From the NCBI GenBank assembly GCA_009746045.1, contig RPFO01000246.1:2845758-2909757 (forward strand): a stretch of 64,000 nucleotides of DNA, in the 5' to 3' direction. Source of the DNA: Mesostigma viride (lineage: Eukaryota; Streptophyta; Mesostigmatophyceae; Mesostigmatales; Mesostigmataceae). How positions within the stretch are numbered: the stretch's first letter is position 1; each line of letters opens with the position of its first letter. The notes beneath the pieces were generated by a model. It saw only the letters and a list, made by a program, of their open reading frames with translations. It did not search any database and was not told the origin of the DNA. A program made the translations under genes and the position numbers. Positions 1 to 64,000 of the stretch are shown here, piece after piece.

Positions 1-110
1 GGCCGCCCCAGGTGGCAGGCGGCCCAGCCGGGCCCCAGGCCCCGCCCGGGTCCCGTCTACCTAGTTCCCCCGCTGACCGGCCCACTAGTTGAATGAACCC
101 AACGCAGGCC
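1..110 (+). mobile_element. LINE ORF2 fragment (short)
   Basis: The GC- and Pro-codon-rich stretch ending in a tacctagttcccccgctgac-like motif resembles the linker between the endonuclease and RT domains of LINE-D (10690-10765 continuing at 12127) and of LINE-A (6300-6370). Only about 110 bases are visible because the window starts here, so strand and extent are tentative. Confidence 0.4.
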
Positions 111-699
111 ATGTGAGTAGTAGAAAATGGCGCGGCGGCAACAGAGGGCAAGTTTGGAAAGTTGCTGAATTTGTAGTCCTGCGACTCCGCGTCAAGCAGT
201 CCGCAGGTAGTCCACCGACTAAATACACAATTTTGAGGACAACCTAGTTGGATCGGAATAATATCCGCATTTGTCGAGCCGTGCATTATGTGGTGAGAGG
301 ATACGTCATAAAGATTTTGTTCTATTAGCAAGTAGTTTATCAGTACATGACGAGGGCGGCATTACTTATTACTTATTAATAGATGCCACCCATCAATTCT
401 TTCAGCAGCTGTCAAAGATACACGTCACATTTATTCAAGTGGACTTCCGGACATGCATTCAATTAAGTGAGACAACTAAAGACTGCACAGGCCCCAAGCT
501 AGTTTACAGTATTTACAAGGGCATGTGTGACGCTGACAGTATTGAGCTGAAACAGTCACGATGAAGGATGTTGCCTGCATTAAAGACAATCACATTCCAA
601 GTTCATTGACACAATGGCTACCTCCAATACAGGGGGACCGCCGGTTTCATGCACAGCAGCCAAGCCTTTTGATATCGTAAGACGAGCAGAAAACGCTGT
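111..699. other. No recognisable feature
   Basis: Mixed-composition DNA with only short open frames. I see no repeat, RNA gene or domain in it. It lies downstream of the minus-strand hypothetical gene and could contain its 3' UTR. Confidence 0.4.
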
Positions 700-1416
700 T
701 CATTTCATGGACTTAGTCTTAAGCTTGCGCTTAAAGGACTTCAGAATGCCATCATTACTGGACTTCTCCAGCGCACGCAAGTCCGGAGCAGACCCTTCGA
801 ACGTGTTAGCCAACGCATGGCTACCAGGTGTAGCGAAGGAGACATCCGAATGACACGTATCGTCCAGATGTATCGAGCCTGACTGGAGCATGTCATCCAG
901 ATTTGTTGACGACCGAGCGGAGGACTCGGACACGGTTTCCGATCCGTACTCAATCACATGGTCGAACTCCACTTCCTGGATGCCCTCCAGCACGGCACCC
1001 GGCTGAGACCTCAGCGTTTCTGGCTGCGCAGGTGCGTCCTTCTTCTTCTTCTGGCTTGCCTTTCTTACCAGCTGGACGAGGCTTTTGATATCGCTAGCAG
1101 CTTTAGTTAATGACTGCCAGGCTTCCTCGTACGGCATAGGCACAGTTGCGCGCTTGTTCATGAGCGCATTGGCGGAAGGGCTCCTCGAATTGGGAGCGCT
1201 TTTCACTGGTGCCATCCCTAACCAGGCACCTCTAACCAGAAGAGTGCCTTGAGGAATGACTCGGTCGGAAACAGCGAACTCATCACAACCGCATTCGGAG
1301 GACTGCTGGATCCTCTTGGCGTGAATCTCGGCGATTTCAAGCTTCCTGCGCGTATTTGTAAACACGACGTCTTGCTTTCTGGCCGGCGGCGAGCTCTGCG
1401 AGGCGGCGGGACACAT
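700..1416 (-). CDS. Hypothetical protein, 238 aa
   Basis: Uninterrupted reading frame with an ATG start at 1416 (MCPAASQ) and a stop at 700. The protein is hydrophilic, with no signal peptide or membrane segment. It has an early Lys/Arg-rich part, a Lys run (SQKKKKDAP) near residue 125, a Ser/Asp-rich middle (SETVSESSARSS, DDMLQSGSIHLDD) and a strongly basic C-terminus (KSFKRKLKTKSMK) that could act as a nuclear signal. I recognise no family. The frame has no obvious repeats and its codon use looks ordinary, so it may be a single-exon gene or one exon of a larger gene. Nothing around it suggests an element. A function cannot be given. Confidence 0.45.
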   Translation of the reverse strand: MCPAASQSSPPARKQDVVFTNTRRKLEIAEIHAKRIQQSSECGCDEFAVSDRVIPQGTLLVRGAWLGMAPVKSAPNSRSPSANALMNKRATVPMPYEEAWQSLTKAASDIKSLVQLVRKASQKKKKDAPAQPETLRSQPGAVLEGIQEVEFDHVIEYGSETVSESSARSSTNLDDMLQSGSIHLDDTCHSDVSFATPGSHALANTFEGSAPDLRALEKSSNDGILKSFKRKLKTKSMK

Positions 1417-1863
1417 TGTGGCTAGTAATCACTAGCAATGTCAAGCCACAGATCGGCAAATGGTGGGTCGCCGAATGCCGAGGAAAATGCTATCACAAAC
1501 GTGCACAAATGGGAAGATCGGGTGCACCAGAAAAATCGGGTAGCAAGCGGCCACGACCTTTTAAAAAAACCTGTGCGCTTAAGGAAATGGCTACCAGTAA
1601 TGCCTGCTTGAATCGCATCGGCTTCAGGGGAAAATGTATGGCAGTCGAGTGCGCAATATGGTGCCTCTTGGGCAGAGTTTGCGCCATCGTAGAAGGGATC
1701 CGAAGTTCGCATAAATCGGATGGCATAATCGGATTGGCATATTCTTGGCATATTCCGAAGGGGGAAAAGATTCCCGGGTCGGCGGCGCAGACGAACAACT
1801 GGCTCTGTGGTTGACATGGGATACTTGTAGTAGCAGCTGATAATATGGAGTAGATCTGACAAA

Positions 1864-1930
1864 TTGGCATGCGGCGTGGGAATAAACTGTCAGTCAGTCA
1901 GGTCAGTTTATTCCCACGCCGCACTGCCAA
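1864..1930. repeat. Near-perfect inverted repeat / hairpin
   Basis: Left arm 1864-1889 and right arm 1904-1930 are reverse complements except for a one-base indel; the core is GCGGCGTGGGAATAAACTG. The loop is about 14 bases of CAGT repeats. A related motif, gcggcgtggg, recurs near 2264. It may be the terminus of a small inverted-repeat element or a stable hairpin. Confidence 0.6.
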
Positions 1931-2039
1931 GGTGTCGGTTCATGATTTCCTTCATGATTGTATCCAGGGGATACCCAAATTTGACGATTGGCTGATACTA
2001 TTTTTCCCATTTCCCATTTCTTGTCCAGTTGACAACAAC

Positions 2040-2067
2040 TTGTTGTTGTTGTTGTTGTTGTTGTTGT
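2040..2067. repeat. (TTG)n microsatellite
   Basis: About nine tandem TTG trinucleotides, directly visible. It lies in the spacer between the hypothetical gene and RPL22. Confidence 0.9.
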
Positions 2068-2962
2068 GTCCCACGCCACAACTTACCCGAAAAGAATCCA
2101 GATGACAAAAACTTACCCAAAAAATAAAAAAATAGATGTCAGACTGGCCAGGACTGGCAGGCTGCAGTCCCATGTCTGAAACAACCTGTCGGTGAGACGG
2201 TTACCCGGCTTTCACGTGGGACCCACTTAACTCAACGCCGCCTTATTAATAGTGGATCCCATGTGCGGCGTGGGCAACATCAGTCAACACCAACAACTTG
2301 ACTCACTGGAGTCTGGTGATGATACACGTCAGCGTTCCACGTGTTTATACAGTACAGTAGCGAGCTCCAGCTGAGTGCTGACCGGGTTCCGTCTTACGAC
2401 ATGATTGTGCCACACTGACCATGCCATGGTGATGCAGGCAGCGGACAGCAGGCCCCTGCAGGCCACGTTGATACATCTCGGCTGACTCACCCCGAGAGTT
2501 TGGCCCACCCCTTCTTCAGTACGGATCCACGGCCGTGACGGCAGCCCTTTGATGACGGGCGCGATGACACTTAAGCCGTGACGCCCGAGTCCCGAGTCCC
2601 GAGTCCCGACGCGGCCGGGACCGGGCCCGAGACCGGGGAGCACAAGAGCATTGCGGGAGGAACGGCGCGGCGCGGCGCGGCAACTCATCAATCCCCAACC
2701 CATTACCGTTGCGACGGTATACGAGGTATACGTATATCTGTTTGCAGCTCCGTAACGGGACGCGACGCGATTTAGAGACCCCGGTAAGGTGTACATGCAT
2801 GCTACCAGCTTCCGGCGTCGAGCTCTGTGCGCATGCGCCTTCCAGCCCGCCGCCTAGCTCGGGGGACTACATTCGGGCGGACGCACCTCGTGCTCGTTCT
2901 CTCTGGACTTTCCACCATCGCCGTGGTCCGTCTACCCTTTGTCCGGTAGGAGAAGCAGAAAA
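2068..2962 (+). promoter_or_regulatory. Upstream region of RPL22 (promoter/5' UTR, boundaries unknown)
   Basis: The stretch is GC-rich from about 2560, with a (GAGTCCC)-type short tandem near 2585 and a GGCGC run near 2670. A pyrimidine-rich stretch (tctaccctttgtccg) lies just before the ATG. There is no clear TATA box. It is called regulatory only by its position before RPL22. No other gene is visible. Confidence 0.3.
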
Positions 2963-3340
2963 ATGCCGGCACCCGTAAAGAAAGCGGCGGCCGGGCCCAA
3001 AGGCAAGAAGAAGGCATGCAACTTCGTGATTGACTGTTCTAAGCCCGTTGAGGACAAGATTATGGACATTGGGTCTTTTGAGAATTTCCTCCAGGACAGA
3101 ATCAAGGTCAATGGGAAGGCAGGTGTCCTTGGCGACACTGTCAAGGTCCTCCGCGAGAAGAGCAGGATCTCGGTTACATCAGAAGCCGCCATGTCTAAGC
3201 GGTATTTGAAGTACTTGACCAAGAAGTACCTGAAGAAGCACAACGTGCGTGATTGGCTTCGTGTGATCGCTTCCAATAAGGATAGGTCTGTCTACGAGCT
3301 GCGGTACTTCAACATTGCTGATGACCAGGCTGAGGATTAA
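2963..3340 (+). CDS. RPL22: 60S ribosomal protein L22 (eL22)
   Basis: A 125-residue protein of the eL22 family, an RNA-binding component of the large cytosolic ribosomal subunit. The start is the ATG at 2963 (MPAPVKKAA), which follows an A-rich context; the frame upstream has no other ATG. Family hallmarks are the basic Ala/Lys N-terminus, [15 protein letters not shown], the [13 protein letters not shown] segment, [17 protein letters not shown] and [10 protein letters not shown], then the YELRYFNI core, ending in an acidic tail (ADDQAED). The length matches the family. The coding sequence is continuous. Plant RPL22 genes are usually split, so this is either an intron-poor lineage, or an expressed or processed retrocopy. 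No poly(A) or target duplication was seen to prove the latter. Confidence 0.95.
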
Positions 3341-3923
3341 GCTTGGCAAAACGAAACAGGATGCGGTCGCCTTGGCATAAATGACGTGAGCGTGTGCTCA
3401 CCATCTCTGTCGACCGGTGTGTACAGTGCCGGTTGTTTGACCGTTGAGAAACGGAGATCCTCATAAGACTGAAGGGCAATTGGGGATAAGCAAAGCAGGA
3501 TGCTTTGGCAGCTCTCCATAGTCCTGCTGCAAGGCACGCAGGACGGGGATTTCGAACGTTGTGCTCGGCACGATAAGCTATTATCTCCACCCATGTAATA
3601 AATTTCTTCGCGCTTGCCCTCATGATCCCGTTGGTTATATCCTGGAAGCATGGATGCACGACAACCATGGAAATGTAGCTTTTACATATGATGACCGATG
3701 CCATGATGGGTCGTAAGGATATGCGATAAAAGCGTCAAAGTAGGGCTTGCATGTTCATGTGGAGGTTTCCCATACGATGATGGCATAGACATGATATGGA
3801 GTATGTAACCTAGATCCTGCCTGAGAATCTTGCCTTCCTTGCTACCCTGCTGCTGACCTCATGGCGGTCTCCCTCGTCGTACATCCTGCCGGGGCAAACC
3901 TGCATGTATATTTGTTCTCCTAG
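3341..3923 (+). other. RPL22 3' flank, no other gene
   Basis: Likely 3' UTR followed by spacer. Short open frames here do not resemble any protein. No repeat was noticed before the trinucleotide run. Confidence 0.4.
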
Positions 3924-4107
3924 TCTCCTCCTCCTCCTCCTCCTCCTCCTCCTCCTCCTCCTCCTCCTCCTCCTCCTCCTCCTCCTCCTCCTCCTCCTCC
4001 TCCTCCTCCTCCTCCTCCTCCTCCTCCTCCTCCTCCTCCTCCTCCTCCTCCTCCTCCTCCTCCTCCTCCTCCTCCTCCTCCTCCTCCTCCTCCTCCTCCT
4101 TCTTCTT
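3924..4107. repeat. (TCC)n microsatellite, about 180 bp
   Basis: An almost perfect run of about 58 TCC units, ending in tcttctt. Long single-residue frames (poly-Leu, poly-Glu, poly-Arg) arise from it on both strands and are not credible genes. Confidence 0.98.
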
Positions 4108-4607
4108 TGCATTATATTTACATGCCACATAGCTTGTTATGGCCCGCTATGTTTTTGTCATAGTTTGTCTTGCATGTTCATAATCAGCAGGATTAGTTTC
4201 TGATCATGAAGATATGTGCTTTGCTCGGCAGCAACTAGGGATGAAAGTCATGTCTGTGAGGAATGCTTTGCATGCTTGTTTTTGATAGAGCGTGCGGTAA
4301 CTAGTTCAAGTGCGGTGAGGGTGGGGGAAGGGCTTGATGGCTTGAGAATGGGGGGTTTGCCCCTTCACTAAGTTGTTTTGAGTGCCTTCGGGTTAAACGA
4401 TTCAGCCTGTTTCCATCTTTTCGAGGCAGCAGTTGCAGCCTTAGTGGCTGATGCCTTGAGGTACGGTAGTGTAGTGAAGTGGTATGCGGACAAGAACCCT
4501 GTGCCCTGTGTGGTTGTCTGCATGTCGCCCCGTTGTGACCTTTGGCACTAGTGTCTGTGTTGTGGACTGGGGGGTAAATAATGAGGTACTATCAGAGCCA
4601 TGTGAGG

Positions 4608-4790
4608 AAAAAGTGTGGGGGTGTGCTGGCATGCGGGCGGGCAGGTGGGCACGCGGGCGGGCAAGCGTGGGGTCATGGGGATGTGCGGGTGTGGTTGTAT
4701 GGTGGTGTGCTGGTGTGCGGGCGTGGGGGTGTGCTGGTGCGCTGGTGTGCGGGTGTGGGGGTGGGGGGTATTTGTGTTGTGTAGACATGT
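4608..4790. repeat. G/T-rich degenerate minisatellite
   Basis: Repeated variants of GTGCGGGCGTGGGGGTGTGCTG give strong purine/GT skew and no stable unit length. It has several GGG runs on the plus strand. Confidence 0.7.
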
Positions 4791-4917
4791 CCAGGTGCTT
4801 CCTGGGTAGCCTGTGGAGCTCTGGCCTACTACCTGTGTGAGGGGGGAAGTGGTTGGGTACTGCTAGTATTGTACCTCCTTGTTGGACAGCATGTGCCATA
4901 TCGAACACGTTGATATG

Positions 4918-5075
4918 TCCCTTTCCTCCCTCCCCCCATCTCTCCCCCACCCTGCACCCGCTCTATTACCCTCACCCTCTCTCCCTGCCCCTCGTTTCCT
5001 CCCCCTTTCCACTCTTCCTCTCACTTTTGTTCACTTGCTACTCTCTTGCCCCCCTTCCAGGTCCCCCCTACTTTG
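4918..5075. repeat. Pyrimidine-rich tract
   Basis: C/T-rich sequence on the plus strand (tccctccccccatctctccc and similar) ending in ttccag. It could be simple sequence or a long intron 3' end; no exon is recognisable downstream. Confidence 0.5.
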
Positions 5076-5729
5076 TGTCTTCTTAAGCATGCATGTTTGT
5101 GGGAGAATGGAGTGGATGTGTTTTTGGATGTGGATGCTCTGGTGTCTACAAACATGCGTGGTTCCTTTGGGGATGTGATGTCGCCTTTCTTCAGTACTGT
5201 CTTTGTTAGCCCCTGGCAGCGTTGGCACATATCATGGCTGTCATACATATCATGTATGGTGATGATACAGCGTGCAGGCATGTTTGACTGTGAGTTATGG
5301 GGCACAGTAGTCATTGTGGGTGTGTTTTGTGTGTACATACCTCACACCAGGTAAGACTGTTTGCTTGATAGCCTGGCCCTAGCGCATGTGCTGTGTTCTT
5401 GGGCCAAGGGAGGGTATTTTGGCTTAGGTTTCAGTTTGTGCTGTTTGCTAGTCTGATCATTTTGCCATGGGGTCAGCGTCACAACTGTCACCTACGTGCA
5501 CAACCAGCACAAGCATGAAATTTGCGAAGTATGCATGTCGTTGGTGAAAAACTGATTTGGTTTCATGCACTTGAATTTCACGTAGGATAAAGTGCGAATT
5601 GCGTGAGGGCTTACCATGACTAGACCAGTCAGTTTATCCAGTCAATTGATCCCTGATTGGTGAGCGCAGCGTCTGCAGTGTGCAGTGCACATGCACACTG
5701 ATTATTGGCAGGGCAAATTAAATTATAAC
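5076..5729. other. No recognisable feature
   Basis: Ordinary-looking spacer between the low-complexity region and the LINE cluster. Nothing in it could be identified on either strand. Confidence 0.4.
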
Positions 5730-5860
5730 ATGACTCCGTTGGGAGATCATGTAGCACATATTCCCGTGGATGGATGGAGGGGGGGACAAAGCCGCGAAAC
5801 CGAACTAATCTAACTCTAAGCTAATCTAATCTAGAAAACCCTACCTATTCTACTCAACAA
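5730..5860 (-). mobile_element. LINE-A-type 3' end (truncated)
   Basis: Shares the ttgggagatcatgtagcaca motif and the following gaaccgaactaat/ctaatctagaaaa sequence with 14210-14340, and in reverse with the LINE-A 3' UTR at 8080-8190. It is a severely 5'-truncated minus-strand copy ending in ttaatt units. Confidence 0.65.
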
Positions 5861-5995
5861 TTAATTAATTAATTAATTAGACTCGTGCTCCCGTTGGGTC
5901 CAGTCACAGAGCATTAACCCCGATGGATGGATGGATGGGTGCAAACAGTCCTACCGGTCTAATCTATCAACATCAGCTACCTACGACATCTATCT
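5861..5995 (-). mobile_element. LINE-D-type 3' end (truncated)
   Basis: Reverse complement of the LINE-D 3' UTR at 13960-14110: the (TTAA)n tail, ctcgtgctcccgttggg, gagcattaaccccgatgga and gcaaacagtcctaccggtct are all shared. It abuts the next LINE directly. Confidence 0.7.
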
Positions 5996-6012
5996 AACAG
6001 CATTCTAACTAC

Positions 6013-8213
6013 CGACCAGTGCTCAAGGCCGCCCTCGTGGAGGCCTACGAGCACGCTCAGGACGCGGAGGCGGCCCAGTGCATCGCGGATGCCAAGGCCT
6101 GCCAGGCTCGCAACCAGGACAAGGACATGTGGTACCACCTCGACCGGCTCGGCGGCCGGCGGCAGCGCACCCCGGTGGAGCACACGGGGGACGGCACGGC
6201 GCCGGTCAGCCTTGACCGCTGGTTGGCCCACAATGTTTCCTTGACCGGTGGGGCTCGCGCCCCCCCTCCGCCGCTTCACCCCGAGACGGCCGCCCGCCTC
6301 GGGGTTGCCGGACCCCCGCCGCCGCCAGCGCCCCCCTCCTCGGCCGCGGACTACCAAGTCCCCGCCTTGCAGGAGGGCTGCCTTGCCACTGACGACGTCG
6401 TCCCCCCTTCACTTTGAAGGAATTGGACGGCGCCCTTGCTCGCCTGCGGTACGATGCGGCGGTCGGTGCTGACCACCTTTCTGCTGAGCTGCTGAAGACC
6501 CCTGATCCGGCGGTTAGGGATCTTCTGCTGGCGTTCTGCAACCGTGTTCTGCTTTCTGACGAGCCTCCGCCTGCTGAGTGGCAGACGGCCATCCGCGTCA
6601 TGCTGTACAAGAAGGGCTCTGCTGCTGACCCCGGTAACTACAGGGGTGTCTGCCTCCAGAGCGCCGCGCTGAAGGTCTTCATGCGCATGATGCTGCACAG
6701 GCTCCGCGCCGCGCTGGACCCCCACCTGGGTGAGTCTCAGATGGGTTTCCGTCGTGGTCGTAATACTGTCATGGCTGTGTTTGTCGCGCGCCGGTTGATG
6801 GAGGAGGTGCGTCGCCTTCCCCCTGACAGTTTGCCGCTGGTCTTCATTTTTGTTGACTATATCAAGGCCTTTGATCGACACGGTCCTCTGGGAGGCTCTT
6901 TGGGCCATCCTAGCTCTGGATCGAGTGCCACCTGCGTTTATTGCTGCCATTCGTCGACTGTATGAGGGCTCACAGGCAGTAGTGCGGACTGCGGAAGGCA
7001 CCACCCCACCATTCCCCCTTCACCACGGGGTGTGGCAAGGTTGTGTCCTGTCCCCATACCTGTTCATTATTGTCGTGGATCACGTCATGCGCCGAGCACG
7101 TGCGCGCTTTACTGCTCTTAAGGGGTTCGAGCCAGGCTTGGACATCCTTAACGAGAAAGAACATGGCGGGGTTCGACCTGGTTACCGCCTGGCCGACCTG
7201 ATTTATGCGGATGACACCACCCTCATCGCGCGCCCCGAGCACATTCAGACCTGGCTGGACTGTCTGGGCCTGGAGGGGAGGGCGGTGGGGTTGGAGATTA
7301 GTGTCAAAACTGAGGCGATGGTGATTGGGGCCTCTGGACAGTACACCGCCGCTGCCGCGCCTGCAGCTCGATGGGACGACGGTCCCGTTCCGCGATCGCT
7401 TCAAGCTGTTAGGGAGCTGGCTCCCTGACACCGCCGACGATGTGGACACCCGCATCGGCCTGGCCTGGGCTAGGCTTCGTTCGCTCAACACCTACTGGCG
7501 CTCCAAGGGCCTGGGCGACCACCGCAAGCGCATGCTCTTCAAGGTCCTCGTCCTTACGGTGCTCACGTATGGCGCCGAGGCGTGGACAATCACACCCACG
7601 CTGGCATCTAGGCTAGACGGCACAGTTTACCGGATGCTCCGACAGGTCCTCAACGTAGGGTTTTCCAAGCGCCCGTCATCAGAGTCTTTGTATCAGGGCA
7701 TGCCCCGTATTTCGGACGAAGTTAGACAGCGTAGGATAGCATTTGTAGGACACCTTGCTCGCACCAGCCAGGTCGACACCGCCCTTGGTCTGGCCGGCCC
7801 CCAGCGGCTTGGCCATCCAGGACGGCACATTCTGACCTGGCCTGGCCCCAAGGACATCCCCAAAAAGGTAGGGAAACATGTCACGAACTACGTACAGATG
7901 TTGCTGGATGACCTACTGGTCCCAGCCCAGTTTGAATACCGCATCCACTCTCTCTCCCTTCTTTGGACTGCCATGCAGAACAAGACGCGGTGGAAGAGGA
8001 TTGTCAAGGCTCACACGCCCGACCCTGTGGGCAAACCACCTCCCCCCAAGCGGAGGAGGCGTTTTGATGACTAGGGTAGTTAGGATTTTTCTAGACTAGA
8101 TTAGAGTTAGGTTAGTTCGATTACGCGGCTCCTTCCATCCCACCCAACCATCAAGGAATATGTGCTACATGATCTCCCAACGGAGGCATGCATGTTATTA
8201 ATTTAATTTAATT
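6013..8213 (+). pseudogene. LINE-A ORF2 reverse transcriptase relic with 3' UTR
   Basis: Non-LTR retrotransposon ORF2, 5'-truncated (endonuclease missing). It reads through four frames: 6019-6417, 6414-6965, 6850-7428 and 7325-8074. The pieces run collinearly through RT motifs: VMLYKKGSAADPGNYRGVCL, then MGFRRGRNT, FVDYIKAFD, GVWQGCVLSPYLF and the catalytic YADD (about 7203-7217). After these come KLLGSWLP, LTYGAEAWT, HLARTSQVDT and a C-terminal VGKPPPPKRRRRFDD. At least three frameshifts make it a pseudogene. The 3' UTR runs to a TTAATTTAA-type tail near 8213. In life it would copy its RNA at a nicked target. Confidence 0.85.
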
Positions 8214-9290
8214 CTAACTACAACATCTGTCTAGACAGCCTAATGATGCCCTAGGGGAGCTGTCTGGCGTGCCTCCCACGGGTTTGCACACGCGGGCGCT
8301 TCCCCATGTGCAGGGGGGGGCTCGTTGTCCTCTATGACCTGGGCCCACTTGGCCTTGTCCATCATCTTCTTCCAAATCACGGAGAGGCCTAGGCCCCCCA
8401 TGTCCTCTACTAGCTGTTCTTTGAAGGTGCGGGCCTTGCGGCGTCTAACATCAGGGGGCCCGGCCCACGTCAGGAGGTGCCAGCCAGGCTGAGCTGGTCG
8501 CAGTCCTGCGGGGGGGCCTGGCACGTGAGGAGTCTACCTGGTTGGTGCGAGCTATAGGTGCCCTACTAGCTGCATGTGCATGCACAGGCGCCGCTGCTTA
8601 ATGGTGCTGGTGACATATGGCATGCCCTGGTACAGGTCCTCATTGCGGACATGAGCAGCACTGATATCCTACTCTGAAAATGGAACGCAGCATGCACATG
8701 TTGGTGACCGCGCCGTCCAGCTTGCGGGCCAGGTCGGCGGTGAGGGTCCACGTCTCGGCCCCATACGTGAGAACAGGAAGGACGAGGACCTTAAACAGGT
8801 CCTGTTTCTCGATCTTGCCCAGGGGCTTGCGCCACAGGGCCCGGTACTGGCGTAAAGCGTGCCAGGCGAGGGAGATGCGATGGTCCACATCGACCTCGCA
8901 GCTGGGGAGCAGGCTGCCCAGCAACTTGACGCGGTCCCGATACAGGACTTGAGAGCCGTCGAGGAGATAGAGGGGTGGCGGTGAGTGGGTGAGCCCAACA
9001 GCCAGGGCCTCTAGCTGTCTTCTTGCTGAACTCAAGCCCCACTGCCCGAGCCTCGATAGCCAGGCAGTCAAGCCATGTCTGCACGTGCCCAGTGTCCTCG
9101 AAGAGGGTGGTGTCGTCTGCGTAGATGATGTCTGCCAGCCGAATCTCGGCGCGTGTCCGCTCCGCCATGCCAGAAGTGGTTGGCAACCTGCACCCCTGGT
9201 TCCCTACCCACGATGCGGGCAAATCGCTTGCGCGCCTGAATCATTACGTATTCGACCACAATAATGAACAGGTAGGGCGACAGCGCCCTA
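8214..9290 (-). pseudogene. LINE-B RT relic (LINE-D family), minus strand
   Basis: Reading leftwards: LSPYLFIIVVEYVM, GREPGVQVANHFWHGG, ADIIYADDTTLF (catalytic YADD), then QTWLDCLAIEARAVGLEF, DRVKLLGSLLPS, LTYGAETWTL and, further on, the C-terminal VIEDNEPPP/ARQTAPLG end. Frames 9222-8791, 9071-8640 and 8524-8240 are mutually shifted. The 3' UTR and the C-terminus match LINE-D (13840-13930). It is 5'-truncated at about 9290, where it is fused to a piece of another LINE. Confidence 0.8.
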
Positions 9291-9400
9291 CTCAACAAAG
9301 CGCCCGCCTTCCGCTTGGGGGGAGGGGGCTTGCCCACAGGGGCGGGCGTTTGAGCCTGGACAATGGTCTTCCACCTCCTCTTGTCCTGCATAGCAGTCCA
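9291..9400 (-). mobile_element. C-terminal coding fragment of a LINE-A-like element
   Basis: Reads QDKRRWKTIVQAQTPAPVG then KPPPPKRKAG, the C-terminal end of the LINE-A type (8000-8060). It is joined in frame to the RT core of LINE-B at about 9290, so two different LINEs are fused head to tail. Confidence 0.65.
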
Positions 9401-9424
9401 AGCAAGGCATAATTTTGTCCTATT

Positions 9425-9645
9425 CTGCTACCTGCCACGAGCCACGAGATAGCCATGGCTGACGGCGGCGCCCATAATTAATTAACTAATTAATTCAACT
9501 CGGCGCCCATAACTTTCACATGTGGGCTCCAAATTTTGCCGCGGCTAAGCATGTGCAATCGCTCCGTCTTTCTAAGACGCACACGCTGATATCAAGGAGA
9601 CAACCAGCTTAATTCCCCTAATTTATTTTCCCGAAGCTATCACGC
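9425..9645. repeat. Dispersed repeat R1, copy 1
   Basis: Homologous in reverse orientation to 40230-40440. Shared blocks include gccacgag, tagccatggctgacggcgg, cataactttcac, cgtctttctaa, acgcacac.ctgatat and ttccgaagct. It is not part of the LINE coding regions; the family is unknown and no gene is seen. Confidence 0.6.
9466..9511. repeat. 24 bp AT-rich micro-insertion with 11 bp target duplication
   Basis: The direct repeat CGGCGCCCATA at 9466-9476 and 9501-9511 flanks a 24-base attaattaactaattaattc-type segment. Copy 2 of R1 lacks the insertion. It looks like an extreme 5'-truncated LINE: only the (TTAA)n tail was inserted. Confidence 0.65.
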
Positions 9646-9649
9646 AAGG

Positions 9650-10762
9650 AGCTTCTTCAGCGCCCTCAAGGAGGAGGAGGCCAACATCCCAGCTCGGCAC
9701 TTCCTGGTTATGCTGCTCGACGCCAACGCCACGCTGCCAGTTGGCACTGGGGGCGCTCAGTACTCGATCCCCACCCAACACGACAGCCAACGGTACAGTA
9801 ACACGGCTTTATTTGCGAATCTGCGCAGGTTGCATGCAATGCTTCTTTCGCACGCCCCGCTGAGCAGCTTGCCACCTTTTTCGGGCCGTCGGATCGGGTG
9901 GTGTGCCTTGACTATATACATCTGCGTACGCCGGGCTCAGCGCCCCTCAGTTGTAGATGCTCGCGTGCTGCAAGATTCTGTTAGCTTGGTGGAATCTGAT
10001 CACCGTCTCGTGCTCGCTCGCATCAGATTGCGGTTTCCTGGCGTGAAACCGTCGGCGACAACTGGAGCCTCAGCCAGATCTCAAGGTGCTCCGGATTGTA
10101 CTGAAGGATGCCGACAAGATGTCAGCAGAAGAGCAGGCCGCTATGTCGCACCGGCCGGACGACTTTCTGGCAGTCTTTGACGCCAGGGGCAGCCGCCAGC
10201 AGTTACACGCCCGGCGATTCCGCCGAAGGGTGATATTTCAGTGATCCTCCGCGGTATCGCTGCCAAGTACCGTCTGGCTGCCCGCACCCTCCCCTCCTTG
10301 CCTCCGCGCCGACAGCTTGCTGTCCACCGCCACGCACCGACATGCAGTGGTCGCCGCTCGGCAGATGCTCCGCCGCAACAGGGACCCAACCGCCAAACCT
10401 GGGCTGCAAGCGGATCTGCGGGTCGCCTAGCTACGAGCAGGCTGAGAAGGCAGACGCTCAGCAGATGGTCAAGGACCTGCGCAGCTGCCAGCAGAAGTAC
10501 TGACGACGGCAAGGGGGCCTGGTTCTGGACTTCTGGTACAAGCGTCTCGGGCCCACCCGGGCGGCCTCGGCCGGCCCCAACGCCACGACGTTCCTGGCGC
10601 CCCAGCCAAGCGGCTTCGTACCTGGGCCGCGGCCACGGCCGAGGTCGTGGGGACAGCTGCGCCGCCCCCACCCCTGCTCCCAGCCGCCGCCGCCCGCCCG
10701 GCTGCCCTGGCCGGCCCCGCTGGGCCCCCGGCCCCGCCCAGGTCAGCGGCGGACTACCTAGT
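9650..10762 (+). pseudogene. LINE-D ORF2, 5' part: endonuclease and linker
   Basis: Reads FFSALKEEEANIPARHFLVM then LLDANATLPVG, and (after a frameshift) VVCLDYIHLRTPGSAP and LVESDHRLVLARIRLRF. The SDH triad near 9995-10010 is the C-terminal motif of AP-type LINE endonucleases. A Pro/Ala-rich linker follows. Several stops and frameshifts are present. The frame is broken at 10763-10770 by the hAT-1 insertion and continues at 12127. Confidence 0.8.
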
Positions 10763-10770
10763 CCCCCCGC
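10763..10770. repeat. 8 bp target site duplication of hAT-1 (left copy)
   Basis: CCCCCCGC, repeated exactly at 12119-12126 on the other side of the element. An 8 bp duplication is diagnostic of hAT transposition. Confidence 0.85.
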
Positions 10771-12118
10771 CAGTGATGATTCATACGCCGTATTATACGC
10801 CGTATTTAGCGTATTATGCGCGATACGCAAGCGGCGCGTACGAAAATGGGGTACTTTCATACGCAACGCGTATTTTTGCGCATTTTTGCGTATTTTCGCG
10901 TATTTTTGGCATATTTTTGGCTTACGAGGTGGGTGCATTTGCTTGCCTAGACTGCGGCGCGCCGACCTGTAGTAGGAACAAATAATTGCGTGATGAGCTA
11001 GCTAGTGTATAGTGCACTAAAGCTAAAAGCGCGTTCATTGTGACTTGTGAAGGCGGGAAGGTGAAGGCGGGAAGGCTGAAGATTCATCATCAAGAGGGTG
11101 ATAAGCAACCGTATATTTGGAAATAAACGTACACCTATTTATCTGGATCAAGAAGGTGATAAGGTGTGCCAGCAACGTCGTGGTCGTCTGGCACCTAGAT
11201 CGTAGCATATCGACATCCAGGCATGGCTGACACGTGAGTCAATGGAACACGATGATGATGTGCGGCCCGATGAAGAAGAGGCCACATCCGAAACTGTCTG
11301 GACATACATTAGCAAAGAGCGCATCCTCAAGAATCGGCAGCAGACAAATAACTACTACATGGATGATGGAGTACTCCGTTACAGGCTGCTGGTCGAGCAG
11401 GCGGAGAAGGAAAGCAATACCAGGAAGAGGAAGGCGACTAGTGACGCCAAGAAGCAGGCTGATGTGCGGGCGGCACTTAAAGACAGGCTTGCAGACGTTG
11501 TAGAAACCGACGCCTCTAACTGGGTGTCCCCTCATGCCAGCAACACCTCGGGGCGCGCTGCTGGGGCGGCTGGGCCAAGCGGATCATCAAAGGGCCAATC
11601 CACCGACGGTAATTTGCCCGCACCTTATGGGCTCAGCAAAGAGCAGCTGGACGAGGAGCTGTGCGAGGCATTCATTTGCGCCTTTCAATGCCATCGACGC
11701 CCTTCAATGTCATCGACACCTCGGGGCAATGTATAGTGCATGCATATCTTGAGTTCTACAAATTTATTATCCTTTCCAGTGAGTTGTGCATTGATACTGG
11801 TATTGATACTTAGTTGCATGTTGTCTCGATTTTGAAGAGAAACTATCAAGTTAGACCGTTAGAAACTAAGCTTGTATTTAGGTAGTGGTGGCAATGCCAA
11901 AGGTCATGCTATATATGTCATGTATAGGCAAAAGGTATGGAAAAACACCAGCAGACTATGCTTGGTTGCTCAGAATGTTGAAAACCCCTCAAAATCATGC
12001 CAAAAAAGGGGTTTTCAACGGTTAGCGTACGATCAGCGTATAATACATTATACACCGCGTATTATACATTATACACCTGGGGCCGCGTACGACGCGTATC
12101 GCGTATGAATCATCACTG
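10771..12118. mobile_element. hAT-1, non-autonomous hAT-like element (1348 bp)
   Basis: The termini are perfect inverted repeats, CAGTGATGATTCATACGC at 10771-10788 and its complement at 12101-12118, beginning with the CAGTG typical of hAT elements. The 8 bp TSD is CCCCCCGC. Subterminal regions are dense in GCGTATTATACGC-type motifs on both sides (10790-10925 and 12020-12105). The right subterminal region (about 11935-12110) is homologous to the left end of hAT-2 in reverse. No hAT transposase or BED finger is visible; one internal ORF of 164 aa is present. It interrupts LINE-D. Confidence 0.85.
11242..11736 (+). CDS. Hypothetical protein inside hAT-1, 164 aa
   Basis: ATG at 11242 (MEHDDDVRPDEEEATSE) to the stop at 11734-11736. 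It is very hydrophilic, acidic at the N-terminus and basic in the middle (EKESNTRKRKATSDAKKQA), with a C-terminal YGLSKEQLDEELCEAFICAF. I recognise no transposase motif. It may be a captured host exon or an N-terminal remnant of a lost transposase. The frame being open across 495 bases in a non-autonomous element is mildly notable. Confidence 0.35.
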   Translation: MEHDDDVRPDEEEATSETVWTYISKERILKNRQQTNNYYMDDGVLRYRLLVEQAEKESNTRKRKATSDAKKQADVRAALKDRLADVVETDASNWVSPHASNTSGRAAGAAGPSGSSKGQSTDGNLPAPYGLSKEQLDEELCEAFICAFQCHRRPSMSSTPRGNV

Positions 12119-12126
12119 CCCCCCGC

Positions 12127-14110
12127 TGATCGGCCCCGGCACTTGGCGACCCGTCAGACATGCCTCCATTCACCTCTCGCGAGGTCACGGAGGCGGTCCA
12201 GCATCTGCGTTATACGACGCAGCCACCGGCTCCGACGAGATTCCTGCCGCAGTTGTGAAACTTGAAGCCGAATTTGAGGACACCGGTGTTATCAGTGCTG
12301 CTCTTCCGGGACTATCTGCAACCGCCTTCTGCTGTCGTCGCAACCGCCTCCAGCGGCCTAGCAACACAGTTTTCGCACGATGCTGTATACAAGAACAAGG
12401 GGTCGCCAGCCGACCCCGGCAACTACAGAGGGGTGTGCATCCAAAGTCCCCACCTCAAGCTTCTTATGCGGCTCATCCAGAACCCGGCGCCTGCGCACGG
12501 CCCTGGACGGTCACCGGTCAGCGATCGTCGACTCAGCACGGCTTCCGTTCAGGTCGCAACACAGTACAGGCGCTCTTCGCTACTCGCCCACTTGTGGAGG
12601 ATCGAACTGCAACGCCTTTAGCCTGGTGAGTCCCCTTACTTAGCACCTTGTGCTGGTGGACTTCATCAAAGCCTTCGATTCGGTTTTCTGGCCTGCGCTA
12701 TGGGACATCCTCGAGCTGTTCCGGATCCCCCGGCCCCTTATTGCTGTCATCCGCAACCTGTATATGAAGGGTCCACCACTTACTTCGGTGCGAACTTCTT
12801 ATACGGGACCACGCCACCATGCCCTTTACAGAAGGGCGTGTGGCAGGGCTGCGTGCTGTCGCCCTACCTGTTCATTATTGTGGTTGAATACGTAATGATT
12901 CAGGCGCGCAAGCCGATCGATTTGCCCGCATCGATCGTGGGTAGGGAACCAGGGGTGCAGGTTGCCAACCACTTCTGGCATGGCGGAGCGGAAACGGAGA
13001 TTCGGCTGGCGGACATCATCTACGCAGACGACACTGCGTAGATGGCCACCCTCTTTGAGGACACTGGGCATGCACGTGCAGACATGGCTTGACTGCCTGG
13101 CTATCGAGGCCCGTGCAGTGGGGCTTGAGGTCAGCAATTAAGACAGAGGCTCTAGCGATTGGGCTCACCCACCCACCGCCACCCCTCTATCTCCTTGACG
13201 GCTCTCGAGTCCTGTATTGGCGAGACCGCGTCAAGCTGCTGGGCAGCCTGCTTCCCAGCTGCGAGGCTGATGTGGATCGACCACCGCATCTCCCTCGCCT
13301 GGCACGCTTTACGCCATTACCGGGCCCTGTGGCGCAAGCCCCTTGGCAAGATCGAGAAACAGGACCTGTTTAAGGTCCTCGTCCTTCCTGTTCTTACGTA
13401 TGGGGCCGAGACGTGGACCCTCACCGCCGACCTGGCCCGCATTGAAGCTGGACGGCGCGGTCCCCAACATGCTGCGATCCATTTTCACTTTTTCAGAGTA
13501 GGATATGCTAGCTGCGCACGTCCGCAATGAGGACCTGTACCTTGGCATGCCATATATCACCAGCACCATCAAGCAGCGGCGCCTGCAGCTAGTAGGGCAC
13601 CTAGCTCGCACCAACCAGGTAGACACCTCACGTGGCCCCCCCGCGGAACTGCGACCAGCCGAGCTCAGCCTGACGAGCACCTCCTGACGTGGGCCGGGCC
13701 TCGCGACAATCTGCTCGACGCCGCAAGGCCCGCACCTTCAAAGAACAGCTAGTAGAGGACATGAGCGGGGGCCTACTAGGCCTCTCCGTGATTTGGAACA
13801 AGATGATGGACAAGGCCAACTGGGCCCAGCCGGTCATAGAGGACAACGAGCCCCCCCCCCCGTGGGGAAGCGCACGCCGGCGTGTGCAAACCCGCGGGAG
13901 CCGGCACGCCAGACAGCTCCCCTAGGGTATAGCGTGATGTTGTTGGCTTTAGATAGTCTGATGTTGTACTACTAGGTAGCTGATGTAGATAGATTAGACC
14001 GGGTAGGACTGTTTGCACCCATCCATCCATCCCTCCGGCTCCATCGGGGTTAATGCTCCGTGACTTCCCAACGGGAGCACGAGTCTAATTAATTAATTAA
14101 TTAATAACGC
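12127..14110 (+). pseudogene. LINE-D ORF2, 3' part: RT and C-terminus, with 3' UTR
   Basis: Continuation of LINE-D after hAT-1. Blocks in order: PADPGNYRGVCIQSPHLKLL (about 12400), LVDFIKAFDSVFWPALWDIL (12650), GVWQGCVLSPYLFIIVVEYV (12835), ADIIYADDT (about 13005-13035), then RDRVKLLGSLLPS, VLPVLTYGAETWTLTADLAR and HLARTNQVDTS. An in-frame TAG follows YADDTA, and several frameshifts show decay. The 3' UTR ends in (TTAA)n at about 14085-14105. Confidence 0.85.
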
Positions 14111-14209
14111 AATATTAATTTTAAGCTATCACGCAATATTAATATATATTAATTGGAACCAAAGCCGGAGTGACGCGTGCACCGGCCGACATTAAAAATT
14201 AAATTAAAA

Positions 14210-14425
14210 TATAACCATGTGCCTCCGTTGGGAGATCATGTAGCACATATTCCTTGATCGATGGATGGTGGAGTGGAGGGAGCCGCGTAATCGAACTAAC
14301 CTAACGCTAATCTACTATCTAGTCTAGAAAAATCCTAACTACACTACTCATCAAAACGCCGCCTCCTCTTGGGGGGAGGTGGCTTGCCCACAGGGTTGGG
14401 CGTGTGAGGAGTTGGTGGCCTAGAG
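14210..14425 (-). mobile_element. LINE-A-type 3' end, minus strand
   Basis: Contains the reverse complement of the LINE-A C-terminal codons (VGKPPPPKRRRRF region, 14350-14400) and its 3' UTR (ttgggagatcatgtagcaca at about 14230). Heavily 5'-truncated. Confidence 0.75.
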
Positions 14426-14830
14426 TTTGCTCAGTTGGCCAAGAGTTTGCTCACTTGACAGCCATGGTATATTCCAACTTAGTGTGAAATCAATGGAATA
14501 ATATCACGTACAGTCCCCGCAAGTGTTCCCCAATTAGTAAAGTGTCGCCCCCCCCCTCCTTCCTGCCCCCCACGGCTGCCCGGCTCACCCTATAGCCAGG
14601 TATGGTTTCTAGCCACTTGTGCACGAAGCTTTGACATGTAGTTTCCACAGAAAAACGATGCAAATTGTAGTCATGACATGCACCATAATAATTATAAATC
14701 GTTAAGACGTCAGTTCCACTAAAAATCATGAATGAAAGTTCATTACGACCGCACTGGAGCCCTCCACTACGTTACTTTTAGTCGTTACAATACCAATGTC
14801 ACAATCTAACGAAGAACGCCCACTGATGAG
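14426..14830. other. No recognisable feature
   Basis: Spacer between LINE relics and the CCCATG satellite. No homology was noticed on either strand. Confidence 0.4.
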
Positions 14831-15127
14831 ATGAAGCCCAACAAGGCGATTAAGGTTCAAGCTATAGGCTCGGCTGTGCCTCCCATTCCGCCTATGCCCA
14901 TGCCCATGCCTATGCCACCACCCATGCCAGCCATGCCCATGCCGCCGCTCATGCCCATGCCATGCACCACCTCCCATGCCAGCCTTGCCCATGCCCATGC
15001 CGCCGCCCATGCCACCGCCGCCCACAGCCCCATGCCCATCCCACCGCCGCCCATGCCAGCCATGCCCATTCCCAGCCCCATGCCCATGCCACCGCCCATG
15101 CCAGCCATGCCCATGCCCATGCCCGGC

Positions 15128-15215
<88 letters not shown>

Positions 15216-15245
15216 CCACCGCCCATGCCCACCATGCATGCCCAT

Positions 15246-15310
<65 letters not shown>

Positions 15311-15326
15311 CCACCGCCCATGCCAT

Positions 15327-15358
<32 letters not shown>

Positions 15359-15361
15359 TGA
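14831..15361 (+). CDS. Met-Pro/Pro-rich repeat ORF (doubtful gene)
   Basis: ATG at 14831 opens a 176-residue frame beginning MKPNKAIKVQAIGSAVPPIP, then Met-Pro and Pro-Pro-Met repeats, and later Ala-His repeats. The frame change inside the repeat shows that the hexamer unit is not phase-constrained, and all other frames are also open. The only argument for a gene is the non-repetitive 15-residue start. It is more likely an accident of the satellite. Confidence 0.2.
14896..15358. repeat. (CCCATG)n hexamer satellite
   Basis: Tandem CCCATG units with interspersed CCACCGCC and CCAGCCATG variants, pure between 15125 and 15215 and again between 15250 and 15310. It adjoins the left end of the LINE ORF1 relic. 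Confidence 0.95.
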
Positions 15362-15399
15362 AAGGCGGCTGGCCGCCTGGCCAGCGGCCGCGGTTGTGG

Positions 15400-15675
15400 G
15401 AGATGAGGTGCGAGCACAGGTCAATAATAAGCGAGGCGTGCGTGCCGTAAAACACGTCGATCTTCCATGAACTTAGGCTCCTGGGCTGCGATTCCAGTAG
15501 CCATGTGCGTTGATGTCAAAGGCCATCTCGTCCCAGTGCGGCTCGGCATGCAGGGCGACTGCGCTTGGGCTCAGGCGATGCAGATGGCGAGGCAAGCCTG
15601 GGAGGGGGCTGGTGGGCAACCACCAGTGCGCGACTAGTGCCACCGCTGCCTTCCGGACCTGAGGGCGAAGCTGCA
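15400..15675 (-). pseudogene. LINE ORF1 relic M, 3'-side piece
   Basis: Read leftwards it contains LASPSASPEPKRSR, matching SPSASPDPKRSRG of copy N at 63500-63560, and further on DVFYGTHASLIIDLCSHLI, matching FFGDYASLYDLCLHLHDI of copy N. It is interrupted on its right by copia E1 (TSD GCCGG at 15676-15680 and 40183-40187) and resumes at 40560-40749. Confidence 0.6.
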
Positions 15676-15680
15676 GCCGG

Positions 15681-16383
15681 AGTTAACGCCAAGCGCATTG
15701 GCGTGTTCCTGATTCCGCATATCTCTGCGATTCCAGCGGCACCGGAACGAGTTCATTCCGACAAGTATCAAGAAAGTTATGGCGTTCCGACTTCCCGGTC
15801 GCGCGAGAGCGCGAGCCGGCTGTTCTTCTAAGTCGTGCGTGAATATTTGCCGACGACATATGGGGGGTCAACAGTAATTCCTGGGCTGACAGGAATTAGG
15901 TGCTAAACCTACGACGGTATTGGATTAATACGTCGTACGCAGGAAATCATTCCTGAGGAACCTTAACCTGTGGTCTGTTGGTACCGCAGGCTTAGTCCTG
16001 GACTTCTAGGTGCAGATGCAATAGTCATGTGGGAATTTACTCTGTGGTCGCTGTGCCTGTATGGCAGACCTACTGTATAGGATCTGGGCGCTGTACAGGT
16101 TGTGAATACTGTACCGGGAATGTTATTACTGAGCAGGCCTCCTAGGCTGCTCAGGACTAGCAAAGCACAGTGCACAAGTATATAAAGAATAGGCCAGTGC
16201 CAATTGGGATCTCTTGCGAGCCCGCCTCACGTGTGTTGCCTTGACTTGGCAAACTCGTGTACAAGCCTCAAGTGTGTGAGCGCTGTAACATTATCCAATT
16301 TTAACAAAGCTCCGTTCCAACCACATTCACACATTGCTGCATTGCAACCATATCCTTATACATTGCGTTTAAAAACGTTAACT
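15681..16383 (+). repeat. E1 5' LTR (703 bp)
   Basis: Begins AGTTAACG and ends CGTTAACT, an 8 bp perfect terminal inverted repeat; the ends are not TG...CA. A tata-like box (gtatataaagaatagg) lies at about 16179-16193. It differs from the 3' LTR by small indels near 15947 and 16030. The base after it starts caaattacaag, with no TGG primer-binding start. Confidence 0.9.
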
Positions 16384-16475
16384 CAAATTACAAGCAGTCT
16401 CGACGGAACGGCCAGAAGGGTCGTTGCTGTTTGCTGCGTGCAGCGTTGACGACGGTGAAGCTCGTCGGGTGTCGA

Positions 16476-17410
16476 ATGGTGCAGGAAGAACAACGGCAGC
16501 AGAATTTCCGGTTTCCTTGGCAGTCTGCTTGTGGTTCCATTTCGCCTGAATTGCGTCGTGTGGTTCGAGATTTATCTTTATTGCTTGCAGATCGGCCACC
16601 TGTTGATCGCAACTTTGTGCATTTCGTCGACAACCAGGTCGAGGATTGGGATCGAGCGCATTCTGCAGCACGTCCGGACCATCGTCGTTCCGGCACACCG
16701 GAGCGTCGACAACATCGAGCAAGAGCTGCACGGTCTGGTCGGAATCCAGACTGTAATCACAGCCTTAGTTGACCGGGTGCGTGCGGAGTTGGTGGCCAGG
16801 CGAGGAGAAGCTGCGGAGCCAGCTGGTGCGGTGCGACGCGAGTTCGTGCAGGCAGCGGCGGGTGCGGGCGTACAACGTGCGTTCGCAGGCGTAATTGGCG
16901 ACGAGGGATTTGCAGCGGGACCAGTTCGACGTGAGCGACGAGGCCGGGCGGAGCGCTACAGGCGGCTAGCAGAGGTCGAGGCGGCTGAGGAAGCCATCAC
17001 CGGAGGTCAGCGTGCGACACGAGTCGACAGGAATCCGGAGCGAAGGAGAGTTCCTCTTCAGGAACTGCCCCAACCTCTTCGCGTTCGAGTGACGCGGTGG
17101 GAGGAGTTCGCCCCTCTGGGTTACGACAGTGACCTTGAGGTGGGCGCTGTGGGGGTCGCTGGTCTAGGTGACGAGGAGCTTGGCGACCGCGAGGTGCCAA
17201 GATACAACCCACGGGGTGGTAACGACGGGTTGTCACCTGACAGTCTACTACACTAACGGTGACGACGCTGTCATTGCGGGCCGACAGCGGGCTGACGACG
17301 GTGCTGCTGGCAGCAGGGTGCCAGAGCTCATCCTTGTGAGCGACAGCGACAGTGACAGCGACAAGGAAAACCAGGAGGCGCCCGCGGTCGACCGTGGTGG
17401 TCTTGACTGA
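16476..17410 (+). pseudogene. E1 ORF0, extra protein upstream of gag
   Basis: Starts MVQEEQRQQNFRFPWQS at 16476. After a shift near 16640 it continues with ERILQHVRTIVVPAHRSVD and QELHGLVGIQTVITALVDRV. Next come a charged Arg/Glu/Ala-rich stretch, LPQPLRVRVTRWEEFAPLGY and, after another shift near 17230, a tail VSDSDSDSDKENQEAP. The same protein is found in E2 at the same place, so it is a true component of the family. No known domain; it is highly basic and probably helical. Copia elements normally start directly with gag. Confidence 0.55.
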
Positions 17411-17512
17411 GTGGTAACACTTGTCATTTTCCTTTCTTGTTCAGCAGCTTATATTGCTTTAATTGCTGTTTGGCCACTTGGCTGGCTGTAGCAGACCTAA
17501 ACAAGGGCCATC

Positions 17513-18686
17513 ATGAGTGAGGGAGCATTTGACCAACGAGGGCGCGGTGTCGGCTTTGAGCGGCGCGGCGCTGATATGGATGGACGCGATGGACGCGATG
17601 GACGAGGTGGAGTCCCGGCGCAAGGGGACCAGGCTGGGCTAGCAGATGATCAGAGCCAAGGATCTCAAGGCGGTCAGAACGCGCCAGCAGCAGACCAAGC
17701 AGCGCCTAGGCGGCCGACCGTAGCCGAGGGGTACGCGGTACTAAGCCAGTTTCAGTCCATCAAGGACAATTGGCAGCCCCGGGACGCTGAGAGGATGCTG
17801 GAGGACATGAACTTGTACACGGACATCTATACCGGTGACAAGCTTCGCATCCTGGCGTCTAGTGCCTACATAAGGCAGTCGGCAAGGCGGCTGTTCAAGT
17901 TCGTCCGGGAGCGACATACAGCGGGGGATACCTGGGCTGCGTTTATGACGCGCCTCAGGGTGTTCCTATGTGATAAGAGGACCATAGATGGTTCTCAACT
18001 GAAACAGGAGTACCTGGACTACAAGCCCATCAAGGGGCAGCTAGTGGTCCACGCCTTTGAAGACTTCGTCAAGCTGCATGAGGGAGGACGCCATGGCCAA
18101 AGGGTTCTTCGTTGCAGACCGGATGGCCATGGGCGACTTTCTCAAGTCGCTGCAGCTGGATCCTGTCACGATGGACAACGTGACCATCCACATGCGCCAA
18201 GTCCATGGCTGGGCTGCCATGACGGACCAGCTGTATGAGTGTTTCAGCGGCAAGTATGTAGGCGGTAAGCGCCCACGTCAAGGGGACGAGGAGGCAGCTG
18301 AGCCTGCAGTTAAGTCCATGAGGGGATCGGGCCACGGGGGCCCAGCGTCCTCGAGGGGGCCTGAGACCTCTTCTAGGGGTCGAGGAAGGTCCAGGAGGGG
18401 GCGTGGCAGAATGGCTGGACGGGGGACACCTCCGAAGTCGGGACCTCCACAGTCCCAGTTTGACTTCAAGAGGGTGGGTGGTCCTCCCAAGGCTGGACCC
18501 AGCAGTGGGACCTCACGGGACATCAGTCAGGTGGAATGTTATTTCTGCCAAGGGAAGGGTCACTTCAGGAATGAGTGTCCCTCGTACCTGAGGCAGGAAG
18601 GTCAGAGCAAGCCAGCTCAGGGTGGCAGCAAGGAGAAGGCTGGTCCATCCCAGGATAAGGGCAAGGGCAAGGCTGTTGATCATTGA
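17513..18686 (+). pseudogene. E1 gag with zinc knuckle
   Basis: ATG at 17513 (MSEGAFDQRGRG). Asp/Gly-rich N-terminus, then a helical capsid-like part (NWQPRDAERMLEDMNLYTDI, SARRLFKFVRERH, TWAAFMTRLRVFLCDKR). A 4-base CATG-type insertion near 18078 shifts the frame. The protein resumes with EDAMAKGFFVADRMAMGDF and VHGWAAMTDQLYECFSGKYV, an RGRGR basic patch and the CCHC knuckle CYFCQGKGHFRNEC (about 18538-18580). It ends at the TGA at 18684-18686, in the same frame as pol. It would form the particle shell and bind the RNA. Confidence 0.75.
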
Positions 18687-21600
18687 CTTGAGCCTGCACA
18701 CATCCCTGAACCCTGGAGGGTGCCCCCAGGGGTGTGTAATGTAGCTGCTAGTGACGGCAGTGAGGGGCAGCCCCATGCTCTAGTGACAGAGCCTATTGGA
18801 CACGATGGGGCAAGCTTGGTTACCACAGAGAGTATGCCAGCTGTAGCTGCAGTGGTTACTCGCCAACGTGCCCGCCATGGCGGTGCTGAGCCTGAGGTAG
18901 GACCTGGTGCTGTGGACCCAGGTGGATCTCAGAAGCATTCTGACCGTGCAGGACTGGCACAGGATGGTCAGGATGAGGATAGGGCTGGAGACAGTCTGAC
19001 AGGCACGACCCTGGTGCCTCCTGTACATAAGGGATCTGTACATACCTTGAGTGCTAATAATGACAATAAAAGATTTTCTCTCTTGTATGACATTGCCTCA
19101 AGGTTGCATACCATGTTTGGCCATGCAGCTCAGTCTTTGCAAGTTGCTAGACGGCTGGGAGGAAGTGAGTTGTACTCCATCTGCCAACAGGTTGCTCAAG
19201 CTTGCAAGTGCAGGCTAGTTGCTAGAAAGCCCAAGCAGTCTCATGCCAGGTCTCCTATTTTGCAGCCAGGCCATGTGCAGGTAGATATTCAGAGAATCAG
19301 GGGTTTGAAGCTGCTAGTGGCAGTGGACAGATATACCAAGTACAAGACCCTAGAGATCCTGCCTGACATGGAGAAGCCTACGTTGATTGCTGCTCTGAAG
19401 TTGACAAGGAGCCGGTACCCTGGGTTGGAGTTGCTGCAGTGTGACATTCAGTTTGAGTGCTGTGAGAACCTGCCAGAGTTTCCAGAGTTGTTGATTACAC
19501 CCAGGGAGAGCCACGGCCAGCAAGGGGTTGTGGAAAGAGCCATCCAAGAGATCAAGACTGTGCTGCTGGTGGAGAGGATTCCAAGGACGTCATCTGCCAT
19601 TGTGACATCTGCATGGCTACGTTCTGTGGAGGATAGGCTGAACCTCAGGACTCCCATGTTCTTTGGTGACATTGCCATCAATCCTCTTATGCTGCACACC
19701 AGGATGCTGCCAGCTGATGCTGAGCAGGCATGGAAGGAGAAGCTAGAGGCCAAGTTCCTCAAGCTGAGGCAGAAAGACAAGGGCTGGAGTGTCCTAGAAC
19801 CTAACGTTGGACAACAGGTTGTTGTGTGGAAGGAGCCAAGCTTTCCAGGGAAACGTGGCAGCTGGCATGATGGGGTGGTGACCCGAGTAGAAGCCGCTGG
19901 CCATAAGTGCTGGGTGGCCATTGATGGCTCCCAAGCAGTGCACCGTCTGTCCTGGTCAAAGATCCGTCCCCGGGGAGGTAATCAAGGAGACCTCTTCCAG
20001 GTGCCCGTTGGTGTACAAGGCGGGGGTGACGTGGAACTTCCTGATCAGGGTGCTACAGCTGTATCGAGCCCTCAGGGTGACCCTGGCCCGGCCCCTGGGG
20101 TACCTTCACATACGGTGGTTGGGCAAGCAGGCGGACAGGCTGCACCTCCGGAACGGCCCGACACCAGGCCTAGGGGTGTGCGTCTATCAGATATTGTACA
20201 GGCTTTGCAAAGAGCCAAGAAGGAGCCTAAGGTGTCCAAGCTTGTCCAGTTGGATGAACCTGAGGTAGCTGCCATGGAAATAGATACCAATGCACAGGTT
20301 TCTGTCATGGGACCTCAGCATACAGGAGAACTGCTGGTCGGTGAACCAAGTTGCCCCTGGGTGTCTGATTTCAGTGGTAGGACGCATCTAAGGGTGTTGG
20401 GAGAGGTTACTGCCCCTGTCATGGGTGTGGATGTGACCTTCCTTGTCCTAGAGGACTATGATGGCCCTGTGATTTTGGGTCAGAATTTTCTGGGCAATCC
20501 TGGGATTTCTATCAGAGCTACAGCTCTGAGAAGAGATGGCTGGGGGATGATTCCCCTAGAAAATTTCAGGACAACATTTCCAATCAGGTGCAGGGCCAAG
20601 CCGGTCAAGGGTGTAAAATGGGATGAAGGGGAGGTGCCCCCAGCAGCCAGTTTGGTGATTCCAGCTGTGTTGCACCCCAGCAGTATTGGCATAACTCACA
20701 GGAGCCTTGCTGCACACTCTCCTTTGACATATGACCAGCTAGTCCAAGAGATGAGCTCGCCTACTTTGTTTGAGGCTTGGAAGCTCGCCTTCTCCAAGGC
20801 ATTGGAGGAGTGGTTGCAGTTTGAGTGTGCTGCACCAACAGACAGGCGTCCCCCAGCATCAAGGAAGCTTGCTTTGAGATTTGTGCTGAAGAGGAAGGTT
20901 GTGGATGAGGTATCAGTGCCCCATGTCAGGCCTGTCCTGAATGAGTATCACGGCACGGGGAGTCTGCCAGGAGAGGAGCTGTACACGCCAGGGATGTTAC
21001 ACGACACATGGAGAATTTTGCTATGTCTCTACGTGGGGTTGCTGAACAGGGGAGCAGCTATGTCATCAGTGCTGCTGGACTTCAAGAGGGCATTTTTAAA
21101 ATCTGATCCAGAAGTGGCCAGGAGGGTGTGGAAGCAGGATGAGCCTTACTGTGTTGAGGTGCCTGCTATCTGGAAGCTGGAGCTGCATCAACATTTCCTG
21201 GTTATTCTGAAGGGCCTGGAAGGACTCAGGTCGAGCCCAATCATCTGGAGACTCACGCTGCAGGAAGCTCTGATCAGTGAGTGTGGCTTGAGAGTGTCTT
21301 CAGTTGATCCCTGTTTGTTGCTGGCCCAATGGGAGGGTCTGCCAGTGTATGCTAGTTTGCATGGAGATGATCTGCATTTGCTAGCCCCCACGACCTGGCT
21401 GAAGAAGTTTATTCCTGTCATCAGTGGCAAGTTTTCACTGGGCAAGGAGCTGTGGCAGGAGCCCAACAAGCCTGTAGTGTTCTGTGGAATGCAGGCTACC
21501 CTGTTCAGGAGGGATGGGGAGTGGAGTATCAGGCTTCAGGCTGGAGGAGATTATAAACAGACCATTGTGAAGGCCTTGCCAGAGAAGATCACCCAGGCTG

Positions 21601-22066
21601 CAGGACCTGAGTTGAGAGGCATGTGGGCCTGGTTTGCCAGCATCTGTGGTCCGTCTTTGATGGTCCATAGCAGAATGCCTGATGATGTGCTTGAGGATGA
21701 GAAGCCTCGAGTCATAGCCCGATTGGTGGAGAGTACCCCTGATCTGATTTTGTCTGGGATTGACTTTGCCCAGCCTATCACCTTGGAGATCTTTGTAGAC
21801 AGTTCCATGGATGCTCGCCAGGTTACCAAGGTCAGGGGGAGATCTGCTGCTCTGTTTGCTTTTTATCAGAGCAGGGCAAGTTTGTTCAGCTGGTACAGCA
21901 GACTGCAGAAGAGGGTCTGTACCAGTTCAGATGTGGCAGAATGCAGGGCCATATGCGAGGGGATCCAGTCCAGCTTGTACATAAAGGAGTTAATGCTGGA
22001 GCTGGCTTCAGTTACCCCTTGGACCTTGCAGATGGAGACGTTATTGCTAACAGACAGCATGGGTAT
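18687..22066 (+). pseudogene. E1 pol: integrase, protease-like, RT and RNase H (interrupted)
   Basis: Frame open for about 1126 codons directly after the gag TGA and in the same frame. An HHCC-like zinc region (HTMFGH near 19107, C-x6-C near 19180-19205) comes first. The integrase core follows, with candidate D (QVDIQR, 19284), D (QCDIQFE, 19443) and E (GVVERAIQE, about 19532), then an SH3-like WHDGVV/LSWSKIRP. A retropepsin-like segment has MEIDTNAQVSVM (20283) and VILGQNFLGN (20472). RT has VLLDFKRAFL (21072) and HGDDLHLL (about 21360) where copia normally has YVDD. RNase H has FVDSSMDARQ and TSSDVAECRA. The frame is cut at 22066 by E2; the last about 70 residues are at 31651. Confidence 0.8.
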
Positions 22067-22765
22067 AGGTAACGTTTTTAAACGCAATGTATAAGGATAT
22101 GGCTGCAATGCAGCAAATATGTGTGAAGGTGGTTGGAACGGAGCTTTGTTAAAATTGGATAATGTTACAGCGCTCACACACTTGAGGTTTGTACACGAGT
22201 TTGCCAATTCAAGGCAACACACGTGAGGCGGGCTCGCAAGAGATGCCCAATTGGCACTGGCCTATTCTTTATATACTTGTGCACTGTGCTTTGCTAGTCC
22301 TGAGCAGCCTAGGAGGCCTGCTCAGTAATAACACTCCCGGTACAGTATTCACAACCTGTACAGCACCCAGATCCTATACAGTAGGTCTGCCATACAGGCA
22401 CAGTGACCACAGAGTACAGTCACCACAGTGATTATTGCATCTGCACCTAGCTAGACTTGACTAAGCCTGCGGTACCAACAGACCACAGGTTAAGGTTCCT
22501 ATTTCCTGCGTACGACGTATTAATCCAATACCGTCGTAGGTTCAGCACCTAATTCCTGTCAGCCCAGGAATTACTGTCGACCCCATATGTCGTCGGCAAA
22601 TATTCACGCACGACTTAGAAGAAAAGCCGGCTCGCGCTCGCGCGCGACCGGGAAGTCGGAACGCCATAACTTTCTTGATACTTGTCAGAATGAACTCGTT
22701 CCGGTGTCGCTGGAATCGCAGAGATATGCCGAATCAGGAACACGCCAATGCGCTTGGCGTTAACT
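22067..22765 (-). repeat. E2 3' LTR
   Basis: In element orientation it begins AGTTAACG and ends CGTTACCT, one change from CGTTAACT. It shares a ctagctagacttgac variant with the E2 5' LTR that E1 lacks. Confidence 0.9.
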
Positions 22766-23512
22766 CCAATCCTTTCTTTTCTTGAGCTGTAGCAGCTCAC
22801 ACAAGTCTACATACAAACACACACAATGGGTACTGGACATCCTCCCCGACTACAAGTCACAACCCTCTGGGCATGACAGTCAACTTGGATTCCTTATTAT
22901 ATGTACATAGCACCCATACTGGTTCAGGAGCACAAACAAATTACAATGAGTCCCTATCCCTTCCTGGGAGGCTCGTTGTGTTACCCATGTACAAGAGGTT
23001 GCCAGCCAACTGTGGCAGCCCATAGGTGTTCAGTGAAGAACTTGAGAAGTATGTACAACCTTCAGGACCTTAGGGGAAACCCCACAGATCACCCACAACA
23101 GCTCATCAGAAAACATTGCTGACCCCCAGACGGGAGTCGGCGCCGGTCTGCTGCCCCTTATCGAACCAGATACAACATCTACGCGAAGCACATGCAAACC
23201 CACAAGCTCCTATACTCATTCCAACCGTGGAAAATCAGGGGACCTCTCGCCGCCTCATCAGCATGATGGATGGGTCAGCCAGTCCGTGAAACTCCGCCGA
23301 CGGCACCAGGGAATCGAACCCCGCCCACAAACCACAGATCTGGGGAAACCTCAGACTGAGATGAAAACCCCAGATAGACATCTCTCCATCAGAGACAATG
23401 TCAGACATTCCCACACCAGAGACATGTCTCACCCCTCAAGGTGTGCTCAGGATTATGTACAATCAAGCTCCCAGCCTGATATCCAGAGACTTAAGCACCC
23501 AGCTCTCAGCTT
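22766..23512 (-). other. E2 3' non-coding region with polypurine tract
   Basis: Non-coding counterpart of 38743-39482 in E1. Next to the LTR it reads, in element orientation, agaaaagaaaggattgg, a purine tract suitable for plus-strand priming. No coding frame is seen. Confidence 0.65.
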
Positions 23513-26500
23513 TTAGACAGATAGACCAACTTGGCAGTCAGCATTCATGAGCTTCCTCAGTACATTGTACTGGGCTGGGGCCTTGTGTGGCAGCTTGGTC
23601 AATGCATCAGCAGGGTTCTCCTCGCCAGGGATATGCTTCAAGTCAACCAAACTGGCCAACTCCTTCAGCAACAAATAATCCAGGTCCCGGCTTCTGGCCA
23701 GCTGCTTGTGAACAAACTGGACCATACCCATGCTGTCTGTTAGCAACAACGTCTCCATCTGCAAGGTCCAAGGGGTAACTGAAGCCAGCTCCAGCATTAA
23801 CTCCTTTATGTACAAGCTGGACTGGATCCCCTCGCATATGGCCCTGCATTCTGCCACATCTGAACTGATACAGACCCTCTTCTGCAGTCTGCTGTACCAG
23901 CTGAACAAACTTGCCCTGCTCTGATAAAAAGCAAACAGAGCAGCAGATCTCCCCCTGACCTTGGTAACCTGGCGAGCATCCATGGAACTGTCAACAAAGA
24001 TCTCCAAGGTGATAGGCTGGGCAAAGTCAATCCCAGACAAAATCAGATCAGGGGTACTCTCCACCAATCGGGCTATGACTCGAGGCTTCTCATCCTCAAG
24101 CACATCATCAGGCATTCTGCTATGGACCATCAAAGACGGACCACAGATGCTGGCAAACCAGGCCCACATGCCTCTCAACTCAGGTCCTGCAGCCTGGGTG
24201 ATCTTCTCTGGCAAGGCCTTCACAATGGTCTGTTTATAATCTCCTCCAGCCTGAAGCCTGATACTCCACTCCCCATCCCTCCTGAACAGGGTAGCCTGCA
24301 TTCCACAGAACACTACAGGCTTGTTGGGCTCCTGCCACAGCTCCTTGCCCAGTGAAAACTTGCCACTGATGACAGGAATAAACTTCTTCAGCCAGGTCGT
24401 GGGGGCTAGCAAATGCAGATCATCTCCATGCAAACTAGCATACACTGGCAGACCCTCCCATTGGGCCAGCAACAAACAGGGATCAACTGAAGACACTCTC
24501 AAGCCACACTCACTGATCAGAGCTTCCTGCAGCGTGAGTCTCCAGATGATTGGGCTCGACCTGAGTCCTTCCAGGCCCTTCAGAATAACCAGGAAATGTT
24601 GATGCAGCTCCAGCTTCCAGATAGCAGGCACCTCAACACAGTAAGGCTCATCCTGCTTCCACACCCTCCTGGCCACTTCTGGATCAGATTTTAAAAATGC
24701 CCTCTTGAAGTCCAGCAGCACTGATGACATAGCTGCTCCCCTGTTCAGCAACCCCACGTAGAGACATAGCAAAATTCTCCATGTGTCGTGTAACATCCCT
24801 GGCGTGTACAGCTCCTCTCCTGGCAGACTCCCCGTGCCGTGATACTCATTCAGGACAGGCCTGACATGGGGCACTGATACCTCATCCACAACCTTCCTCT
24901 TCAGCACAAATCTCAAAGCAAGCTTCCTTGATGCTGGGGGACGTCTGTCTGTTGGTGCAGCACACTCAAACTGCAACCACTCCTCCAATGCCTTGGAGAA
25001 GGCGAGCTTCCAAGCCTCAAACAAAGTAGGCGAGCTCATCTCTTGGACTAGCTGGTCATATGTCAAAGGAGAGTGTGCAGCAAGGCTCCTGTGAGTTATG
25101 CCAATACTGCTGGGGTGCAACACAGCTGGAATCACCAAACTGGCTGCTGGGGGCACCTCCCCTTCATCCCATTTTACACCCTTGACCGGCTTGGCCCTGC
25201 ACCTGATTGGAAATGTTGTCCTGAAATTTTCTAGGGGAATCATCCCCCAGCCATCTCTTCTCTCAGAGCTGTAGCTCTGATAGAAATCCCAGGATTGCCC
25301 AGAAAATTCTGACCCAAAATCACAGGGCCATCATAGTCCTCTAGGACAAGGAAGGTCACATCCACACCCATGACAGGGGCAGTAACCTCTCCCAACACCC
25401 TTAGATGCGTCCTACCACTGAAATCAGACACCCAGGGGCAACTTGGTTCTCCGACCAGCAGTTCTCCTGTATGCTGAGGTCCCATGACAGAAACCTGTGC
25501 ATTGGTATCTATTTCCATGGCAGCTACCTCAGGTTCATCCAACTGGACAAGCTTGGACACCTTAGGCTCCTTCTTGGCTCTTTGCAAAGCCTGTACAATA
25601 TCTGATAGACGCACACCCCTAGGCCTGGTGTCGGGCCGTTCCGGAGGTGCAGCCTGTCCGCCTGCTTGCCCAACCACCGTATGTGAAGGTACCCCAGGGG
25701 CCGGGCCAGGGTCACCCTGAGGGCTCGATACAGCTGTAGCACCCTGATCAGGAAGTTCCACGTCACCCCCGCCTTGTACACCAACGGGCACCTGGAAGAG
25801 GTCTCCTTGATTACCTCCCCGGGGACGGACGGTGGTTTGACCAGGACAGACGGTGCACTGCTTGGGAGCCATCAATGGCCACCCAGCACTTATGGCCAGC
25901 GGCTTCTACTCGGGTCACCACCCCATCGGCCATCATGCCAGCTGCCACGTTTCCCTGGAAAGCTTGGCTCCTTCCACACAACAACCTGTTGTCCAACGTT
26001 AGGTTCTAGGACACGCCAGCCCTTGTCTTTCTGCCTCAGCTTGAGGAACTTGGCCTCTAGCTTCTCCTTCCATGCCTGCTCAGCATCAGCTGGCAGCATC
26101 CTGGTGTGCAGCATAAGAGGATTGATGGCAATGTCACCAAAGAACAGGGGAGTCCTGAGGTTCAGCCTATCCTCCACAGAACGTAGCCATGCAGATGTCA
26201 CAATGGCAGATGACGTCCTTGGAATCCTCTCCACCAGCATCACAGTCTTGATCTCTTGGATGGCTCTCTCCACAACCCCTTGCTGGCCGTGACTCTCCCT
26301 GGGTGTAATCAGCAACTCTGGAAACTCTGGCAGGTTCTCACAGCACTCAAACTGAATGTCACACCGGCTGCAGCAACTCCAACCCAGGGTACCTGCTCCT
26401 TGTCAACTTCAGAGCAGCAATCATTGATTGAACGTAGGCTTCTCCATGTCAGGCAGGATCTCTAGGGTCTTGTACTTGGTATATCTGTCCACTGCCACCA

Positions 26501-27166
26501 GCAGCTTCAAACCCCTGATTCTCTGAATATCTACCTGCACATGGCCTGGCTGCAAAATAGGAGACCTGGCATGAGACTGCTTGGGCTTTCTAGCAACTAG
26601 CCGGCACCTGCAAGCTTGAGCAACCTGTTGGCAGATGGAGTACAACTCACTTCCTCCCAGCCGTCTAGCAACTTGCAAAGACTGAGCTGCATGGCCAAAC
26701 ATGGTATGCAACCTTGAGGCAATGTCATACAAGAGAGAAAATCTTTTATTGTCATTATTAGCACTCAAGGTATGTACAGATCCCTTATGTACAGGAGGCA
26801 CCAGGGTCGTGCCTGTCAGACTGTCTCCAGCCCTATCCTCATCCTGACCATCCTGTGCCAGTCCTGCACGGTCAGAATGCTTCTGAGATCCACCTGGGTC
26901 CACAGCACCAGGTCCTACCTCAGGCTCAGCACCGCCATGGCGGGCACGTTGGCGAGACTGTAACCACTGCAGCTACAGCTGGCATACTAGCTCTCTGTGG
27001 TAACCAAGCTTGCCCCATCGTGTCCAATAGGCTCTGTCACTAGAGCATGGGGCTGCCCCTCACTGCCGTCACTAGCAGCTACATTACACACCGTGTGTAA
27101 TGTAGACGGGGGGTGACCCCTGGGGGCACCCTCCAGGGTTCAGGGATGTGACAGTGCAGGCTCAAG
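23513..27166 (-). pseudogene. E2 pol, frameshifted
   Basis: Pieces in order: 26903-26421 (zinc region and first integrase part), 26315-25890 (integrase with GVVERAIQE), 25875-25240 (protease-like MEIDTNAQVSVM, VILGQNFLGN) and 25243-23513 (RT with VLLDFKRAFL and HGDDLHLL; RNase H with its complete end, HIPGEENPADALTKL, to LSV-stop). Frameshifts near 26400, 25880 and 25250 inactivate it. It supplies the complete RNase H end missing from E1 and the same domain order, integrase before protease-like before RT. Confidence 0.8.
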
Positions 27167-29815
27167 TCAATGATCAACAGCCTTGCCCTTGCCCTTATCC
27201 TGGGATGGACCAGCCTTCTCCTTGCTGCCACCCTGAGCTGGCTTGCTCTGACCTTCGATCCTGCCTCAGGTACGAGGGACACTCATTCCTGAAGTGACCC
27301 TTCCCTTGGCAGAAATAACATTCCACCTGACTGATGTCCCGTGAGGTCCCACTGCTGGGTCCAGCCTTGGGAGGACCACCCACCCTCTTGAAGTCAAACT
27401 GGGACTGTGATCGAGGTCAGTGTACAGCCATACGCAATACGCAGCCATACGGGGCCCTTGTGTATGGTGTATAATACGCCATACGGGGTATAATACGCAA
27501 ACCATACGGGGACTCTTGAAAATGCTGTTTTTTGCATGGTTCAGGGGGTTCTTCAACATTCTGACCAATCAGGCATGTTTTTTTTGTGTTCTTGCAACAC
27601 CACTTGCCTTTATTTAACACATCATCACATAATATTGCCGTTGCCGTCGCTGCATGCCTACAAATACAAGCATTGTACATCTGTTGTTATTAATAATGTC
27701 TGTAAATAGCACAAAATAACAAAGTTGTATGCACAATCAGTGCACACCTGAAAAGGATAATAACACAAGTAGATATGCATGCACATTGACACTTGCAGTG
27801 GTATAGAGATCGCTGCCACCATTACTGTATGTTGAAGTTAAAAAACCATGCCATCACTGCATGGAATGGCTATACTAGGACTGAAATACTGCACATGGTC
27901 AGTCGGCCAACTTGCCAAAAGTAATAAGACATTGTGCCAGAAACAGACATCTTGCCTACTCGTGGTAGGCCACCATGCAATATTGATCTACATGAAGCAA
28001 GAATCCATACGGGCTGCCAACAATGTGGCTAGCGTGCAGGATAGCATGCATGCCAGCAACCCGACCCAGCTTCCCTAAACCATTAACACATATGGTACGG
28101 TGGCTGGCTAGCAGCAGCCTGCATGGCTAAATAAGGCATTTATGTGCATCGCGAGTCACACCAAATACCCCGCAGCCTGCGACGTAATGCCTCCGGCGGT
28201 CTCTTGCACTCGCTCACTCTTGCCTCCTTCGCATACGTAGCGCCCATGATATGGCGGGTGCTAGCCTTGCTCGGGTGGTAGAACCCGAGAATTTTGCATC
28301 CAAAAGTGTGCACGTCACTGAGCTAGTAGTTACCTGTCGGCTGCCCTTTCTTGTTGAGAGTCTGTTTTCACGATGTGTGTCCAGACAGTCTCGAATACGG
28401 CCTGCATCTCGTCGGCCCCATTATCATCGTGTTCCATAGACCCACACCATCACCGTCGCTAGCCATGGTGCCTGGATGTCAATTGTGCTACGATTAAATG
28501 TTAGGTGCCAGATGCGCGCCCTTGTTGGCAGACAACATAACTTCGTCACCTAATTTCCTCGTCCTTCGTCTCCTAGACCCTAGTCCGACACGCAGCAATC
28601 TGCAGCAATGCACGTACAGTCGTACATGCACGGCCAGCTTGGCACCTGCATCTAGTTCCGGCTCCACGTGCCGTCCAAAATGATGCCAGAAGCTACTTCG
28701 AATGAGGTTCATACGCAAAAAATACGCAAAAAATACGCAATACGCAAAAAATACGCAAAAAATACGCAGTGCGTATTTTTTTTCCCATTTCCATACGGAA
28801 ATCTTGCGTATGGCGTATAATACGCGCCATACGGCGTATTATACGCCGTATGGCTGTTCACTGATCGAGGTCCCGACTTCGGAGGTGTCCCCCGTCCAGC
28901 CATTCTGCCACGCCCCCTCCTGGACCTTCCTCGACCCCTTGAAGAGGCCTCAGGCCCTCTCGAGGACGCTGGACCCCCGTGGCCCGATCCCCTCATGGAC
29001 TTGACTGCAGGCTCAGCTGCCTCCTCGTCCCCTTGACGTGGGCGCTTCCCGCCTACATACTTGCCGCTGAAACACTCATACAGCTGGTCCGTCATGGCAG
29101 CCCAGCCATGGACTTGGCGCATGTGGATGGACACGTTGTCCATCGTGATAGGATCCAGCTGCAGGCGACTTGAGAAAGTCGCCCATATGGCCATCCGGTC
29201 GGCACAGAAGAAACCTTTGGGCCATGGCCGTCCTCCCTCAGCTTGACGAAGTCTTCAAAGGCTTGGACCACTAGCTGCCCCTTGATGGGCTTGTAGTCCA
29301 GGTACTCCTGCTTCAGGTGAGAACCATCTATGGTCCTCTTATCACATAGGAACACCCTGAGGCGCGTCATGAACGCGGCCCAGGTATCCCCCGCTGTATG
29401 TCGCTCCCGGACGAACTTGAACAGCCGCCTTGCCGACTGCCGTATGTAGGCACTAGACGCCAGAATGCGAAGCTTGTCACCGGTGTAGATGTCCGTGTAC
29501 AAGTTCATGTCCTCCAGCATCCTCTCAGCGTCCCGGGGCTGCCAATTGTCCTTGATGGACTGAAACTGGCTTAGTACCGCGTACCCCTCGGCTACGGTCG
29601 GCCGCCTAGGCGCTGCTTGGTCGGCTGCTGCATGGCGCGTTCTGACCGCCTTGAGATCCTTGGCTCTGATAATCCGCTAGACCAGCCTGGTCCCCTTGCG
29701 CCGGGACTCCACCGCGTCCATCGCGTCCATCGCGTCCATCGCGTCCATCCATATCAGCGCCGCGCCGCTCAAAGCCGACACCGCGCCCTCGTTGGTCAGA
29801 TGCTCCCTCGCTCAT
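27167..29815 (-). pseudogene. E2 gag, split by hAT-2
   Basis: ATG at 29815 (MSEGASDQRGRG). Capsid-like part to about 29230, then frameshift, VHGWAAMTDQLYECFSGKYV and the RGRGR patch. It is interrupted at 28864-28871/27410-27417 by hAT-2, then resumes at the FDFKR/GGPPKAGPSS part and the CYFCQGKGHFRNEC knuckle (about 27320). It ends at the TGA complement at 27167-27169, the same stop and context as in E1. Confidence 0.7.
27418..28863 (-). mobile_element. hAT-2, non-autonomous hAT-like element (1446 bp)
   Basis: Termini CAGTGTACAGCCATACG (27418-27434) and the complement of CAGTGAACAGCCATACG (28847-28863). The 8 bp TSD is ATCGAGGT at 27410-27417 and 28864-28871. Subterminal regions are packed with CCATACG/GCGTATAATACGC motifs. 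The left end (about 27418-27610) is homologous in reverse to the right end of hAT-1, including a tcagaatgttgaa block. No transposase is visible. It sits in the gag of E2. Confidence 0.88.
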
Positions 29816-29917
29816 GATGGGCCTTGTTCAGGTCTGTTACAGGTCAGCCAAGTGGCCAAACAGCAATTAAAGCAATATACGCTGCTGAACAAGAAGGAAG
29901 ATGACAAGTGTTACCAC

Positions 29918-30852
29918 TTAGTCAAGCCCACCACGGTCACCCGCGGGCGCCTCCTGGTTTTCCTTGTCGCTGTCACTGTCGCTGTCGCTCACAATGATGA
30001 GCTCTGCATGGCACCCTGCTGCCAGCAGCACCGTCGTCAGCCCGCTGTCGGCCCGCGATGACAGCGTCGTCACCGTTAGTGTAGTAAACAGGTGACAACC
30101 CGTCGTTACCACCCCGCGGGTTATACCTTGGCACCTCGCGGTCGCCAAGCTCCTCGTCGCCTAGATCGGCGACCCCCACAGCGCCCACCTCAAGGTCAGT
30201 GTCGTAACCCAGAGGGGCGAACTCCTCCCACCGCGTCACTCGAACGCGAAGAGGTTGGGGCAATTCCTGAAACTGAAGAACTCTCCTTCGCTCCGGATTC
30301 CTGTCGACTCGTGTCGCACGCTGACCTCCAGCGATGGCTTCCTCAGCCGCCTCGACCTCTGCTAGCCGCCTGTAGCGCTCCGCCCCTCGTCGCTCACGTC
30401 GAACTGGTCCCGCTGCAAATCCCTCGTCGCCAATTACGCCTGCGAACGCACGTTGTGCGCCCGCACCCGCCGCTGCCTGCACGAACTCTCGTCGCACCGC
30501 ACCAGCTGGCTCCGCAGCTTCTCCTCGCCTGGCCACCAACTCCGCACGCACCCGGTCAACTAAGGCTGTAATCACAGTCTGTATTCCGACCAGACCGTGC
30601 AGCTCTTGCTCGATGTCGTCGACGCTCCGGTGTACGTGCCGGAACGACGATGGTCCGGACGTGCTGCAGAATGCGCTCCCAATTCTCGACTTGGTCGTCG
30701 ACGAATTGCGCAAACTTGCGATCAACAGATGGCCGATCTGCAAGCAATAAAGATAAATCTCGAACCACACGACGCAATTCAGGCGAAATGGAACCACCAG
30801 CAGACTGCCGAGGAAACCGGAAATTCTGCTGCCGTTGTTCTTCCTGCACCAT
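29918..30852 (-). pseudogene. E2 ORF0, extra protein upstream of gag
   Basis: Counterpart of E1 ORF0: MVQEEQRQQNFRFPRQS at 30852, SPELRRVVRDLSLLLADRPS, QFVDDQVENWERILQHVRTI, the Arg/Ala-rich middle and the tail SDSDSDSDKENQEAP. One or two frameshifts. Conservation between two copies supports it as a real ORF of the family. Confidence 0.55.
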
Positions 30853-30946
30853 TCGACACCCGACGAGTTTCACCGCGTCGTCAACGCTGCACGCAGCACA
30901 CAGCAACGACCCTCCTGGCCGTTCCGTCGAGACTGCTTGTAATTTG

Positions 30947-31645
30947 AGTTAACGTTTTTAAACGCAATGTATAAGGATATGGCTGCAATGCAGCAAATAT
31001 GTGTGAAGGTGGTTGGAACGGAGCTTTGTTAAAATTGGATAATGTTACAGCGCTCACACACTTGAGGTTTATACACGAGTTTGCCAATTCAAGGCAACAC
31101 ACGTGAGGCGGGCTCGCAAGAGATGCCCAATTGGCACTGGCCTATTCTTTATATACTTGTGCACTGTGCTTTGCTAGTCCTGAGCAGCCTAGGAGGCCTG
31201 CTCAGTAATAACACTCCCGGTACAGTATTCACAACCTGTACAGCGCCCAGATCCTATACAGTAGGTCTGCCATACAGGCACAGTGACCACAGAGTACAGT
31301 CACCACAGTGATTATTGCATCTGCACCTAGCTAGACTTGACTAAGCCTGCGGTACCAACAGACCACAGGTTAAGGTTCCTATTTCCTGCTTACGACGTAT
31401 TAATCCAATACCGTCGTAGGTTCAGCACCTAATTCCTGTCAGCCCAGGAATTACTGTCGACCCCATATGTCGTCGGCAAATATTCACGCACGACTTAGAA
31501 GAACAGCCGGCTCGCGCTCGCGCGCGACCGGGAAGTCGGAACGCCATAACTTTCTTGATACTTGTCGGAATGAACTCGTTCCGGTGTCGCTGGAATCGCA
31601 GAGATATGCCGAATCAGGAACACGCCAATGCGCTTGGCGTTAACT
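30947..31645 (-). repeat. E2 5' LTR
   Basis: 699 bp, AGTTAACG...CGTTAACT. Followed internally by caaattacaag, as in E1, so the absence of a TGG primer site is a family trait. Confidence 0.9.
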
Positions 31646-31650
31646 GGTAT

Positions 31651-31862
31651 GGTCCAGTTTGTTCACAAGCAGCTGGCCAGAAGCCGGGACCTGGATTATT
31701 TGTTGCTGAAGGAGTTGGCCAGTTTGGTTGACTTGAAGCATATCCCTGGCGAGGAGAACCCTGCTGATGTAATTGACCAAGCTGCCACACAAGGCCCCAG
31801 CCCAGTACAATGTACTGAGGAAGCTCATGAATGCTGACTGTCAAGTCGGTCTATCTGTCTAA
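31651..31862 (+). pseudogene. C-terminal end of E1 pol (after E2 insertion)
   Basis: Continues RNase H: MVQFVHKQLARSRDLDYLLL, then KELASLVDLKHIPGEENPAD. A one-base insertion (gatgtaattgacc) then shifts the frame before the usual TKLPHKAP end. It begins right after the second GGTAT. Confidence 0.8.
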
Positions 31863-32045
31863 AAGCTGAGAGCTGGGTGCTTAAGTCTCTGGATATCAGG
31901 CTGGGAGCTTGATTGTACATAATCCTGAGCACACCTTGAGGGGTGAGACATGTCTCTGGTGTGGGAATGTCTGACATTGTCTCTGATGGAGAGATGTCTA
32001 TCTGGGGTTTTCATCTCAGTCTGAGGTTTCCCCAGATGATTCTGT
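31863..32045 (+). other. E1 3' non-coding segment, first copy (block B1)
   Basis: Block B (about 31884-32047) is repeated at 38743-38906. The following E1 sequence (ttgtgggcggggttcg) is present only after the second copy. This copy ends at the start of element X. Confidence 0.75.
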
Positions 32046-34335
32046 GGGGACGGGACACCCCCGAAGTTTTTGGCGCCAAAAAATTCGCGCCGGAACCGAA
32101 GGTCACAAATTTCACGTGCACGGTGCGCGCACCCCTTGCGGAAGTGGCCATGGCGACTGCGTTCAGGCGAAACTACCACACTACTAGGGCAGGCGAAATG
32201 CAAGAATTTTACTCGAATCTAAAAGGAGATGAGTTTATGATGTTAGTTTGTGGCGGAAATCAGCTGGTTTACAATATCGCTGTTGTTTTTTTATGCCATC
32301 GGCATGGGGGGTAATCTGAATTTTTTGGTCGCGCGGAATGAAATAGAATTCATGATAGCGGCTGTAAAATAGAGGTTTTGGGGGCTGTTCTGACCTTGAA
32401 GCAGGCATTAATATCGGTTGCATCGAATTCTAAACCGAGCTGGTGCTTTTTGCCAGATTTTCGGCCATTATCGGTAAGTAATTGTTCAGACCTGCGCAGT
32501 GCGTGTCTGACCTGTCCATGGAAGAACGGCTGTTGTTGCGCGCCTGGGCGAGGGATTTACGAGGGCAAGGTACAGATTTGTCGCGAACGTTATGTGCTAT
32601 CGGTGCTTTCTTCTATGAGCTCATCGTTCGAGGTTTTTTGCGTTCTTTTTGGGCAGTTTCCGCCAGCTAGCTCGCCGTCGCTTGCCGTTGTGTTGTCGAA
32701 TACCTGGCAGCTTTAGATTGTTTTCGTTGATGTCGTGATCAGGGCCGCTTCAGTCGCAGCCTATAGCTCTTCGGGAAGGTATAAGGCATTTCATAAAACG
32801 TGTTCTGGCAAGGATGTTGTGCGTATGGACGCTTCTTGTTGTTTGAGAGTGACGCACCCTCTCCTCACAGGCCGCAGCGGCATCACAGCGCTCATGCGGT
32901 GAAGGGCCGCCAATGGTTTCTTTGCATTTTATCGTGCATGGATGGAAGTGTTATAGTGATGATGATGTTGGAGATATTGCATTTGTGTGACTGCATGTAG
33001 ATAGCTGGCACCAATGGTTGTTTGAGCTTTCCTTTGTTATGATGATGTGACAAGACTACAATGTGCTGAGCCAACCATGGTTGACATGCATGACTGCATG
33101 CAAGCTATATATACCATGTTCTTACTTGGTTCCTTGCCCTCCATAGTCCCAGTTTGTCATCCATGCCGGGGAGGACAGTTTAGGAGGTGTTGTTGTGTTG
33201 ATTAGCTTGGTTGGCATCAACCTTACACTCTAACCTGGGAGAAACATAGGAAATGCTGCTTAGGCATGTTAGGGCTACCATCGTCAAGGCTATGCACATA
33301 TTTACAAGGCTGGCCATGCTGGAGGGATGATGAAGACATATGAGGTGCGTGGCCACCCCTTTGTACTTTGTAAACATACTCTGCATGGTTTTGGTGCATG
33401 TTGGATGGCATATGAAGTGGCATTGTGGGGTTACTAACTTACTGAGTGGTCCTTAGTGCCTTGTCATGTGGTCATATAGGAAACCCATCAACTTGAGCAG
33501 TTCTTGTCGCAATGACCCCCCACATTGAGCATGCGTTGCCGTCAGCGTGCAAGAGTTGATTATGTGTGCTTTGGTCAGTTTGCAGATGTCTTTGATGAAG
33601 AAGGAGGTGCTAGTGTGGCTAAATGGTTACTCTAATTTCCTTGTAGCGTCTACATGGGTGGCCGTCTTGGAATGGTTGTAACTTGGGCAGTTCTTGTCAG
33701 AATGGCGTCAAACCTTGAACATAGGAGGTACCATATGTGCAGAGAATGGTAGAATGTGGTTTGGCCAGTTTTCATGAGGCTTAGATGTATAAAAGGGTGT
33801 TAGTGTGGTTAAATACTAGCTAAAACCTCCCTTAGCTTCGTCACAGGTGGCAATCTAGGAATATCCATCAAATAGGGCTGCGCTTGTCAGAATGACCTGA
33901 AAATTTGGCGCTGCATGTCCCCCCCTCTCTAGTATTTGGGAATATATGATTTGGCACTATTGCATGTGTTTATGATTTGTTTTATTTTTTTTTGTTTAAA
34001 AAAGGACCCTTTTTGCGGGAAAATCCATCAATGTGTCTAAACATCATTATTTTGTGCTCAAAATTAGGCAGGCTTTCTCAAAAGTGGGGGAACTATGCGG
34101 GAATATATGATTTGGTCCCAATATGTTTGCCCATTGTCCTAGGAAAAATGTGACTAAAATAGCGTCTTTTTCTATTTTTAGCGCGTAACCGGTGTATGGT
34201 GGGGGCTAGTACCACCCCCAAGTGGCTGGAAAAAATTTTTTTTATCATATTTATGGTCCCCAATCATGATTGGATTTTTAGCACATGCATAGGTATGGTT
34301 TCCATAAAAGTGCCCTTTAGGGGTGTCCCCTCCCC
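32046..34335. mobile_element. Element X, non-autonomous Mutator-like relative of Y
   Basis: Left end GGGGACGGGACACCCC (32046-32061); right end is the complement of GGGGAGGGGACACCCC (34320-34335). About 350 bp at its right end (33990-34335) is homologous in reverse to the left end of Y (35266-35620), including the agcgtctttttctattttta block. The left end shares a ttttttggcgc/aaaaaattcgc block in reverse with the right end of Y. It has only short open frames. Assignment to the Y family rests on these shared ends. Confidence 0.65.
33470..33990. repeat. Degenerate tandem repeat in X, about 185 bp unit
   Basis: Three diverged units each contain a ttgtc.gaatg.c motif (near 33507, 33695 and 33887) preceded by ccatcaa/gtaactt and followed by gtgtggttaaat-like sequence. 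Confidence 0.5.
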
Positions 34336-35265
34336 TTAAACGCAATGTATAAGGATATGGCTGCAATGCAGCAAATATGTGTGAAGGTGGTTGGAACGGA
34401 GCTTTGTTAAAATTGGATAATGTTACAGCGCTCACACACTTGAGGTTTATACACGAGTTTGCCAATTCAAGGCAACACACGTGAGGCGGGCTCGCAAGAG
34501 ATGCCCAATTGGCACTGGCCTATTCTTTATATACTTGTGCACTGTGCTTTGCTAGTCCTGAGCAGCCTAGGAGGCCTGCTCAGTAATAACACTCGCGGTA
34601 CAGTATTCACAACCTGTACAGCGCCCAGATCCTATACAGTAGGTCTGCCATACAGGCACAGTGACCACAGAGTACAGTCACCACAGTGATTATTGCATCT
34701 GCACCTAGCTAGAAGTCCAGGACTAAGCCTGCGGTACCAACAGACCACAGGTTAAGGTTCCTATTTCCTGCGTACGACGTATTAATCCAATACCGTCGTA
34801 GGTTCAGCACCTAATTCCTGTCAGCCCAGGAATTACTGTCGACCCCATATGTCGTCGGCAAATATTCACGCACGACTTAGAAGAACAGCCGGCTCGCGCT
34901 CGCGCGCGACCGGGAAGTCGGAACGCCATAACTTTCTTGATACTTGTCGGAATGAACTCGTTCCGGTGTCGCTGGAATCGCAGAGATATGCCGAATCAGG
35001 AACACGCCAATGCGCTTGGCGTTAACTGGTATGGTCCAGTTTGTTCACAAGCAGCTGGCCAGAAGCCGGGACCTGGATTATTTGTTGCTGAAGGAGTTGG
35101 CCAGTTTGGTTGACTTGAATCATATCCCTGGCGAGGAGAACCCTGCTGATGCATTGACCAAGCTGCCACACAAGGCCCCAGCCCAGTACAATGTACTGAG
35201 GAAGCTCATGAATGCTGACTGTCAAGTCGGTCTATCTGTCTAAAAGCTGAGAGCTGGGTGCTTAA
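34336..35265. repeat. Second copy of an E2-LTR/E1-pol junction (block A2)
   Basis: Carries most of a reversed LTR (34336-35027), the junction GGTAT and the E1 pol end. It duplicates 30958-31884 including the chimeric junction, so it was copied after E2 had inserted into E1. Both breakpoints fall at TTAA (34336 and 35262). It has an agaagtccagg variant near 34710 where both E2 LTRs have agacttg. Confidence 0.8.
35028..35243 (+). pseudogene. C-terminal end of copia pol, second copy
   Basis: Open frame giving MVQFVHKQLARSRDLDYLLL, then HIPGEENPADALTKLPHKAP and the LSV-stop end, without the frameshift seen at 31780. Detached RNase H end only. Confidence 0.8.
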
Positions 35266-35783
35266 GGGGACTCGCACGTCCAAAAGCCTGAAAAACAGAC
35301 TTTAGTGAGTATCAATTCCAATGCACATGGGAACCATCTAGTGATGATTGGGTACCATAAATATGATGTTTGGACATTCATACCACCACTTGTTGGGGGT
35401 ACTACCCCCAACCACGCACCGGTGGCGAGCTAAAAATAGAAAAAGACGCTATTTATGAGATATTTTGCCCAAGACAAACCACTTATCCAAATGACCTGCC
35501 CATACATTTCTGCAAAGTTCCCCCACTTTTTTAAAAGCTGGGCTATTTACATGGCCAAAATGGTCACATTTGTTTGAGTTATTAATTTTCCCGCAAAATG
35601 GGTACTTTTTTTAGCCAAAAAAAATAAATCAAATCATTAACACATCAGATTGGGTCATCCATACATTTTAAATTCCACTGAGTGGGGGGAAACACACTGC
35701 CAAAATTTGAGCTCAATCTGACACCCCTAGCTCAAGTTATTGACTTTCCCGTGATGCCACCTAAGGCGTTCACTATAACACAA

Positions 35784-38258
35784 TTATTCACTATCCGACT
35801 CAGTGATGACGTTCTGCCCCGTGCACAAGGGGCAAAACCAGTCCCCATCGGGCACGCGACGCAGGGGAGGGTTGCAGCACTTGAGGTGAAGCCCTCCCTC
35901 GCAGCCCACCGTGCTGCACAGCAGAAAAATATTGCCAGGGAGCGGGGTGGGAATAGCACAGCGAAGGCAGGGAACATCATCCATATATTCCTCCTCACCC
36001 TCACTGTCACTGTCGCCCACATCCACACCCCCTGTGGCAGGGCCCACCCCCCCATACGCTGTGCCCTTAGCATAGGTGGACTTGTCCTTCTTGTTTTCAT
36101 CCCAATAAACCCCAGCCCGGATGGCTTTGCCCTGCGCCCTTTGCTGCTTGAACTCTAGTGTCTTCTTCCTCTTCTGCTGGCGCAACCTTGCCTCAGTCAA
36201 CTCTTGCAACTGAGGTAGTGCCTCAGGGCACATGGAAATGCCCAGCTTCCCCGCTATTGGAATAAACCATGTCTCGCCCTTTTGGGCACGCAGGGCACCT
36301 ACCGCGCAAAAGGCAGCGTACAGCCCCCCAGCAAAGCCCCCCTTCCCCCCAGGTGTGGCAAGCACTTGCTGTGAATGAGTGAACTCGTTGTGGTTGGAGG
36401 AGCTATTGTGGCAGCACCCTTCCAGCACCTCCATCGAGCTGAATCTGCCCCAGACCTCGCGGACAAGCTCGTCCACCTGCACCACCACCCCACCCAGGCC
36501 ACCCTTCTCCGACACACGAGGCAGCCAGGCCCGCCCCCCCCAAGGCGGCAGGTTCTTCTTCTTGGTATGCACACCACACCATTGGCGCTGCACCACCTCC
36601 CCACTTTTCTGCTTCATGTGGTTGGGCCATGCGTTGCAATGCGTGTGGTTGCCATGATAATGTTCCAGCGCGTTGGCCAATGCGCCGTGCAGCCACGTGG
36701 CACCCATGTGATAGTTGCAGCGTATGCAGGCACGGTAACCCCGCAGCATGTGCCAGATGTGGGTCTTCTCTCCTAGCACATTCTTGTGCTTAGACAGCCA
36801 CGTCTTCTTCGTGGCCACTAGTGCACTGTGCAGGTTGATGGACAGGTGGTTCAGGTCATTGTCTTTGTCAGGGATGTGATTTGCCTCCTTCAACACCTGA
36901 TTCTCCCTCACTTGTGCATACCAACTCGTGCCGTCCCCATCACTCACTACCTTGGTCACCCAAAGCCGCTGGCTCTCAGGCTTGCTGCCCTTCTGTCCCT
37001 GCTCACTCCCTGCCCTCTCCATCACTTGACCTGTGAACACCCCCGATTCTAGCGACATCACATCTAGTAGCAACATCACCACTGCACCCGCGCCTTCCAT
37101 GCTCTTGCTTGTGGTCGCATGGTTCTTGAAACACATATGGGGGGCTGGCACTCTAGGCTTACCATCTGCATCCTTCTTGCCCGCCACACGCATGCAAAAG
37201 GCACACCACTTGCTGGACACATGGTGGGCTATGATAAGCTTCAACACGTCGTGGATTAACAGTTGCTGCCCCAGCAGTGACCTGTACCCACGATTAGCCC
37301 AGCTGCCATCAAAGGTAGCGCGCGTGGCCTGCCGAAGGAACCCATCCAGGTCAGGGAACCTGCCATTATCACGCTCCCACTGCCTCACTATACCTCACGG
37401 TTTTCCTCTATCACAGTGTGCAGGTACTCAATCACAATGCGCGCGACCATAAGCACATCTTTCCGCCACACGCTACCATGCTTGGGGAATTCCATGTCCA
37501 TCGTGCTCCACACACGCAGCAGGTCATGCACTCCGTGTGACACCATGGATGACAGTGTTCAGGGCCAGGAGAGCATTCTTGGAAGCACGTGACATTCCCA
37601 CCCTTGCCAGGCCTCCCCCCACCTCCGCTGGTTCTGCATGGTGCCAAGGCTTCTTATTCTCCGCCCGACAGTGGGGATTTGTGCAAAATGTCACCAGCAG
37701 CAAAGATGCACAGGGCCCAGGCTGCGTCTTATGCCCCAGCTTCAGGGACTTCTCATGGCATTCAGGGCAGGCTAAATGGCCAACAATTCCTTCAAGGCAC
37801 ACTGTATCAACAACAATGCGCTGCCATGAAATGGGATCGCAGGGGGGAGGGGGCGGCTGATCGGCTGCCTGCCTCAAATGATGCCCACGGCTGTCAAGCT
37901 TCTTCGGAGACGGGGTGTAAGGGCTCACGAGCGCTCGCTTACGCCCAGTGGCTGGCATACCTTCATCGCCGAGAATTTCCGCACCGAGCTCCATCTCGCC
38001 GCTGCTCGGTGCATTCCCAGCATTCTGGCCGACCCCCGCCGCTGAAACATCCGCCATGCCCACAGAAACTGGCGTGGATGATCGCCATTTCTTTTTCTTA
38101 GACCCTTTAGGCCTGCCGACACCAACCCTTTTCTTCGAACCCTTCGGTCTGCCACGGCCCCTTTTCAGAGGCGCAGGCACCGAAGGCTGCTCTCCGGCAG
38201 CCTGTCGCTCAAAGCGAAGCCGCTGGGATATCGCTGCTCGGTTATTACGGCCCATCAT
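35784..38258 (-). pseudogene. Mutator-like transposase with AT-hooks and PHD finger
   Basis: ATG at about 38258 (MMGRNNRAAISQ). Two AT-hook-like motifs (KRGRGRPKGSKKR, GRPKGSKKKK) and a Cys/His cluster (CPECH ... CTNPHC) come first. After two frameshifts (near 37545 and 37390) a long frame 37388-35784 has FDGSWANRGYRSLLG, SKWCAFC, CFKNHATTSKSMEGAGA and VVSDGDGTSWYAQVRE. This spacing is that of the animal-type Mutator-like transposase core, with acidic residues at DGSW and SDGDG. A Lys/Arg-rich part and a C-terminal PHD finger (CLRC ... CSTVGC ... HLKC ... WFCPLC, about 35970-35810) follow. PHD fingers bind histone H3 tails, so chromatin targeting is an inference. Confidence 0.75.
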
Positions 38259-38296
38259 GCACGAAAAGTGGGCGCGGCCATCGTAGCGCAAAAATG

Positions 38297-38647
38297 TCAG
38301 CGATCGGCAGTTTCGATAAATCCGGTGTAATTAGCCCGGGAATCTGGAAATCGATCGCGAACGATGTCGCTGAATGCTTTAGGAAGCTTTTTAGCAGTTC
38401 CATCAGCGTTGATCCACCCCATCCGGGCCGAAAAATGGCGGTATGCTGCATGACGAAAAATATTGTTGGCTGCGTTGCGGTCGGTTGGAGGTTCGTGGTT
38501 TTTCCCAGCCGAGCCGGCCGCTACGAGACCGTCGCGCGAGAGTAGATCATCTAATTTTATGTCGGAACACTTGGACTCAACCTGCCATGCTTGCAGGGCC
38601 AAAATACTCTCGCGTTCCAGCTTTTTATCCGACCGCGTGACCGCCAT
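38297..38647 (-). CDS. Small ORF upstream of the Y transposase, 116 aa
   Basis: ATG at 38647 (MAVTRSDKKLERESIL) to a stop at 38297, 40 bases before the transposase ATG. It includes AANNIFRHAAYRHFSARMGW and ends FIETADR. Basic and helical; no family recognised. It could be a separate accessory protein or an N-terminal exon of the transposase. Confidence 0.4.
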   Translation of the reverse strand: MAVTRSDKKLERESILALQAWQVESKCSDIKLDDLLSRDGLVAAGSAGKNHEPPTDRNAANNIFRHAAYRHFSARMGWINADGTAKKLPKAFSDIVRDRFPDSRANYTGFIETADR

Positions 38648-38742
38648 CGCACCCACTCCGCACGTGCATTCGTCCACCCTCCACTTTTCACTCAGTGCGT
38701 CCGGCGGGAATTTTTTTGGCGCGGAAAAAATTCGCCGCGCCG

Positions 38743-39482
38743 AGTCTCTGGATATCAGGCTGGGAGCTTGATTGTACATAATCCTGAGCACACCTTGAGG
38801 GGTGAGACATGTCTCTGGTGTGGGAATGTCTGACATTGTCTCTGATGGAGAGATGTCTATCTGGGGTTTTCATCTCAGTCTGAGGTTTCCCCAGATGATT
38901 CTGTGGTTTGTGGGCGGGGTTCGATTCCCTGGTGCCGTCTTAAGGCGGAGTTTCACGGACTGGCTGACCCATCCACCATGTTGGTGAGGTGGCGACAGGT
39001 CCCCTGATTTTCCACGGTTGGAATGAGTATAGGAGCTTGTGGTTTTGCATGTGCTTCGCGTAGATGTTGTGTCTGGTTCGATAAGGGGCAGCAGACCGGC
39101 GCCGACGTCCGTCTGGGGGTCAGCAATGTTTTCTGATGAGCTGTTGTGGGTGATCTGTGGGGTTTCGCCTAAGGTCCTGAAGGTTGTACATACTTCTCAA
39201 GTTCTTCACTGAACACCTATGGGCTGCCACAGTTGGCCAACCTCTTGTACATGGGTAACACAACGAGCCTCCCGGGAAGGGATAGGGACTCATTGTAATT
39301 TGTTTTGTGCTCCTGAACCAACTGGTATGGGTGCTATGTACATATAATAAGGAATCCAAGCTGACTGTCATGCCCAGCGGGTTGTGACTTGTAGTCGGGG
39401 AGGATGTCCAGTACCCATTGTGTGTGTTTGTATGTAGACTTGTGTGAGCTGCTACAGCTCGATCAAGAAAAGAAAGGATTGG
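38743..39482 (+). other. E1 3' non-coding region (block B2 onward) with polypurine tract
   Basis: Collinear with 23512-22766 of E2 in reverse. The purine tract agaaaagaaaggattgg ends at 39482, directly before the LTR. No coding frame. Confidence 0.7.
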
Positions 39483-40182
39483 AGTTAACGCCAAGCGCAT
39501 TGGCGTGTTCCTGATTCGGCATATCTCTGCGATTCCAGCGGCACCGGAACGAGTTCATTCCGACAAGTATCAAGAAAGTTATGGCGTTCCGACTTCCCGG
39601 TCGCGCGAGAGCGCGAGCCGGCTGTTCTTCTAAGTCGTGCGTGAATATTTGCCGACGACATATCGGGGGTCAACAGTAATTCCTGGGCTGACAGGAATTA
39701 GGTGCTAAACCTACGACGGTATTGGATTAATACGTCGTACGCAGGAAATAGGAACCTTAACCTGTGGTCTGTTGGTACCGCAGGCTTAGTCCTGGACTTC
39801 TAGGTGCAGATGCAATAATCACTGTGGTGACTGTACTCTGTGGTCGCTGTGCCTGTATGGCAGACCTACTGTATAGGATCTGGGCGCTGTACAGGTTGTG
39901 AATACTGTACCGGGAATGTTAATACTGAGCAGGTCTCCTAGGCTGCTCAGGACTAGCAAAGCACAGTGCACAAGTATATAAAGAATAGGCCAGTGCCAAC
40001 TGGTTAGATCTCTTGCGAGCCCGCCTCACGTGTGTTGCCTTGACTTGGCAAACTCGTGTACAAGCCTCAAGTGTGTGAGCGCTGTAACATTATCCAATTT
40101 TAACAAAGCTCCGTTCCAACCACATTCACACATTGCTGCATTGCAACCATATCCTTATACATTGCGTTTAAAAACGTTAACT
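39483..40182 (+). repeat. E1 3' LTR (700 bp)
   Basis: AGTTAACG...CGTTAACT, followed by the TSD GCCGG at 40183-40187. Confidence 0.92.
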
Positions 40183-40229
40183 GCCGGAGCCGGCTGCAGA
40201 CGTATTTAATTCATTGCTTAACGCAGCCG

Positions 40230-40440
40230 CCAGGCTGCGTTGCGTAGATGAGCGTTTGCTCGTCATATATTGGCGTAACAGCTTCGGAAAATTATATCAG
40301 TGTGTGCGTGTTAGAAAGACGAAGGGATTGTGATATCCACAGCCGAATTCGGTGCCCAAACGTGAAAGTTATGAGCTCCGCCGTCAGCCATGGCTACCTC
40401 GTGGCTTCTGGCTCGTGGCCTCAAAATATTACAGTATAGG
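40230..40440. repeat. Dispersed repeat R1, copy 2
   Basis: Reverse-orientation homologue of 9425-9645. It lacks the 24 bp AT-rich insertion and lies inside the LINE ORF1 relic M, where it interrupts the alignment to copy N. Confidence 0.6.
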
Positions 40441-40559
40441 CATGGCTTGGCTAAAATCTGAAGGCGTCATCCATGGGGGCCATTATGGGCGCACATCATG
40501 CGCGTAGGCCACATGCTAGGCTAAGCCTGACTAATCTGCACTACTGTTATATATTCCCT

Positions 40560-40749
40560 AGACCGAGGTGGCAGGACGTGCCTGCCAGGGCTTGTGGTCA
40601 ACGTGGATGACCGCCCCCCTCCAGTATACCGGCTTCTCCCCTGCGCTCTGCCGGACTCTGAAGGTAGGCCGGCCATAGCTCGCGTCACCGCTGTTGCTGG
40701 GCCAGGGTCAAGTCGTCATCCATGCACTCGTGAAGCGAGTCTGCGAGAG
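40560..40749 (-). pseudogene. LINE ORF1 relic M, middle piece
   Basis: Matches 63590-63750 in the same orientation: ggccatagctc.cgtc.ccg, ttgttgctg.gccagggtcaa and gtcgtc.tcca are shared. Read leftwards this corresponds to the DDDLTLAQQQR ... TYLQLRLTAAGKPVYWKGAA part of copy N. It ends at the Giant-1 target duplication CGAGAG (40744-40749). Confidence 0.6.
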
Positions 40750-40773
40750 GCCGGGCCCACTTCGAATGTTCCG
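40750..40773 (+). repeat. Giant-1 left terminal inverted repeat
   Basis: 24 bp, identical in reverse complement to 62484-62507. A second, looser block (aagtgtgtgacacttttcc, 40784-40802) matches aaaagtgtgacacttttcg at the right end. Confidence 0.88.
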
Positions 40774-41038
40774 CGGTCCAAGCCAAGTGTGTGACACTTT
40801 TCCTTCAATTTTGATGTAAAAATCTTGAATTTTGGCTTGCGAACGTATAAATTTCACGTAAATATTACAATTTGTGGGTATTTATCTCATTGTAAGTCTC
40901 GTGTGACATAAAAACTTTACATTAGCGTGAAATTGCATTGTTTCATTGAAGAATATCATGGATACATTCGTCGCACTTGAGACGGAGTCGACTGAATTTA
41001 CTAAAGACTCGTCCAACATAAAATAAAGTCTTCGAACG

Positions 41039-41571
41039 TCACTTCTTATTCTTGCTCCTTGCTTCTGCTTCCAATTTCTGCTCTTCTGTTTTGGACTTCT
41101 TCCTCTTTGGATCGATGGACATCGCAGGTGCCCACTTTGCCACATCATTCCAACTCTTTCCGTCCATCAGAGTCACCACCTTCTTCACATAGTCCAAAGG
41201 CATCCAGAACTTGCCCCGATGCAACTTTCCGCCCTCTGTCTCTTCTGGAAAAAACTTCATGCAAACGTCCCTCCATTTCCGATCGTATCCACCTACCTGC
41301 CCGTACAACTTCACCTCCTGTAACTTGGTATACTTTTGCTTTTCCCTACTCGCATTGGCCCTTCTCATGGTGTTCTCGGCCCACCCATCAATCCAGAAGC
41401 ACTCCGGTGCTCCGTGTTTCTGTTCCCCGTCCATAAGTCTCATCCACAGCGTAGGCTTCTCATAATAAGGCTCTTGGCTCTGCGCATTCGCTTCCACCCC
41501 TTCAGACTGAGCAGTAAGTTTAGCTGCAGGACCGAAGCCCACCGCAGCGTTCGCCCGCACCACATCATTAC
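41039..41571 (-). CDS. Giant-1 leftward gene, last exon
   Basis: Acceptor cgcgcag at 41573-41572. The split Gly codon joins exactly to the preceding exon (one base plus two). Encodes NDVVRANAAVGFGPAAKL, EKPTLWMRLMDGEQKHGAPE, FWIDGWAENTMRRANASR and FWMPLDYVKKVVTLMDG, and ends in a Lys-rich RSKNKK-stop at 41039. No family recognised. It is preceded by an intron of about 116 bases. Confidence 0.6.
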
Positions 41572-41687
41572 CTGCGCGTAACCAATCGGCACATCAACGA
41601 CGGACTAAAGTCAACGTAGATAGATTGCAAACGAATTAAAAAAAAAATTCAGGATACATGCCACGACCAAAACAGCGATTTCCTCAC

Positions 41688-44046
41688 CCTTTGTTATTCC
41701 TTTCGGAGCTCGAGTAGCAGCTGTCTTGGGTCGAGACGAGCCGGAAGACTTGGAGGGCGCGGCAGGCTTCTTCCTCCCCTCAGACGTCGCTCTGCGAGTT
41801 GACCCTCCTGCCCCTCCACCCCTTGCCCTTCCATCACCCCTTCGCCTCCCTCCATCTTCCTCCTCCTCGTCGTCATCCCCGTCCTCCTCCTCCTCCCCCT
41901 CCTCCTCCTCCTCCTCCTCCTCCTCCTCCTCCTCCTCCTCCTCCTCCTCCTCCTCCTCCTCCTCCTCCTCCTCCTCCTCCTCCTCCTCCTCCTCCTCCTC
42001 CTCCTCCCCCTCCTCCCCCTCCTCCCCCTCCTCCCCCTCCTCCCCCTCCTCCCCCTCCTCCCCCTCCTCCTCCTCCTCCTCGGAGGAGGAGGATGATGAT
42101 GACTCGACTGGCTGCCTTCGAAGCTCTTTCTTGGGATACTTTGAAACGCGCGTAGGCGCGGAAGGAGCGACAGGCCGGGCAGAAGCGCCAGGCTCAGCTT
42201 CATCTTCGTCGTCCGAGATTTGAACAACTGCCTTTCGAAGCTTTTTGGAAGGGTGTGACTCCGGCTGCGGCTGGACAGACGGCCGCTGCCCACCCTTCCC
42301 TTTGTCCCGCGTCTTCTGCGGTGACGACTTCTCTCCCCCCTTAGACGTCTTCTGCGGTGACGACTTCTCTCCCCCCGTAGACGTCGCTCTGCGAGTCGAC
42401 CCTCCTTCCTTTCCCTGTCCCTCGCCTCCCTCGTCCCCATCCGAATCTCCTTCCGCGTCATCCTCAGCCTTCCTCTTCTTCGCCAATGACGTCCACGAGA
42501 CGTCAGGCATCTTCCCCATCCGAACCAGTAAGTCTTCGAAGCCATCCAATGACTTCTTTCCGCCAAAAACGACCACGATGGGACGCAACTCCCAGAAAAA
42601 CTGCGTCGCTAGCTCGATAAGCTTCCTGTGGTAACCGGAAGCTCGTTCGACAGTTGTCTTTTTTGGAGGAACCATAAAGAGGTCATGGTCACCCCACCAG
42701 AAGTCCTTGAAGGACGTCCACTTGCGGCCGAACTCACCATCCAAATTCAGGATTCTACAGCACGGTAGTGGCGTCAGGCCATCGTCTTGCCTCGCGAAAG
42801 TGGATGGGAAGCCCTCACCGTCGCCCACCGCCACCTCCGCCGCCACCCTCCTCACAAATGCCTTCTTCCTGTCAGGGCCGCCTTTAGGGAGACTATGAGA
42901 AGAATACCAGACGGTCATCTTATCCCAGGAAATGCTGCGCCAGTTATACTCAATCGGCTCAGCACTTTTCTCTTCCACCTTCTCCCCCCCTTTCCCTGCA
43001 ACTTTCTCCTTCGCCTCAACAACCGCCTCCTTCTTCCCTTCCCCTCCTTCCATCTTTTTTTGATAGTGGAGATACAAGTCCTTGTCCAGAAGGCCGTGCG
43101 AACCCTTCATGCTGAAGTTCGGAGCGGTTTTGTCGAGGAGATCCACTAGATCGATTTTGCTATCCATCAGATCCTTTCTCGGAATCCTTAGGTGATTGGC
43201 AAGACCTTCGGACTTTAAGAGGTAGGCGACATTGCGCGTGATGATGACGGCCTTCTCCCAAAATGCAAGGAATCGATCGACGACGTCCTTGTTCCTTGGC
43301 ATCCGCCCAAGTAGTCGACAGCCGAACACCTCTTCAAATAAGCGAGAAGCCTTGTACTCCATATCAGCCCCCCCCTTACATTCGCCATCCAAGTCGGGCT
43401 TTTCCTGAAACTTAATAAGGATGAATTGGCGAACGCACTCAAGTACGTCCTTGGCCAACTCCACCAACTTTGACAGCTTTTCGGGCCCAACCTCCCCACT
43501 CATGATGCATTCACACACAGCGTCCATCATCGGAAACGACGCCAGGTTCCTTACAGACGTCCAGGACACCTTTTGCCCCTTCTTGGTGCCCTCGGCGTTA
43601 GCGAACCGGCATCTGAGAGTCATAGTCTCCTCAGAAGCTGGTGTGACGTCATTCTCATCATCCGGCCTGGCCTTTGTGAGGCGCAGGAAGGTGTTCGCCA
43701 GAACTCGATTGTAATTTGAAATTTGGGAAGGTTGGGCCTTGTTTTTTTTCCGCTCGCCTTCTTCCTCCCTCAACTCCCCCTTATCCTCCTTACTCCCCTC
43801 CAAACTCCCTTCCCTCCCGACTGATTGTTTGGTGGCCGGCAGGATGTACGCCAGCAGGTTCGTGTAATGGCCATCGGGAATAAAATGCCCTTTGCCCTGC
43901 TTCACGACGCCGTGCAAGTACAGCCTGTTGTAATTCCAAACATCCAGAAGCGCCTGCCCAAGCGTCCGATCCGCTACCGCCTGATCTTCGGCATTGGCGC
44001 CCTTGGAGATTTCGAATAGGCGATCCAGCTTCTTCTTCCCAACCTC
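41688..44046 (-). CDS. Giant-1 leftward gene, large exon with poly-Glu tract
   Basis: Acceptor gtgacag before 44046 (EVGKKKLDRLFEISKGANAE) and donor g|gtgagg after 41688; phases agree on both sides. The N-terminal half is globular-looking (TLGQALLDVWNYNRLYLHGV, ASFPMMDAVCECIMSGEVG, FWEKAVIITRNVAYLLKSEG). A Trp-rich block follows (YNWRSISWDKMTVWYSSH, WTSFKDFWWGDHDLFMVPPK, IELATQFFWELRPIVVVFGG). The C-terminal third is low-complexity Ser/Lys/Glu with a Glu run of about 60 residues. I recognise no catalytic family; the Trp-rich block is the part to search. Confidence 0.6.
41850..42090. repeat. (CTC)n run inside coding exon
   Basis: Long TCC/CTC trinucleotide run with regular CCCCTC variants, reading as poly-Glu with Gly-Glu-Glu in the leftward gene. 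It resembles the non-coding run at 3924-4107. Confidence 0.9.
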
Positions 44047-44168
44047 CTGTCACGAACAGAGGAACGAAAAATTGACACACAAGAACAATTCAAGGGTCGA
44101 CTTGCAGCGTGACGTTATGAACGCACGGGAGCGCGAAAAATGGTCTTCAGCGCCGAAATCGGTAAGTT

Positions 44169-44190
44169 AGGGTCACTCTGCGAAACCACC
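44169..44190. repeat. Intronic palindrome (type GGGTCACTCTGC..)
   Basis: Agggtcactctgcgaaaccaccc. It lies upstream of the large exon, within the intron 44047-44378, as does another copy at 44287-44307 (ggtcactccacagtgcgaccc). Confidence 0.6.
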
Positions 44191-44378
44191 CCAGAAATAT
44201 GTCGGGATGAGAGTTTGACTGCCATTGTCGTTTCTGTGTGCGACTTCCCGCATTTATAATGCATGATAAAGGAAGACTTTTGACATGGTCACTCCACAGT
44301 GCGACCCTTACTCGACATAACACGACGAAGTGGTGGAACTGCAGCGTCACCATTGCCATAGATAGAACTACCACTTAC

Positions 44379-45539
44379 AGATATTTCCGGGAACTTTTTA
44401 CACTCGTCCCAATTTGGAAGAAGGTCGGCCCCCCGAAGCAGAATGACGTTCGTTCCCCCGTACCCAGTATGGAATTGTTCCATAAGGGATGAGAAAAGTT
44501 TAGCCGCCGCGGCACTGTCCTTCGCGTTCTCAGACGCTGCCCCCCCTTCACACATTAGTTTCTTAACATGTGTCACACCGGGCGTCCATTCCCCCTCCAA
44601 TTGCTTGAAAGACTTTAAACCCTTGAAATAGTGGTTTCCGTCGACCACCGCATATCGAAGAACGAGATATTCGCCATCAGGATGTTCTTCGTGAAATCTT
44701 GGGTCGAATGCCTTTAAGGAGGCCTGGCTTATTAGGCTGAAGACCTCCCTTGGTTGAAAATCAAAGGGCAGAACGTCGTCTTGTTCCCCGACTCGTGCAT
44801 AGGTCCGGAACTCAACACCTCTCTTGAGGAAAGAAGCGGTGGACTTGGTTCCAAGATACTTCTCAATCTCCTTGTCGGACAAGGGGCGAAAGTAACGCGA
44901 GCCCACGAACTCCGCGTCAGTCCTAGCGCCATGGCATTTTTTCAGCCAATCCCGGTAAGGGCCGGTGGACGTGATGTGTTTGGCGAAGAGGCTTGGCTTG
45001 GTTTCCGCAAGCGCTTGAAAGGCGAACTGCCACACAGGGATGCACACCTTAAAATGCAAACTGTTTGTCTTTGCATTCAGCAAGATGCGCCCGTTCTCCC
45101 TGAACACCTCATCGCTTAGCAACCGCTGCCTCATGTTGTCAGGCAAAATCAGCCCGTTGACGGTGTGAATGCGCATGCTATTGCAACCGGTATCGATGAA
45201 GTCACTCGGTCGAATCCAACGGGATTCCCGCACAGCATTCGCGTCCCGAATGGCTTTGTCCCTGATCTCCTTCTCGGAGTCCACGGTCGTTGCCATCTTC
45301 CAATCTTTGATGATCGGCTCCTTGTCCACCTTTCCACTACTCGTCAGGATCCCCTCCTTGAAGAGCTTTGAAAGTGCTTTCAGAAGCTCAAGAAAAGGGG
45401 AGAAGGTAGGCCACTTTAATATATCCGACGCCGGCGCCTTGCCCCTGGCTTCGACGTAGTTAAGCATCTCCTTGACGAGTGCAAAAACGGCATCATTGCC
45501 GGCCAACCTTCCGTCACCGTCTCCTTCCCCCTCGGCACC
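44379..45539 (-). CDS. Giant-1 leftward gene, exon with ParB-like DGNH motif
   Basis: Acceptor cgttcag before 45539 (GAEGEGDGDGRLAGN) and donor gtaagt after 44379; phase 0 on both sides. Contains KWPTFSPFLELLKALSKLFK, SRWIRPSDFIDTGCNSMRIH, CIPVWQFAFQALAETKPSLF and YLVLRYAVVDGNHYFKGLKS (about 44620-44660). The last has the sense of the ParB/sulfiredoxin-fold motif (VVDGNHR-like), a nucleotide-binding or nuclease fold, but His is followed by Tyr, not Arg. This is a weak motif match and not an assignment. About 387 residues. Confidence 0.6.
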
Positions 45540-45657
45540 CTGAACGAAGGCATTGACGAACATGAGACAAGAAAGCAATAAATAGTTAACGTATGCATAT
45601 AGTCCGCGAGCGTAGGAAAATCTCAGAGTAGGGTGCTAAGAACACAGAAGGTAAAAA

Positions 45658-45680
45658 GGGTCACTCCACGGAGCTACCCC
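45658..45680. repeat. Intronic palindrome
   Basis: gggtcactccacggagctaccc in the intron 45540-45707. A paralogous copy at 45888-45910 lies in the next intron. Confidence 0.6.
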
Positions 45681-45707
45681 TCTGAATCTAAATCACCAAA
45701 AACGCAC

Positions 45708-45770
45708 CGCTTCCTTTTCTCCCGCCTTCTTCCCCTTCTTTCCTTTTCCGCCTTTCTCCCCCTCGCCACC
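45708..45770 (-). CDS. Giant-1 leftward gene, 21-codon Lys/Gly exon
   Basis: Acceptor ctccag, donor gtgcgt, exactly 63 bases, phase 0: GGEGEKGGKGKKGKKAGEKE. It duplicates the end of the following upstream exon. Confidence 0.55.
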
Positions 45771-45939
45771 CTGGAGGAAGGCATTGACAAGATGAGACAG
45801 GAAAACAATAAATAGTTTAACGTTTGCAAATAGTCGGCGTGCAGACAAAAAATCCGAATAGGGTGCAAAGCACGGAGAAGGTAAAAAGGTTCACTCCACA
45901 GAGCTACCCCTCTAAATCTAAATTCCGCAAAAAACGCAC

Positions 45940-46447
45940 CTCTTCCTTTTCTCCCGCCTTCTTCCCCTTCTTTCCCTTCCCGCCCTTCTCCCCCCGGCCG
46001 CGTCATCCTCCCCCTTATCCTTCCCCTTCTCCTTTTTATCCGCATCCCTCTTCTTTTTGGAATCTTTTGCCTGACCCTCAAGCAGCTTCGCCCGTTCACG
46101 ATCCCTTCTCTTGAGATCCACTTCATGAACTTGATGACCTTGTCCACCTTCGCCTCCGTGTACGCCTTTGGTTTCCACTTGAACTTTTCGGTGCCCTTGG
46201 ACTTGACTTGGTTGACAAAATCATAGGCCAGGTCACCGTTGAAGGTGTCGGCGCCTTGCATTGCGAAATCGGCCGCCGCCTCAACGCGTAGTTGGGTGAG
46301 ATACTTGCGAAACTCCCCGGCACCCATCGTAACATCCTTAGGGGGATTGCCTAGGATGAGTTCGCCAATATCACAGGCAGTCTGCACCTTCTTCCTTCTG
46401 GCAATAAGCTTTAGGTAAGCTGCTTGGAGTGTCGTCGTCGCCTTTTT
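45940..46447 (-). CDS. Giant-1 leftward gene, exon with frameshifts
   Basis: Reads TTLQAAYLKLIARRKKVQTA, GAGEFRKYLTQLRVEAAADF, YDFVNQVKSKGTEKFKWKPK and KVDKVIKFMKWISR. After a shift near 46125 it reads DRERAKLLEGQAKDSKKKRD, then after another in a G run near 46000, GEKGGKGKKGKKAGEKEE. A run of seven A at the exon start also breaks frame. Homopolymer-associated shifts suggest either sequencing error or decay. Confidence 0.45.
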
Positions 46448-46586
46448 TTAGCCTGCTGGAAGGTATACCAACAACACACAACATACACATGAAGCGAAAT
46501 GTATTAAGAAGAATAATCTGCACTCTGGCATCCTAGCTCTGCAGCGCGACCTTCAGCGTTATAAACTTAAAAAACATTGCACAAAC

Positions 46587-46720
46587 CTTTGCCTTCCCTT
46601 CCCCTTCGGAGTTGGCTCGGGCTCATTTTCTTCCTCCTCCTCCTCCTCCTCGTGCTCCTCCTCCTCTTCCTCCTCGTCCACCTCCTGCTCCTTCTCCTCC
46701 TCTTCCTTCTCGTCCACCTC
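46587..46720 (-). CDS. Giant-1 leftward gene, Glu-rich exon
   Basis: Acceptor catgcag, donor gtttgt. Encodes EVDEKEEEEKEQEVDEEEEE, further Glu/His residues and PTPKGKGRQ. A palindrome (ctctgcagcgcgacc, 46536-46551) lies in the next intron and another (ttgctctgcggagcgacccc, 46791-46811) in the intron upstream. Confidence 0.45.
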
Positions 46721-46849
46721 CTGCATGAAAAAAAAATAATAATAATTCAGACGATGACATAAAAAAAACGAGCATTAATTTTGTTTTAACGTTGCTCTGC
46801 GGAGCGACCCCAACCCTGCTTGAACAGTAAAATGAAACAAATTTCCTAC

Positions 46850-46903
46850 CTCTACGTTCTCCGTCCCCATCCCTTCGACCTCTTCGAAAGGTTGATCGTC
46901 GTC
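46850..46903 (-). CDS. Giant-1 leftward gene, 18-codon acidic exon
   Basis: Acceptor cttgcag, donor gtagga, 54 bases: DDDQPFEEVEGMGTENVE. Phase 0. A further possible exon lies at 47018-47070 (acceptor cgccag, donor gtaagc), but its phase does not fit. Confidence 0.4.
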
Positions 46904-47187
46904 CTGCAAGACGAAACGTGCGTTCAGATAAATATACAAAGTCAGTCAAAACAGGAAGTATTTCTTGAATATCCTATCTTCACAAATCGACCCGAACCTT
47001 TAGCGGCATTTGCTTACCTCCGGTTCCACGCTGAAGGACTTTGTCCCTCAAAACATGGAATGTCACCCTCCTGGCGGGAAGTAGAGCAAGAAATGCGTTC
47101 ATCGTTAGTAACAATTTTCAACAAAAGAAATACACAACACTAATCTAAACGGACTGAATAAAAATGTACACAAATGTCAATAATTAC

Positions 47188-48268
47188 CTCAATGTCAAAT
47201 CTCCACTCCCGCAACACTTGTCCGATCGGCCACATCTCAGATGGAGTTGTGTGGCTCAGTTCGTTTTCGAAAAACGTCCGAAGAAAAAACAAGTGAGATA
47301 GCATGTCCTGACTCCATGATTTCTCGTTTATGTTCGCCGTCACTAACGACAGGCAGTCGTCGATCCCCTTGTACTCAAGCCATGCGACAACCTCCTTTCG
47401 TGGGGGCTCATACTGTCCGGCCATGTCGAACTCCCCACTCTGACGAAAACGCAGGATCTCATCCTCGCACAACTGAAGAAACAATTCAACAGCTCGACTC
47501 GGAAGAATAGGGTCTGGGTTCACCCTAAACTGCGCCATCCACACTGAATACGACGAAAGGAAGTGCGATCTAACCCCATCCAAATCTTCAATCACTTCCG
47601 AACCAGCCCTGAACAACTCGGGAGATACCGAGTGGTCCATGGCGATCAGAAAGTCGCCGAAGACATCCCAGTCGAACTGTGCAGCCTTGAACCCTTTCTT
47701 CAAGAGCAGATTGACATCCGTTTCCGTCAGCGGGGAGGTGTCCCAATCCTCACCTGTCTTCCCCTGCTCTAGGACCTGGTACATTTCCCACCTGCAGACA
47801 GATATGATGATGTCAAAATACTCGTGTGACAATGGGTGCTGTCTCGTGTCCTTGCAGTACTGTTTGGTCGCACAAGACAGCTTGATCCAGACGAGCAGGC
47901 TTCGAGGAACATAAGCTGTAACATCCACTGCGTCGGGTATATTCGACCCGCACTCGGTAACAAGCAACTCGAAGGTGTCGAAGAGAGATGCCATTTCTTC
48001 CCCTTCACCTTTTGCCTCTAAGGCTCCGCCCCATGACTTCGAACAAAAAGGCACGAAGACCAGATTCACTCCAAGGGTTCATTATCTCATCAGGCCTGGC
48101 CATATCATGTATTACTTCCATCCTCTCATGCCAGACACCGTCATCGATCGCAACTTCGATCTCCTTCGACACAAAGGTGCTCAAGAACGACTTGGCGTCA
48201 TCGTTCAGATGTTTTTCGTAAGTCGTCAACCATGACTTCCAAGTTTCCAAGCCCCTCAACTGGATCGG
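47188..48268 (-). CDS. Giant-1 leftward gene, about 360-codon exon
   Basis: Acceptor gtgtgcag before 48268 (PIQLRGLETWKSWLTTYEKH), donor gtaatt after 47188 (WRFDIE). One frameshift near 48020, between MGRSLRG and EGEEMASLFDTF. Helical, globular composition: SKEIEVAIDDGVWHERMEVI, DVTAYVPRSLLVWIKLSCAT, EYFDIIISVCRWEMYQVLEQ, FGDFLIAMDHSVSPELFRAG, KSWSQDMLSHLFFLRTFFEN. No family recognised. Confidence 0.55.
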
Positions 48269-48319
48269 CTGCACACAGGTCCACAAAACGAAACAAAAGC
48301 ATAATCGGAAAAAAAGTTT

Positions 48320-48343
48320 AGGGTCACTCTGCGAAGTGACCCT
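48320..48343. repeat. Intronic palindrome
   Basis: agggtcactctgcgaagtgaccct: each arm GGGTCACT/AGTGACCC. It lies in the intron between 48268 and 48419. Confidence 0.75.
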
Positions 48344-48418
48344 TCATAAAAAAATCTCAAACAGAACGAACGACTAACTGACATGCACTATGAAGCGGCG
48401 AAAAAATTATTAGCTCAC

Positions 48419-48490
48419 CCGCAATTTCTCCTCCCCACTCCCAACCTCGGCGTTCCCCTGAGACTCTGTCTCATCTCCCCCTTTCTTCCT
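48419..48490 (-). CDS. Giant-1 leftward gene, 24-codon exon
   Basis: Acceptor gcatccag, donor gtgagc, 72 bases, phase 0: RKKGGDETESQGNAEVGSGE and EKLR. It has the same RK-start and acidic style as the next upstream exon, suggesting exon duplication. Confidence 0.55.
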
Positions 48491-48535
48491 CTGGATGCAG
48501 CAAGACAGAGGAAAGCATACTCGTTGAAAAAGTTT

Positions 48536-48559
48536 AGGGTCACTCTGCGAAATGACCCT
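48536..48559. repeat. Intronic palindrome
   Basis: agggtcactctgcgaaatgaccct in the intron 48491-48659. Confidence 0.7.
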
Positions 48560-48659
48560 CCATAAATTAATCACACATGCAAAGGAAACGGCAACTCAGA
48601 AATGATGGACAAATGAACAAAGAACAAAGGCGAAAAACACAGGATTACTTATCGCTCAC

Positions 48660-48722
48660 CTCCGTTGTTGTCCCGCTCTTCTTGGGATCCTCTGACTTCT
48701 TTTCGTCTGCCCCCCGCTTCCT
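48660..48722 (-). CDS. Giant-1 leftward gene, 21-codon exon
   Basis: Acceptor gatttcag, donor gtgagc, 63 bases, phase 0: RKRGADEKKSEDPKKSGTTT plus E. Confidence 0.55.
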
Positions 48723-48766
48723 CTGAAATCAAAACAACAGGGAAAAGCATACTTGTTGGTTCAGGT

Positions 48767-48790
48767 TAGGGTCACTCTGCGAAATGACCC
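48767..48790. repeat. Intronic palindrome
   Basis: agggtcactctgcgaaatgaccc in the intron 48723-48881. Confidence 0.7.
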
Positions 48791-48881
48791 ATTCATGGTC
48801 AGACGAGCTTAGCAGAGATAAGGAATAACGAAACCGTTAAAAAAAACACGCACACTAATGGGGGTAAAAACTGTTTCTCAC

Positions 48882-50354
48882 CTGAGACGGCTCCGTACCC
48901 TCCTTCTCCGAGACCCCCGCGGTCTTCCCATCCACCTCCGTCGACTTTTCTGCAGCCTGCGCCTTCCTGCGCTCCTCCTCAAGTTTGGCTTGGTATTTCA
49001 GGCGTGCCGCCACACCCGCCTCCATCATCCTCTTCCCCTCCTCCTGCACCTTCCTCTTCGCCTTTGCCTCCTCGTCCTTCTTTTTCCTTTCCTCATTCGC
49101 CTTTCTCTCCTTTTCGTCCCGCTCCCACGACGCCCTCCTCTTCCTGCGCTCCGCCTCCTCCATCTCCGCAGCTTCCATTTCTGCCTGCTTCGCCTCTCGC
49201 TCTGCCCTTTCCTTCTTCACCCATTCCCTCTGCTCCCTTTCCAGGAGCTCCTGGGCGGCCTTCCGTTCCTTGTCCTTTTTCTCCAGATTCACCAGATCTT
49301 CGGCGTGCTGCGTTGCCTGATCCAGATAAGAAGTCAGAAGTGCCATGCGGTCATTCCTTCTCTTTCTTTCCTCCTCCGGAAGATCCTCCAGTGGCCTTGG
49401 GTCTGCCTTGTCCCTGTCCTCCATGCTGATCAGGAGGTCAATGTTCTTCTGCAGATCACGCAGGAACCGCTCATGGTCATCCTCCTTCTCCTCCCATTCC
49501 GCTCTTGCTTTCTTTCTTGCCTGTGGGGAGCGGCTCCTCGGAGGTGAGTTTGACGACCGGCGCTTGGGTGGCGACCGGCGCTTGGGCGGAGACTTCCGAC
49601 CGTGAGACTTTGCAGGCGACTTGGGCGGTGATCGGGACTTGGAGGTCGCCCCCTTCTTTGGAGGGGAGCTTTGGGGAGACGCGGGCTGCGAGCTGGGCTG
49701 TGAGGTCGAGGCCTCGGGTAGGGACCTTGAAGGAGACCTGGGCGACGTGCTGACCTTCGAGGTCGAAGCCTCGTGGTGGGACCTTAGAGGTGACTTGGGC
49801 GGCGGGCTGCCCTGCTCAGACGCCTCGTGGTGGGCCCTTGGAGAAGACTTGGGCGGCGAGCTGGGCTTCGAGGTAACCACCTCGACGGGGGCGGACCTCG
49901 GCGAGTTTGAGGTCGACTTCCCGAGGACGGGGGACTCCTTGTTGATGGCGGGCCGCTGGGGAGACTGTGGAGACACAACGGAGCTGGACCCAGCCCCGGC
50001 AGCCTGTGCCTCAGGTGCGGGCCGCTGAGGAGACTGTGGAGACACAACGGAGCTGGACCCAGCCCCGGCAGCCTGTGCCTCAGGTGCGGGCCGCTTGGGA
50101 GATTTGGAGGCCGACGCCTCCACGGAGCTTGGCCCAGCCCCGGCAGCAAGCATTGTTGACAGAGGAGGAAACTCCTCTACGCCCTTGGGCGGAGAGGCGG
50201 GTGGCGTACTATACTTAGGAGACTCGCTCGTCGACTTGACCTTGTCGACATAGGTGGCCCTCTCCACCTCTTTTCCCTTCTGAAGCAAGGAGGCCCTCTC
50301 CTGCTCCTCCTTTTCCTTCTGAAGCTGAACTTCCCTCTCCTTCTCTTGTTCCTT
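48882..50354 (-). CDS. Giant-1 leftward gene, 491-codon Ser/Pro/Lys-rich and coiled-coil exon
   Basis: Acceptor tgccgcag before 50354 (KEQEKEREVQLQKEKEEQER) and donor gtgaga after 48882; 1473 bases, phase 0. The N-terminal Glu/Lys/Gln coiled coil is followed by Ser-Pro repeats, including a tandem RPAPEAQAAGAGSSSVVSPQ duplication, an SR/RS-like part (SPPKRRSPPKRRSSNSPPRS) and a long charged helix (RKRRASWERDEKERKANEER). It resembles nuclear SR-type or scaffold proteins in composition only. The real start codon must lie in an exon further right; none was found with confidence. Confidence 0.6.
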
Positions 50355-50422
50355 CTGCGGCAAATAAGGAAAAACAAATAGACCAATGTCGGATGAAGAA
50401 AGTGTAAATTCGCATCAGCGTG

Positions 50423-50446
50423 AGGGGTGGCGCTGCAGCGCTACCC
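50423..50446. repeat. Palindrome
   Basis: aggggtggcgctgcagcgctaccct; the core GGCGCTGCAGCGC is centred on CTGCAG. It lies in the intron or spacer upstream of exon 48882-50354. Confidence 0.7.
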
Positions 50447-50518
50447 TAAGAAGAAACAAGGATGAAATCCCATTCAGGTTTGGGAAAAAAAAAATCGAAG
50501 ATGTAACTTTTATAAACG

Positions 50519-51030
50519 TATCTGGAAAGGGTGACTCGGCAGCGCGACCTTACAACACAAATGTGATTGAATAACGTATCTTGGAAAGGTCACTCGGACG
50601 CGCTACCCTACAAACAAAATGTTATTGAATAACGTATCTGGAAAGGGTGACTCTGCAGCACTACCCTACAAACAAAATGTTATTGAATAACGTATCTGGA
50701 AAGGGTGACTCTGCAACGCGACCCTACAACCAAAATGTGATTGAATAACGTATCTTGGAAAGGTGACTCTGCAGCGCTACCCTACAAACAAAATGTTATT
50801 GAATAACGTATCCGGAAAGGGTGACTCTGCATCGCGACCCTACAACCAAAATGTGATTGAATAACGTATCTTGGAAAGGTGACTCTGCAGCGCGACCCTA
50901 CAAACAAAATGTTATTGAATAACGTATCTTGGAAAGGTGACTCTGCAGCGCGACCCTACCAACAAAATGTTATTGAATAACGCATCTTGGAAAGGTGACT
51001 CTGCAGCGCGACCCTACAAACACTGAATGG
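50519..51030. repeat. 58 bp tandem array built on the palindrome
   Basis: About nine units starting at 50519, 50577, 50635, 50693, 50751, 50809, 50867, 50925 and 50983, each with the palindrome (ggtgactctgcagcgcgaccc or variant) followed by tacaaacaaaatgttattga. Isolated palindromes follow at 51046-51070 and 51104-51128. Confidence 0.9.
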
Positions 51031-51162
51031 AAGTTTGCATTGTGAGGGGGTCACTCTGCAGCGCGACCTTACAAACAAAGACTGCGACATTGCGCAAGGG
51101 TAGGGGTCACTCTGCAGAGCGACCCTACCCAAAAACAATACTAACCACTCCCCAAAAAAATC

Positions 51163-53712
51163 ACGCATGGATGGTGGTGGTGGGTGGCTGGCATGCATGG
51201 ATGGTGGTGGTGGGTGGCTGGCACGCATGGATGGTGGTGGTGGGTGGCTGGCACGCATGGATGGTGGTGGTGGGTGGCTGGCACGCATGGATGGTGGTGG
51301 TGGGTGGCTGGCATGCATGGATGGTGGTGGTGGGGTGCTGGCATGCATGGATGGTGGTGGTGGGTGCTGGCATGCATGGATGGTGGTGGTGGGGTGCTGG
51401 CATGCATGGATGGTGGTGGTGGGTGGCTGGCATGCATGGATGGTGGTGGTGGGGTGCTGGCATGCATGGATGGTGGTGGTGGGTGGCTGGCATGCATGGA
51501 TGGTGGTGGTGGGTGGCTGGCATGCATGGATGGTGGTGGTGGGTGCTGGCATGCATGGATGATGGTGGTGGGTGCTGGCATGCATGGATGGTGGTGGTGG
51601 GTGGCTGGCACGCATGGATGGTGGTGGTGGGTGGCTGGCATGCATGGATGGTGGTGGTGGGTGGCTGGCACGCATGGATGGTGGTGGTGGGTGGCTGGCA
51701 CGCATGGATGATGGTGGTGGGGTGCTGGCACGCATGGATGGTGGTGGTGGGTGGCTGGCACGCATGGATGATGGTGGTGGGTGGCTGGCATGCATGGATG
51801 GTGGTGGTGGGGTGCTGGCACGCATGGATGGTGGTGGTGGGGTGCTGGCATGCATGGATGATGGTGGTGGGTGCTGGCATGCATGGATGGTGGTGGTGGG
51901 TGCTGGCACGCATGGATGGTGGTGGTGGGTGCTGGCATGCATGGATGATGGTGGTGGGTGCTGGCATGCATGGATGGTGGTGGTGGGTGGCTGGCACGCA
52001 TGATGGATGGTGGTGGTGGGTGCTGGCATGCATGGATGGTGGTGGTGGGTGGCTGGCACGCATGGATGTGGTGGTGGGTGGCTGGCATGCATGGATGGTG
52101 GTGGTGGGGTGCTGGCACGCATGGATGGTGGTGGTGGGTGCTGGCATGCATGGATGGTGGTGGGGTGCTGGCATGCATGGATGGTGGTGGTGGGTGGCTG
52201 GCATGCATGGATGATGGTGGTGGGGTGCTGGCATGCATGGATGGTGGTGGTGGGTGCTGGCATGCATGGATGATGGTGGTGGGTGCTGGCATGCATGGAT
52301 GGTGGTGGTGGGTGGCTGGCACGCATGGATGATGGTGGTGGGTGGCTGGCACGCATGGATGGTGGTGGTGGGTGGCTGGCACGCATGGATGGTGGTGGGT
52401 GGCTGGCACGCATGGATGGTGGTGGTGGGTGGCTGGCACGCATGGATGGTGGTGGTGGGTGGCTGGCACGCATGGATGATGGTGGTGGGGTGCTGGCACG
52501 CATGGATGGTGGTGGTGGGTGGCTGGCACGCATGGATGATGGTGGTGGGTGGCTGGCATGCATGGATGGTGGTGGTGGGGTGCTGGCACGCATGGATGGT
52601 GGTGGTGGGGTGCTGGCATGCATGGATGATGGTGGTGGGTGCTGGCATGCATGGATGGTGGTGGTGGGTGCTGGCATGCATGGATGGTGGTGGTGGGTGG
52701 CTGGCACGCATGGATGATGGTGGTGGGGTGCTGGCATGCATGGATGGTGGTGGTGGGTGGCTGGCACGCATGGATGGTGGTGGTGGGTGGCTGGCACGCA
52801 TGGATGGTGGTGGTGGGTGGCTGGCAGCATGGATGGTGGTGGTGGGTGGCTGGCACGCATGGATGGTGGTGGTGGGTGGCTGGCACGCATGGATGATGGT
52901 GGTGGGTGGCTGGCACGCATGGATGATGGTGGTGGGTGGCTGGCACGCATGGATGGTGGTGGTGGGTGGCTGGCACGCATGGATGGTGGTGGTGGGGTGC
53001 TGGCATGCATGGATGATGGTGGTGGGGTGCTGGCATGCATGGATGGTGGTGGTGGGTGGCTGGCACGCATGGATGGTGGTGGTGGGTGCTGGCATGCATG
53101 GATGGTGGTGGTGGGTGGCTGGCACGCATGGATGGTGGTGGTGGGTGGCTGGCACGCATGGATGGTGGTGGTGGGTGCTGGCATGCATGGATGATGGTGG
53201 TGGGGTGCTGGCATGCATGGATGGTGGTGGTGGGTGGCTGGCACGCATGGATGGTGGTGGTGGGGTGCTGGCATGCATGGATGGTGGTGGTGGGTGGCTG
53301 GCACGCATGGATGATGGTGGTGGGTGGCTGGCATGCATGGATGGTGGTGGTGGGGTGCTGGCACGCATGGATGGTGGTGGTGGGGTGCTGGCATGCATGG
53401 ATGATGGTGGTGGGGTGCTGGCATGCATGGATGGTGGTGGTGGGGTGCTGGCACGCATGGATGGTGGTGGTGGGGTGCTGGCATGCATGGATGGTGGTGG
53501 TGGGTGGCTGGCACGCATGGATGGTGGTGGTGGGTGGCTGGCACGCATGGATGGTGGTGGTGGGGTGCTGGCATGCATGGATGATGGTGGTGGGGTGCTG
53601 GCATGCATGGATGGTGGTGGTGGGTGGCTGGCACGCATGGATGGTGGTGGTGGGTGGCTGGCACGCATGGATGATGGTGGTGGGGTGCTGGCATGCATGG
53701 ATGGTGGTGGTG
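51163..53712. repeat. 29-30 bp minisatellite, about 2.55 kb
   Basis: Unit approximately GCATGCATGGATGGTGGTGG followed by TGGGTGGCTG, with 28, 29, 30 and 31 bp versions (t/c in CATGCATGG/CACGCATGG, gtgctg/ggctgg, gatgg/gatga); some 85-90 units. No unit contains a stop in any frame, so 400-960-residue frames exist on both strands. Mixed unit lengths scramble the frame, which argues against coding. Confidence 0.95.
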
Positions 53713-54215
53713 GACATATCGCTGGCTGAGGACCAACACGAAAAAAGAAGCCATATCGCTGGCTGAGGACCAACACGAAAAAAGAAAACATATCGCTGGC
53801 TGACGACCAACACGAAAAAAGAAAACATATCGCTGGCTGACGACCAACACGAAAAAAGAAAACATTTAGCTGGCTTAGGACCAACACGAAAAAAGAAAAC
53901 ATTTAGCTGGCAGAGGACCAATACGAAAAAATACTCTGGTCGCTCGCTGAGGACCAACCCTTAAAAAGAAGCCGTGTCGCTGGCTGAGGACCAACACGAA
54001 AAAAGAAAACATATTGCTGGCTGAGGACCAACCCTAAAAAAGAAGGCATATCGCTGGCTGAGGACCAACACGAAAAAAGAAGCCATGTCGCTGGCTGAGG
54101 ACCAACCCTTAAAAAGAAGGCATATCGCTGGCCGAGAACCAACCAGAAAAAAGAAGTCATGTCGCTGGCTGAGGACCAACACGAAAAAACAAGCCATATC
54201 GCTGGCTGAGGACTA
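53713..54215. repeat. 37 bp tandem array
   Basis: About 13 units of catatcgctggctgaggacc followed by aacacgaaaaaagaaaa, adjoining the minisatellite. No palindrome inside. Confidence 0.88.
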
Positions 54216-54397
54216 CAAAAGGGCATCATAGACGCCACCCTGCTCGCGCGAGTAAGTAGGGGTTCGTTGCACATTTACCTGCACGCATAAATCAGGAAGG
54301 GGGAAAAACGGCATTGAACAGGACCACGATTAGAATTGGGCTAGCTATAAACTAACCGGACCATTTGAAGGCATAGCAACAAACATCACGCTCGACA

Positions 54398-54902
54398 TCA
54401 AAAAAGACTGCGCTGTTGATGCACCTTTTTCATTATGGCGGCGAGTTTAGGCGGCATTTGTCTCACCATCTTCAGGCAGCGATGATTATTACAGAAAACA
54501 GCTATGGCGGCAGCAGTGGTGGTGCGGTTTTCGAAACCCAACAGCTGTTGTGACCGATCGTCCGTGGAGCGACCCCTGTCAACGGCCCAGCGTAACCGGC
54601 GTTCAGGACGGAAAACGTGGCATGCTCGCCATTCGGCCAACGAGGCGAAACGCGGCGCTAGATTATTCTTATTGACAAACCGCGCATGCGGATTGGACGA
54701 CTCACAATGTGACGTAATCCAAGCGTCGGTCTTCACGGTCCCGCAGGTATAAAAAGGAACAACACGCAGCCAATTTGACGCTACAATCGGGATGTGGATT
54801 CGGGCGTCACCATGCTGCCGTGGATAACGACGTCCGCGGTTCGATTCTAGCGTGAGCCCGGTGCTTTTTTGCACGTCGTCTGAGAGATCATCTGTCATAT
54901 TA
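54398..54902 (-). CDS. Hypothetical ORF in Giant-1 divergent region, 167 aa
   Basis: ATG near 54902 (MTDDLSDDVQKSTGLTLESN) to a stop at 54398. Basic overall, with WRACHVFRPERRLRWAVDRG and a C-terminal MPPKLAAIMKKVHQQRSLF. An overlapping plus-strand frame 54504-54747 (MAAAVVVRFSKPNSCCDRSS) ends at a possible donor cag|gtataa. Either could be a first exon of one of the two divergent genes, and both cannot be right. Two palindrome-like sites (54560-54577, 54910-54929) flank it. Confidence 0.25.
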
Positions 54903-54929
54903 CCACCAGTCGTCACTCTGCAAAGCGAC

Positions 54930-55458
54930 GTGCCTACTGCCACGTGGTATGGCAAAAATTTCGAATGCAGAACTTTTGGGGTATACAAATAAATATATTC
55001 ATGAATCGGGTATAGTAAATGTATGGGGATATATACTAACATGCTAGCCAATATATTTATACTTTCTGCTGTCCATATGCTTATTATTATGATTATTGTT
55101 ATGAATATGATATATGTTCTTTCTAATATTTGTTAAATATATTTTCCTATTTACTGCTAACTTACTGTACTAGTTTTTTATATAAATGACTAGTACTAGA
55201 TAGATTAATGCCATGAATACAAATTTAAAATATTGATTAAATTTTATGACAATATTACATATATTTATGGACATCACTCTTTTTTTCATACAATAAGTAG
55301 AAAATATTTAGTATTAGAGATAGCTAGTCTGTCCAGTTCATATTTCTTCTATCTAAACAATAATGATTGTAATAGAAATAGTACTAAATACTAATTAAAA
55401 CTATATAAATACCAATAAATACTTTCCATATTTCTGCTACATAATTAAACAATAATGA
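54930..55458. other. AT-rich spacer
   Basis: Very AT-rich, with no coding frame or repeat recognised. It is cut on its right by the TTAA element. Confidence 0.5.
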
Positions 55459-55462
55459 TTAA

Positions 55463-57183
55463 CTCGTCGTCTGTCCCTGGTCCTCTACGGAGGACTGAGT
55501 TGAACTCAGTCCTCTCTAGAGGACCGAGTTTTTGGGTTTCGTAGAAAATTCGCCCCGGTCAGAATGTTTGACAAAAAAATTCTCTCAAAATTTATTCAAA
55601 TACTACGTGAAAAGATCTTTCTTGGACATATTTTTGCGATTTTTTTGGATTTGGTATGAGCGGCTAAATGTACGGTCAAAGTACAGGTGGTAAGGGTACT
55701 TTTCCACGTGAAACGCGAGTTCCGGAAATGCACGACCTAGCCATGGCGGCTCGCGCCCATGCATGCAGTTTACGTTTGCGGACGAGTTAGCTGTCCAAAC
55801 TCAGGAAATAGATTTAACATGCCCTAAAGATGATAAAAATACATTTTTAGCTCGCGGGGATGCGATTTACCCGGTGTCGGCACTGTTCTTGCTGGAAAAA
55901 ACGGCGATAAGGCAGGTCGACGGAATTGATGACTGCGCTTGCTTTCCGGCGCAATTTCAATGGCTGATAGGTTTCTTTCTACATTTTAACATGCATTGTA
56001 TTAGAATAAATTGAGTGACAGTATAGATTTGAGTATTTCGACCATTCTGTCACGTCATGGTCTATGTGCCGCAAAGTGCCACTTTTGCGGGCACCGCCTG
56101 GGCCAAGGTAACGCTAGCCGTGCCAGGTAAAGCCGGATAATCGTTGCCTCTTCGTTTCTTGATGTTCGTACATGAGTTTAAGCTTGCGAGGCGTTGTCAG
56201 GTTCAAGTCTTGATGCTCTTTCTTGACCGTTGCCTGCCCTCTCTAAAACCCCCTTTTCAGATGATGTTATCAGGCATTTGCCTTGACCCAGTGTAGTTGT
56301 GCAGGGTTTTAGGAGCTGTGCAGGTTTAAACACCTTCATAGATGTTAGTTATTCTTTTGCTACGTTCATACTGCATGATTTTGAGGCCACGGGCCGCGTC
56401 AAGGGTGCATTCAAGCTTTTACGGGTGAGTGAAAAGTCTTGGTGACAAACCACTGCCATCATGTGCCAGCAACTATGTTGGCCACATCATGGCAAGGCAA
56501 AACAGTTATAGCCATATCTATTGTTGTTAGAAACAATGGAAATATGCTTAACCTACCCATTATATTGGTGGTTGACACTTATAACATAACCCTTTGTTGG
56601 TAGGGTATCCAAGCCCATTCCCTACATGCATGCATAGGCTCTCACTACATGATAAGGTATGATATACCTGAAGTATGATGATGCAAGTGTGTTGTCCTGT
56701 AATGCTTGAAGGGAAATGAGTTGATTGGGATGGTTGGTGGCCACGGTGGTGTGTAGTATGACCGCACTTACATGCTAGCAAAGTTAGCAAAAGCCCCATT
56801 CCTCTCCTGAGGACTGAGAGTTTTTTAATTGTTTCAGGCAGTTGCAGTGGCCAAATCGAGCCCAGTTTTTTTCCTCGTTTCAAGAACTATATTGTTTACA
56901 TGCCTATATTTTTTCTTCATGCACGAGGATTTGATTGAATTTTTCCCACTCGTTCTTATCCCGAAAAATGCAAATTCGCGAGGGGTGCCCATCGTCCGTG
57001 TAATTTTCAGGTGTTCGGGTCAAGTTTTCACATATGCAGTATTTTTGCCAACAAAATGACATCTAGTACACCCCCGATCCACATCAAAACATTTGGGATG
57101 GACCCCCCACCTAGTCGCTACATGCGGTTGAAAATTGTCAACTCAGTCCTCCTGTGAGGACTGAGTTGGGACAGACGACGAGT
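55463..57183. mobile_element. TTAA-flanked non-autonomous element (1721 bp) nested in Giant-1
   Basis: Ends CTCGTCGTCTGTCCC (55463) and its complement (to 57183), each next to TTAA (55459-55462 and 57184-57187). Inner subterminal repeats of gaggactgagtt/aactcagtcctc form hairpins on both sides (55486-55530 and 57140-57170). A TTAA target with short TIRs fits piggyBac-like or Kolobok-like elements. No transposase recognised; a 83-residue frame lies at 55763-56014. Confidence 0.75.
55763..56014 (+). CDS. Hypothetical ORF in the TTAA element, 83 aa
   Basis: MQFTFADELAVQTQEIDLTC to a stop at 56012-56014. Balanced composition (ARGDAIYPVSALFLLEKTAI, DDCACFPAQFQWLIGFFLHF). It could be an exon captured from a host gene. 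No family recognised. Confidence 0.3.
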   Translation: MQFTFADELAVQTQEIDLTCPKDDKNTFLARGDAIYPVSALFLLEKTAIRQVDGIDDCACFPAQFQWLIGFFLHFNMHCIRIN

Positions 57184-57355
57184 TAAAACAATTATGTTCA
57201 ATATTCAATTTCATTTAGTAGAATCTTAAATAATTCCATGAATTAATTCACGTATTTTCCTGTCTTGGTGTGATCATCCAGGTACCTCGATCGGCAACGA
57301 CACGACACGCCTGAAAAATGAGCCGGGAAGGTGTGTTTCCAATGATGCAAATCTT

Positions 57356-57375
57356 GGTCGCGCTGCAGCGCGACC
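57356..57375. repeat. Perfect 20 bp palindrome
   Basis: GGTCGCGCTGCAGCGCGACC, fully self-complementary, upstream of the transposase gene. Further copies at 57427-57447 and 57521-57543 precede the first recognised exon. Confidence 0.85.
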
Positions 57376-57588
57376 TCTTCTCAGTTCCATACGAAAAGGC
57401 CTTAAAACTTGTGTGTAACTTCGCAAGGGTCGCGCTGCAGAGCTACCAAAAATTTCATGAAGTTTGACTTTCTCTATATTTGCTTCGCAATTGAGATTCT
57501 TTTGTATCTGCGAAGAAGGTGGGGTCATTTCGCGGAGTGACCCTGCTAATATGTAAATTTTTCCGTGAATTTCTTTTTGTTTCTGCAG

Positions 57589-59114
57589 CACGGGAACGGG
57601 TGTTTCTTTCGCCAACCTCCTCCTCCTTGCGTGGCGGCTTTGCTAATCGACTCAATGCCCACAACTTGAGCATCGGGACACCGACGCCCCTTGCAGCGGA
57701 TCTGAAAAACAGCTCGAAACGAAATTTCGGGAATGAGAACCGCAGCACCTCGCCCGCCTTCAGGAAGCCAGCGAAAAGGCCTGGCCAGTACGCCGAGAAG
57801 AAGTCTGTTGTGGGGACTCATCTTGCTGATGAGGCGTACAACGTAGTTCATCACATGAGGAATGAATCTACCAAGCGGGCCTCTTTTGAGGAGATTGTTG
57901 ATGGCTTCAATAAGAGGGCTGACGAGCTCAAGGCGGAGCATTTTGACATTCCGGTGGCCAAGCTTTTTGATGAGCAGCGGCTTGCACAACTGTCGAGGTC
58001 TTGGGTGGCTCGGCTGATCGCCCTTTTTGACGACCTGTCGAAATCCGACCATGACAGAGACGTCAAGATCATTTTGGTGTCAACTCTTTTTTGTGGGGAC
58101 GACATCGAGAAGGAGTTTTCGGCGGCAGAGTTGGAGAGAATGACGGGTGTCCCCGCGAAGACCATTCTCAAAGTTCGGGCGATCAGAAAGCAACAGAAGA
58201 TGGAGTTCCTGACGCGTGCGCTGGCGCGAAAGAAGAGGAAGTTGCCCCAATTTGTAATCGAGTCGATCGCGCAGGCTTGGACTGATGAGGAGAACTCGCG
58301 CGCTTCGCCCCAAGAGAGGGATACCATAAAGACGCACGAACGAGTTGGCAATCGTGCGATTTTGGTTGGTGTCCAAGGGGCCTACTTCTACCTCACCTCG
58401 AAGGAGGACATATATCTCAAGTTTTTAGCGGAGCACACGTACTGGGACAAGAAAAGTCCGCAGTATGAGAAGGATGTCGGCATCCATGTCGGATATACGA
58501 CTTTCTGCAAGTACGCCCCCAAAACCGTCAAGGGGAAGTGGAAGGAGAGAAACGTGTGCGCCTGTGAGACGCATACGGTCATGCAGTCGAAGGTAGCGGC
58601 ATGGACTAGGTACTGCAAGGCGAAGCACGGCAAGAACTGCAAGTGCGGCGACGAGTGTGAGGGATGTTTAAGGGCGAGATTGCCTGACGGCACGTGCGGG
58701 ATGTTCGAAAGCCTGCACACGACCGAATGGGTGAAGCACTTCCATTGCCGTGTGGCGGAGGCGGATGGGGGAAGTGAGCTGGGGGGTGGGGCAAACTCGG
58801 CGAGAAACGAAGAGGAGGAAGGGGACAATAATGTGACGGAAGATGAATGGCAGGGGCAAGACCTTGACGATCTTGAAATAAATGAGAGGATCGTGGAGGA
58901 TGAGGAAGGGGTGCCAAGGGTAGGGGACCCATCCATGGAGGAGGGGTCTGTCTTTCGCATTCTGAAGAGGGCATGTATGGAGAACTCGTGTCCCGAGTCC
59001 CGGTGTGGCATCAAAGACTGGGTGTTGTGTGACCGGGACAAGAATTCAACAGAACTACTAAATTGGTTCAGATACGTGAAGAAGGAGGTAGTGGTTTCCC
59101 GACCGGCAGGGGAG
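57589..59114 (+). CDS. Giant-1 transposase, exon A (N-terminal region)
   Basis: Acceptor tttctgcag before 57589 and donor gtaagc after 59114; it starts inside a codon, so an upstream exon exists. Encodes a Lys/Arg-rich start (RPGQYAEKK), a helical region (FEEIVDGFNKRADELKAEHF, LARKKRKLPQFVIESIAQAW) and RNVCACETHTVMQSKVAAW. A Cys-rich stretch (CKCGDECEGC) precedes an acidic linker and CMENSCPESRCGIKDWVLCD. Such an N-terminal Cys cluster before the catalytic core is also what I recall for the animal transposase-like family noted in exon B. Confidence 0.7.
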
Positions 59115-59151
59115 GTAAGCGTGTTTGGATTTTGTGACGCAATTATTTCGC

Positions 59152-59175
59152 AGCGTCATTCTGCAGCGCGATGTT
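59152..59175. repeat. Intronic palindrome in the transposase gene
   Basis: gcgtcattctgcagcgcgatg in the 132-base intron 59115-59246; a weaker palindrome than the others. Confidence 0.5.
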
Positions 59176-59246
59176 AATTTAAAGGCTTTTCTGATACTTT
59201 ATGAATATGTTACTTGCAAATTTACTTCATCCCTTGGTTAAAACAG

Positions 59247-60020
59247 GACGCGACCGATCGGCGGGTCCCGGAGAAGGTCAAGCGGCCCGTACAGGAAACG
59301 ATGAGGTCAACGCCCGCGCAGCTGAGGCTGGCGATTATCGAGAGTTGGGAGGACTTTACCAACCACTGCTTTACGTCATGGTGGCAGTCGGCAACGATCA
59401 AGGACCGGGAGAGGAACATGACTGAGGGGGATGTGCTCGTGCATGGAGATTGGGCCGAGAATTACGAGAACAACAACTACGTCCAACTGCAGTCGCAGTA
59501 CTTTCACAAGACGAGCTTTGTCCTCATGCCCATGATCGTGCGATATTTGCACAATGGTGCGATGGCAAAGCGAACGTTCTTTTTTCTCGGGGAAGCCAAG
59601 ATGAAGCGGGGAGAGCGGGCGCTCGTCTACGCGCTGAGGACAATCATGGAAACCCTGCGCGGACTTGGTGTGGGGGTGAAGAGGATGTTCATGTGCTCTG
59701 ACAACTGCTCATCCCAGTTCAAGTCCAAGTACGTGGTTAACGCCGTCTTCCGCCTCCTCATGCAGGATCCCGACTTGGAATCCTTCGAGTACCACTACTT
59801 GGGTGAGCAGCACGGGAAGGGGGAGGTGGATGGTCAGGGAGCGAAGTTCAAGTGCATTGTGAGGAACATGCAATGCATTCCTGAGAACCAGGGCATCGTT
59901 ACAGGGCGCCAGATCGTCAAGTACATGCGGGACAGCTGGGAAGGAGGCAAAACCACGAGCAGGGAGTCGGCCCGCGCTCGGGCAGAGGGCGTCCACCGTC
60001 ATTTCTTTCATTTTCCTGAG
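59247..60020 (+). CDS. Giant-1 transposase, exon B (catalytic core)
   Basis: Acceptor aaaacag, donor gtgcga, phase 0. Candidate catalytic blocks are VLVHGDWAENYENNNYVQLQ (first D), KRMFMCSDNCSSQFKSKYVV (second D) and YLGEQHGKGEVDGQGAKFKC (third acidic). The order D, SDxxxxQ(F/Y)K and HGKGxxDGxG matches a family of large animal transposase-like proteins that carry FAENF, SDGxxxQYKN and HGKGxxDGxGG motifs. This is from memory, with no search run. Predicted RNase H-fold strand-transfer enzyme for Giant-1. Confidence 0.75.
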
Positions 60021-60171
60021 GTGCGAAACTCAATTTTTCTTGAACTTGATTGAGGTATCTCTGCAGAGTGACCTTTTGCCCATTTGCATTTTATTATTTG
60101 ATAATGCTAAAAGAACTGGTATGAATTAGCGTCTTATATAGTGAAAAATGCATGCAAAGCACTTTCAAAGG

Positions 60172-60192
60172 GGTATCTCTGCAGAGTGACCC
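60172..60192. repeat. Intronic palindromes in the transposase gene
   Basis: ggggtatctctgcagagtgaccc; a second copy, tatctctgcagagtgacc, is at 60056-60074. Both lie in the intron 60021-60257. Confidence 0.65.
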
Positions 60193-60257
60193 TTCATGTG
60201 TACTTGATCTATTGACACATACCAACTTTCCGTTTCTGACATTCTCCCTCATTGCAG

Positions 60258-61001
60258 GACCTCGACTCCGGCGCCCGTATGATACCGACGCGTGTCGAGG
60301 CCATCAAGCAAGCGCACTGGTGGCGCCTGGACAAGTCTGACCCGGGGCTCCTGATGATGAGGCGTTTTTCGTGCTACTGCCCAGCCTGCCTAGCTAACAG
60401 GTGGGAGGAGTGCCGGACCGAGTGGACACATATCGAGGAATTTAACGATGAGGGCCAAACGATGAAAACTTTCCGCCTGATGCCGCCAACGCAGCCCATA
60501 CCTCCGGTTCGCCAGCTGACGCGGGCGGAACTGCTGAAGGATCAAAGGGATGCCATTGGCAGGCAGATGCGCATGTATGATTACATCGCAGTTCCGTCAG
60601 ACAGAGAGGACGTGAACCACAATTCCGCCCACCCTTTTTGGGTGATGCAGGTGGTGAGGGAGGCCTCAGTGCTGGAGAAGGAGGAGGTTAGGTGGGTTGA
60701 GGGACAAAACGGACGGCAGAAGGAGATTTTCTTGCCCGGCCACGCCGTTCTGGCGGTTCGGCTGTGGAAGCGAGATATGCATGACCCCCTGCATTTTACT
60801 CTGGATTTGGCTGATTGGCCGGAGTCCCGCCCAGCCGACCTGGTCGATTGCTATCTGTGCATCTCCGCTGCTCTTCCGCTCCAGTGCATGGTCCTTGGCA
60901 ACCAAAGGCAAGCCTACGTTGATATGAGCAAGGAGCTTGACGCGTGGCTAACCGCTCTTGTACGCAACCAGCAAGCCCCGGAGGGGCTGCCACCGGCTTA
61001 A
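60258..61001 (+). CDS. Giant-1 transposase, exon C (C-terminal region)
   Basis: Acceptor cattgcag, phase 0, stop TAA at 60999-61001. Has ALVYALR-like continuity from exon B, then RRFSCYCPACLANRWEECRT (a Cys-x2-Cys knuckle), LMPPTQPIPPVRQLTRAEL, YDYIAVPSDREDVNHNSAHP and LHFTLDLADWPESRPADLVD. The fold of the C-terminus is unknown. A palindrome (61009-61032, ggggacgctccgcagcgccaccc) lies just after the stop. Confidence 0.65.
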   Translation, partial: DLDSGARMIPTRVEAIKQAHWWRLDKSDPGLLMMRRFSCYCPACLANRWEECRTEWTHIEEFNDEGQTMKTFRLMPPTQPIPPVRQLTRAELLKDQRDAIGRQMRMYDYIAVPSDREDVNHNSAHPFWVMQVVREASVLEKEEVRWVEGQNGRQKEIFLPGHAVLAVRLWKRDMHDPLHFTLDLADWPESRPADLVDCYLCISAALPLQCMVLGNQRQAYVDMSKELDAWLTALVRNQQAPEGLPPA

Positions 61002-61498
61002 ACTTTCGGGGACGCTCCGCAGCGCCACCCCTACGGATCTTTAAGCCTGGGCTTTATTCGCCTACGGTTGGGACAGTGTTTATTCGTGTTTATATATTTT
61101 TGGAGAACATTTTTTTGTTTTTTCATATGTTACATTAGATGACAAGTGGCTGGGAACATTGTTAGCCTCGGTAGTGACAAATTTTAGTATATTTCCGTGT
61201 CGAAATGGCGAGTATTTTATTTAACTTGTACAATAATTATTTCGAATTACAAATTTATAATTTGGTTTGACCTAAAAATCATGTCGTCACTCAAATATAG
61301 TAGTTGCTGTGTAGGACTTTCCGTCTGCAAATTGGTTCGTACTAATTTCGAATGTCACAACAATGTTACTGTACTAAGGCCTGTTTGGTAGATGTCTTAA
61401 AACACAAATTCGCTCCGGAAGTGCCAAAGTACCTTGCTTGTAACCGGACTAGTTACGAATTGTGATTGGAAGGTTGTCCCCTACAACCACAAGGAATA

Positions 61499-61523
61499 GA
61501 GGGGACGCTCCGCAGCGCCACCC
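61499..61523. repeat. Palindrome between transposase and small gene
   Basis: aggggacgctccgcagcgccaccc, nearly identical to 61009-61032. Between them (61033-61498) I see no gene. Confidence 0.7.
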
Positions 61524-61597
61524 ATACGACAGTCCGGACCGGGCTTTGCTGAAATAATTTTCTCACTCGCAACTTAGCCATCAAACTCACTTTTACG

Positions 61598-62070
61598 ATG
61601 GAGCGCGCCGATGTTTTTGGTTCGCAGCATACATATGTGCATGTCGATAAAAAGGAGCATGCGGCCAACATGTATGTTGAAATCGACTCCCCCCCCACGA
61701 CTTCCCACGCTCCCTGCGGGGACCGTTTGGAGGTTGGGGTTCAGGTGTCATTGCGTTCGGAAACGGGATGATCGACCTGATGCCCCCAGATTCAGATTTG
61801 GCGCCTGCCCCCCGTGTTCCGGGTAAGGCCAGGGTGGTGCAATGCCTCCAGAATGAGGGCACGGAAATTTCGCCCAATGTCTCGGCTGTGCGCCTCCGGG
61901 CTGAGGCCCAGCATGAGTTCTTGAATGCGGCGGAAATAGGTGGGGCCGTATGGGCCCCCAAACAATTTTCCAACGAGCCTCCAAATTTCGTGGGGGACTT
62001 GTACAAGGGAGCGTACAAGTTTCGTGACATTGAGATCGATGGATGGGGGTCATTTCTCCAGGAAAAGTGA
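61598..62070 (+). CDS. Giant-1 small gene, two overlapping ORFs (57 and 100 aa)
   Basis: ATG at 61598 (MERADVFGSQHTYVHVDKKE) ends at a TGA at 61769-61771. The second ATG at 61768 overlaps it as ATGA and runs to 62070 (MIDLMPPDSDLAPAPRVPG; NVSAVRLRAEAQHEFLNAAE; FVGDLYKGAYKFRDIEIDGW). Either one gene with a frameshift or a linked pair. No family recognised. It lies between the transposase and the right end, a usual place for an accessory or regulatory protein. Confidence 0.4.
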
Positions 62071-62339
62071 ATGCCGGTCCCATTTGGCAAATATAATCGA
62101 TGATTAATTCCATGCAACATTTTGCGTTGGTCAAATGTGTAAATTTGCATTATTCATCGATTCAATAAAATTATGGGGGTGGGTATACCCACCATTTGAT
62201 GGTTGAAAGTACTACTAGCTTCGTCGATTAACTCTTCTCAACATGGTCCTCTAGTCGACTAGGATTGTACCAATCCATCAGGGTATCGAGAAACTTGTTA
62301 TGCCGAAACACTCCGGTCGAAAATTTCGTGCCACCTGCA

Positions 62340-62480
62340 GGCAATCAAAAAGCGCACGCGGACCGACGGGAAAGAGTAGTTAGTCACGAAATTAAAAAAA
62401 CGACAAAAAGTGTCACACGCGGCCCGGCGGGAAAGAGTAGTTTGTTACGAAGTTAAAAAAACGACGAAAAGTGTCACACT
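62340..62480. repeat. Giant-1 right subterminal tandem repeat
   Basis: Two units of about 64 bp: cgggaaagagtagtt.gt.acgaa.ttaaaaaaacgac.aaaagtgtcacac. The end of the second unit runs into the TIR. The gtgtcacac block also occurs beside the left TIR, so it may be a transposase-binding motif. Confidence 0.65.
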
Positions 62481-62483
62481 TTT

Positions 62484-62507
62484 CGGAACATTCGAAGTGG
62501 GCCCGGC
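62484..62507 (-). repeat. Giant-1 right terminal inverted repeat
   Basis: Reverse complement of 40750-40773 over 24 bp, followed by CGAGAG at 62508-62513. Confidence 0.88.
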
Positions 62508-62513
62508 CGAGAG

Positions 62514-63120
62514 CTTCTTGCGGCTTTCAGTTGAGGAACAACAGCTTGTCTGCCATGTGAGGAGAACGCCAGGTGAGGAGAACGGGTGCGGGGCCAGCCT
62601 TACCCCGCGCGCGGGGGAGGCGGACAGCGGACATCCGCAGCTCACCAGTGAGGTGATGGGGGCAAGAATGTCGCGCTTAAATGCCGAGAGAAGAGTCGTC
62701 GAGGTCTCGTCTGCCGGCTGGTCGAAGTGCTTGACGATGACATTGTGGCTGCGCTGGGTGATGTCGGCCTCCTCACAAAGGTCGAGTGCTCAGTTGTTGC
62801 TTGAGCTGTGCCGCGATGGTGGAGGTGGTGTCCAAGGTGGTGTGGTGCTTAAGAAAGTCCGCCCAGGTGGAGGGAGAATCGCTGGCCGGGCCAGCAGATG
62901 CCGGCTGGGCAGCGATGTCCTTCACCGCCTGGGCGGTGAGGCCTGCCGCCGGTCGGTCGTGCAAGCACTCAAAGGCGGTGGCGCGGACTGGCGGTGGCTT
63001 GGAGGCGCTTGCATGACAGTCGAGGTCGAGGAGCTGGGCCTTGATGTCGGCAGTGGAGGCGGAAATGGCAGTGGAGGTGGAGGCAACGGTGGTGGAAAGG
63101 TGCATGAGGGAGCTCAGTAG
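62514..63120 (-). pseudogene. LINE ORF1 relic M, 5'-side piece
   Basis: Read leftwards: TVASTSTAISASTADIKAQL, LDLDCHASASKPPPVRATAF, GLTAQAVKDIAAQPASAGPA and STWADFLKHHTTLDTTSTIA; a helical Ser/Thr/Ala-rich ORF1-like N-part. Its left end is the Giant-1 insertion site, and the relic resumes at 40749. Assignment to LINE ORF1 rests on continuity with the copy N homology. Confidence 0.45.
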
Positions 63121-63129
63121 CTATAGCGT

Positions 63130-63766
63130 GCCTCCCATTGCTGCCACATCTGTAAAGAGGGGGGTCATGTGCGCTGCTGGAAGGCTTCTGTAAGGATGGA
63201 ACGGAGTGTGGGGGCGGAGATGGATGGAGCCCAGATCTCGCCATCAGAGCGCATGAGAAGGGAGTTGAGAATGGCATGTGCTGGAGTTGGGGGCGGGCGC
63301 ACCCGAGCAGGGCGTCGGGGTTAAACCAATGCCCGTGCGGGGTGATGGGGCGATTGATGTCGTGGAGATGGAGGCACAGGTCGTAAAGCGAGGCGTAGTC
63401 CCCGAAGAAGAGGCAATGCAGGGCAGTTGCCGGGGACATGTTGGTCTAGTCGTGATCGTCGACCTTGAAAGGTTGGGGCCGAAAGCGCGGTTCTGTGGGG
63501 CGCGAAAACCCTCCTGTTTTGTCGGCTGGGCCGCGGCTGCGTTTAGGATCAGGTGATGCCGATGGCGAGGCCGCAGGAGCCGAGTGCACTACCAACGCTA
63601 GCTTGAGGCCGACGTAGATGGCCGCCCCCTTCCAGTAAACCGGCTTCCCCGCCGCGGTCAACCGGAGCTGGAGGTAGGTCGGCCATAGCTCCCGTCGCCG
63701 TTGTTGCTGCGCCAGGGTCAAGTCGTCGTCCAGGGTGTAGTGAGTCTTCTCGAGCCGCTTGAACAC
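63130..63766 (-). pseudogene. LINE ORF1 relic, copy N
   Basis: Read leftwards from 63766: FKRLEKTHYTLDDDLTLAQQ, QRRRELWPTYLQLRLTAAGK, VYWKGAAIYVGLKLALVVHS, SPSASPDPKRSRGP, a frameshift, then HCLFFGDYASLYDLCLHLHD. The GK-x-VYWKGAAIYV sense is like the C-terminal part of plant and algal L1-type ORF1 proteins. It serves as the uninterrupted reference for relic M. Confidence 0.5.
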
Positions 63767-63943
63767 ACCATGGGCGGGTCGAATTAAGACGTACGTGGAC
63801 CTATATCCAGAACTGAAGCGCGCCGGGGCTGCCGCACCGCCACGTAGTCTGGACAGGCATGCAGGCCTGACGGTTGTTGGGGCCTTCGGGGCACGAAACG
63901 TTACAAAGTCCCAGGTGACTTGTGATCGATCGGGGACGTTGAA

Positions 63944-64000
63944 ATTGACATTAATTAATTAAACTCAAGTGCTCCCGTAGGGGAGTCACGGAGCATTAAC
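63944..64000 (-). mobile_element. LINE-D-type 3' tail at window end
   Basis: attaattaattaaactcaag, then tgctcccgtaggggagtcac and gagcattaac, the reverse complement of the LINE-D 3' end (14040-14105). The copy continues beyond the window. Confidence 0.65.

Follow-up and report, generated by a model that had tools for sequence, protein, structure and literature searches.

Recent multiplication of a DNA transposon family of about 20 kb in Mesostigma viride, with family-specific dispersed palindromes

What kind of element lies between the two inverted repeats that enclose 21.8 kb in a window of 64 000 nt (the whole stretch of DNA analysed) from the streptophyte alga Mesostigma viride? An earlier note on this DNA had read it as a giant multi-gene DNA transposon with terminal inverted repeats (TIRs) and its own transposase; the copies, target duplications and empty sites described below bear this out. 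The element of the window occupies positions 40749–62508 (Table 1). Its ends are exact over 25 bp, one base more on each side than the 24 bp first reported, though the exactness and positions given then were right; shuffled sequences produced no such match.

We compared 27 end pairs of this family (family 1). The base before GCCGGG was G and the base after CCCGGC was C in all 27 pairs; these bases are therefore part of the ends, which begin GGCC in family 1, and the target duplication is 4 bp long, exact in 24 of the 27 pairs. Six identical flanking bases were seen in six pairs only, with the window copy (CGAGAG) among them, and the 6-bp duplication proposed earlier is thereby ruled out in favor of GAGA. 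The distance between ends was 19.6–37.1 kb in 23 of the 27 pairs.

The core 20-mer of the ends has 130 exact occurrences in the M. viride genome (the reversed control has none), so that further copies with the same ends do exist, with high identity between them. When 25 pairs of joined flanks were compared with the retrieved sequences, we observed two clear paralogous empty sites, two in a satellite and three weaker matches. The clear sites break exactly at the element ends: the joined flanks of L013/L014 match L001 with an exact junction (97% over 466 bp), and those of L047/L048 match positions 12334–12524 of the window, again with an exact junction (92%). The three weaker matches were excluded from the empty sites: L025/L026 (83–85% over 72 bp), L035/L036 (83% over 98 bp, interrupted by a gap of 4 bases immediately past the junction) and L055/L056 (83% over 113 bp). 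The window copy itself had been read as interrupting a putative LINE ORF1 sequence with an intact relative ∼1.2 kb away. The left flank (40590–40733) is indeed 81–83% alike to positions 63601–63743; still, the alignment score rises only from 191 to 199 once the right flank is added, and the copy at 63.6 kb therefore shows no empty site.

The length of 21.8 kb is correct as a span in the window, but not as the size of the element, since it includes a nested 1.7-kb insertion that is absent in at least six other copies (L010, L011, L013, L021, L026 and L028); the undisturbed element measures ∼20.0 kb. With shared inverted ends, a duplication of fixed length and empty sites that break at the ends, family 1 has the features of cut-and-paste elements; it is a family of DNA transposons, ∼20 kb long when undisturbed, that has multiplied recently in M. 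viride. Both outcomes named in the earlier note as refuting, a lack of any second copy and empty sites out of line with the ends, were looked for, and neither was observed.

Table 1. Features of the element in the window (positions are those of the window)
Feature	Positions	Strand	Basis
Left 4-bp target duplication, GAGA	40745–40748		End-pair comparison
Left TIR, GGCCGGGCCCACTTCGAATGTTCCG, 25 bp	40749–40773	+	Sequence; end-pair comparison
Large gene, last exon L	41042–41571	-	Exon model
Large gene, exon K	41689–44046	-	Family 2: 60% in 300 codons
Four palindromes between exons J and K; sites there in family 2 too	44096–44350		Palindrome scan
Large gene, exon J, conserved	44379–45539	-	Family 2: 49% overall, 59% in 200 codons
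Large gene, exon H (frame varies among copies)	45940–46455	-	Part 56% identical to family 2
Large gene, exon G, acidic	46587–46720	-	Splice signals and open frame only
Large gene, exon F (small)	46850–46903	-	Splice signals and open frame only
Large gene, exon E (small)	47018–47070	-	Splice signals and open frame only
Large gene, exon D	47188–48268	-	26–29% amino acid identity with family 2
Large gene, exon C (small)	48419–48490	-	Splice signals and open frame only
Large gene, exon B (small)	48660–48722	-	Splice signals and open frame only
Large gene, first recognised exon, S/P- and K/E-rich (true start not found)	48882–50354	-	Exon model
Tandem array of 58-bp units, one palindrome each, and two further palindromes	50515–51125	-	Repeat and palindrome scans
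Central 30-bp minisatellite, 85.6 copies	51165–53713		Repeat scan
37-bp tandem array	53713–54213		Repeat scan
Nested insertion, own inverted ends TTAACTCGTCGTCTGTCC, foreign to element	55463–57183		Copy alignment
Transposase exon 1	57318–57330	+	Spliced product matches annotated protein
Two palindromes, transposase intron 1	57357–57446		Palindrome scan
Transposase exon 2	57589–59114	+	Spliced product; open in other copies
Transposase exon 3, presumed catalytic D581, D665, E706/D708	59247–60020	+	Invariance in three families; triad inferred
Two palindromes, transposase intron 3	60055–60190		Palindrome scan
Transposase exon 4 with stop	60258–61001	+	Splicing; other copies
Palindrome just past transposase stop; one at same place in family 2	61011–61028		Palindrome scan
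Small single-exon gene, ∼150 aa	61597–62070	+	Copy comparison; family-2 counterpart
Right TIR, same 25 bp	62484–62508	-	Sequence; end-pair comparison
Right 4-bp target duplication, GAGA	62509–62512		End-pair comparison

The transposase expected inside the element is present: four exons on the forward strand, at 57318–61001, splice into a product of 1018 aa that equals the annotated Mesvir1 protein Mv26047-RA.1 letter for letter. Exon 2, whole or in its larger part, is free of stops at 45 places. The label ‘DDE-type’ may hold. Residues D581, D665 and E706/D708, a presumed triad that we picked from among other invariant residues, are acidic and invariant across the transposases of three families; a structure model built from two sequences reached a pLDDT of 31 only, too low to establish an RNase H fold. 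Against Pfam the protein matched DUF7869 alone, below the cut-off (E-values 0.026–0.12). Relatives were found in Mesostigma only: among 8000 candidates scored there was none outside this genus at an E-value of 10−3, nor, with a profile of two sequences and again 8000 candidates, at an E-value of 10. Phage records gave no match, and neither did IMG/VR or GTDB genomes, searched with two peptide patterns per search. The transposase alone matched no PDB sequence, while its profile had one weak match there (E-value 0.41).

The huge multi-exon gene noticed at the outset is also present, being ∼9 kb long and located on the strand opposite to the transposase. Comparison with a second family of elements (family 2), which has transposase, small gene and large gene in the same layout and ends related to those of family 1, shows that third codon positions have changed most in the large gene. 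Over the conserved N-terminal 300 codons of exon K, which precede an acidic low-complexity tail, changes per codon position are 0.29/0.27/0.55; the bias is smaller in exon D (0.54/0.44/0.65). The small gene retains 62–67% amino acid identity between the two families. The window copy carries frame breaks in both genes: in exon D, where small indels distinguish copies, and in a run of C in the small gene, where six of 10 other copies have one extra base. No scanned part of the large protein matched Pfam above the cut-off, and DUF1985, the VANC domain, was absent from these parts; for family 2, the small gene and parts of the large gene likewise gave nothing above the cut-off in Pfam. A concatenated query of the large protein (residues 560–1790) found no relatives outside Mesostigma among 7999 candidates scored. 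The exon K profile had 38 matches in PDB, nearly all on the acidic tail.

In family 2 the target duplication is again 4 bp, exact in nine of 10 cases, and the transposases of families 1 and 2 differ by 39–42%. A third family has a related transposase (40%). One end of it was seen, with 3.6 kb of element, and this stretch contained neither the palindrome described next nor the small gene; the system is therefore dispensable for some members.

A 22-bp palindrome, with half-sites GGGTC-R/T-C-N-CTG around CTGCAG, is dispersed through the elements of families 1 and 2. Scanning with a word that was chosen by eye from the window element itself, we found 33 sites in the element (31 noncoding and two coding) versus three in the remaining 42 kb of the window; a Markov control gave a mean of 1.13 and a maximum of 3. 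Perfect-armed palindromes in general are not enriched in the element (30 inside versus 88 in the other 42 kb). Proposed coding DNA makes up half of the element length, yet 31 of the 33 sites are noncoding: 16 are located in proposed introns, 13 upstream of genes and two behind a stop. At least one site occurs in 10 of the 13 proposed introns, and nine sites sit in the 58-bp tandem units of an array upstream of the first recognised exon of the large gene.

The palindrome sequence is family-specific and altered symmetrically in both half-sites. Position 6 is T in two of 62 family-1 half-sites versus 39 of 40 in family 2 (related sites being taken as independent, and two family-2 matches, 17111 and 20497, being left out as chance); with arrays left out the counts are two of 40 versus 23 of 24. 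Both half-sites are changed together in 11 of 12 non-array sites of family 2 and in none of 20 in family 1. Genome-wide, among the matches listed, 45 of 50 exact family-2 palindromes are located inward of a family-2 end at a distance of at most 25 kb (upper bound of chance, 2%); for family 1, again among the matches listed, an end is at most 25 kb away from 43 of 50 palindromes and at most 40 kb away from 46 of them (upper bounds, 0.7% and 1.2%). The palindromes are thus family-specific, largely confined to noncoding element DNA and partly tandem, as are VANC motifs.

How do these elements relate to known systems? MuDR/VANDAL elements make 9-bp duplications and encode a MULE transposase. The Mesostigma element, in contrast, makes a 4-bp duplication, gave no MULE Pfam match above the cut-off, carries 22-bp palindromes instead of the 9-bp VANDAL motif, lacks DUF1985 in the parts scanned and showed no kinship in any search made. 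EnSpm/CACTA ends begin CACTA or CACTG, whereas the ends of the Mesostigma families begin GGCC and GGGT, and no CACTA transposase domain was found above the Pfam cut-off. Polinton/Maverick elements are of comparable size and have several genes. A Polinton/Maverick or another virus-like origin is nevertheless extremely improbable, as only the size range speaks for it, against a 4-bp duplication, 25-bp ends, the lack of any Pfam match to PolB, retroviral-type integrase or capsid among the 10 ORFs scanned, and a transposase unmatched in phage records and IMG/VR. The earlier note was right that this is not a Polinton, although its comparison by a shared 6-bp duplication falls. Likeness to those Mutator-like transposons lies in the joint presence of a transposase and a second, fast-diverging protein, and in short family-specific motifs that are dispersed and tandem in noncoding element DNA, as VANC motifs are in Arabidopsis (PMC5735166). 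Giant CACTA/EnSpm elements of the red alga Chondrus crispus, which are 16–20 kb long and have four to five ORFs, share size class, several ORFs and an algal host with ours (PMC6431247). The combination of transposase and huge gene had been called undescribed: the open-licence PMC papers listed held no contrary report, but for size alone the C. crispus elements are a precedent (PMC6431247). That the element belongs to a superfamily already known, of which Sola2 would be the likeliest, and has captured cargo is a possibility that we rate at less than even. Sola2 has an 888-aa transposase, short TIRs and 4-bp AT-rich duplications, and by this description our 4-bp duplications, short TIRs and large transposase (∼0.9–1.0 kaa) would fit (PMC3627910). 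However, our targets are less AT-rich (A+T in 58 of 96 bases of the 24 exact family-1 duplications) and the element is ∼3 times the 7-kb Sola2 part described (PMC3627910); moreover, the searches described above found no transposase relative outside Mesostigma. The cargo label is unlikely, because all three genes are common to two diverged families.

The best overall explanation, to which we assign a probability of roughly 0.6, is that of a three-gene DNA transposon of ∼20 kb, with a protein of its own that would read the family-specific palindromes. Here the transposase would cut both ends by RNase-H-type chemistry and insert the element with a 4-bp stagger. The product of the large or the small gene, or, less likely, the transposase, may bind the palindromes as a dimer; we suggest such binding by analogy with VANC in Arabidopsis VANDAL elements. 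Once bound, it could protect the expression of the element genes from silencing by the host, which is the role of VANC on VANDAL motif arrays, or it might regulate their dosage. A more specific claim is offered tentatively, with the odds rather against it: that the elements form a separate lineage, to date seen in Mesostigma only, with two of the three families being 20-kb, three-gene elements that encode a sequence-specific chromatin or regulatory system of their own, in which the large protein reads the palindrome, and with anti-silencing independent of VANC.

Two other readings of the palindromes have to be weighed. They could be sites that the transposase or an accessory protein has to bind so that an element of this great length can undergo synapsis or be excised, with no relation to silencing; CACTA elements, which carry subterminal repeats, are the model. 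We think this unlikely. The sites are family-specific and mostly confined to the element, and a transposase difference of 39–42% is enough for a change of specificity, but they are located in introns, between genes and behind stops, the noncoding ones nearest the ends being 3.3 kb (44096) and 1.0 kb (61504) away; they are unlike the TIRs in sequence, and none occurs in the part of family 3 seen. It is also doubtful that they are RNA hairpins aiding splicing or processing, or a passive micro-repeat spread by gene conversion and tandem duplication. The 16 intronic sites among the 31 noncoding ones, the 10 of 13 introns occupied and the nine sites in 58-bp units, which spread motifs passively, would agree with this. 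On the other hand, 13 of the 31 sites lie upstream of genes and two behind a stop, the palindrome is absent from the family-3 stretch seen, and passive spread would lead one to expect neither a position 6 that differs in both halves of the non-array sites (0 of 20 versus 11 of 12) nor equivalent site places in both families.

For the biology of the plant lineage, the family demonstrates that complete cut-and-paste elements of ∼20 kb can be amplified in such a genome with hardly any difference between copies, and that a 9-kb accessory gene carried by an element can be conserved between diverged families. If an element protein does bind the palindromes, they would represent a further anti-silencing or regulatory code of a transposon's own, far from Arabidopsis; and if the silencing interpretation is true, an origin of anti-silencing separate from that of VANC would have to be placed at the base of the plant lineage, where the streptophyte Mesostigma branched off early. 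The dispersed palindromes offer a concrete, testable target.

Further copies, which the earlier note had suggested seeking by the inverted ends, are numerous: the exact 20-mer of the family-1 end (family 1 being that of the window element) occurs at 130 places in the host genome (439.9 Mb, 2243 contigs searched), 60 forward and 70 reverse, with none for the reversed control. Among 100 of the 130 places listed we found 27 convergent pairs, the window included. In 27/27 pairs a G precedes the left end and a C follows the right one, and therefore the family-1 end is GGCCGGGCCC...; the 24-bp inverted ends read from the window do recur genome-wide, with this outer G/C also belonging to them. The target duplication is 4 bp instead of the 6 bp first proposed, the four adjoining bases being identical on both sides in 24/27 pairs. 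The duplications have no fixed sequence; C often precedes them (16/24), which favours a spurious 6-bp repeat, present in 6/27 pairs. The pairs lacking an exact duplication are L009/L010 (ATTA/ACTA), L017/L018 and L061/L062; the ends of the last, 135.7 kb apart, are probably not a single copy. End-to-end span was 19.6–37.1 kb in 23/27 pairs, and three of the four longer-span pairs (51.7, 61.2 and 84.5 kb) also have exact duplications. The 84.5-kb pair encloses family-2 ends and a family-2 transposase, and thus contains a nested element.

The flanks of 25 pairs, joined across one duplication, were compared with the previously fetched sequences. The expectation that empty sites break at the ends held in two joins that cross the junction without a break: L013/L014 aligned to L001 (97% over 466 bp) and L047/L048 to the window (92% over 191 bp). 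These empty sites are paralogous, not allelic. Copies L015/L016 and L031/L032 are inserted in a tandem satellite, which likewise spans their junction; three more matches were short or gapped. One of eight additional single ends inspected, L065, shares its flank with L013; some short contigs may therefore be variants of a locus already present elsewhere, and copy numbers may be inflated. An identical 15-base flank on C87, 42 kb long, and on the large scaffold C887 (at 968371) suggests one locus represented twice in the assembly. The published Mesostigma viride NIES-296 assembly, PacBio polished with Illumina, has 442 Mb in 2363 scaffolds and a repeat share of 66%, and the accessible text of that paper describes no element of such kind (PMC6947507).

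Compared with the window, among the alignments listed, the transposase half is 99.7–99.98% identical in L010, L011, L013, L021, L026 and L028, and the opposite half 98.9–99.8% in L014, L022, L025 and L027 and ~98.1% in L009 (longest piece), values that drop where low-complexity tracts are counted; L023/L024 match near their ends only. Exon by exon, identity among copies ranges from 86.6% (L015, one gapped first-exon copy) to 100%. Transposase exon 2, whole or its larger part, is open and 97–100% identical at no fewer than 45 places, those scored out of 1621 candidates. Small indels in the large gene vary copy by copy; they may be genuine differences or long-read errors that polishing left in place. 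Clustered small indels are seen between copies in exon H (92–99.5% identity), the adjoining exon J being identical in five other copies; exon H thus seems either affected by assembly noise or fast-evolving. Nested in the window copy is an insertion of 1.7 kb whose inverted ends read TTAACTCGTCGTCTGTCC; L010, which is without it, reads TGATTAAAAC at the break point, consistent with a putative TTAA target.

Features of the element and related positions in the window
Feature	Position	Strand	Description
Element copy	40749-62508		family 1
Transposase		+	four exons, 1018 aa
Small gene		+	~150 aa; window frame broken within C run
Large gene		-	11 exons placed by splice signals and open frames; start and parts of D/H provisional
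Indel-variable stretch of large-gene exon H	46046-46460	-	
Central minisatellite	51165-53713		unit 30 bp
Nested insertion	55463-57183		1.7 kb
Match to L047/L048 joined flanks	12334-12524		

The spliced window transposase is identical in every letter to annotated protein jgi/Mesvir1 Mv26047-RA.1. At the C run of the small gene, one extra base is present in 6 of 10 other copies and three (L016, L018, L028) are window-like; L023 has other deletions. The large gene has a twelfth exon (I) without a placement. Pfam gave nothing at cut-off for any scanned part of the element proteins. Motifs like D-[FWY]-A-E-N-Y and HGK..DG.G are present in uncharacterised animal proteins.

Only two transposase relatives were found, both from Mesostigma: P0002 (61% identity across 72% of the query region) defines family 2, and P0003 (40%) family 3. 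Family 2 scored at 57 or more places; its exact end GGGTGGTCCCACGCGGAATG occurs 364 times (control 0), with a 4-bp duplication in 9/10 pairs. A 28.5-kb stretch, including one element end only, carries transposase, small gene and large gene in family-1 order and orientation. The small gene, with its frame intact in family 2, is 62–67% identical in amino acids; large-gene exons K, J, part of H, and D reach 59, 49, 56 and 26%. Differences by codon position are 0.29/0.27/0.55 in exon K (fourfold sites, 53/77 changed) versus 0.54/0.44/0.65 in exon D, where constraint is weaker. Judged from these comparisons, the large gene has a pattern consistent with purifying selection. At least six family-2 end pairs lie 10.3–10.7 kb apart (C36, C69, C80, C280, C335, C429), and the five tested (all but C429) have exact 4-bp duplications; they represent a mobile, shortened subfamily. 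At 24 family-2 places an identical transposase exon (open frame of 585 residues) occurs with no catalytic exon among the places listed, which may be a mere effect of which places were scored; L029, the sole copy read, has the catalytic exon start. A long central minisatellite is common to both families, in sequences that are unrelated; in family 2 (L075, ~8.6–12.0 kb of the joined stretch) its reading frame repeats every ~10 residues. Family 3 (at least 63 places scored) has a related end, GGGCGTCCCC, and neither small gene nor palindromes in the 3.6 kb of element examined.

The 22-bp palindromes are symmetric and nearly confined to the elements. Scanning with GTCGCGCTGCAGAGTGAC at ≤5 mismatches gave 33 sites in the window element, a count biased upward because the word was picked by eye from this same element, versus 3 in the remaining 42 kb; first-order Markov sequences of equal length gave a mean of 1.13 (maximum 3). 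At ≤4 mismatches the counts were 25 and 0. Perfect-armed palindromes generally were not enriched in the element (30 inside versus 88 outside, in the window). Noncoding DNA holds 31/33 sites (16 in proposed introns, 13 upstream of the divergent gene pair and 2 just past the stop codon of the transposase), proposed coding DNA being 11.0 of 21.8 kb; 10/13 proposed introns have one.

Free of that scan-word bias is the result in family 2, where the family-1 word found 22 sites, 20 of them retained (a family-2-specific word, 23). Half-site position 6 is T in 39/40 half-sites versus 2/62 in family 1; without array members, in 23/24 versus 2/40, both halves being changed at 11/12 versus 0/20 sites. 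Positions match across families behind the transposase stop, in introns 1 and 3 and between exons J and K, and both have an array upstream of the recognised large-gene part. Genome-wide, 393 places have the perfect family-2 palindrome (none for the control). Of the 50 listed, 45 lie inward of a family-2 end by no more than 25 kb; the exceptions are four sites at C1:685720-686110 and one at C58:518005. For the family-1 pattern there are 191 places (none for the control); among the 50 listed, 43 have a family-1 end no more than 25 kb away, and 46 have one no more than 40 kb away. Those beyond are on C246 (one) and C477 (three).

The element multiplies with a 4-bp duplication, and its three genes are conserved. 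We rejected membership in Polinton, CACTA and MULE on the defining features of these groups; with Sola2, compared by description, the element has the 4-bp duplication in common (PMC3627910). Some element protein likely binds the palindromes, and would do so as a dimer. The nearest model for the predicted binding is VANC of the Arabidopsis VANDAL elements, whose targets are short noncoding motifs, often tandem and differing between related families (PMC5735166). Anti-silencing would be one among several possible outcomes of such binding.
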